35,711 nt of DNA from Psychromonas antarctica (GTDB lineage: Bacteria > Pseudomonadota > Gammaproteobacteria > Enterobacterales > Psychromonadaceae). The notes under the pieces were generated by a model. The model was not told where the DNA came from. It saw only the letters and a program-made list of their open reading frames with translations, and did not search any database. Position numbers and translations under genes: made by a program. Location: contig NZ_JAHNZV010000024.1 in the NCBI RefSeq assembly GCF_022267535.1, positions 1 through 35,711 on the forward strand, in the 5' to 3' direction. Within the stretch, counting starts at the first letter, position 1, and each line of letters opens with the position of its first letter. Of the stretch, positions 1 to 35,711 are shown in pieces.

Positions 1-66
1 TTTAAGGTCTTTGGCTAACTCATTTGCGAGTGCTTGCAGTTTTTCTTTATTCATTGTGTTACTCAT
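1..66 (-). CDS. IS256-family transposase, N-terminal fragment (runs off window)
   Basis: The 22 codons visible on the minus strand translate to [20 protein letters not shown] followed by LK. This matches the usual opening of IS256-family transposases (a short Met-Lys-Lys/Glu-Leu-x-Ala-Leu-Ala-x-Glu-Leu-Ala-Lys segment before the catalytic DDE part). Translation could start at 66 or at the in-frame ATG at 54; no clear Shine-Dalgarno sequence separates them. The gene continues beyond base 1, so whether the enzyme is intact is unknown. Family assignment rests on a short stretch plus the terminal repeat. Confidence 0.65.
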
Positions 67-127
67 TATAATGGCCTTTGATAAGGTTATAGATAATGAA
101 CGTTTACACAATTCTTTTTACACCCTC
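1..127 (-). mobile_element. End of an IS256-family insertion sequence (rest lies off the left edge)
   Basis: Read on the minus strand, the element starts near 127 with GAGGGTGTAAAAAGAATTGT, resembling IS256-family terminal repeats (GGTGTAAAAA followed by TTGTGTAAAC). The N-terminus of an IS256-like transposase begins about 60 bp inside, at 66. The sequence switches to integron-integrase coding at about 128, so the element sits inside that gene. The exact end is inferred from the start of integrase similarity; the target duplication cannot be tested because the other end is outside the window. Confidence 0.7.
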
Positions 128-574
128 GATCAAATGTCTAAAGTTAATTTATATTATCAACAAGATATGCAACGGACCGATTATCAAGGGGTCTATTTAC
201 CTCATGCACTGGCAGGTAAATATCCGAATGCAGCTAAAGAACTAAAGTGGCACTATTTATTTCCTTCTTCACAACTATCATTTGAACCTGGCACTGCAAA
301 TCTAAAACGACACCATATACATGAAAGTAATATACAAAAAGCCGTGAAAAATGCAGCGCCTACTTTAGACTTTAAAAAACAAGTTACTTGCCATACATTA
401 CGACACTCTTTTGCAACACACTTATTGCAGCGTGGTGCAGATATTCGCACCGTACAAGAGCAATTAGGACATTCAGATATCCGTACCACTCAAATCTATA
501 CTCATGTATTACAAGCTGGTTCAAATTGTGTAAGAAGCCCACTATCAGATTTAATGGTTGGTAAAAAAATATAA
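128..574 (+). pseudogene. intI: Integron integrase IntI, 5'-truncated by an IS insertion
   Basis: The C-terminal part of an integron-type tyrosine recombinase, which normally recombines attI with attC to insert or excise cassettes. Visible are the IntI-specific extra segment around [19 protein letters not shown], the [12 protein letters not shown] box with catalytic Arg and His, the [18 protein letters not shown] box with His and nucleophilic Tyr, and the typical RSPLSDL ending. About 149 codons remain of a protein normally near 320 residues. The N-terminal DNA-binding half and the first catalytic Arg are missing because an IS256-family element occupies the sequence to the left. The frame happens to stay open through the IS end back to 11, but that upstream part is IS sequence, not integrase. 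A functional integrase is not expected. attI and any primary cassette array would lie left of the window. Confidence 0.85.
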
Positions 575-921
575 TAAAGAAGAACTTATTTATTATGTTA
601 AAAATGTTATTTCAACAGTTTTTAGATCAATATAATTGAATGAATCGAATAATATTACTAATTTACTTTATGACTCAAAGCACTTCTGCTACTAAAACAC
701 TCCGCACTCGTTTTTTCCAAAGTAAGCGTAATAATAGGTGATGACTATTAATTATGTAAGGCGCGAAGAGAAAGTAAGTTAACTTTTTCCAAATAAAACT
801 ATCCAACACCCATTCACTAAAACTATTGTTAACTCTCACTAAATTTTTCATTGGAATATTAGACAAACGCCGTGTTTGTCTAACTTTTAATACCTTTGTC
901 TAAATTTAAATACTTTCACAA
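575..921. other. Intergenic stretch with one perfect hairpin (859-883)
   Basis: No convincing gene. A 63-codon minus-strand frame (675-866) has no ribosome-binding site or recognisable features. At 859-883 a perfect 10-bp inverted repeat (TTAGACAAAC, 5-base loop, GTTTGTCTAA) lies about 40 bp beyond the stop of the minus-strand flavoprotein gene. It could help end that transcript, although no T-run follows it. Confidence 0.4.
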
Positions 922-2127
922 CTAAACCTCTTGCCCTGCTGCCCAGCCACTTGCCCATGCCCACTGAAAGTTAAATCCCCCCAACCAACCAGTGACATCA
1001 AGCGCCTCACCGATAAAATATAAACCTTCAACCGTTTTACATTGCATCGTTTTCGAAGAGATAAAATCAGTATCGATTCCCCCTAATGTCACTTCCGCAG
1101 TGCGATAACCTTCAGTGCCATTGATTTGTGGTGACCAGTGATGAAACAGATCCGCGATCTGTTGCAACTGTTTGTCGTTATACTGCTTTAACGGTAGGCT
1201 TTCAATGTCGGCCGCCATTAACAGACACTCAACCACACGTTTGGGTAACTGCTGTGATAGCAATGTTTTTAATGCCTGATCTGGACGATTCTGTTGCGCA
1301 TGGCCTAGTTCGGCCACTAGATCTAGTGTTGGAAGCAGATCTAATGTCAGTTTTTCGCCCGCCTGCCAATAGTTTGATATCTGTAAAATAACGGGGCCGC
1401 TTAACCCACGATGGGTAAAGAGTAATGCCTCCGTAAAACTGACCGTTTTTACTTTATTACGTTTGTCTGCTATTTCACAACTGGCTGTTGCCGGAAAACT
1501 AATCCCGGATAAGGGGGTAAACAGCTCTTTTTGTGCCTGCTGCAGGGTAAAGGGAACGAGTCCTGCACGCGTTGTTTTCACGGGTAACTGATATTGCTCA
1601 GCAATTTTATAGGCGAGTGGGGTCGCACCCATTTTTGGCAGCGATAATCCTCCAGAGGCAACAACAAGAGACTCACATTCATAATGACCAAGTTTGGTTT
1701 GTACGCTAAAGTGCTTATCTTTAATCTGGGTATGCGCAATAATTTCACACTGTAACTGGATTTTAACGCCCGCGTCTCGAGCTTCATCGAGCAGCATCTG
1801 CACTATCTGTTTGGCGCTATCATCACAAAAGAGTTGTCCGTGATCGCGTTCATGCCAGCTAATTTTATGCTTATCCACCAGCGCAATAAAGTCCCATTGG
1901 GTATATCGACTTAGTGCTGACTTTACAAAATGCGGATTATCACAAAGAAAGTTGCTTGGCTCTACATAGAGGTTGGTGAAATTACAGCGTCCGCCGCCAC
2001 TCATTATGATTTTTTGTCCTGCACGTTTTGCATGATCAACGACTAAGACTTTACGCCCGCGTTTACCTGCTTCAATTGCACACATTAACCCCGATGCACC
2101 CGCACCTATGATTATGACATCCCACAT
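922..2127 (-). CDS. yhiN: YhiN/HI0933-family FAD-dependent flavoprotein
   Basis: A 401-residue flavoprotein of the HI0933/YhiN (BaiN/RdsA-like) family. The N-terminus carries the dinucleotide-binding fold MWDVIIIGAGASGLMCAIEAGK, followed by the family block with MSGGGRCNFTN and NPHFVKSAL. A second FAD-binding region near the C-terminus includes GTEGYRTAEVTLGG, YFIGEALDVTGWLGG and FQWAWASG. Length and motif order match E. coli YhiN closely. It is presumably a soluble cytoplasmic oxidoreductase; the physiological substrate of the enterobacterial member is not established. The ATG at 2127 is preceded by GAGGTGA at good spacing. It is the first of three minus-strand genes but is separated from rpmE by 373 bp holding the rpmE terminator, so it is transcribed separately. 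Confidence 0.92.
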   Translation of the reverse strand: MWDVIIIGAGASGLMCAIEAGKRGRKVLVVDHAKRAGQKIIMSGGGRCNFTNLYVEPSNFLCDNPHFVKSALSRYTQWDFIALVDKHKISWHERDHGQLFCDDSAKQIVQMLLDEARDAGVKIQLQCEIIAHTQIKDKHFSVQTKLGHYECESLVVASGGLSLPKMGATPLAYKIAEQYQLPVKTTRAGLVPFTLQQAQKELFTPLSGISFPATASCEIADKRNKVKTVSFTEALLFTHRGLSGPVILQISNYWQAGEKLTLDLLPTLDLVAELGHAQQNRPDQALKTLLSQQLPKRVVECLLMAADIESLPLKQYNDKQLQQIADLFHHWSPQINGTEGYRTAEVTLGGIDTDFISSKTMQCKTVEGLYFIGEALDVTGWLGGFNFQWAWASGWAAGQEV

Positions 2128-2500
2128 AAATTCACCTCTTTAATTTAGGGCGCTAAGGATACACTATTTAGTCGTAAACGAAGAGTAAAGAAAAGCGGGA
2201 AGGGGTCCAAATCTCAATCCACTGAGCCGCTTTTTAATACTTAAAAGACAATTCCATGTCGCTTGAAATTGTTCAGAAAGAGGTACTAGATTGGGTAATA
2301 AGTAAAAGTTAGTTTTTACATCACCTACTGTTTGAGGTAGTTAAATAGAGAGGCTAGCAATGGACGTTAGAAATTGCGGCGTTATTATTAAATAACGGGT
2401 AATACAGATTTATTACAAGCAGCCCTACTTTCTAACTTTGCCAAGCAAAAAAAAGGCGCCACAAGGCACCTTCTTAAAATCAATTGGCTTTTCTAAAAAA
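2128..2500. other. Gap between yhiN and rpmE
   Basis: 373 bp with the rpmE terminator at its right end and presumably the yhiN promoter next to 2127. A small hairpin (CGTTATT, ATTA loop, AATAACG) lies at 2380-2397. No gene is visible. Confidence 0.4.
2447..2470 (-). terminator. Rho-independent terminator of rpmE
   Basis: On the minus strand GGTGCC, a TTGT loop and GGCGCC (2470-2455) are followed by eight T residues (2454-2447), starting about 30 bp after the rpmE stop codon. GC-rich stem plus T-run is a canonical intrinsic terminator. Confidence 0.85.
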
Positions 2501-2713
2501 TTATTTAGAAGCAAGTGCGCCAAAACGATTTTTGAATTTTTCAATACGACCGCCAGTATCAACAACACGCTGAGTACCAGTGTAGAAAGGGTGACATGCG
2601 CCACAGATATCTAGTGTTAAATCTTTGCCAGCTGTTGAGCCAACTTTAACTACGTTACCACAAGAACAAGTCGCTGTGATTTCTTTGTATTCAGGATGAA
2701 TAGCATTTTTCAT
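2501..2713 (-). CDS. rpmE: 50S ribosomal protein L31 (zinc-binding form)
   Basis: A 70-residue protein matching bacterial L31, a component at the 50S central protuberance that bridges to the small subunit. The opening [20 protein letters not shown] and the block [20 protein letters not shown] are diagnostic. It carries C16, C18, C37 and C40, the four-cysteine zinc-binding (C+) version, so synthesis is expected to follow zinc supply; Zur-regulated C- paralogues usually exist in such genomes. The ATG at 2713 follows AGGTTTTCC at suitable distance. It is monocistronic with its own terminator. The leader upstream of 2713 could carry the L31 autoregulatory structure known in gammaproteobacteria, but I cannot fold it here. 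Confidence 0.97.
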
Positions 2714-2874
2714 TAGGAAAACCTCTATTGGGCCGCATCGCTGCTCTGTTTGAGAGAATCATTTCACTCAACAAAGTACCACACGTATTTATCATTAAAT
2801 TTCAGGATGCAAATTATATAGGAATGCACAATAAAAATACAACATAAAAAACACGCTATTTTACAGTTTACCCT

Positions 2875-4233
2875 TCACCCGACTACCGTCATCTTTAACG
2901 CTTCATCTAATAGCGATGCTGGCGTGTATATTTTATCTGTGGCGATAAACACATTAGCCCTTGTATGGCCGTTTATTAAATCACAGTAGTTAAAAATAAC
3001 ACGATGAATTTCAGATAGGTTATCAATCACGTGGCGACTATTTACGCCTTTGTTCATGTGCTTATTTAAATAGGAATAAAAGTGCTCAACCCCCTCACTC
3101 GCGTATAAGCGGAAAACACCTTTATCTTGCTTAGAGGTTATTTGGCAATAGGCTCCCTGCTCATTAGTAAACCATTTATCTTTCCACCAACCTATCTCTT
3201 TACCCTGTAAGTGGTCTGTGGTTTGAGCAAAGGGAACAAAGAAGTAAACATCTGCATTCGCGTTTTGTATCTCGCTATAGGATGCCATTAGTGCAGCGGA
3301 TCTGAGCACGCTTTCGTGCTCAATATAATGCGCATATTGGGCAGTTTTGAGGGTGAAGGCTTTTAATAGCTGAAAGTGTATATAAGCCACTTTATCTGGA
3401 TAGATTAAGTGGCTGTTGGTTATCGGCTTTAATTCACCGACCAATAGTTGTTCAAAATGCTTCCTATTAAGATGTTGTGCATACCTGTCAATCAGTACAT
3501 TTTCAGCATTAACAACGTTTTCCATTGCAATGACAGTGTTATCCAGTGAGCAATAAATATCTTTATCTTGTAGCGCCAGTTGCGTTAAGTTATTACTTTG
3601 CAGCAATATATATCCACTTTTTACCTCAGAGGTAATTAAAGTATAGATCCCCCTTTTATGGTCAAGATCAAAGCGTTTTCCTTGTGTGTGCAGGGCTAAA
3701 TAGTGCCTTTTAATAATGGCCTGTTCATTTAGTCGACTGAAGTTAGAAAGAATAAGGGCAAGTTTGTTAAGGTAAAAATAGTATAACCGCGCTGAAAGTC
3801 CGCTGCTTTTAATCGACTCGCGCATATCTTGATGTGCAACAATAGTTGCCAGTACTGCTTTAAGCGCATCACTGTTTTTATAATGCGGCACTGTAAAAAC
3901 CGTATTGCATTGCGTGCACTTTTTTCTTTGCGTGCCTGCAGATGTAAAGCCATGCAGCTTGGTGGTGGTTTTTTCTGTGATAAAAAAATAGTGGCTGCAT
4001 TTAGGGCAGTCAGTTAATTTTTGCCCAAATTGAGACTCTAATTTTTCTTGCAGTAGTTTGCTAACCAATTGATTATTGATCCAAGGAGGATTACTACCGC
4101 ACGCTTTGCATTCTATTGACAGATACCCCAAGCGCCTACTTTTGTGTATATAGTCTTCACTATCAACCACGCCGAAATTTTTACATGCGATGGTTTTGCA
4201 GCAATTAAAATTTTTCCTAAATTCAATCATCAT
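2875..4233 (-). CDS. Conserved hypothetical protein with InsA-like zinc ribbons
   Basis: A 452-residue protein of unknown function. The first 115 residues are rich in paired cysteines. There is a Cys-Cys/Cys-x4-Cys opening (NCCKTIACKNFGVVD), a CKACG pair near residue 44, and then a full CPKC...CTQC ribbon (about residues 76-108) with GFTSAGTQRKKC between. That spacing resembles the zinc ribbon of IS1 InsA and related proteins. The rest is soluble, has no transmembrane segments and shows no catalytic motif I can name. It resembles large 'cytoplasmic proteins' of unknown role in enterobacteria, a similarity recalled but not tested. ATG codons at 4233 and 4230 are both possible; the GGGGGAT just upstream favours 4230. 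It is transcribed away from the chemoreceptor, sharing the region that holds the 4250-4343 promoter element. Confidence 0.7.
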   Translation of the reverse strand: MMIEFRKNFNCCKTIACKNFGVVDSEDYIHKSRRLGYLSIECKACGSNPPWINNQLVSKLLQEKLESQFGQKLTDCPKCSHYFFITEKTTTKLHGFTSAGTQRKKCTQCNTVFTVPHYKNSDALKAVLATIVAHQDMRESIKSSGLSARLYYFYLNKLALILSNFSRLNEQAIIKRHYLALHTQGKRFDLDHKRGIYTLITSEVKSGYILLQSNNLTQLALQDKDIYCSLDNTVIAMENVVNAENVLIDRYAQHLNRKHFEQLLVGELKPITNSHLIYPDKVAYIHFQLLKAFTLKTAQYAHYIEHESVLRSAALMASYSEIQNANADVYFFVPFAQTTDHLQGKEIGWWKDKWFTNEQGAYCQITSKQDKGVFRLYASEGVEHFYSYLNKHMNKGVNSRHVIDNLSEIHRVIFNYCDLINGHTRANVFIATDKIYTPASLLDEALKMTVVG

Positions 4234-4249
4234 ATCCCCCTAACAACAC

Positions 4250-4343
4250 AACAACATATTTTGTTAACAAAATCTGAGCTATAGTAGTAAATATTAAAGA
4301 GTCGGTATAGATCACATCTAAGATCGCCTTTCATAAATAAACT
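4250..4343 (+). promoter_or_regulatory. Shared-architecture promoter R1, ahead of the chemoreceptor
   Basis: Three parts are visible. The 19-bp box AACAACATATTTTGTTAAC lies at 4250-4268. A CRP-like 16-mer GTCGGTATAGATCACA lies at 4301-4316 (11/16 to TGTGATCTAGATCACA, right half perfect). A -10-like TAAACT lies at 4338-4343 within ATAAATAAACT. CRP centre to hexamer is 29.5 bp, which puts CRP at about -41.5 if transcription starts near 4350 (class II). The box centre would be near -92. The same layout recurs at 6665, 14935 and 21463. In R1 the box also extends to the palindrome TTTTGTTAACAAAA, and an inverted repeat TAAATAAA/TTTATTTA surrounds the start region. Confidence 0.75.
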
Positions 4344-4474
4344 CTAGATCCATTTATTTAATCAACACCGTGATCTATGTACAAAAAAATTATGATACTG
4401 AACGCATCCAAGTTTCGGCTGCACTATTCTTTATCAGAGATAATTCACTAAATACCACCCATAGGATCTGCTTG

Positions 4475-6382
4475 ATGAAATTTTCAACCCTCTCAATTCG
4501 CTCTAAGCTAGTAATTGCCATGTTAATGGCTGTTATTATTTCGACCAGCATCGTTGGATTTGTAGGCCATTCAAAAGCCAAGGAACTTCTGATCTCGCGA
4601 CTACAACAGTCGGATTTACCCAATCTACTACAACGTGTCCGTAATGCCGTCGATGGCAATATTTCGGAAATGAAAGCCCTGACCAAAGCGATTGCCACCA
4701 ACCCTTTTCTTCTCGATGGACTTAACTCTGATTTAAGCCCCGAAAATGAAGCGAAGATGATTAACATGCTCAGTAAAATTGCTCAAGATAACCACCTCAG
4801 CAATGCCTCTTTTGCAGATAGAGAAAGCGCGCGTTATTGGAATCAGGATGGATTTTTGCGTGTTCTTCAGGATGATGACCGAGATGGATGGTTTTTTGCG
4901 TTCAAAAATAGCGGCCAAGCAGAGTCAGCAAGCACTTATGGCTACCCCAATGGCGACGTAGATGTTTTTATTAACTACCAAGAGGTTGATGGCAGAGGCG
5001 TTTCCGGTTTATCAAAATCATTTAATGATATGGTCGATTACTTAAACAGTTTTAAAATTGAACAGACCGGCTTTGTTTATCTTGTTGATAATTCAGGTCT
5101 GGTGAAAATACATAAAGACAAAGAAAAAAGTGAGAAAATAACACTTGCAGATATTTACGGCGATATTGATATTCAAACTTTATTATCTAAAAAAGGATTC
5201 GCATTTCAAGAAACAACGGATCTGGTTGTGGCAAGCAGTTATATCCCCAGCCTAGGTTGGTATGTGATCGCGGAAGTGCCTAAAGCAGAACTTTATATGG
5301 GTCTTAACGAGTCGCGAAATCATATGGCTATGTGGTTCGCTATTGTGGTTATTATATTTCTCTTTATCAGCATCTTTTTAGCAAAAAGTTTGACTAAACC
5401 TATCAATCATTTGGCCGATTTATTCAAAGAGCTAGGTGAAGGAGAGGGAGATCTTAGTTACCGACTCAATGAAACTAGCGGCGAAGAAGTTGCTAATTTA
5501 GCGCGCGGCTTTAATACCTTTATCAATAAAATCCATTCTGTCGTGAATGATGTTTCTACCACCTCTCGGGAGGTCCGCGAGGCATCACTGAAAGTTTCTC
5601 AAGATGCACAACAGTCAAGTTTAGATGCACAAGAACAACGTGATATAGCTACACAAGTGGCAACAGCTATCAGTGAAATGGGCGCGACCATCGCTGAAAT
5701 TGCGACTAATGCCTCGCAGGCAGCCGATGCTACAAATGAAGCCACTCGACAAGCTAAGAGTGCGCAATCAGTGGTAAAAGTGTCAACGGAAAACATTCTC
5801 CAGATGGCGCAGAGCATGGAATCAGTTTCACACACCATCGAATCTTTAGCCAATAAAAGCGATACCATTAGCAGCGTGCTCGACGTTATTCGTGGCATTT
5901 CAGAGCAAACCAATTTACTTGCATTGAACGCCGCCATTGAAGCGGCGCGAGCGGGCGAGCAAGGACGAGGCTTTGCCGTAGTCGCCGATGAGGTGCGCAA
6001 CTTGGCGAAACGCACCAGCGAATCAACCGATGAAATTAATCAGATGATAAACCAGTTACAAGCAGAATCTAAGCGTGCGGTTGATGGCGTAAGAGAAAGC
6101 AAAAACACTGCCGAGATGGGAGTGACCGATGCGAATAAAACCAACCAAGCACTCGATGAAATAGTTGCAAATATTCAACAAATTTCTGATTTAAATACGC
6201 AGGTTGCCACTGCTACTGAGGAACAGGCTACAGTCGTAGGGGAAATAAATATTCATGTACATGCCATTAGTGACAGCACTGAAAGCAGTGCAGAAACTGC
6301 AACGAGTATAGCCTCATCCAGTGAGTCTCTGACTACAATGGCGATGCGCCTAGATAGCTTAGTGAAACGATTTAAACTATAA
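4475..6382 (+). CDS. Methyl-accepting chemotaxis protein with Cache-type sensor
   Basis: A 635-residue transmembrane chemoreceptor that would pass ligand binding in the periplasm to CheA/CheW. It has a first membrane segment at about 11-31, a periplasmic domain at about 32-282 with Cache-like features ([52 protein letters not shown]), a second membrane segment at about 283-305, a HAMP linker, and a long coiled-coil signalling domain. The conserved hairpin tip is near 470-513 ([20 protein letters not shown] and [18 protein letters not shown]). The start is set at 4475, where AGGA sits 8 bases upstream; the frame is open from 4370 but that part looks untranslated. It ends LVKRFKL, with no CheR-tethering pentapeptide. 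The promoter matches those of the nucleoside genes, so a nucleoside, nucleotide or pentose ligand is a reasonable inference; the ligand is not readable from sequence. Confidence 0.93.
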
Positions 6383-6400
6383 AAAACCTACGCACGTCGT

Positions 6401-6433
6401 AAACAGCCGACCACTCTTTGTTGTCGGCTGTTT
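6401..6433 (+). terminator. Intrinsic terminator of the chemoreceptor gene
   Basis: Perfect 11-bp stem AAACAGCCGAC (6401-6411) and GTCGGCTGTTT (6423-6433) with an 11-base loop, running into TTTTAT. It begins 18 bp after the stop codon. Confidence 0.8.
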
Positions 6434-6664
6434 TATATCCCCATGACACTCAACACGCTTCATCAGGACTCTGCTCAGAGAACAGAATAAGGCGTAATAT
6501 GCGGGAACTAACAGCCTTAATTCAGGTGCCAGTGGTTAGTCCATTGCAATCAACAAAAACAAGCCGATTAAAGCAGTTATCGACAACGCTAGCGCAACCA
6601 TTTTACAACGCATCTTATTTTCAACTCAACGCTTATTTCTTGCTTATAATAACACCAGACCACA

Positions 6665-6758
6665 AACAACAGATTTTGTTATCGAAATAAAAAAGAAGCG
6701 AACAAATATAGTTCTGTAGCTATAGATCACACTTTACATGTTATTTAATAAATACACT
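6665..6758 (+). promoter_or_regulatory. Shared-architecture promoter R4, ahead of talB-nupC-deo
   Basis: The box AACAACAGATTTTGTTATC lies at 6665-6683 (two differences from the other copies). A CRP-like 16-mer GTAGCTATAGATCACA lies at 6716-6731 (11/16, right half perfect), and a -10-like TACACT at 6753-6758 within ATAAATACACT. Spacings equal those of R1: the 11-base string TATAGATCACA starts 56 bp after the box start in both. The predicted start near 6765 leaves a leader of about 196 nt before talB. The 6434-6960 gap shows no gene otherwise; a 90-codon frame at 6418-6690 begins inside the terminator and overlaps this box. Confidence 0.72.
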
Positions 6759-6960
6759 TCTTTACATAAACAGGGCATCGGCAAAGTAAGCAAATTAAGA
6801 TCTCTTTAATAGCGAGTTTGAACATCAACTTACTTTTAGCACTGCTTTTTATAAGATAAAAGTTTTCAAATAGGTAGCTAAGTTACCTTTAAAAAAATTT
6901 AAAATCGGTGATAACTTATCACTTGCAGCCCCCTACATATTTTATTAGAAGGTTAATTTC

Positions 6961-7911
6961 ATGGCGAGTAAATTAGATCAATTACGAAAGCTCACAACAG
7001 TGGTTGCAGATACAGGTGATATTGAGGAGATACAAAAATATCAACCTGAGGATGCGACAACCAACCCATCACTTATTCTAAAGGCAGCCCAACTGACGGG
7101 TTATGCGCCATTAATAAACGAAGCAATTGCTTATGCAAAAGCGCAAAGCAGTTCAGTACAACAACAAGTGCAAGATACCTGTGACAGTTTAGCGGTGAAT
7201 ATCGGTAAAACAATATTACAAAGTGTACCGGGTCGCATTTCAACTGAAGTAGATGCCCGCCTCTCGTATGATACACAAGCGAGTGTTATCAAAGCGCGCC
7301 AACTAATCAAAATGTACAATGATGCGGGTATTAACAATGACCGCATTTTAATTAAATTAGCCGCTACTTGGCAAGGCATTCGCGCTGCTGAAATATTGGA
7401 GAAAGAGGGCATAAATTGTAATTTGACCCTACTATTTTCTTTTGCTCAGGCACAGGCCTGCGCTGAAGCAGGCGTATTCCTTATTTCACCTTTTGTCGGC
7501 CGTATTATGGATTGGCACAAAAAGAATGAGGGCCGTGATTTTACACCAGAGTCAGATCCAGGCGTTAAATCTGTGGCAAATATTTATCGCTATTACAAAG
7601 CGCACGCTTATAAAACCGTCGTGATGGGTGCAAGTTTTAGAAATACAGGTGAGATATTGGCCTTGGCCGGATGTGACAGATTGACTATCAGCCCGCAATT
7701 ATTACAAGAACTTGAAGATCAACAGGGCGATGTGCACGCAGCACTCACCGCAACGACTAAAATAGAAACAGCACCCACCGCGTTAAACGAATCACAATTT
7801 TTATGGGCGCACAATCAAGACCCGATGGCGGTAGAAAAACTAGCCGAAGGGATCCGTAACTTCGCTATCGACCAAGACAAATTAGAAGAAATGATAAAAC
7901 AACGCCTTTAA
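6961..7911 (+). CDS. talB: Transaldolase
   Basis: A 316-residue cytoplasmic enzyme of the non-oxidative pentose phosphate pathway, moving a dihydroxyacetone unit from sedoheptulose-7-phosphate to glyceraldehyde-3-phosphate. Hallmarks are [32 protein letters not shown], the Schiff-base lysine in [16 protein letters not shown] (about residue 131), [18 protein letters not shown] and FISPFVGRI-type residues ([12 protein letters not shown]). Length is normal for the TalB subfamily. It starts at an ATG after AGAAGG. Placed directly upstream of nupC-deoCBDA, it would help drain ribose-5-phosphate from nucleoside breakdown; this coupling is inferred from position. A hairpin (AGCCAAT/ATTGGCT, 7931-7951) without a T-run follows, so read-through into nupC is plausible. 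Confidence 0.96.
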
Positions 7912-8027
7912 CTGTTTTTTAAAGAGATAAAGCCAATAAGCAAGATTGGCTTGTACAAAAAGCAATAAAAATGGCTAATAAAAACAGTTTTATTGAGCCT
8001 AACACATACATTAAATGGAGATTTAAG

Positions 8028-9302
8028 ATGCAAATTATTATGGGTTTAGTAGGGATAATCTCATTGATTATTATCGCGGTACTCTTTTCGAGTAATCGTA
8101 AAGCGATTAATCTGCGCACCGTTGGGGGGGCTTTTGCACTACAAGCTATTATACCCGCAATTGTTATTTTCACAGATTCAGGTGCAAGCGTATTGGGCAG
8201 CATCTCATCAGCCGTACAAACCGTCATTAATAGCGCCAATGCGGGTATTAGCTTTCTATTTGGTGGCCTCGTTTCCAACCAAATGTTTGAAGTATTCGGC
8301 GGTGGCGGTTTTATCTTCGCCTTTAGAGTATTGCCTATTATTATCTTCTTCGCGTCACTCATGGCTGTCCTTTATTATATGGGCATTATGCAGTTTATTA
8401 TCAGAATATTTGGTGGTGCACTGCAAAAAGCACTGGGCACCAGTCGCACGGAATCAATGTCAGCGGCGGCCAACGTTTTTGTCGGTCAAACAGAAGCTCC
8501 CCTCGTAGTTAAACCCTTTATCCGTTCAATGACACGTTCTGAGCTTTTTGCCGTCATGGCGGGGGGTCTTGCGTCGGTTGCGGGTTCAGTGTTGGCCGGT
8601 TATGCGTCGTTAGGTGTGAGTCTTGAGTACCTGATTGCAGCATCTTTCATGGCTGCACCGGGCGGTCTATTGATGGCCAAGCTGTTAGAGCCAGAAACAG
8701 AGTCTCCGAAAGATGAAATGGAACAGTTAACAGAGCAAGATATCGCTGAAAATGCAGCAGCTAAACCCGTCAATGTCATTGACGCAGCCGCTTCCGGTGC
8801 ATCCGATGGTCTTCACTTAGCATTAAATATCGGCGGCATGTTAATCGCGTTTATCGCCCTGATTGCATTAATTAATGCCATGTTAGGCGCTGCAGGCGGA
8901 TTATTTGGTGTAGATGCATTAACACTACAAGTGATCTTAGGTTACCTGTTCGCTCCCATCGCTTTTCTAATTGGTGTGCCATGGTCTGAAGCGATGCAAG
9001 TCGGTAGTTTACTTGGTCAAAAATTAGTCGTGAATGAATTTGTTGCTTATATCGATTTTATGTCGATCAAAGATACATTGAGCATGAACTCACAAGTGAT
9101 CGTGACTGTCGCCTTATGTGGCTTTGCGAACTTATCTTCAATGGCAATTTTACTCGGCGGACTAGGCGTTCTAGCACCATCACGTCGCCCTGATATTGCG
9201 CGCATGGGATTGAAAGCGGTACTTGCAGGTACCCTTTCTAACTTTATGAGTGCGTGTTTAGTGGGTATTTTCTTCGCCATGAGCGCAACGAGCCTTGCTT
9301 AA
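8028..9302 (+). CDS. nupC: NupC-type concentrative nucleoside transporter (CNT family)
   Basis: A 424-residue inner-membrane cation/nucleoside symporter. It opens MQIIMGLVGIISLIIIAVLF and shows many hydrophobic helices. The CNT signature SAAANVFVGQTEAPLVVKPF lies near residues 145-165 and VNEFVAYIDF near 335, the two re-entrant/substrate-binding regions of the family. The start is placed at the ATG at 8028 because GGAG lies 7 bases upstream; an in-frame ATG at 7971 would add 19 polar residues lacking in relatives. A charged loop (PETESPKDEMEQLTEQD) lies mid-protein. It stands ahead of deoC by 117 bp, consistent with nucleosides being imported for the phosphorylases that follow. Confidence 0.95.
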   Translation: MQIIMGLVGIISLIIIAVLFSSNRKAINLRTVGGAFALQAIIPAIVIFTDSGASVLGSISSAVQTVINSANAGISFLFGGLVSNQMFEVFGGGGFIFAFRVLPIIIFFASLMAVLYYMGIMQFIIRIFGGALQKALGTSRTESMSAAANVFVGQTEAPLVVKPFIRSMTRSELFAVMAGGLASVAGSVLAGYASLGVSLEYLIAASFMAAPGGLLMAKLLEPETESPKDEMEQLTEQDIAENAAAKPVNVIDAAASGASDGLHLALNIGGMLIAFIALIALINAMLGAAGGLFGVDALTLQVILGYLFAPIAFLIGVPWSEAMQVGSLLGQKLVVNEFVAYIDFMSIKDTLSMNSQVIVTVALCGFANLSSMAILLGGLGVLAPSRRPDIARMGLKAVLAGTLSNFMSACLVGIFFAMSATSLA

Positions 9303-9419
9303 TATCTGCATCAAGAGCCGCTAGCAATCACCATTGACTGCGGCTGATATATCCCCAAACGCTTGGAAACAGATTCTGAGCGGCTTGGACACCTTACTTA
9401 AGAAAAAAGGAGCTAAATA

Positions 9420-10193
9420 ATGAGTGATTTGCAAATCGCATCCCGTCAGGCTATCCAATTAATGGATCTGACCACACTAAACGATGATGACACGGATCAA
9501 AAAGTGCTTCAGTTATGTGCGGATGCACACACAGCGGCAGGTGATACTGCGGCTGTATGTATTTACCCTCGTTTTATTCCGATTGCTCGAAAAGCATTAG
9601 CTGCACAAAACTGCGCGCATATTAAAATTGCGACCGTAACAAATTTCCCACACGGTAATGATGACTTAGCGATAGCGCTAGCTGAAACCCGTGCTGCTGT
9701 TGCTTATGGCGCAGATGAAGTGGATGTGGTTTTTCCTTATCGCGCACTGATGGCCGGTAATAGCGAGATTGGTGCAACCATGATCAAAGCTTGCCGCGAA
9801 ATCTGTGGCGATAAAGTCACACTTAAAGTAATTATTGAATCTGGCGTATTACAAACGCCCGCGCTAATTAAACAAGCCAGTGAAATCTGTATTGCTGCAG
9901 GTGCCGATTTCATTAAAACCTCTACGGGTAAAGTTGCTGTAAATGCCACCTTAGAAGCCACTAAAGTCATGCTCGAAGCAATTAAAGCCTCTGGCCGTGA
10001 TGTCGGCTTTAAAGCGGCAGGCGGAGTTAAAGACGCTCAAGCTGCCAATGATTATATGCAACTCGCGCGTGATCTTATGGGAAATGATTGGGTCAATAGT
10101 GATCACTTCCGTTTTGGTGCATCTAGCTTATTAGTGAATCTATTATCTGAGTTGAAGTTAAGCACTAAAAAAGCACCAGCAGGAGCATATTAA
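9420..10193 (+). CDS. deoC: Deoxyribose-phosphate aldolase
   Basis: A 257-residue class I aldolase splitting 2-deoxyribose-5-phosphate into acetaldehyde and glyceraldehyde-3-phosphate, the last step of deoxynucleoside breakdown. The Schiff-base lysine is K166 in [11 protein letters not shown], the partner lysine K198 in [10 protein letters not shown], and the acid D102 in [10 protein letters not shown], matching K167, K201 and D102 of E. coli DeoC. GGAG precedes the ATG. The stop codon overlaps the deoB start (TAATG), so the two are translationally coupled. The 117-bp gap after nupC holds an imperfect GC-rich hairpin (AGCCGC/GCGGCT, about 9313-9342), possibly modulating relative expression. 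Confidence 0.97.
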
Positions 10194-11440
10194 TGAAACG
10201 TACTATTATCCTATTGTTAGATTCTTTTGGCGTAGGCGCTGCAAAGGATGCCGACAAGTTTATCGGTTCGCTTGCCGATGGCAGTGAATTTAATGATGTT
10301 GGCGCAAATACACTCGGACATATAGCACAACAGTGTGCGCAGGGACTGGCAGATATCGGTCGTAACGGTCCGCTTAGTATCCCAAATATGAATAAACTCG
10401 GCATGGGACGTGCTTGTTATGAAAGCTCGGGCTATTTTCCAGCGGGTCTTGATCAGTCCGTTGAGCCAGTCGCCGCTTACGGTTATGCCAAAGAACTTTC
10501 TACAGCCAAAGACACCTCTAGCGGACACTGGGAAATAACCGGCGTACCGGTGCTGTTTGATTGGGGATACTTTACCCAAAAACAAAATAGCTTTCCTCAG
10601 GAACTACTCGATGAGTTGGTGAAACGCGCAGATTTACCAGGTTATTTAGGTAACTGTCACTCCTCAGGCACCATCATTCTTGAAGAACTAGGCGAAGAAC
10701 ATATTAAAACTGGCAAACCTATATTTTATACTTCTGCCGACAGTGTTTTTCAAATTGCTTGCCATGAAGAAAGTTTCGGTTTAGAGCGCCTTTATCGGTT
10801 ATCTGAGCTCGCCCGAGAACTGGTCGATAAATACAATATCGGCCGCGTTATTGCTCGTCCTTTTAGTGGCACCAAAAGCAGTGATTTTGCACGCACAGGT
10901 AACCGCCATGATTATTCAGTGCTACCACCGGCCCCGACCCTGCTCGACCGCATGAAGGATTCTGGCGGAGAGGTGGTCAGTATCGGTAAAATTTCCGACA
11001 TTTTTGCAACCCAAGGGATCACCAAAGCGACCAAAGCAAATGGCATTGAAGCATTATTTAATGCCAGCTTAGCGGAGTTTAAAGAAGCGCGTGATCAAAC
11101 AATTATCTTCACCAACTTTGTCAATTTTGATGCTGATTTCGGACATCGTCGTAATGTCGCCGGTTATGCAGCCGCACTGGAATATTTTGATAAACGTCTA
11201 CCTGAAATGCTGGCGCTGCTCAGTGATGAAGATGTTTTAGTGATCACCGCTGATCATGGCTGCGATCCAACTTGGAAAGGCACAGACCATACTAGGGAAC
11301 ATATTCCGGTTATTTTTTATGGTAAATCGATTAAAGCCGGTTCCGTTGGCCTACGGCATACATTCGCCGATATAGGTCAGACAATTGCAGACCACCACAA
11401 TCTACCTGAGCTTGATTACGGTAAAAATATTTTTAACTAA
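10193..11440 (+). CDS. deoB: Phosphopentomutase
   Basis: A 415-residue alkaline-phosphatase-superfamily enzyme interconverting (deoxy)ribose-1-phosphate and -5-phosphate. Metal-binding blocks are present: [11 protein letters not shown] with D10 at the N-terminus, [33 protein letters not shown] and [20 protein letters not shown]. Length is typical (about 405-410 in E. coli). The ATG overlaps the deoC stop by one base, with AGGAG inside the deoC end. It sits between the phosphorylases, which supply pentose-1-phosphates, and DeoC. The gene order nupC-deoC-deoB-deoD-deoA differs from deoC-deoA-deoB-deoD of E. coli. Confidence 0.97.
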
Positions 11441-11465
11441 TTGATAGCTTTCGTTATAGCCCTCT

Positions 11466-11490
11466 TGCAAATGAGCCTGCCTCATTTGCA
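11466..11490 (+). other. Intercistronic hairpin between deoB and deoD
   Basis: Perfect 10-bp stem TGCAAATGAG / CTCATTTGCA around a 5-base loop. No T-run follows, so it is more likely an mRNA processing or 3'-end protection structure than an intrinsic terminator. Confidence 0.6.
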
Positions 11491-11558
11491 TTCACTCAGG
11501 TCGTCTAAAATACGCTTTTATCGACCTGATACTAAACAGTTAAATGGAGAATAAAAAA

Positions 11559-12269
11559 ATGGCAACACCTCATATTAATGCCGTAGACGGCGCTTTTGCA
11601 GAAACAGTTTTAATGCCTGGCGATCCGCTGCGTGCTAAATATATTGCAGAAAATTTCTTAGATGATGCGGTGCAAGTAACCGATGTACGTAATATGCTTG
11701 GTTTTACCGGCACCTATAAAGGCAAACGTGTTTCAGTCATGGGCAGTGGCATGGGCATCCCTTCTTGCTCTATTTACGCAACTGAATTGATCCGTGAATA
11801 TGGTGTAAAAAATATTATTCGTGTCGGCAGTTGTGGCGCGGTGAGTAATGATATCAAAGTACGTGATGTGATCATCGGTATGGGGGCATCGACCGATTCT
11901 AAAGTAAACCGCTCGCGTTTTTCCGGCCATGATTTTGCAGCAATTGCCAGTTATGAACTGTTAGAAAAAGCGGTTAATTCCGCCAAGGCTCACGGTATTA
12001 AAGCGCGTGTGGGTAATATCTTCTCTGCGGATCTGTTTTATACACCCGAGCCACAAATGTTCGACACATTAGAAAAATACAACATTCTCGGTGTCGAAAT
12101 GGAAGCCGCTGGTTTATATGGCGTTGCAGCAGAAGAAGGTGCAAATGCGCTGTGTATCCTGACCGTATCAGATCATATTCGCACGGGTGAAAAAACCTCT
12201 TCAGAGGAGCGTCAAAGTAGCTTCAATGAAATGTTGATCATTGCGCTCGATTCCGTTGTTGCGGAGTAA
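11559..12269 (+). CDS. deoD: Purine nucleoside phosphorylase, DeoD type
   Basis: A 236-residue enzyme phosphorolysing purine (deoxy)nucleosides to base plus (deoxy)ribose-1-phosphate; the bacterial DeoD form is a hexamer. Diagnostic blocks are [63 protein letters not shown] and SDHIRTGE with the catalytic Asp. The start is set at 11559: GGAG lies 9 bases upstream and the protein then opens MATPHINA like its relatives. The in-frame ATG at 11544 overlaps that ribosome-binding site. It is flanked by perfect hairpins on both sides. Confidence 0.96.
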
Positions 12270-12284
12270 TCAAACAATAGATAG

Positions 12285-12325
12285 CTAGCCAAAGTGGCTG
12301 CATTGCAGAAAAACACTTTGGCTAG
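12285..12325 (+). other. Intercistronic hairpin between deoD and deoA
   Basis: Perfect 12-bp stem CTAGCCAAAGTG (12285-12296) / CACTTTGGCTAG (12314-12325) with a 17-base loop and no T-run. It resembles the deoB-deoD hairpin in role though not in sequence. Confidence 0.6.
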
Positions 12326-12366
12326 ATCCCTTATTTAGCAAATTGAGTCTCTCTGGAGCCGCTAAA

Positions 12367-13704
12367 ATGATATTACTTCCACAAGAAATTATCCGTAATA
12401 AACGCGATGGCAAAGTGCTAAGCAAGCAAGAAATTGATTTTTTTATCAAAGGTATCACCAACAATTCAGTAACAGAAAGTCAAATTGCCGCATTTGCAAT
12501 GGCCATCTATTTCCAAGATATGAACATGGATGAACGTGTATTACTGGTTTCTGCGATGCGTGACTCCGGACAGGTTTTAGACTGGCAGTCACTTGAGTTA
12601 GATGGGCCAGTGGTAGACAAGCACTCAACCGGCGGCGTCGGTGATGTCACCTCTTTAATGTTAGGCCCAATGGTAGCTGCTTGTGGGGGGTATGTGCCAA
12701 TGATTTCAGGTCGTGGACTAGGGCACACCGGTGGAACGTTAGATAAATTAGACGCCATTCCTGGGTATAAAACCACTCCAGATAGTGCTGAGCATTTTCG
12801 TCAAATCGTTAAAAATGTCGGTGTTGCCATTATTGGCCAAACAGGTGATTTAGCCCCTGCTGATAAACGTTTTTATGCAACACGTGATATTACCGCTACC
12901 GTTGAATCCATTCCGCTGATCACCGCATCGATTCTATCGAAAAAGCTCGCTTCAGGGCTTGGATCCTTAGTCATGGACGTTAAAGCCGGTAGCGGCGCAT
13001 TTATGCCGACTTATGAGGCATCTGAAGAATTAGCAAAAAGTATTGTCGCGGTGGCCAATGGTGCTGGTTGCAAAACTACCGCTCTACTGACCAATATGAA
13101 TCAAGTACTGGCAAGCAGTGCAGGCAATGCACTTGAAGTACGTGAAGCAGTGCAATTTTTAACCGGCGAATACGTTAACCCACGTTTACATCAAGTTACC
13201 ATGGCATTATGTAGTGAGATGCTGGTATTAAGCGGTCTTGCAAAAGATGACGCCGAAGCGACAACAAAACTGCAAGCAGTGCTGGATAACGGTAAAGCGG
13301 CTGAAGTCTTTGCTAAAATGGTCAGTGCATTGGGCGGTCCTGCAGATTTTGTAGAAAATCATAATAAATATCTACCGAAGTCTGAAATCATACGCCCTGT
13401 TTATGCTCCTAATTCAGGCATAGTACAATCAATGGATACCCGTGCATTGGGTATGGCAGTGGTTAATATGGGGGGGGGCAGAATGAAATCATCTGATCCT
13501 ATCGATTATGCTGTTGGTCTTAATGGTTTTGTCTCTATTGGTGATCAGGTTAATTCACAACAACCGCTGGCCATGATCCATGCACGTAGCGAAGCGCAGT
13601 TCTTAGAGGCTGAACGGGCTATTCAACGCGCCATTATTTGTGGCGCAGATAAACCCGAGTCTGAAATACAAATTTACCGTCGTATACGGTTACAAGACAT
13701 ATGA
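12367..13704 (+). CDS. deoA: Thymidine phosphorylase
   Basis: A 445-residue enzyme of the pyrimidine nucleoside phosphorylase/AnPRT fold that converts thymidine and deoxyuridine to base plus deoxyribose-1-phosphate. Conserved blocks are [32 protein letters not shown] (phosphate binding), [54 protein letters not shown] and [15 protein letters not shown]. The start is chosen at 12367 with GGAG 8 bases upstream; the upstream in-frame ATG at 12343 precedes this site and adds eight non-conserved residues. It lies last among the Deo enzymes rather than after deoC. Confidence 0.96.
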
Positions 13705-13750
13705 TAAATCAATAGGTTAACCCTATTTAACAAGATATTAAGGGATTATT

Positions 13751-14374
13751 ATGGAATTTGATTGGGTAGAGTGGTTTGGATATTTGGCGTCAATGGTCGT
13801 TTTGGTCTCATTGACGATGACTTCAATTATCAAATTAAGGGTGATCAATTTTATCGGGTGCCTGCTTTTTGCTTCTTTTGCTTACTTCATCGATTCTGTA
13901 CCCACTATATTTATGAATCTAAGCATTGCTTGCATTAATATTTATTATCTTTATCAGATTTACAATAGCAAAGAAGAGTTCAAAATAATTTCAGCGGAAA
14001 GTGATTCACAATATTTCGACCATTTTATTAGCGTTCATCAAGATGACATTGAAAAACAGATTGCCCTAGAGCAATTAAAAAAAGCCGATACAGCATTCTA
14101 TATGTTACGCGATAACAATATCGCCGGACTACTTGCAGGTCAAATAGAAGAAGATGGCGTTTTTACAATGATGCTGGATTACGTTACCCCAAGATATCGA
14201 GATTTTAAACTTGGAAATTATTATTACAATAGCCACCCAGAGTTTATTAAACAGAAAGGAATCAACACATTAAAGGCAATCGCTAGCGATCAAAAGCATT
14301 GCTTTTACCTTGAGAAAATGGGCTTTGTGAAACAATCACAAAGCGATCCTCACACCTACATAAAGAGACTATAA
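13751..14374 (+). CDS. Membrane-anchored protein with acyltransferase-like C-terminus, unknown function
   Basis: A 207-residue protein whose first 70 residues form about three membrane segments (roughly 8-26, 30-48, 50-69), recalling YgjV-like small membrane proteins. The remainder is soluble. Its pattern FTMMLDYVTPRYRDFKLGNY followed by YLEKMGFVK looks like the end of a GNAT acetyltransferase fold; this is a weak fold-level impression. AAGGGA precedes the ATG. It is 46 bp after deoA and one base ahead of cdd (TAA-G-ATG), so it is co-translated with cytidine deaminase inside the nucleoside operon. Related two-part proteins occur in marine bacteria, but I know of no assigned function. Confidence 0.7.
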   Translation: MEFDWVEWFGYLASMVVLVSLTMTSIIKLRVINFIGCLLFASFAYFIDSVPTIFMNLSIACINIYYLYQIYNSKEEFKIISAESDSQYFDHFISVHQDDIEKQIALEQLKKADTAFYMLRDNNIAGLLAGQIEEDGVFTMMLDYVTPRYRDFKLGNYYYNSHPEFIKQKGINTLKAIASDQKHCFYLEKMGFVKQSQSDPHTYIKRL

Positions 14375-14375
14375 G

Positions 14376-14777
14376 ATGAACTATTTCACAGAGCTTAATA
14401 CACTACTTGATATGTCCTATGCACCCTATTCCGGTTTTAATGTCGCGTCAATTGTGGTGACCAAAGATAATCAGGTTTATAAAGGCGTTAATGTTGAATC
14501 AGCCGCTTACCCAACGACCAATTGTGCGGAGCGTAATGCCCTGCAAACAGCGGTAACAGAAGGGATAAAAGTAGGTGATATCAAAGAGGTACATACACTC
14601 GGCCGTAATGCAGAGAAATTACTAGTAAAAGCTTATCCTTGCGGATCGTGCCGACAAGTCATTGCAGAGCAATCGGCCAATGATGCGATGGTTTACTGTT
14701 ATGCTTCCCAAACTGATGTCGAAACGTTCTCTATTGCCGAATTGCTACCACATGCTTTTTTAGGTGCTGAACTGTAA
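14376..14777 (+). CDS. cdd: Cytidine deaminase, short homotetrameric type
   Basis: A 133-residue zinc enzyme deaminating cytidine and deoxycytidine to uridine and deoxyuridine, feeding the Udp and DeoA phosphorylases. The zinc/catalytic motif is complete: C50-A-E52 in TNCAERNAL and C89/C92 in YPCGSCRQV; substrate contacts FNV and VNVESAAYPTT are also present. The length is that of the single-domain tetrameric class (B. subtilis and eukaryotes), not the roughly 294-residue two-domain dimer of E. coli. It starts one base after the upstream gene ends. A hairpin at 14791-14825 follows. Confidence 0.96.
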   Translation: MNYFTELNTLLDMSYAPYSGFNVASIVVTKDNQVYKGVNVESAAYPTTNCAERNALQTAVTEGIKVGDIKEVHTLGRNAEKLLVKAYPCGSCRQVIAEQSANDAMVYCYASQTDVETFSIAELLPHAFLGAEL

Positions 14778-14790
14778 CCTCTGACTTAGC

Positions 14791-14825
14791 GTCGCTATTT
14801 ATCTGCTACCAAAGTAAATAGCGAC
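14791..14825 (+). other. Hairpin at the end of the deo-cdd operon
   Basis: Perfect 11-bp stem GTCGCTATTTA (14791-14801) / TAAATAGCGAC (14815-14825) with a 13-base loop. No T-run, so it may protect a 3' end generated by Rho, or be a weak terminator. Confidence 0.5.
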
Positions 14826-14934
14826 TGCTCCCATCCATTTAAGCCTAGCGCCATCATTCCCTCAAACCATTTACCAAGCACCAACGTAAGAGATTTCCTC
14901 ACCTCTATTTTTTAGGGAAAAACATCAACTTGCA

Positions 14935-15029
14935 AACAACATATTTTGTTAACGGGTCAAAACATAAATCCAATAATGCCAGTTATAGCGATCCGGGTCG
15001 CATTTTATGGGCCACTGAATAAATAAACT
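14935..15029 (+). promoter_or_regulatory. Shared-architecture promoter R2, ahead of xapX-tkt-udp
   Basis: The box AACAACATATTTTGTTAAC lies at 14935-14953 and is identical to R1 and R3. A CRP-like 16-mer AGCGATCCGGGTCGCA lies at 14987-15002 (10/16, itself a near-palindrome). A -10-like TAAACT lies at 15024-15029 within ATAAATAAACT. CRP centre to hexamer is 29.5 bp and box centre to CRP centre 52 bp. The predicted start near 15036 would leave a short leader of about 26 nt before xapX. TCAAC also lies 5 bp upstream of the box, as in R3. Confidence 0.75.
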
Positions 15030-15061
15030 TATTGCCATTACTCCACTACCTAGGTATCAAG

Positions 15062-15229
15062 ATGCAACAAATTTTAATGGCATTATTCGCGGGGCTTATC
15101 GTTGGCCTGATTTTCTCGTTTTTAAAATTACCGCTACCCGCGCCGCCCGTTTTACCCGGTATTATGGGCATTGCTGGCGTCTATATGGGTGGACTTATCT
15201 TTCAGCAATATATCAGTAATTACCTATAA
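15062..15229 (+). CDS. xapX: XapX-domain small membrane protein
   Basis: A 55-residue hydrophobic protein with two membrane segments (about 1-19 and 30-48) separated by FLKLPLPAPPVLPGIMGIAG. The PAPP...G pattern is typical of the XapX (DUF1427) family, small inner-membrane proteins often encoded beside nucleoside genes; their function is not established. The ATG at 15062 is favoured over 15032 because the protein then opens MQQILMALFAGLIVG like relatives, with an AGG a few bases upstream. A perfect 9-bp hairpin (15214-15235) spans the stop codon. The position behind promoter R2 and ahead of tkt-udp fits a nucleoside-linked role. Confidence 0.75.
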   Translation: MQQILMALFAGLIVGLIFSFLKLPLPAPPVLPGIMGIAGVYMGGLIFQQYISNYL

Positions 15230-15308
15230 TTACTGGCTATTGTGAATACCAAATGTATTAACTTTGTGATCTTGTATTACACACAGAAAATGCATTAGAT
15301 CAATGCCT

Positions 15309-15343
15309 GAATTTTATGAATGATTGTTCTCTTCATAAAATTC
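15309..15343 (+). repeat. 12-bp perfect inverted repeat in the tkt leader
   Basis: GAATTTTATGAA (15309-15320) and TTCATAAAATTC (15332-15343) are perfect inverted copies separated by 11 bases, about 96 bp before the tkt start. The AT-rich stem has no T-run. It could be an operator or a leader hairpin. A partial CRP-like string (TGTGATCTTGTATTAC) lies about 40 bp upstream. Confidence 0.6.
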
Positions 15344-15438
15344 ACAACGCTGAGATAGTTCATTTAAAGCAGCAACACTGATCATTTATTTAATACGTTT
15401 GTTATATATAACTAACTTAACCTAATCAGGAGAAACAG

Positions 15439-17427
15439 ATGCCCTCTCATCAAGCGTTAGCGAATGCAATTCGTGCCCTTAGTATGGACGCTATTCAAAA
15501 ATCAAATTCAGGCCACCCTGGTGCACCAATGGGGATGGCGGATATCGCTGAAGTCCTTTGGCGTGATTTCTTAAAACATAGTCCAACTAACCCGCAATGG
15601 GCAGATCGCGATCGCTTTGTGCTATCCAACGGGCACGGCTCTATGTTGCTCTACTCTCTGCTACATTTAACGGGTTATGATTTGTCTATTGAGGATCTAA
15701 AATCATTCCGTCAGCTTCACTCTAAAACACCTGGCCACCCGGAATATGGATATACCCCCGGAGTTGAAACCACCACTGGCCCATTAGGTCAAGGTATTGC
15801 AAATGCAGTGGGGATGGCAATTGCTGAAAAATCATTAGCGGCACAGTTCAACCGTGCAGGGCACGATATTGTTGACCATCATACCTACACGTTCTTAGGC
15901 GATGGTTGCCTGATGGAAGGCATTTCCCATGAAGCCTGTTCACTCGCGGGCACCTTAGGTCTAGGCAAATTAATCGCCTTCTGGGATAACAACGGCATCT
16001 CGATTGATGGTGATGTTGATGGTTGGTTTACAGACAATACTCCAGAACGTTTTGCTGCTTACGGCTGGCAGGTTATTTCAGTTGATGGTCATAACAGCGC
16101 GGAGATTAAAACGGCTATTGAAGCTGCACAAGCAGAAACCACTAAACCAACAATGATTTGTTGTAAAACAATTATCGGTTTCGGTTCACCTGCGAAACAA
16201 GGTACACACGATTGTCACGGTGCTCCTTTAGGTGCAGATGAAATTATCGCGACACGTAAAGCATTAGGCTGGAACTACGGTGATTTTGAAATTCCAGAAG
16301 ATATCTATGCTCGTTGGAATAACGTTGATAAAGGCCAGCTTGTTGAAGCCTCTTGGGATGATAAATTTGCAGCTTATGCTGCTGCGTTCCCTGAATTAGC
16401 GGCAGAATACAAACGCCGTATTAATAACGAATTCCCCGCTGATTGGGAAGCCAAATCAACACAATACATTGCTGATTTACAAGCAAATTCTGCTAATATT
16501 GCCACACGTAAAGCATCACAAAACTGTATTGAAGCATTTAGTGCAATGTTGCCTGAACTGCTCGGTGGCTCTGCAGATTTAGCACCATCAAACCTAACCA
16601 TGTGGTCGGGTACAAAAGCAATTACGGCTAGCGATGCTTCAGGCAATTACTTACATTACGGCGTCCGTGAATTTGCTATGTCTGCGATTGTTAACGGAAT
16701 GGCATTACATAGAGGGTTTATTCCTTTTGGTGCAACCTTCCTGATGTTTGTGGAATATGCTCGTAACGGTTTACGTATGTCGGCATTAATGAAACAGCGT
16801 GCAATTCAAGTATTTACCCATGACTCAATTGGTCTGGGTGAAGATGGTCCCACTCACCAACCCGTTGAACAGATTGCGAGCCTACGTTTAACGCCGAATA
16901 TGAATATTTGGCGTCCATGTGACAGTGTCGAATCTGCTGTATCTTGGAAGTCAGCGATTGAACGTGTTGATGGTCCAACGTCACTTGTCTTTAGCCGCCA
17001 AAACTTACAACCACAACCGCGTGATGCACAGCAATTAAGTGATGTCGCTAAAGGAGGGTATGTCTTATTGGACAGCGCTACGCCAGCAGACATCATCTTG
17101 ATTGCAACGGGTTCTGAAGTACAACTTGCCGTTGAAGCGCACAAAGAGTTAACAGCACAAGGTAAAGCGGTACGTGTTGTTTCTCTTCCTTGTACCGATG
17201 TTTTTGAAACACAAAGCGCACAATACAAAGAATCTGTATTACCAGCATCGGTTGCTAAACGCATTGCTATTGAAGCGGGCATTGCTGATTACTGGTACAA
17301 ATATGTGGGCCTGAACGGTAAAGTTATTGGCATGACCACCTTTGGCGAGTCAGCACCTGCTGAGTTGCTGTTTGCAATGTTCGGTTTCACCGTTGAGAAT
17401 ATAGTCAATACAGCAAATAGCTTATAA
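15439..17427 (+). CDS. tkt: Transketolase
   Basis: A 662-residue thiamine-diphosphate enzyme transferring two-carbon ketol units in the pentose phosphate pathway. Visible features are the N-terminal [23 protein letters not shown], the ThDP/metal motif [13 protein letters not shown] ending near [10 protein letters not shown], the central [19 protein letters not shown] region, and [21 protein letters not shown]. Length matches TktA/TktB. GGAG precedes the ATG. It is followed after 33 bp by udp, an unusual pairing that fits conversion of ribose-5-phosphate from nucleosides into glycolytic intermediates together with talB. Whether this is the only transketolase of the genome cannot be judged. Confidence 0.97.
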
Positions 17428-17460
17428 ACAAATAATTAACATTAATTAAAGGAGTTTCTT

Positions 17461-18219
17461 ATGTCAGATGTATTTCATTTAGGGTTAACCAAAAAGATGT
17501 TAGACGGTGCAAAATTAGCAATTGTACCGGGCGACCCACAACGCGTTAAAAAAATAGCTGAACTGATGGATGGCGCCACATTCTTGGCAAGTCACCGCGA
17601 ATATACTAGCTACTTAGCTTATATTGATACCAAAGCGGTGGTTATTTGTTCAACAGGTATCGGCGGCCCGTCAACGTCTATCGCGGTAGAAGAGCTAGCG
17701 CAACTCGGTGTTACGACCTTCCTGCGCGTTGGCACAACAGGGGCGATTCAGCCACAAGTGAATGTTGGTGATGTGATTGTTACACAGGCATCTGTTCGCC
17801 TTGACGGCGCGAGTCTTCATTTTGCGCCAATGGAATTTCCAGCAGTTGCAGACTTTGAATGTACCACGGCCATGGTTGCCGCCTGTCGTGATGCCGGTAT
17901 TGAGCCGCATATCGGCATTACCGCCTCTTCAGATACTTTCTATCCGGGTCAAGAACGTTACGATACGGTCTCCGGTCGTATCACCCGTCGATTTAAAGGA
18001 TCAATGCAAGAGTGGCAAGATCTTGGCGTGCTTAACTATGAGATGGAATCATCAACGCTATTTACCATGTGTGCTTCTCAAGGTTGGCGCGCTGCCTGTG
18101 TTGCAGGTGTGATTGTAAACCGCACCCAGCAGGAGATCCCAGATGAAGCGACCATGAAGAAAACCGAAGTGAGCGCGATATCAATCGTCGTTGCAGCGGC
18201 AAAAAAACTGCTCGCCTAA
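17461..18219 (+). CDS. udp: Uridine phosphorylase
   Basis: A 252-residue enzyme cleaving uridine (and some deoxyuridine/thymidine) with phosphate to uracil and ribose-1-phosphate. Diagnostic features are [59 protein letters not shown], the Udp-specific [20 protein letters not shown] (pyrimidine recognition and Glu-Met-Glu) and [13 protein letters not shown]. Length matches E. coli Udp (253). AGGAG precedes the ATG. It is last in the xapX-tkt-udp unit and is followed by a strong hairpin terminator. It complements Cdd upstream by consuming the uridine that Cdd forms. Confidence 0.97.
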
Positions 18220-18230
18220 AAGCATCTTAT

Positions 18231-18255
18231 AACCCACTATTCATATAGTGGGTTT
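18231..18255 (+). terminator. Intrinsic terminator after udp
   Basis: Perfect 10-bp stem AACCCACTAT / ATAGTGGGTT with a TCAT loop, then a short T-run (TTTG), starting 12 bp after the stop codon. Confidence 0.75.
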
Positions 18256-18431
18256 GCATTTCCCCTCCTCGAAATCGACATTAGTTAACGACTAAACGCG
18301 AGTCACCAACAACCCCGATTAAACTAGCGAATCCCGCTAAAGGTTATATTTACTGTATTGCGATTGTGCATGTGGAGTGGTAATTTATCTAGTCGTCATT
18401 ACTTTTTGACGCTTCAGAAGAAGGAATTAGC

Positions 18432-19130
18432 ATGCAAGCTCAATTTAATGTTCAAATTGGTTCTTTTCGTAAAATCAATAAAATCCCCAATGCTTGGTCA
18501 AATAAAGATTATCTTCAATTAATGGCTATTATGGGGCTAGATGATGGTTTAGAAGGAATGGAAGCCGCTGAACTTAGAGAAATGTGCATGATGTCTCTAA
18601 ATGATTTAAAGGCAAATGAAGCCGCAAAAATCGTCTTAACGCATTTATTCAGTGAATTAACTGAAGGTAAAATTGATCAATTGAGTAATGATATGGTCGG
18701 CGACAGAATGTGGGAAGAGTATTCTGATTGCTTACTTCATGAACGTTTTTTTAGTGCTTATGGATTATTGAGAGAAGCATTTAATGGTGTCTTTGCCGAG
18801 CCGACTGGTGTTGAGTTTATGGTCGATATTACGGCAGCAGACGCACAAGATTTGGCTATTTTTGATGAATCATTACATGCATCGATGGTACGTCTTTTAG
18901 CATCAGGAACCTCTCCTGATGCTTTATTACATCGATTATATGAAGATCAAATTACGGGTACGCAATTTCCACAAGCGGCAGGAATCTTGTGGCAGCTAGA
19001 ATCACTAGCCAATGAAGGTTTAAGTCGTCAATTTAAGATGATTAGTTCAGATTTTTGGTTTGGAAAATTAGCCGATGTTGAGCAGTTTGAAGCGTCATCT
19101 CATGCAGATGAGGCAGATCAAAGTGAATAA
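18432..19130 (+). CDS. Conserved hypothetical protein, all-helical, unrecognised
   Basis: A 232-residue soluble acidic protein with no signal peptide, membrane segment or catalytic motif I can identify. Its composition (many Leu, Glu, Met, Ala; segments such as MGLDDGLEGMEAAELREMCM and LASGTSPDALLHRLYEDQI) suggests a helical fold, and the last 15 residues are a charged, probably disordered tail. AAGGA lies 7-8 bases before the ATG and the codon use looks like the neighbours, supporting a real gene. It is transcribed alone between the udp terminator and a convergent terminator shared with mgtE. No function is proposed. Confidence 0.7.
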   Translation: MQAQFNVQIGSFRKINKIPNAWSNKDYLQLMAIMGLDDGLEGMEAAELREMCMMSLNDLKANEAAKIVLTHLFSELTEGKIDQLSNDMVGDRMWEEYSDCLLHERFFSAYGLLREAFNGVFAEPTGVEFMVDITAADAQDLAIFDESLHASMVRLLASGTSPDALLHRLYEDQITGTQFPQAAGILWQLESLANEGLSRQFKMISSDFWFGKLADVEQFEASSHADEADQSE

Positions 19131-19164
19131 TTAAGATCATCAATTTGCATTTCTCTAGGCAACA

Positions 19165-19196
19165 AAAAACCAGCTGTAATAATTCAACTGGTTTTT
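19165..19196. terminator. Bidirectional terminator between 18432-19130 and mgtE
   Basis: Stem AAAAACCAGCTG (19165-19176) / CAACTGGTTTTT (19185-19196), with one G-T wobble and an 8-base loop. It has A-runs on one side and T-runs on the other, so it can end transcripts from both directions; the flanking genes converge here. Confidence 0.75.
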
Positions 19197-19303
19197 ATAC
19201 CCAAACCACCTTATTCAGCACTTGGGGATAGAGCATTTTAGCAATGCCAAATCAATGATGACGAATGCAGTTAGGTAACCATAGAACGCTATAACATTTG
19301 CAA

Positions 19304-20659
19304 TTAAATCAAAATATAGGTCGCTGTCCCCAAAAATATTAAAAAACCCACGGCATCAGTAATGGTGGTCAAGATAACTCCGCCAGCAATTGCAGGGTCG
19401 ACTCCAAGTTTTTTCAATACAATAGGAATAACGGCCCCGGAAAGAGTGCCGGTCAAACTAACAACAAAAAGTGCGAGTGCAAAAACACTGCCTAACTTCC
19501 AATCGTCATACCAAAAAAGGGTAATTAAAAAAACCACCGCAGCCCATAATAGTCCGTTAATAAAAGACACTTTTAATTCATGAATGGTCAGCGAAATAAT
19601 ATTAGCACTACTCACCAGATCGCGGGCGATGCCTCGCGTCACAACCGTAAGTGTTTGACTTCCGGTGACGCCGCCCATACTTGCCACTACAGGCATCAGT
19701 ACCGCTAGTGCAACGAGCTGTTCGATTGAAGATTCAAAAAAGCCGATTACCCAGGCCGCGACAAATGCGGTAATTAAATTAGTGCCTAACCAAATTGCCC
19801 TATTTAAAGAAATATGCGCGACAGGGGCAAACATGTCCAACTCTTTGTTAAGACCAGCAGAAGCCAATAAACCCTGCTCTGAATTGTGCTTCAAAAAATC
19901 GATAACATCATCGACGGTTATCCGTCCCAAAAGACAATTATTTTTGTCCACTACAGGTGCCGATATTAAATCGTGATCTTCAAAAATTTGCGCAACCTGA
20001 CTAGCAGATTGTAGCGAATCAATTAATGGCACATCGGTTCTCATCACATCGCCAACCGACAAAGCGTTATCTAAAGAGACCAAGTCACTGAGATGTAAGG
20101 TCCCTTGTACCTGGTTTTTTCTGTCGACAACGACTAATTGGTCAAGCTGCTCAGGCAACATGCCTTGTTTTTTTCTCAACTGACACAAATATCGATACAC
20201 AGCTTTAAGAGTAACGTCCTTTCTAACCGCCGTCGCATCAACATCCATTAACCCGCCAGCGGTATTATCAGGAAAAGAGGCAACGGTCTGATAGCGCTCT
20301 TTTCGCTGACTATCCATGGCCGCCACCATGGCGCTCACAACTGATAACGGTAAATCTGCATCGATATCCGCCAACTCATCCATTTGCAGAGTAGACAGGC
20401 ATTTAAGGAGATCAGCTTCGCTGGTTTTTTTGATTAAAAATAGGCGCAGCTCACGATGTACCGCGAGTAATACTTCGCCCTTATATTTAACTGGGATCAA
20501 GCTCCAAAAATCGTCGCGATATTTATTCGGTAACGATTCAATTAATCGACCCAATTCAGCAGGATGGCATTGTTCAATCGAAAGCAATAGTTCTTGGGCG
20601 TTTTTTTGCTCCAAAGAATGCGTTAATTTGCTCACTAGTTTGCTAAAATTATTGCTCAT
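19304..20659 (-). CDS. mgtE: MgtE-family magnesium transporter
   Basis: A 451-residue Mg2+ channel/transporter with the usual layout: an N-terminal helical MgtE_N domain (about 1-130), two CBS domains (about 135-258, including ASFPDNTAGGLMD and VGDVMRTDVPLID) that sense cytosolic Mg2+, and five membrane helices (about 285-451). The pore region shows LMPVVASMGGVTGSQTLTVVTRGIA and GVDPAIAGGVILTTITDAVGF, close to the conserved family signatures. The ATG at 20659 follows AGGTCCT. It stands alone and is convergent with the preceding gene; there is no evident tie to the nucleoside genes. No Mg2+ riboswitch was recognised upstream by eye. Confidence 0.94.
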   Translation of the reverse strand: MSNNFSKLVSKLTHSLEQKNAQELLLSIEQCHPAELGRLIESLPNKYRDDFWSLIPVKYKGEVLLAVHRELRLFLIKKTSEADLLKCLSTLQMDELADIDADLPLSVVSAMVAAMDSQRKERYQTVASFPDNTAGGLMDVDATAVRKDVTLKAVYRYLCQLRKKQGMLPEQLDQLVVVDRKNQVQGTLHLSDLVSLDNALSVGDVMRTDVPLIDSLQSASQVAQIFEDHDLISAPVVDKNNCLLGRITVDDVIDFLKHNSEQGLLASAGLNKELDMFAPVAHISLNRAIWLGTNLITAFVAAWVIGFFESSIEQLVALAVLMPVVASMGGVTGSQTLTVVTRGIARDLVSSANIISLTIHELKVSFINGLLWAAVVFLITLFWYDDWKLGSVFALALFVVSLTGTLSGAVIPIVLKKLGVDPAIAGGVILTTITDAVGFLIFLGTATYILI

Positions 20660-21462
20660 AGGACCTACTTGTAATGGTGCGTTTGGCTATTTATCGGAAA
20701 GTTAATTAATAACGAGTGCTTAGCAAGTCGCTACGCAGTAACTTAGTCTGAATCCTTTATTGCATCAAGCCTTATTAGCGAAATAGTTCATTGGCTAATA
20801 TCCCCATATGCTTAATTTTATTATATACCCAAATCACCTCAAGAGGCTCCCACATGGCAAGACGATAAACAGCGCGCTTCGTTATTATAAGCATTTGATT
20901 TGTAACAATTAAACCATAAACTTTCTGCCTGCAATCTCATCATTTATTGGCTTACTGATTGCTGTATCTTGAGATAGTTTGAGTATTAGAGAAGTTTTCT
21001 GCTTTAGCCCCCTACTCTTGATATAGGGGAGAATCTGAGGTTAAAGCACTATTATTAACGCATGATTTAACCAGTAGGCTGTAACTATACAAAATTATTT
21101 TGTTGTTCGGTAAACGAATTAAGGCAATTAATGACTAAGTTAAGCATATTTCAGAGCACTTTTAGGTACTAGATCGGATTTTTTTGATCGGGCAAGTAGC
21201 CGATAAAGTCAGTAATGGTGTTTAGCAATGCATAAGGATTGAACCAATGGCGCTGCATCAACAGCAAGTAAAGAAAACTAAAAAATCAAGAAACCTACCC
21301 TTTAAAAACAATCACATACCTATTCAAAATATACTAGATATGATATAGAAATATGCCCATTCCTTCTTTGAATAAACCTTTCTAGCAATCAAGATGGACA
21401 GAAAAGATGTTATTTAGCCCGCACAAATCTCATTGGCAGATAAAATAGAAAATCAACGAGTA
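20660..21462. other. Long intergenic region between mgtE and the ushA promoter
   Basis: About 800 bp without a convincing gene on either strand. It holds the presumed mgtE promoter, one copy of a 16-bp repeat TATACCCAAATCACCT (20824-20839), and a GC-containing hairpin around 21009-21029 (CCCCTA/TAGGGG). A small RNA is possible but nothing specific supports one. Confidence 0.4.
20824..20839. repeat. TATACCCAAAYCACCT dispersed motif (second copy)
   Basis: TATACCCAAATCACCT here matches TATACCCAAACCACCT at 19196-19211 at 15 of 16 positions; the copies lie on either side of mgtE in the same orientation. Flanking sequence is not conserved. It may be part of a dispersed intergenic repeat of marine gammaproteobacteria, a resemblance recalled but not checked. 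Confidence 0.4.
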
Positions 21463-21557
21463 AACAACATATTTTGTTAACAAGTAAAAATAGACATTAC
21501 TAAATAACTATTCTAGTGACTCAGTTCTCACTTTATTGTTTGCTTAATAAATAAACT
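21463..21557 (+). promoter_or_regulatory. Shared-architecture promoter R3, ahead of the nuclease cluster
   Basis: The box AACAACATATTTTGTTAAC lies at 21463-21481. A CRP-like 16-mer AGTGACTCAGTTCTCA lies at 21515-21530 (10/16, with GTGA and TC-CA halves), and a -10-like TAAACT at 21552-21557 within ATAAATAAACT. Box centre to CRP centre is 52 bp and CRP centre to hexamer 29.5 bp, identical to R2. TCAAC sits 5 bp upstream of the box. The predicted start near 21564 leaves a leader of about 80 nt. Confidence 0.75.
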
Positions 21558-21643
21558 GTTTGTATTCAAGAAAAACAACCTGACAGCTTTAATAATTTTG
21601 ACACACACGACACGTAAAATAATTCACTTTAGAGGATTAACAT

Positions 21644-23293
21644 ATGATTTATAAGAATTTTATACTGACAAGCTTAGCGCTAGTTATGGTAGCGGCATGT
21701 TCAACCGAAACCGCTCAACATCAATGGGTGAAAGACAAAGAATACCAGATCACCGTCCTGCACACCAATGATAACCACGGCCATTTTTGGGAAAATAAAT
21801 ATGGTGAACTTGGCATGGCAGCACGTGCCACGCTGATTAATAAGATTCGCACTGAAGTAGAAAGTAAAGGAGGTTCTGTTCTTCTTTTATCTGGTGGCGA
21901 TATCAATACCGGCGTACCTGAATCCGATCTGCAAGACGCGGAGCCTGATTTTATCGGCATGAACATGATTGCCTATGATGCAATGGCCATCGGCAATCAC
22001 GAATTCGATAATTCACTCGACGTACTTGCTAAACAAGAAGGCTGGGCAGAGTTTCCTTTCCTTGCGGCCAATATCTACAAAGATGGCAAGCGCATGTTTG
22101 ACGCGTATAAAATCTTTAACAAAGATGGCGTTAAGATCGCCGTGATTGGTTTAACGACTGAAGATACTGCCGATATTGGTAACCCAGAATATATCAAACA
22201 GGTAGAGTTCCGCGATCCAAAAGCAGAAGCAAAAATTGTTATTGCCGAACTAAAAGCCAAACATAATCCAGATATTATTATTGCAGCCACGCATATGGGT
22301 CATTACCTCAACGGTAATAACGGATCTAATGCACCAGGCGATGTGCAGCTTGCTCGTTACCTTAATGAAGGCGATCTTGACATGATTGTTGGCGGCCATT
22401 CACAAGAACCCGTGTGCATGGAAGGTATCAATCAGTACGCCAAATTCAAGCCCGGTGATGATTGCCAACCAGATCAGCAAAATGGTACCTATATTGTGCA
22501 GGCCCATGAATGGGGAAAATACGTAGGCAGAGCTGATTACACCTTTAAAAATGGTCTGTTCACGATGCAGTCATACAACTTGATCCCTGTAAATCTGAAG
22601 AAAAGCACTAAGAACGCCGAAGGTGAAAAAATTCGCGTGCTGATCCAAAGTGAAATCGCGCAAGATAAAGCTGTATTCGATACGTTAAAACCATTCCAAG
22701 ATAAAGGCCAAGCGGCGCTGAGTGTTTTAATTGGCTCTACAAATGGCTTATTAGAAGGCGAGCGTAAAATAGTACGTAACAAACAAACTAACTTAGGTCG
22801 TTTAATTGCCACCGCTCACATGCAACGCGCTAAAGCTGATTTCGCCATTATGAATTCAGGCGGTGTGCGTGCATCAATTGAAGCTGGTGACATATCTTAT
22901 AAAGATGTATTAACAGTACAGCCATTTGCCAACATGGTTACTTATGTTGATATGACTGGCGAGGAAGTCATTAATTATCTGAATGTTGTCGCTACAAAAA
23001 GCAAAGACTCAGGTGCTTATGCTCAGTTCGCTGGAATTTCAATGACAGTGGCCAACAACCAAGTTTCAAATGTAATGATTGCCGGTAAAGCGCTGCAAGC
23101 GACTGCAACATATCGCTTCACTATCCCATCATTTAACGCGGCAGGCGGCGATGGTTACCCGAATATCTCCGAGCACCCAGCTTATGTCAATACTGGCTAT
23201 GTTGACGCTGAAGTATTAAAAGAATATATCCAGAAAAACTCTCCCATTAATGTCGCTGATTTTGCGCCAAAGAATGAAATAATTTACCAATAA
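21644..23293 (+). CDS. ushA: 5'-nucleotidase / UDP-sugar hydrolase lipoprotein (UshA/NutA-like)
   Basis: A 549-residue two-domain metallophosphoesterase that dephosphorylates extracellular or periplasmic nucleotides to nucleosides. A lipoprotein signal ends in VAAC with Cys19, as in Vibrio NutA rather than soluble E. coli UshA. Metal-site motifs follow: VLHTNDNHGHF, SGGDINTG, AIGNHEFDNSLD, AATHMGHY and IVGGHSQEP. The C-terminal substrate domain has IMNSGGVRASIEAGDI and PSFNAAGGDGYP. Length matches the family. It is first in the 21644-29312 cluster and sits behind promoter R3, so it is expected to respond to CRP and the unknown box-binding regulator. Its products are substrates for NupC and the Deo enzymes encoded nearby. 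Confidence 0.95.
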   Translation: MIYKNFILTSLALVMVAACSTETAQHQWVKDKEYQITVLHTNDNHGHFWENKYGELGMAARATLINKIRTEVESKGGSVLLLSGGDINTGVPESDLQDAEPDFIGMNMIAYDAMAIGNHEFDNSLDVLAKQEGWAEFPFLAANIYKDGKRMFDAYKIFNKDGVKIAVIGLTTEDTADIGNPEYIKQVEFRDPKAEAKIVIAELKAKHNPDIIIAATHMGHYLNGNNGSNAPGDVQLARYLNEGDLDMIVGGHSQEPVCMEGINQYAKFKPGDDCQPDQQNGTYIVQAHEWGKYVGRADYTFKNGLFTMQSYNLIPVNLKKSTKNAEGEKIRVLIQSEIAQDKAVFDTLKPFQDKGQAALSVLIGSTNGLLEGERKIVRNKQTNLGRLIATAHMQRAKADFAIMNSGGVRASIEAGDISYKDVLTVQPFANMVTYVDMTGEEVINYLNVVATKSKDSGAYAQFAGISMTVANNQVSNVMIAGKALQATATYRFTIPSFNAAGGDGYPNISEHPAYVNTGYVDAEVLKEYIQKNSPINVADFAPKNEIIYQ

Positions 23294-23431
23294 CAAATAA
23301 ATCACATAAATAGCCACTCATCATTTTAGGGTGGCAAATTTAAAGAGATATAACGCAAGTGATTGCTCACTTATATTACACTATATATACGCACAATAAC
23401 GTGCACACAACATTCAATTAAGGATAACAAG

Positions 23432-24523
23432 ATGTTTAAAAAAACAGCCCTTTGTATAGCACTATCAACGATTTTAGTGGGAATAAGTGCACAAGCCGCC
23501 ACTGTTTATGAAAAAGATAACGGTGACAATCTGAAGCTCTATGGCGAAGTCGGCGTGGGTGGACACTTTGGTGCGGATTATGAATACGGTGAATTTTATA
23601 AAGATGATAGCAGCTATATCGATGATGGTTTTGCAACTATCGGTGTCAAAGGCCAAACAGGCAGCGTGTATTACCGCGTTGAAATTGATTATGAACGTGA
23701 AAACTGGGCATATGGTTCAGGCGATATGGTTACAGCTATCGATAAAATGTTTATTGGTTATAAACTTACCGATACGAAGAAATCTTATAATGCTATTGAA
23801 ATTGGTTTAACCGACACCGCACTAGATGATTACGATAAATTTGGTGATTTTACCTTTGATACCACCGTTGAAACCGGCGAAGCGGGTGATCAGGCGAGTA
23901 CATTGAAATATGAAGGTAAACTATCTGATTTTAAAATGGGTATCTCTTACTCTTATGATGCAGAAAGTTCTTCAGGCTCTGCTGTAGGCGATGTTGTTAA
24001 TGGTTATGTCGGTTATTTTAGTAAATATGCCGATATCGTTTTAGGTGCAGAAACACGCTCAGGCTCAGAAGGAGACTCTAAATATGGCGAGCAAGTTCTA
24101 TTTGCATTAGGTGCTCGTGCTTACGTTACTGATAATCTTGCGATTGGCTTTAATGCCTATGTAGAAGATGAAGATATCGCACAAAACCGCACACTCACCG
24201 ATATCAGCGATCCCATGAATAGCGTTTATGTCTATAACGATTATCAGACACTGCGCAATAAAGGTGGTTTAGTTTCTGCCCGTTATAGATTCACCGAAAA
24301 ATGGGAATTTACCGGTTCTTATAATATCGAAGCGTTTGAAAACTGGGATATTGAAAGCGCATATGGTGTATCACCTGATAAAGAGTATTCATGGGGTAAA
24401 GAGCGTGTGTGGGGCACATTAGGGGTGAACTTTAAACCCTCTCCATCAGTTATCTTTGCTGTAGAAGGCAATATTGGTGAATCAGCACAAGATGCTTACG
24501 CTTATGCACGCGTTTACTTCTAA
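23432..24523 (+). CDS. Outer-membrane porin, general Gram-negative type
   Basis: A 363-residue beta-barrel protein. The signal peptide MFKKTALCIALSTILVGISA ends at AQA (cleavage after about residue 22). The mature part is rich in alternating strands with aromatic girdles and ends in a terminal Phe (ARVYF), the BamA recognition feature. The start at 23432 follows AAGGA; the frame is open further upstream but only this start gives a signal peptide. Sandwiched between the 5'-nucleotidase and two nucleases, it probably lets nucleotides or nucleosides through the outer membrane, comparable in role to Tsx or OmpK. It is not Tsx-like in sequence by eye, so substrate specificity is inference from context. 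Confidence 0.85.
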   Translation: MFKKTALCIALSTILVGISAQAATVYEKDNGDNLKLYGEVGVGGHFGADYEYGEFYKDDSSYIDDGFATIGVKGQTGSVYYRVEIDYERENWAYGSGDMVTAIDKMFIGYKLTDTKKSYNAIEIGLTDTALDDYDKFGDFTFDTTVETGEAGDQASTLKYEGKLSDFKMGISYSYDAESSSGSAVGDVVNGYVGYFSKYADIVLGAETRSGSEGDSKYGEQVLFALGARAYVTDNLAIGFNAYVEDEDIAQNRTLTDISDPMNSVYVYNDYQTLRNKGGLVSARYRFTEKWEFTGSYNIEAFENWDIESAYGVSPDKEYSWGKERVWGTLGVNFKPSPSVIFAVEGNIGESAQDAYAYARVYF

Positions 24524-24563
24524 TCACTTGAATTTAATTAAGAAATTTTTTAAGGAATAAATT

Positions 24564-27500
24564 ATGAAAAAGAAAATCTTAGCACTTGCTATCGGTAGTG
24601 TACTTTCAGCAGGCGCCAATGCAGCACTTAGTGATATTATTATCAGTGAATACGTTGAAGGCTCTGGTAATAATAAAATGATTGAGCTCACTAACTTGGG
24701 TGCAGCTGATTATACTTTCCCAAGCAACGTTACGCTGGAATATAGTTCATATCACAATGATATTTATAATGCAGCCAAAGTTAATGTTCTAGAAGGACAA
24801 AAGATTGATGCAGGTAAAACACTTGTTATTTATAACGGTGAAACCGAAGCTGAAGTAATTACAGCGATTCAGGGAACAAAAGTTGCAGCAGGAACTTATG
24901 CTGAAGCAAAATATAACGCGATGAATTATAGCGGTGATGACCATGTTGCATTGATGGATGGTAGTACTATTGTTGATGTCATCGGAACATTTGGTGATAG
25001 TGGCAATGATTGGGGAAAAGATAAAACATTCCGTCGTCGTCTTGCTGTAGGGGATGCCTCTCCTGCACAAAATACCGCATTTGATGCAAATAATTGGTTA
25101 GAAGAACCTCTTGATACCTTAAGTGGATTAGGTGATTCTACGCTTGCACCTTATGTTGCAGTCGTTGTTGCACCATCAATATGTGGTAGTGAAACACTCA
25201 CAACAATTGGCGCAATACAAGGTTCAGAAAATAGCTCACTACTTGCCGATACTACCGTCTTTGTTCAAGGTGTCGTTACAGCCGTTGCTAAATATCCAGT
25301 AAAAGGCTTATATCTACAAGATGCTGTCGCTGATGGTAACATCATGACCTCCGATGGTATTTTTGTAAAAACAAGTAAAGCAACTGATGACTTAATTGGT
25401 AATACAATTTGTTTAACCAGTAAGGTTGTTGAAGACTACGGCTTAACTGAGTTAGAAACCGACGAATGGGATGTAACGGATACGTCTTCATCAGTTCCTG
25501 CTGCAACCGATATTACGATGATCCCTGAAGATCTAGGTTCATTCAAAGCGACACTTGAACGTTATGAAGGCATGCTCGTTAATCTACCTAGCGATATCGA
25601 TCCTGCGACTGATGGCAATCAAGATATGCGCGTTACTAAAGCGTTTGGTTTTGATTACAACTCTTACCGTAACAACCTGATCTTCAGCTACTTACGTCCT
25701 AACATGGTACCGACGCAAAATAATGTTGCCGGCAGTGAGGGAGCGACAGCTGCTCATGAACAAAACAAGGATTACCGCTTAATCATTGAAAGCCCTGAAA
25801 AAGCAGCTGACGGAGAGATCCCTTACTACCCAGACTTCGCAACAGATCCAGCGAAAAACTATATTCGTATCAATGATAGCGTCACAGATATGGAAGGTGT
25901 TATTGCTTACAGTTATGGAGACTTTACTTTAGTCGTTACCAACCAAGTTGATAAAAACAACTTTAAACATAATGACGATCGTTCAAAAACACCGGATCTA
26001 AGTACAGTAACCGAAGACGGTGAATTTGCCATTAAAATCGGCACCATGAACGTATTAAACTTCTTTAACTCACCCTTTGGTGGCGATATTAATACCCACG
26101 GTGACAATCGTGGTGCTGAAAGCGATGCAGATTTCCAAAAACAAAAAACAAAAATAGTGGCTGCAGTTAAGGGACTCAACGTCGATATCCTTGGTTTAAT
26201 GGAGATCGAAAATAACGGTTTTGGTTCTCGCTCAGCAATCAAAGAGCTGGTTGATACGATTAATGAAGATTACTACGACGAAGATCCAAAAGATGCAGAG
26301 AACTCTAACTCGACCAGCAACCGTTATGTTTTCGTAGGATATGACTCAAATGGCGATTTGGTGCTTGATGAATTAGATTCAATCGGCGGCGATGCGATTA
26401 CAACAGGGTTATTATACCGTCCGACTAAAGTTAGCATCGAAAGCTTGAAAGTGATTCCAATGCCCGAGCAACACGCTCCAGCTATCGTCAATGACAGTTA
26501 TATTGTTGTTAAAGATAGCAATGGTGCCGCGCTTGAAAGTGGAGATAATTACCAACGTAGCACACTCGCAGTCACCTTTAAGGTCAACCAAACGGGTAAA
26601 AAACTAACGGTTGCAGTTAATCACCTTAAATCAAAAGGATCTTCTTGCTGGGAAGATTGGCAAGGCGTTGAATTTGGTGATGCAGAAAAATGGTCTGAGG
26701 ATGCGCCAGATCTTGATTTTCAAGGTCAATGTGAAGCGTTCCGTGTAGCGACTGCCGTTCACCTAGGTGAAGAACTGCACAAAATAGCGGGCGATAAAGT
26801 GGTTATCGGAGACATGAACACTTATGCCCAAGAAGACGCGCTATTAGTGTTAACCGAGAATACAACGGGCAAAGCACTGACCACGGCTCGTGATACGTTT
26901 ATTGGTAAAAAACCACAGTTTAATGTCAGCGGCACCCCTGTTGCTGTCACTAAAAGCTATGGTTATATCAATAGCGTACTGCTAAAAGACACAGAAAAAG
27001 GTCGTTTAAGCTGGAGCTACTCGTACAACGATGAGATTGGAACACTTGACCATGCACTGATCAGCCCATCACTGAAAGATCGTTTAATTGATGCAGTTGA
27101 TTGGCACATTAATGCAGCTGAATCTACTTTATATGATTACCAGAGTAAGTATAAAGGCGATCATGTTGATGCGTTGTACGTCAATGATGCTTATCGTTCA
27201 TCAGATCATGATTCAGCAGCCATCTCTCTAAGCTATAAATATGGCGAAGTAAGTGATGGGGAACCTGTTCACCTTGTGATTCAAGATGGCGCGATCAAGA
27301 TCCCTTACTCTATTCCAGGCAGTGAAGCTACGTTAGCCGGCGATATTGCAGAGATCTCGTTATCGTCTGAGAATGATCTGAGTAAGATTGTATTGCCGAC
27401 TGTAGCCCTCACTGAAGATGGACAATCATTAGTCGATATTGAAGTGTTTGGTCTTAAAGCGGGCGCTTACAATGCAACAATGAAACTGGTACGTGATGGT

Positions 27501-27674
27501 CAATTGATGCCTAACTTTACTACGTCAATGAAAATTGAAGCAGCGAAAAAAGACTCAACAACACCTAAAGTCTCACCACCAGCACCTTATGACGGTTCAG
27601 GCGGTGGTTCATTCGGTATTTTTGGCCTTTTATCATTACTAGGGCTTGGTTTCTTACGTCGCACTAAGGCATAA
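24564..27674 (+). CDS. Secreted multidomain nuclease with GlyGly-CTERM (ExeM/Xds-like)
   Basis: A 1036-residue secreted nuclease. A signal peptide (cleavage after SAGANA, about residue 20) is followed by a lamin-tail-like domain (about 22-160, DIIISEYVEGSGNNKMIELTN), an OB-fold region (about 215-320), and an endonuclease/exonuclease/phosphatase domain from about 490. The last carries its catalytic motifs: TMNVLNFF, GLMEIENNGFG, VAVNHLKSKGSSC, VIGDMNTYAQED (about 748), GTLDHALISP (about 827) and SSDHDSAAI (about 878). The C-terminus is a linker, GSGGGS, a hydrophobic helix and RRTKA: a GlyGly-CTERM signal processed by rhombosortase on type II secretion substrates. Shewanella ExeM and Vibrio Xds are the closest known models, extracellular nucleases used to feed on DNA and remodel biofilms. 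Confidence 0.92.
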   Translation: MKKKILALAIGSVLSAGANAALSDIIISEYVEGSGNNKMIELTNLGAADYTFPSNVTLEYSSYHNDIYNAAKVNVLEGQKIDAGKTLVIYNGETEAEVITAIQGTKVAAGTYAEAKYNAMNYSGDDHVALMDGSTIVDVIGTFGDSGNDWGKDKTFRRRLAVGDASPAQNTAFDANNWLEEPLDTLSGLGDSTLAPYVAVVVAPSICGSETLTTIGAIQGSENSSLLADTTVFVQGVVTAVAKYPVKGLYLQDAVADGNIMTSDGIFVKTSKATDDLIGNTICLTSKVVEDYGLTELETDEWDVTDTSSSVPAATDITMIPEDLGSFKATLERYEGMLVNLPSDIDPATDGNQDMRVTKAFGFDYNSYRNNLIFSYLRPNMVPTQNNVAGSEGATAAHEQNKDYRLIIESPEKAADGEIPYYPDFATDPAKNYIRINDSVTDMEGVIAYSYGDFTLVVTNQVDKNNFKHNDDRSKTPDLSTVTEDGEFAIKIGTMNVLNFFNSPFGGDINTHGDNRGAESDADFQKQKTKIVAAVKGLNVDILGLMEIENNGFGSRSAIKELVDTINEDYYDEDPKDAENSNSTSNRYVFVGYDSNGDLVLDELDSIGGDAITTGLLYRPTKVSIESLKVIPMPEQHAPAIVNDSYIVVKDSNGAALESGDNYQRSTLAVTFKVNQTGKKLTVAVNHLKSKGSSCWEDWQGVEFGDAEKWSEDAPDLDFQGQCEAFRVATAVHLGEELHKIAGDKVVIGDMNTYAQEDALLVLTENTTGKALTTARDTFIGKKPQFNVSGTPVAVTKSYGYINSVLLKDTEKGRLSWSYSYNDEIGTLDHALISPSLKDRLIDAVDWHINAAESTLYDYQSKYKGDHVDALYVNDAYRSSDHDSAAISLSYKYGEVSDGEPVHLVIQDGAIKIPYSIPGSEATLAGDIAEISLSSENDLSKIVLPTVALTEDGQSLVDIEVFGLKAGAYNATMKLVRDGQLMPNFTTSMKIEAAKKDSTTPKVSPPAPYDGSGGGSFGIFGLLSLLGLGFLRRTKA

Positions 27675-27681
27675 GAAATAT

Positions 27682-27717
27682 TAGCCATTTATCTGCTTAC
27701 GCTCAGATAAATGGCTA
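27682..27717 (+). other. Long hairpin after the secreted nuclease gene
   Basis: Perfect 14-bp stem TAGCCATTTATCTG (27682-27695) / CAGATAAATGGCTA (27704-27717) with an 8-base loop. It has no T-run and the next gene starts 57 bp on, so it may trim or stabilise the upstream message while letting some transcripts continue. Confidence 0.55.
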
Positions 27718-27773
27718 TCTAATACTGCAACAAGAGCAATCTCCTTTAAGCTAAAATTTCAAGGTAATTAAAT

Positions 27774-29312
27774 ATGAATAACAAAACCAAGATAGCCATC
27801 ATGCTATTCTCACTTCCCGTTCTCGTTGCGTGTGGTAGTGGTGATGATACAAACACAATTAAAAGTAATACAACAGTCACAAATCCAACACCACTAGTAC
27901 CTGTAGCACCAACTCCCGTTACGCCTGTTACACCTGTTACACCTGTAACGCCTACTCCAGTAACGCCTGTAACACCAACGCCTGTAGCAAGCAATTTAGC
28001 GGTTAACGGTGATTTTGACGATTGGGATGCAGTAACTGGCGCTCCAGTAGGTTGGAATATTGATGTTAAAGGTGGAATTACGGTAGCAAAAGAGACGATT
28101 ATAACGAAACCTGCAACCGAAGCTGCAACTAAAGCGAGTGCCAGCTCTGCCGCGATTACGGTTATTACTGGTTCGCAAGGTGATACTGATTTTCGTCAAA
28201 GCATCGATGTAGAAGCAGGTAAAACTTACACCCTCTCTATGTCGTTTTATCACACTGAAGGCTTCATAAAAGCACGTGTTTATCTAGATACCTATACCGA
28301 TGAATATTCAGCTCCGGATCTGGTTAATCAGTGGCAAGAACTTAGTGCGGATTACACCGCAACAGAAACTAAGAGCATTGAAATAGGTGCTCGTTTCTAT
28401 GATGAACCTTCATTTGACAATTCTGAAATCGTTTATTTCGATGATGTTAAATTTGAAGAGTCAACAGGCACAACTGTAACACCTACTCCTGTAACCCCTA
28501 CTCCTGTAACCCCCACAACACCAATTGTTCCTGTCGACACGACGACTTATTATAAAAATGCCGAAGGTAAAGAAGGTTTTGCATTAAAAACAGCCCTTTA
28601 CGATATTACTAAAGGACATACAGCCAAAACTTACGGTGATTTATGGACCTTTATGGCAGCCAATTCATTAGATAAATATTCTAAATATGAAAACGATGGC
28701 TCGATCTTAGATATGTACTCAGAGAACCCCTCTGCATCTGATAGTTATAACTACACGCCAGTAACCAGCCAATGTGGTAATTACTCAGGTGAAGGTAGTT
28801 GTTATAATCGTGAACACTCTTTCCCTAAAAGTTGGTTTAACGATGCCTCCCCTATGTATACAGATATTCATCACCTTTTCGCAACCGATGGTTATGTAAA
28901 CGGTAAACGTAGTAACTACCCTTATGGTGAAGTTGGCTCAGCGACATTTACGTCAACTAATGGCAGCAAATTAGGCGCGGCCATAACAACACTAGGATAT
29001 ACCGGAACCGTATTTGAACCGATTGATGAGTTTAAAGGTGATTTTGCCAGAGCCTATTTTTATATGGCAACACGTTACCAAGATATCGCTGGCTCATGGG
29101 AAGCAAATTCAGACGGTGCTAATGCAGTGTTAGATGGTAGCAGTGATAAAGTGTTTGAAAATTGGGTAGTTGTTATGCTTAAACGCTGGAGTGAAAATGA
29201 TCCAGTCAGCCAGAAAGAGATCGACCGTAATGAAGCGGCCTATCAGTTTCAAGGCAACCGTAATCCTTTTATTAATCACCCCGAATATATAAATAAAATT
29301 TGGGTTGATTAA
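27774..29312 (+). CDS. Endonuclease I-family lipoprotein with Thr-Pro linkers and a carbohydrate-binding-like domain
   Basis: A 512-residue lipoprotein with lipobox LVAC (Cys20). A VTP/TPV-repeat linker (about 43-72) leads to a beta-rich module of about 150 residues (NLAVNGDFDDWDAVTGAPVGWN to SEIVYFDDVKFEE), typical of CBM4/9-like galactose-binding folds. A second Thr-Pro linker (about 235-255) precedes an endonuclease I (EndA/NucM) domain with CYNREHSFPKSWF, TDIHHLFATDGYVNGKRSNY, the catalytic His region, and FKGDFARAYFYMATRY. Endonuclease I enzymes cut DNA and RNA nonspecifically with Mg2+. The lipid anchor and binding module suggest a surface-tethered nuclease rather than a free periplasmic one. 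It is last in the scavenging cluster. Confidence 0.9.
   Translation: MNNKTKIAIMLFSLPVLVACGSGDDTNTIKSNTTVTNPTPLVPVAPTPVTPVTPVTPVTPTPVTPVTPTPVASNLAVNGDFDDWDAVTGAPVGWNIDVKGGITVAKETIITKPATEAATKASASSAAITVITGSQGDTDFRQSIDVEAGKTYTLSMSFYHTEGFIKARVYLDTYTDEYSAPDLVNQWQELSADYTATETKSIEIGARFYDEPSFDNSEIVYFDDVKFEESTGTTVTPTPVTPTPVTPTTPIVPVDTTTYYKNAEGKEGFALKTALYDITKGHTAKTYGDLWTFMAANSLDKYSKYENDGSILDMYSENPSASDSYNYTPVTSQCGNYSGEGSCYNREHSFPKSWFNDASPMYTDIHHLFATDGYVNGKRSNYPYGEVGSATFTSTNGSKLGAAITTLGYTGTVFEPIDEFKGDFARAYFYMATRYQDIAGSWEANSDGANAVLDGSSDKVFENWVVVMLKRWSENDPVSQKEIDRNEAAYQFQGNRNPFINHPEYINKIWVD
27910..27985 (+). repeat. Thr-Pro-Val coding tandem repeat
   Basis: About eight degenerate repeats of 9-12 bases (versions of CCTGTTACA and CCTGTAACG) encode the first proline-rich linker of the endonuclease I lipoprotein. 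A shorter version encodes the second linker at about 28470-28520. Such tracts vary in length by replication slippage. Confidence 0.8.
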
Positions 29313-29327
29313 TAGAATCTAAACAAA

Positions 29328-29365
29328 AATATTGCCTTTTTCTTAAACAAGCGAAAGGCAATATT
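29328..29365 (+). terminator. Hairpin closing the nuclease cluster
   Basis: Perfect 12-bp stem AATATTGCCTTT (29328-29339) / AAAGGCAATATT (29354-29365), starting 16 bp after the stop codon of the endonuclease I gene. No strong T-run on the plus strand, so termination here is likely but not certain. Confidence 0.5.
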
Positions 29366-29533
29366 AACTTACTATTGCACAACACAAACATCGCCACAAA
29401 AGAATATAACCCTGTTTTTTACTGTATAAAGCAAAAACATCCCTGTGCACAAAAAACTTTTTAGCTGCATTTATTTAGTCGCCCACTTTAAAACACGTTA
29501 CAATAGTTTTTTTATTTGCTGTTAACTAAAACT

Positions 29534-31765
29534 ATGAATCAAGCCATTATTTGTCGTATTGCACTGGCTATCCCTCTGCATAAACAGTTCGATTATTTAC
29601 TACCGAGTTATCTGCTTAAAACAGCACTAGAGAATCTAGTCGGCTGTCGTGTGCGTGTTCCTTTTGGTGGGAAAAGACAGATGATCGGGGTGATTTGCGA
29701 GGTAAATCCTGCTTGTGATTATGCCCTAGACAAATTAAAGAATATTACCCAACTGATAGATCAAACCCCCCTATTAGATGACAGTCTGTGGTCACTTTTA
29801 CGCTGGGCTGCTTTTTATTATCAGCACCCCTTTGGCGATGTTTTTCAGCAAGCGATTCCAACCCTGTTACGTCAAGGTAAAGAGGCAAACTTTAAAGGCT
29901 GTGAACATTGGCAACTGTCGGGGAATGCATTTAATTTAGACGATTTTAAAGGCGCAAAAAAACAACAACAAGCGCTTTCTTTGCTACAAGAAAGCAAATT
30001 AGCGAGTACACAGTTAAAAACGCAAGATGTCAGTCGTCCGACGCTCAAGGCACTGCAGGAAAAAGGACTTATTGAATCGATTGAACAGCAACCCGATTGC
30101 GATCTAGAGTGGCTAAATACCTTTTCAGAAAGTACGCAAAAGCCAACATTAACGGCTGAGCAGGCGATTGCGATCACCAGCGTGACACAGCAAAGCAATA
30201 CCTTTAACTGTTTCTTATTAGAAGGGATCACCGGCAGCGGTAAAACCGAAGTTTATCTCAATATTTTAAAACCGATTCTCGAAGCGGGTAAACAAGTATT
30301 AGTGATAGTGCCGGAAATTGGCTTAACACCGCAAACGGTGCAGCGCTTTCAAGCGCGCTTTAAAGTACCTGTTTATATCAAGCATTCAGGCTTAAACGCC
30401 CGCGAGCAGCTTGATACCTGGTTACATGCCAAACAAGCCAGTGGCGCTATTATTATTGGCACACGCAGTGCTATTTTCAGCGATTTTAAAAACTTAGGGC
30501 TGATTATTATTGATGAAGAGCACGATGGCTCTTTTAAACAGCAGGATGGATTCCGCTACCATGCTCGAGATTTTGCCATTAAACGGGCGTTTCAGCAAAA
30601 GATCCCAATTGTTTTAGGATCGGCTACCCCTTCTTTAGAAACCCTACATAATGCACTGCAGGGTAAATATCAGCATCTGCACCTTACCGAGCGCGCAGGC
30701 AATGCCAAACCACCCACCAGCAGCTTAATTAACTTAGCAGGTTTACCACTTAAATCGGGCTTATCACCACAATTAATTGAGCTGATGGGCAAACATCTAG
30801 CCAAAAACAATCAAGTAATCTTGTTTTTAAACCGCCGAGGTTATGCCCCTGTATTGATGTGTCATGAATGCGGTTGGCTGGTAAAATGTCCCCGTTGTGA
30901 TGCTTTTTACACTTATCATAAATCAGCTAATTATCTGCATTGCCACCATTGCACCGCCACTCTACCGGTGCCACGTCAGTGCGGCGATTGTGGATCCACA
31001 CAGCTAATCGCAACGGGAGTCGGCACAGAGCAGTTAGAAGAAACACTCAATTCTCTCTTCCCCGATCACCCTACCGTGCGCATTGATCGCGACAACACGC
31101 GTAAAAAAGAGAGCTTTAACCAGTATTTGCGTGATATTAATAAAGGGAAATATAAGATTTTGCTGGGCACGCAGATGCTCGCTAAAGGCCACCACTTTCC
31201 CGATGTGACTTTAGTGGCTCTGATTGATGTGGATGGCGCACTATTTTGTAATGATTACCGTGCTAGCGAACGATTAGCCCAGTTGTACACTCAAGTAGCA
31301 GGGCGAGCTGGTCGCGCAGAAAAAAAAGGGCAAGTGGTTTTACAAACGCACCATCCAGAACACAGCTTGTTACAGGATCTGGTCAATAATGGTTATCTCG
31401 ATTTTTCTAGAAATGCACTGCAGGAACGCAACTTAGCGCAACTGCCACCGTGTTCGTTTCAGGTATTATTGCGCTGCGAATCGGCTAATGCCACACAAGC
31501 AGAAAACTTTTTAAGCTTATGCAAGCAAGTACTCACACAGATTTCGCTAAACAATAAAACTAGCGAACAATTATTGATATTAGGTCCTATTCCCGCATCA
31601 ATGGAGCGTCGCGCCGGTAAATACCGCTTTCAGCTGTTATTGCAAAGTCAGCAACGCGCACTACTGACAAAAACGCTACAGCAAGCGCAGGTTAGTTTCG
31701 ATAATATGCCTGAAGGGCGTAAGGTAAGGTGGTCCATCGATGTGGATCCGATAGATTTTGTATAA
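29534..31765 (+). CDS. priA: Primosomal replication restart helicase PriA
   Basis: A 743-residue 3'-5' DNA helicase that recognises stalled forks and reloads DnaB. It has an N-terminal 3'-DNA-binding domain (about 1-105, AIPLHKQFDYLLP and GCRVRVPFGGKRQMIGVI), Walker A GITGSGKT (about 230), a DEEH box in IIDEEHDGSFKQQDG (about 325), GTRSAIF, and GSATPSLETL. A zinc-binding insertion with eight cysteines lies at about 441-485 (CHECGWLVKCPRCD, LHCHHC, CGDCGS). Then come LGTQMLAKGHHFPDV and QVAGRAGRAEKKGQV. The ATG at 29534 is preferred because the protein then begins MNQAIICRIALAIPL like relatives; the ribosome-binding site is weak. A housekeeping gene with no link to its neighbours. Confidence 0.97.
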   Translation: MNQAIICRIALAIPLHKQFDYLLPSYLLKTALENLVGCRVRVPFGGKRQMIGVICEVNPACDYALDKLKNITQLIDQTPLLDDSLWSLLRWAAFYYQHPFGDVFQQAIPTLLRQGKEANFKGCEHWQLSGNAFNLDDFKGAKKQQQALSLLQESKLASTQLKTQDVSRPTLKALQEKGLIESIEQQPDCDLEWLNTFSESTQKPTLTAEQAIAITSVTQQSNTFNCFLLEGITGSGKTEVYLNILKPILEAGKQVLVIVPEIGLTPQTVQRFQARFKVPVYIKHSGLNAREQLDTWLHAKQASGAIIIGTRSAIFSDFKNLGLIIIDEEHDGSFKQQDGFRYHARDFAIKRAFQQKIPIVLGSATPSLETLHNALQGKYQHLHLTERAGNAKPPTSSLINLAGLPLKSGLSPQLIELMGKHLAKNNQVILFLNRRGYAPVLMCHECGWLVKCPRCDAFYTYHKSANYLHCHHCTATLPVPRQCGDCGSTQLIATGVGTEQLEETLNSLFPDHPTVRIDRDNTRKKESFNQYLRDINKGKYKILLGTQMLAKGHHFPDVTLVALIDVDGALFCNDYRASERLAQLYTQVAGRAGRAEKKGQVVLQTHHPEHSLLQDLVNNGYLDFSRNALQERNLAQLPPCSFQVLLRCESANATQAENFLSLCKQVLTQISLNNKTSEQLLILGPIPASMERRAGKYRFQLLLQSQQRALLTKTLQQAQVSFDNMPEGRKVRWSIDVDPIDFV

Positions 31766-32050
31766 TAAACAGCCTCAACTCAAGATAAAATTTCAATGGA
31801 ATTTTGGTTACCCATAAGCTTCAGCCATACTCAACTATGATGAATTCTTATTGCTGCACTTTATTGGGCAAAAAATGATCCCGACAACGCGGGGATTGTC
31901 CATGCGCACCATGCATTAATAATCAATAAAAACACTGTTATTGCCAGAGAAAACGGGTCTAAAATGAACATAATTGACACATATACTGTACTAATCTGAG
32001 TATATTCTTATTGTTTTCATGATCATAGAGGATCAAGTTAAACATACCTT

Positions 32051-32837
32051 TTGAACAGCCATACCGTTTCCTTTACGCTACCCTATCAGTTGAGAATACT
32101 GGCTCGTCAACATCCCAACGCACTGTATCAATTGAGGCTCCAAGTGACCGCGGACATATTAAAAGACTTTGCAGCAAAACAGAATAAAGGCAGTTTAGGA
32201 TTTACCAGCGTATTACACACACATTCTCGTCGTCGAGAATGCCATCCTCATGTGCATATCATTGTGCCCTGCGGACGTTACGATGCCACCAAAAAAACAG
32301 TGGCACAAAAGTAATAAGCAATATCTGTTTAATGAATTTGCACTCGCCAAAGTATGGCGAGCAAGAGTCATTGCTGCGATTAGTCACAGCACTGAGTTAA
32401 CCATGCCCGCTGACATGCCTAAAAAGTGGGTGGTTGATTGTCGTCAGGTCGGATTTGGTGCTTCTGCTTTTAAATACTTATCACGCTATCTGTACCGTGG
32501 CGTATTACCCGACAAAGACATTATTAGCATCACCGATGACAACGTGACATTTAGGTATAAAGAAGGAGGAACAAATATTATCAAAATGAGAACATTACCC
32601 GTACTCAAATTCTTATGGTTAATATTACAACACGTATTACCAAAAGGCCTGCAGCGCGTTCGTGATTACGGGTTTTTAAGAGGCAATGCCAAACAACTTC
32701 GGTTGCAAATAATGCTAATACTAGGGTGCGATTTAAGCACAGTGGCAATAACACCAAAACGAAAATGGTCAGTCTGCATCTGCCCATGCTGTCAGCATGA
32801 AATGCATTTTATAGGAGTAAACCGACTGGGAAATTAA
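32051..32837 (+). pseudogene. IS91-family (HUH, Y2-type) transposase remnant
   Basis: Two overlapping frames together encode the middle of an IS91-family rolling-circle transposase. The first frame has SFTLPYQLRILARQH, GFTSVLHTHSRRRECHPHVH (the HUH motif, HPHVH) and IIVPCGRYD. The second continues with NKQYLFNEFALAKVWRAR, KKWVVDCRQVGFGASAFKYL, SRYLYRGVLPD and LIQHVLPKG-like sequence. The switch falls at a run of seven A residues (32291-32297); removing one A restores a single frame across TKKQWHKSNKQYL. The N-terminal zinc-finger region and the extreme C-terminus are missing, so this is a decayed fragment. Neither IS end nor ori/ter sequence was recognised. It lies just left of the cassette zone. 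Confidence 0.85.
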
Positions 32838-33052
32838 CGTGTTATCACGCATGATCTTCTAAGAAGAATTCATAACAGAAAGCGAATAAAAAGAGGTGTA
32901 TTGGCATTCAACCCAAACAGATAACAGGTTGATATAATTGAACTATCAATTGTATGTTAGCGAAACTCGCCTAAAGAAAAGTCACCATTTTAATTTAGCC
33001 CTCACCAAAATCCACTATTTACGATAAAGAGAAGCAACTCCCGAACGGGCTT

Positions 33053-33107
33053 GTTCAACACCCGAATAAGGTATCGGCTGCGCGACACCTATTTTTGTTT
33101 GTTATGC
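33053..33107 (-). repeat. Candidate attC site (55 bp) after the relE gene
   Basis: Read on the minus strand it starts GCATAAC (33107-33101) and ends GTTGAAC (33059-33053), a full match to the GTTRRRY core. Between them AATAGGTGTCG pairs with CGATACCTTATT with one G-T wobble and one bulged base, giving a stem with an extrahelical nucleotide as in attC sites. It begins 4 bp after the relE stop, where a cassette recombination site is expected. The outer arms pair poorly, so this is the weakest of the three candidates. Confidence 0.5.
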
Positions 33108-33111
33108 AGCA

Positions 33112-33399
33112 TTACTCGTGACGTGCTGCTAATTTTTTATAAACAGCATCTTTGTCACGCTTACCAATAGCTAAAACATAAACCACTATTTCAGAATCAA
33201 TCACTTCATAAGCTAAACGATAACCTGCAGTCCGAAGCTTTATTTTGTAAACCGAATCATACCCTCGAAGCTTTGCAGAAGGAACGTGTGGATTTTCAAG
33301 TCGTTCAGCTAACTTCTTTTTAAATTGGCTTTGAATCGGTGAAGCTAACTTGCTCCACTCTTTTTGTGCTGCTGGCAGAAATTTAAGCTTATAAGTCAT
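33112..33399 (-). CDS. RelE/ParE-family toxin
   Basis: A 95-residue basic protein with the RelE fold pattern: MTYKLKFLPAAQKEWSKLAS, KLRGYDSVYKIKLRTAGYRLAYEVIDSEIVVYVLAIGKRDKDAVYK. Residues such as K and R in YKIKLRTAGYRL and the GKRD tail fit the mRNA-interferase group that cuts translated messages on the ribosome. It overlaps the antitoxin gene by 11 bp. Toxin-antitoxin pairs of this kind are among the commonest contents of large chromosomal integrons, where they are thought to stabilise the array. It forms, with the antitoxin, one minus-strand cassette ending at the attC candidate 33053-33107. Target specificity is not proven by sequence. Confidence 0.88.
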   Translation of the reverse strand: MTYKLKFLPAAQKEWSKLASPIQSQFKKKLAERLENPHVPSAKLRGYDSVYKIKLRTAGYRLAYEVIDSEIVVYVLAIGKRDKDAVYKKLAARHE

Positions 33400-33640
33400 C
33401 TAAACTAACTTCCACTGCTTCTGATAAGTCGCCTCGACGGCTATCAACCAGATTTCCAAGTTCATAATCATCAAGCATATCCATTAACCACTCGTAGGTT
33501 TCCGCTGGAACAAGGTAAGCAGCAGGTGTGTTATGATTTAGTATTGCAATTGCAGCGCCATCAGCTGCATTTAACAAGGCGGTTGGATTCTTCTTTAATT
33601 CTGAAATGCTTGCAGAGCAATCAGCTAATATCTGTCTCAT
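33389..33640 (-). CDS. Phd/YefM (RelB/StbD)-type antitoxin
   Basis: An 83-residue acidic protein opening MRQILADCSASISELKKNPT, then ALLNAADGAAIAILNHNTPA and AYLVPAETYEWLMDMLDDYE. This is the N-terminal DNA-binding fold of Phd/YefM antitoxins followed by an acidic tail that would wrap the toxin. AAGGAG stands 6-7 bases before the ATG, and TAAAAT-like promoter sequence lies in the 81 bp between the cassette start (33721) and the ATG, so the cassette can probably express itself without an integron promoter. The toxin start lies inside its 3' end, coupling translation. Antitoxin plus its promoter is expected to be autoregulated. Confidence 0.88.
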   Translation of the reverse strand: MRQILADCSASISELKKNPTALLNAADGAAIAILNHNTPAAYLVPAETYEWLMDMLDDYELGNLVDSRRGDLSEAVEVSLDDL

Positions 33641-33721
33641 GGTAGCTCCTTAATAAAGCGTTAAATTTAGCCCTTATTTTAGACTACTTACCGAGGGCTT
33701 GCTAATAAATTTACAGAAGCT

Positions 33722-33845
33722 GCATAACGCCTGCAACAGTGGCGGTTTGAGATTGGTAGTGTTTTTGAGTGTTTTTGAGTGTTTTTGAGTGTTTTTTCAA
33801 AAACAGTGCCGAGACCAAAGCGTCCAGGGCAGCAGTTTGTTAAAT
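33722..33845 (-). repeat. attC recombination site (124 bp) of the tae4-tai4 cassette
   Basis: On the minus strand it runs from ATTTAAC (33845-33839, a perfect RYYYAAC box) to GTTATGC (33728-33722, one mismatch to GTTRRRY), giving TAACAAAC at one end and GGCGTTATGC at the other as in Vibrio-type attC sites. The two arms pair in register over about 40 bases (TAAC, CTGC, TGG, CG, TTTG blocks) with an unpaired A between TGG and CG. The same unpaired position occurs in the 34831 site. The loop holds nearly four copies of GTGTTTTTGA. The last base of the tai4 stop codon is the first base of the site, the tight packing typical of cassettes. Confidence 0.8.
33759..33796 (+). repeat. 10-bp tandem repeat inside the attC loop
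   Basis: Three perfect copies of GTGTTTTTGA (33759-33788) plus a partial fourth (GTGTTTTT), then TCAAAAACA, which can fold back on any of the repeats. It lies in the terminal variable region of the attC site and is a likely place for slippage. Confidence 0.9.
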
Positions 33846-34204
33846 TATTTTTGAGAACTGAAATAGAGTTCGTCTAACTCCGAGCTACTATATAAATCAA
33901 TACATTTTTTGATTTCAAATGTGCCGCTAATAGACCCTTGATATTTCTTTTCAATAAATTTATGAATAAGCGGTTCGGAGTTTAAAAGGCTCTCTACTGA
34001 CAAGTTAGACTGTTCTAAATATGAGCTGGCCGTATTTAAAGCATCTTTTTTTTCTTCCTCATTTTTAAGCGAATAGCTAAGACATCTACTTAAAACCCAA
34101 TTTTTATAGATTATTTTTTGATCTGAAATTTCTGTCGAATTATCAGAAGATTTTGCACATGATGCGATAAGACCAAGTAACAACAGCAATACTATTCGAT
34201 TCAT
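33845..34204 (-). CDS. tai4: Tai4-like immunity lipoprotein for the Tae4 amidase
   Basis: A 119-residue predicted periplasmic protein. It has a signal sequence with a lipobox-like IASC (Cys16), then the Tai4 pattern: NWVLSRCLSYSLKNEEEKKD, TASSYLEQSNLSVESLLN, IEKKYQGSISGTFEIKKCID and LYSSSELDEL. Tai4 proteins dimerise and plug the active site of Tae4 amidases, protecting the producer's periplasm from kin attack. The ATG at 34204 overlaps the tae4 stop (ATGA) with GGAG 7 bases upstream, so the two are translationally coupled; a TTG four codons earlier is less likely. Lipid anchoring would be unusual for this family, and a plain cleaved signal is possible. Its stop codon abuts the attC site. Confidence 0.85.
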   Translation of the reverse strand: MNRIVLLLLLGLIASCAKSSDNSTEISDQKIIYKNWVLSRCLSYSLKNEEEKKDALNTASSYLEQSNLSVESLLNSEPLIHKFIEKKYQGSISGTFEIKKCIDLYSSSELDELYFSSQK

Positions 34205-34689
34205 GTAAGACTCCAAAATAAACCTTTCTCAGGGGTGAAACTACCATTTTCAGAATTCATAAAATGGCAAGAATCAGAACAAATATTACCATTCCAGAGA
34301 GTTACATGCCCTCCTGCATTAGACCAACCGCTGCCAGAAAATACTACAATTCCTTTTTTATCATTAAAATCTGTTTGCTTGGGTGAGTTTATTATTAAAT
34401 CAGGCTTCCCAAAAGTATCTTCAAGATAGAGAATCATATCGTTTACCCTATACATATATTGTTTTTTATCATTTCCGCTTACTACTGCATACTTCCCACC
34501 ATTGGGAATTAAAATGCCACATTTATTTAAAACATAGCTCATGCGAATTGGACATGCATTCTGAAATACACCAGAATCAATATTTATTTGAACATGCCCA
34601 CCAATTTTTTCACCAACTTCTTTAACAGATACATTAATTTCAGAGAAAAAACTCCAAGCTCTTATGAAATTTGGTCTAAACCTTGACAT
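34201..34689 (-). CDS. tae4: Tae4-family type VI secretion amidase effector
   Basis: A 162-residue peptidoglycan amidase of the Tae4 family (NlpC/P60-like Cys peptidase) that cleaves the gamma-D-glutamyl-mDAP bond in target-cell walls after type VI delivery. The catalytic residues fall at C46 (FQNACPIRMSYVLN), H128 (SNAGGHVTLWNG) and D139 (ICSDSC), offset by two from the C44-H126-D137 triad known for Salmonella Tae4. C137 and C141 match the regulatory disulfide pair of that family. No signal peptide, as expected for a T6SS effector. It forms a two-gene cassette with tai4. No T6SS structural gene (hcp, vgrG, tss) is in the window, so use of the effector depends on a system elsewhere. The 141 bp up to the next attC could carry its own promoter. 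Confidence 0.9.
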   Translation of the reverse strand: MSRFRPNFIRAWSFFSEINVSVKEVGEKIGGHVQINIDSGVFQNACPIRMSYVLNKCGILIPNGGKYAVVSGNDKKQYMYRVNDMILYLEDTFGKPDLIINSPKQTDFNDKKGIVVFSGSGWSNAGGHVTLWNGNICSDSCHFMNSENGSFTPEKGLFWSLT

Positions 34690-34830
34690 ATTAGTAATCC
34701 CTTGTTTTAAATAAAAAATACATATTAATCCAACTTATATCATTGCCAAAAAAATAGCCTTATTTAGACATGGTGAAATAAATGTTAATTTTTAACTTTT
34801 TTATTTAAGAATTACAAAATATAGAGTGAA

Positions 34831-34934
34831 ATTTAACGCCAGCAATAAACGGCGCTAGGTTTGGCGACGATTTTGCGGCTTTTGTGTTTTGCAAAATAGA
34901 CGACAAACCGTAAAGCGTCCGATTTGATTGCCTT
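34831..34934 (-). repeat. attC site interrupted by a group II intron
   Basis: The plus-strand left end is ATTTAACGCCAGCAAT, which on the other strand ends GGCGTTAAAT, a perfect GTTRRRY. A strong inner stem pairs GGTTTGGCGACGATTTTGC with GCAAAATAGACGACAAACC (16 of 19 positions). The outer arms GCAAT, CGG and CGCT pair with AGCG, TCCG and ATTGC, with an unpaired base between GG and CG as in the 33722 site. After GATTGCCTT the expected closing box (GTTA...) is replaced by intron sequence, so the site is split. Confidence 0.75.
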
Positions 34935-35711
34935 GTGTACGCCCAGCATGGGCATGAACTAATGAGGTGAAAGTCCTCTGTAGGAAGATCACCGTTTAAT
35001 AAAATATTTATTATTAAACGCTAACTACTAGCGAATGGCAAGGGCTTATCCGCGAGGATTGGTCCGGAGGATTGCTCTGGAGGAAGCCGCTAGCCCTCCC
35101 CATCAATAAACAAGGCGAACTGATGAACAAGAACATCATATGAGGCGTAGGCTAGAGGTGAGTTGGCACAAGATGACGAAACCGCGTGATCTAATGGCCA
35201 CCGTAAATGATGCAGCAGTGCAAAGAAAGTACATGTCCTTATCTGGGGAGATCTGCTTAACACGCGATCGGTAACTTAACCAGTCAGGCACTGGGTTATA
35301 ACTGTCTTGGCTTTTCAGAATCATCAACTGGAAAGAGCGAAACCGATGAAAACCGATAGCGCATGACTGGGCAACTAGGCATGTGAGTAAGCAGAAGTCA
35401 GCAGACGGCATACTAGCCAAACGCCCATCGTAATGGTTGGGACACTGTGAAGGCCTGAACATCTAAACCATAGGAGATACCATATTGAACTTGAAACACA
35501 ATAAATTACCATGTTGTGATAGTGCTCCTCAGCGTTCAGATATGAACAATACCTTAAATGAATATTCACTAATGACACAAATGCTCAGTGATCAAAACAT
35601 GAGAGCTGCATGGAAACATGTTAAAGCCAACAAAGGTGCTCCCGGTATTGATAACATGAGCATTGAGGAGTTTGAACCTTTTGCCTTAGCACATTGGCAA
35701 GGGATCAAAGC
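34935..35711 (+). mobile_element. Group II intron, 5' part (continues past the right edge)
   Basis: The element begins near GTGTACGCCCAGCATGGGC (34935), compatible with the GUGYG-type 5' end of bacterial group II introns. It contains about 550 nt of structured sequence (for example GAGGTGAAAGTCCTC and repeated stems) before an intron-encoded reverse transcriptase. It lies on the plus strand, opposite to the cassette genes, inside an attC site; this is how group IIC-attC introns are known to insert. The 3' half, with domains V and VI, is outside the window. The exact 5' boundary is inferred, and subclass IIC is not proven. Confidence 0.8.
35485..35711 (+). CDS. ltrA: Group II intron reverse transcriptase/maturase, N-terminal fragment
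   Basis: The frame opens at a TTG (35485) with AGGAG 8 bases upstream and stays open to the window edge (75 codons). It reads NLKHNKLPCC near the start and then LMTQMLSDQNMRAAWKHVKA and NKGAPGIDNMSIEEF, the well-known RT-0/RT-1 opening of bacterial group II intron proteins, which splice their own intron and reverse transcribe it into new sites. In-frame ATG codons occur later (near 35542 and 35572) and could be the real start; the ribosome-binding site favours the TTG. The catalytic YADD motif lies beyond the edge. Confidence 0.85.
   Translation, partial: MNLKHNKLPCCDSAPQRSDMNNTLNEYSLMTQMLSDQNMRAAWKHVKANKGAPGIDNMSIEEFEPFALAHWQGIK

Follow-up and report, generated by a model that had tools for sequence, protein, structure and literature searches.

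Which protein governs the genes for nucleic-acid use in Psychromonas antarctica, and through which DNA site? The question is raised by a stretch of 35,711 nucleotides (the window), in which an initial annotation described four promoters sharing a 19-bp box, a CRP site and a -10 hexamer at fixed spacing. The promoter elements are as follows.

4250..4268, plus strand: box 1, between the gene for a 452-aa protein and a chemoreceptor gene (module E 8.6e-11)
4301..4316, plus strand: CRP-like 16-mer 1, matching 6 of 10 consensus bases
4338..4343, plus strand: -10 hexamer 1, TAAACT
6665..6683, plus strand: box 2, upstream of tal-nupC-deo (module E 2.6e-11)
6716..6731, plus strand: CRP-like 16-mer 2, matching 6 of 10 consensus bases
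6753..6758, plus strand: -10 hexamer 2, TACACT
14935..14953, plus strand: box 3, upstream of a small DUF1427-like ORF, tkt and udp (module E 2.0e-15)
14987..15002, plus strand: CRP-like 16-mer 3, matching 7 of 10 consensus bases
15024..15029, plus strand: -10 hexamer 3, TAAACT
21463..21481, plus strand: box 4, upstream of genes for a nucleotidase, a porin-like protein and nucleases (module E 4.3e-15)
21515..21530, plus strand: CRP-like 16-mer 4, matching 8 of 10 consensus bases
21552..21557, plus strand: -10 hexamer 4, TAAACT

As first described, the box is identical at 4250, 14935 and 21463 and has two mismatches at 6665. With up to three mismatches allowed, five matches were found in the window versus 0.02 expected in shuffled sequence, the fifth being the reverse strand of the 21463 site. 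Chance repetition of the box is ruled out by these shuffle counts and by the fixed distance between box and CRP-like site. In all four promoters the centre of the CRP-like 16-mer lies exactly 29.5 bp before TAAACT or TACACT, which corresponds to -41.5, the class II position. The box-to-CRP distance, originally given as 51-52 bp, has this value when counted from the centre of the inner 16-mer but not from the centre of the 19-mer, where it is 49.5, 49.5, 50.5 and 50.5 bp. The left half of CRP-like 16-mers 1 and 2 is weak, and 2.2% of all 16-mers in the window reach at least 6 of the 10 CRP consensus bases; in other genomes CRP-like sites with up to 9 of 10 were seen. We consider the four window promoters, each with a box, a class II CRP-like site and a -10 hexamer at fixed spacing, confirmed as real.

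Three box copies identical over 19 bp could also be remnants of a repeat or mobile element without regulatory role. The DNA between the elements is, as had been noted, unconserved: the 30 nt after the box are only 27-50% identical between window copies, so the box promoters are not a copied repeat. The spacers are unconserved yet the distances are conserved, and the same arrangement precedes the same kinds of genes in other taxonomic families, which leaves this explanation with a practically negligible chance.

The genes downstream of the four promoters, all on the plus strand, are listed below; the names deoB, deoD and porin derive partly from gene context.

4370..6382, plus strand: chemoreceptor with MCP signal and HAMP domains and a dCache match below cut-off; translation may truly begin further in
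6961..7911, plus strand: transaldolase family
7971..9302, plus strand: NupC-type nucleoside transporter
9420..10193, plus strand: DeoC family aldolase
10193..11440, plus strand: Metalloenzyme-superfamily protein, probably DeoB from its place in the operon
11544..12269, plus strand: phosphorylase-superfamily protein, probably DeoD from its place in the operon
12343..13704, plus strand: protein with pyrimidine nucleoside phosphorylase domains, read as a probable DeoA
13751..14374, plus strand: 207-aa protein without Pfam match, kept in the operon in several genomes
14376..14777, plus strand: cytidine deaminase family
15062..15229, plus strand: 55-aa hydrophobic ORF, DUF1427 below its cut-off (E 2e-5)
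15439..17427, plus strand: transketolase
17461..18219, plus strand: uridine phosphorylase
21644..23293, plus strand: 5'-nucleotidase family
23363..24523, plus strand: porin-like protein, read from sequence, without Pfam or NCBIfam match
24564..27674, plus strand: ExeM/NucH family extracellular nuclease
27774..29312, plus strand: Endonuclease I family nuclease

Promoter 2 thus precedes tal-nupC-deoC-deoB-deoD-deoA-unknown-cdd, and promoter 3 the 55-aa DUF1427-like ORF followed by tkt-udp. Downstream ORFs were sought behind 16 module sites, a module being the box with its CRP and -10 partners, and ten were scanned. Three of them are chemoreceptors (the one at locus L078 is not the first ORF), two are 5'-nucleotidases and two are GGDEF proteins, one of these in the own genome on contig C228; the others are a non-specific endonuclease, an Endonuclease I carrying a Lamin-tail domain and an iron alcohol dehydrogenase. 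Behind the module at L075 a small RNA was considered; neither a terminator-like site nor an Rfam RNA was found there at 5850-6500. The proposal of a nucleic-acid regulon agrees with these targets, most of which are nucleic-acid genes: they form a nucleic-acid-scavenging regulon of nucleases, nucleotidases, nucleoside transport and catabolism genes, and chemoreceptors.

The same geometry was found in relatives. In loci collected before the module was modelled, 84 boxes are followed by 24 strong CRP-like sites (at least 8 of 10 matches), 23 of them at a distance of 49.5 or 50.5 bp from the box centre. For all loci, some of which were collected with the module model itself, the count is 24 of 25, downstream of 87 boxes with at most one mismatch. 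The 20 loci outside the genus contain eight strong CRP sites, all at 50.5 bp from the box centre. When the criterion is relaxed to at least 7 of 10, the pre-modelling loci have 61 CRP-like sites, of which 41 keep the distance of 49.5 or 50.5 bp and 20 do not. The binomial p of 1e-33 for this spacing is not a count of independent events, because related genomes supply near-copies. A search of genomes with names gave 18 loci, all from Psychromonas; the arrangement recurs in many of 40 Psychromonas loci, although a few boxes lack it (e.g., L085). Absence from relatives had been named beforehand as a sign against the arrangement; there, and in other families too, nucleoside operons are preceded by box and CRP partner with the spacing unchanged. 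The composite promoter recurs across Psychromonas and three other families of the order; families f10, f12 and f21 may, as a guess, be Alteromonas-like, Moritella-like and Vibrionaceae, respectively. This recurrence at the same spacing supports the reading as a class II CRP promoter with a probable second protein near -92.

Alignment of 26 promoters from four families gave the consensus box CAACA-N-ATTT-N-GTTA and ten invariant columns over the whole module. The inner 16 bp had been called a near-perfect palindrome; this stands for the AAC...GTT dyad and not for the rest of the 26-promoter consensus, which is less palindromic than in Psychromonas. These 26 sites, from 18 genomes and all chosen near genes of the 452-aa protein family or by the box, were the training set of the module model. 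In the own genome the box with up to three mismatches gives 10 matches (7 forward, 3 reverse) versus 7 (4 and 3) for a backwards control pattern, so such matches mean little by themselves. Boxes at random places without partners, a further point raised initially against the regulon, are in the own genome three-mismatch matches at a frequency near this control. The full module occurs only at the four window sites (E at most 8.6e-11) and at C228:20747 (E 8.6e-5); the best remaining match has an E of 0.027.

Regulators known for nucleoside genes were considered for the box. CytR acts with CRP on similar genes; in V. cholerae it represses udp, cdd, ompK and one nupC, according to the accessible text of PMC4581735. 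A LacI-family regulator such as CytR might therefore bind the box, following the precedent of deoP2 in E. coli. The LacI proteins of the own genome reach at best 259 bits versus a CytR cut-off of 436 (eight of nine scanned, L302 without its head; the ninth match is an 89-aa frame). In G004, a 79% complete genome with the module, the single LacI match is interrupted by a stop. The available part of PMC3454398 describes CytR sites as weak-consensus half-operator pairs, mostly between two CRP sites, unlike the composite promoter with one CRP site (sought downstream of the box) and a strongly conserved box. According to the accessible text of PMC4581735, CytR does not seem to control deoC in V. 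cholerae, and the available part of PMC3454398 gives scores for deoC cassettes in Vibrionales that were too low for alignment. A LacI-family reader of the box is improbable on this evidence, and CytR seemingly does not account for these promoters. A local regulator of the Crp family would be another candidate, since the accessible text of PMC3223726 names such a nucleoside regulator, DeoR*, in Shewanella by comparative genomics. The genome G018 has the module, and its two Crp-family HTH matches over cut-off are frames of 248 and 221 aa, read from their lengths as probable FNR and CRP (two more matches lie below cut-off); we regard a Crp-family reader as very improbable. The own genome also has Crp-family genes, one of which (215 aa) was read as CRP.

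The strongest candidate is encoded beside box 1.

2875..4233, minus strand: P0001, candidate box-binding regulator of 452 aa, divergent from box 1

The start codon of this gene lies 16 bp from the box. The regulon had been called undescribed-looking, with no regulator named; the first part agrees with the open-access literature covered, and the likely regulator gene beside box 1 refines the second. In the open-access texts and excerpts available, no description of this box or of the 452-aa protein was found, and the accessible portions of two regulon surveys name no regulator for Psychromonas nucleoside genes.

Homologs of P0001 and the module occur together. Of 295 genomes sampled from the order, 54 carry the family, one of them (G286) doubtfully. 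At E of 1e-5 or better the module is present in 48 of these 54 versus none of the 241 family-negative genomes, the family and module scans having covered samples of equal size with identical genome labels; without the 18 training genomes the counts are 30 of 36 versus 0 of 241. The Fisher p of 5e-49 overstates independence, because the co-occurrence is clustered by descent, all 48 genomes coming from four families. The distance from module to family gene is at most 1.63 kb in all 48 genomes, at most 1 kb in 47, and at most 200 bp in 27. Six positives fall below the module threshold (G099, G112, G177, G198, G254 and the doubtful G286), and weaker matches stand beside the family gene in G112 (E 3.0e-4), G177 (3.0e-5) and G254 (7.8e-5). 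Of 59 family genes, seven stand without a module: for six the contig holds none, and for the other there is none within 100 kb. G015:C47, G200:C18, G156:C23 and G131:C1:497343, four of the seven, are nucleotidase-linked, so in that branch of the family the module is mostly absent; a fifth such gene, G168:C29, has one. The closest family-negative genome, G180 (module E 1.4e-5), has deoD preceded by a box and followed by a truncated family copy, which the family search missed, so family-negative genomes are not proven empty. When the whole class was sampled, family matches came from 9 of 369 genomes, of which two, the own genome being one, belong to this order; several of the nine matched with short zinc-ribbon/HTH ORFs only.

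In Psychromonas the family gene is present in 20 of 24 genomes, and all 20 have the module. Three gene-less Psychromonas genomes in the order sample have best module matches of E 0.03, 0.03 and none. The four gene-less genomes keep tal-nupC-deoC-deoB-deoD, and no box with up to two mismatches was found in the ten intergenic stretches scanned from gene-less genomes, nor in the 51% complete G012; for G002, which lacks P0001, the promoter search was confined to this box. It looks like the regulator was lost together with its site.

Outside the genus, 20 of 20 homologs examined (from 20 of the 34 positive genomes) stand beside nucleoside or nucleotidase genes, as do 23 of 24 examined in Psychromonas, the remaining one having only a chemoreceptor on its cut contig. 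Family matches number one to five per genome, some being pieces of one gene. The neighbors are deoD in f21, nupC-deo in f10 and tal-nupC-deo in Psychromonas; V. cholerae VCA0053 may, as a guess, correspond to the f21 deoD with the box. An unlinked regulator of another family might bind the box, with the 452-aa protein as a conserved neighbor having another role in nucleic-acid use. A recognizable DNA-binding signature covers only about one fifth of the length of the 452-aa family, whose C-terminal domain has no assigned fold, which leaves room for such a role. An unlinked regulator would need a presence and absence matching the 452-aa family across the sampled genomes, and neighboring genes differ between families while the 452-aa protein and the box stay together; we consider this alternative unlikely.

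P0001 had no Pfam family match at E 0.001. Its family has a Cys-rich N-terminus, two clusters of conserved cysteines, a helical stretch resembling an HTH, and a C-terminal domain that is longer. The NCBIfam models IS1_IS1595_Zn (best E 1e-10) and transpos_IS1 (best E 2.2e-9) each match 18 of 24 members at a limit of 0.1; in seven proteins scanned singly the IS1-type matches stop at the HTH, all below curated cut-offs. Comparison of the family profile gave E 3.9e-7 against a fused IS1-like protein and 8.1e-7 against an InsA-like ORF, and no match to the one InsB-like partner tried, that of the InsA-like ORF. Profile search of solved structures returned mainly eukaryotic zinc-finger rows. The IS1-type matches support a transposase-type DNA-binding head. 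AlphaFold models from Psychromonas-only alignments were poor (pLDDT 54.5 and 55.7), and Foldseek with the family models found nothing at E 0.001 or better. The best rows for the C-terminal model include Endonuclease V and Piwi, which we take to be RNase H-like, at E 0.098 or worse; with such models and scores a DDE/RNase H reading of the C-terminal part is unconfirmed. A gene adjoining the box could also encode an enzyme instead of a regulator.

Based on these sequence comparisons, we propose, with a probability of about three in four, that the box is the binding site of the 452-aa protein family, acting with cAMP-CRP on class II promoters. The protein would bind near -92, probably as a dimer given the AAC...GTT dyad, and act jointly with cAMP-CRP at -41.5. 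About 4.8 helical turns separate the two sites, so both proteins would lie on nearly the same face of the DNA. Genes whose products sense, digest, import and degrade extracellular nucleic acids would be expressed when CRP is active and a nucleoside-type signal, perhaps a nucleoside or deoxyribose phosphate, is present. The box-bound protein may rather be an activator, CytR-like gating or repression being the somewhat less probable mode. The family may also repress its own gene, because box 1 lies 16 bp upstream of the start codon; this position, together with the module within 200 bp of the family gene in 27 of 48 genomes, suggests that the same binding event would bring about self-repression. 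More tentatively, at a little under even odds, the 452-aa family may be a new class of bacterial transcription factor. It would descend by domestication from an IS1-like transposase, recognize a fixed site lying roughly five helical turns upstream of CRP, control a regulon for finding, digesting and eating DNA in marine bacteria, and use its formerly catalytic domain as a sensor of a nucleoside-type signal.

It appears that marine bacteria use two sites at fixed spacing, one for the global regulator CRP and one most likely read by a protein with a transposase-like DNA-binding end, to control the genes with which they find, digest and feed on DNA and nucleosides. For a group of marine bacteria, this supplies a specific candidate regulator of extracellular DNA and nucleoside use, including chemoreceptors. 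If correct, a transposase-type DNA-binding protein would serve as a conserved transcription factor, with the box-CRP spacing kept within a base pair across families.

Among known systems, deoP2 of E. coli has CRP at -41.5 and a second site near -93 and controls nucleoside catabolism genes. The present promoters share these positions and targets with the CytR-CRP system and differ in that the upstream site is a specific conserved box. Compared with the CytR regulon, no CytR equivalog was found among the eight of nine own-genome LacI proteins scanned, and in place of the commonest layout, CytR between two CRP sites, the box lies upstream of the CRP-like site. In V. cholerae, the accessible text of PMC8672173 reports repression of a reporter of VCA0053, a purine nucleoside phosphorylase gene, upon over-expression of the small protein VcdP. 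The regulon predicted for Shewanella DeoR* in the available part of PMC3223726 likewise covers nucleoside genes in a marine gammaproteobacterial genus; DeoR* is reported there as a Crp-family protein, whereas the 452-aa family shows no such domain. With IS1/IS1595-type transposases the 452-aa family shares a zinc ribbon and HTH head, but its C-terminal part had no match to the one InsB-like partner tried, and instead of the many scattered copies of IS1-type elements its gene is fixed beside metabolic operons.

The first gene behind the third copy of the 19-bp promoter box (14935..14953, forward strand) is a hydrophobic DUF1427-like ORF of 55 amino acids (15062-15229). ORFs resembling this one, as judged by eye, were also observed downstream of the module of box, CRP-like site and -10 hexamer in several loci of f10 and f12, families of the same order outside Psychromonas (L137, L138, L139, L140, L141, L142, L144). 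A fifth module in the P. antarctica genome (contig C228) is followed by a gene for a GGDEF protein (L224:6749-8276); a GGDEF gene likewise lies downstream of the box in genome G016 (L020).

Strong modules were identified at L075:5871, L081:5841 and L088:7328, upstream of genes resembling the atp operon. About 600 bp after the module lack a long ORF in L075 and L088; a small RNA or a short gene may lie there. A second box, AACAACATATTATGTTAAC, was detected downstream of deoA at L065:439, L066:18087, L069:884, L070:11380 and L073:11856. The DNA 3' of it is different; in L065, the ORF that follows starts like the adenosine-deaminase-type ORF of L147.

Mobile-element, toxin and secretion features were identified in the window as follows.

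11-574, phage-integrase family ORF, towards one end of the window
32250-32837, putative Y2-type transposase, towards the other end
33112-33399, ParE-type toxin gene
33845-34689, Tai4-Tae4 type VI secretion immunity/effector pair
35046-35455, two adjacent group II intron D1-D4 matches to different Rfam families

Partial copies of the candidate regulator (P0001, the 452-residue predicted box binder encoded at 2875..4233, reverse strand) were found in genomes G180 and G005. A box and CRP site precede deoD in G180 (L220:6206-7919), with a truncated copy of the regulator gene behind. Two extra copies of the last ~66 residues lie directly downstream of the full gene in G005 (C1:3538424-3538880). A distant relative, a protein of 588 amino acids with an IS1-like zinc/HTH match, is encoded on contig C90 of P. 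antarctica (L305:270-2033).
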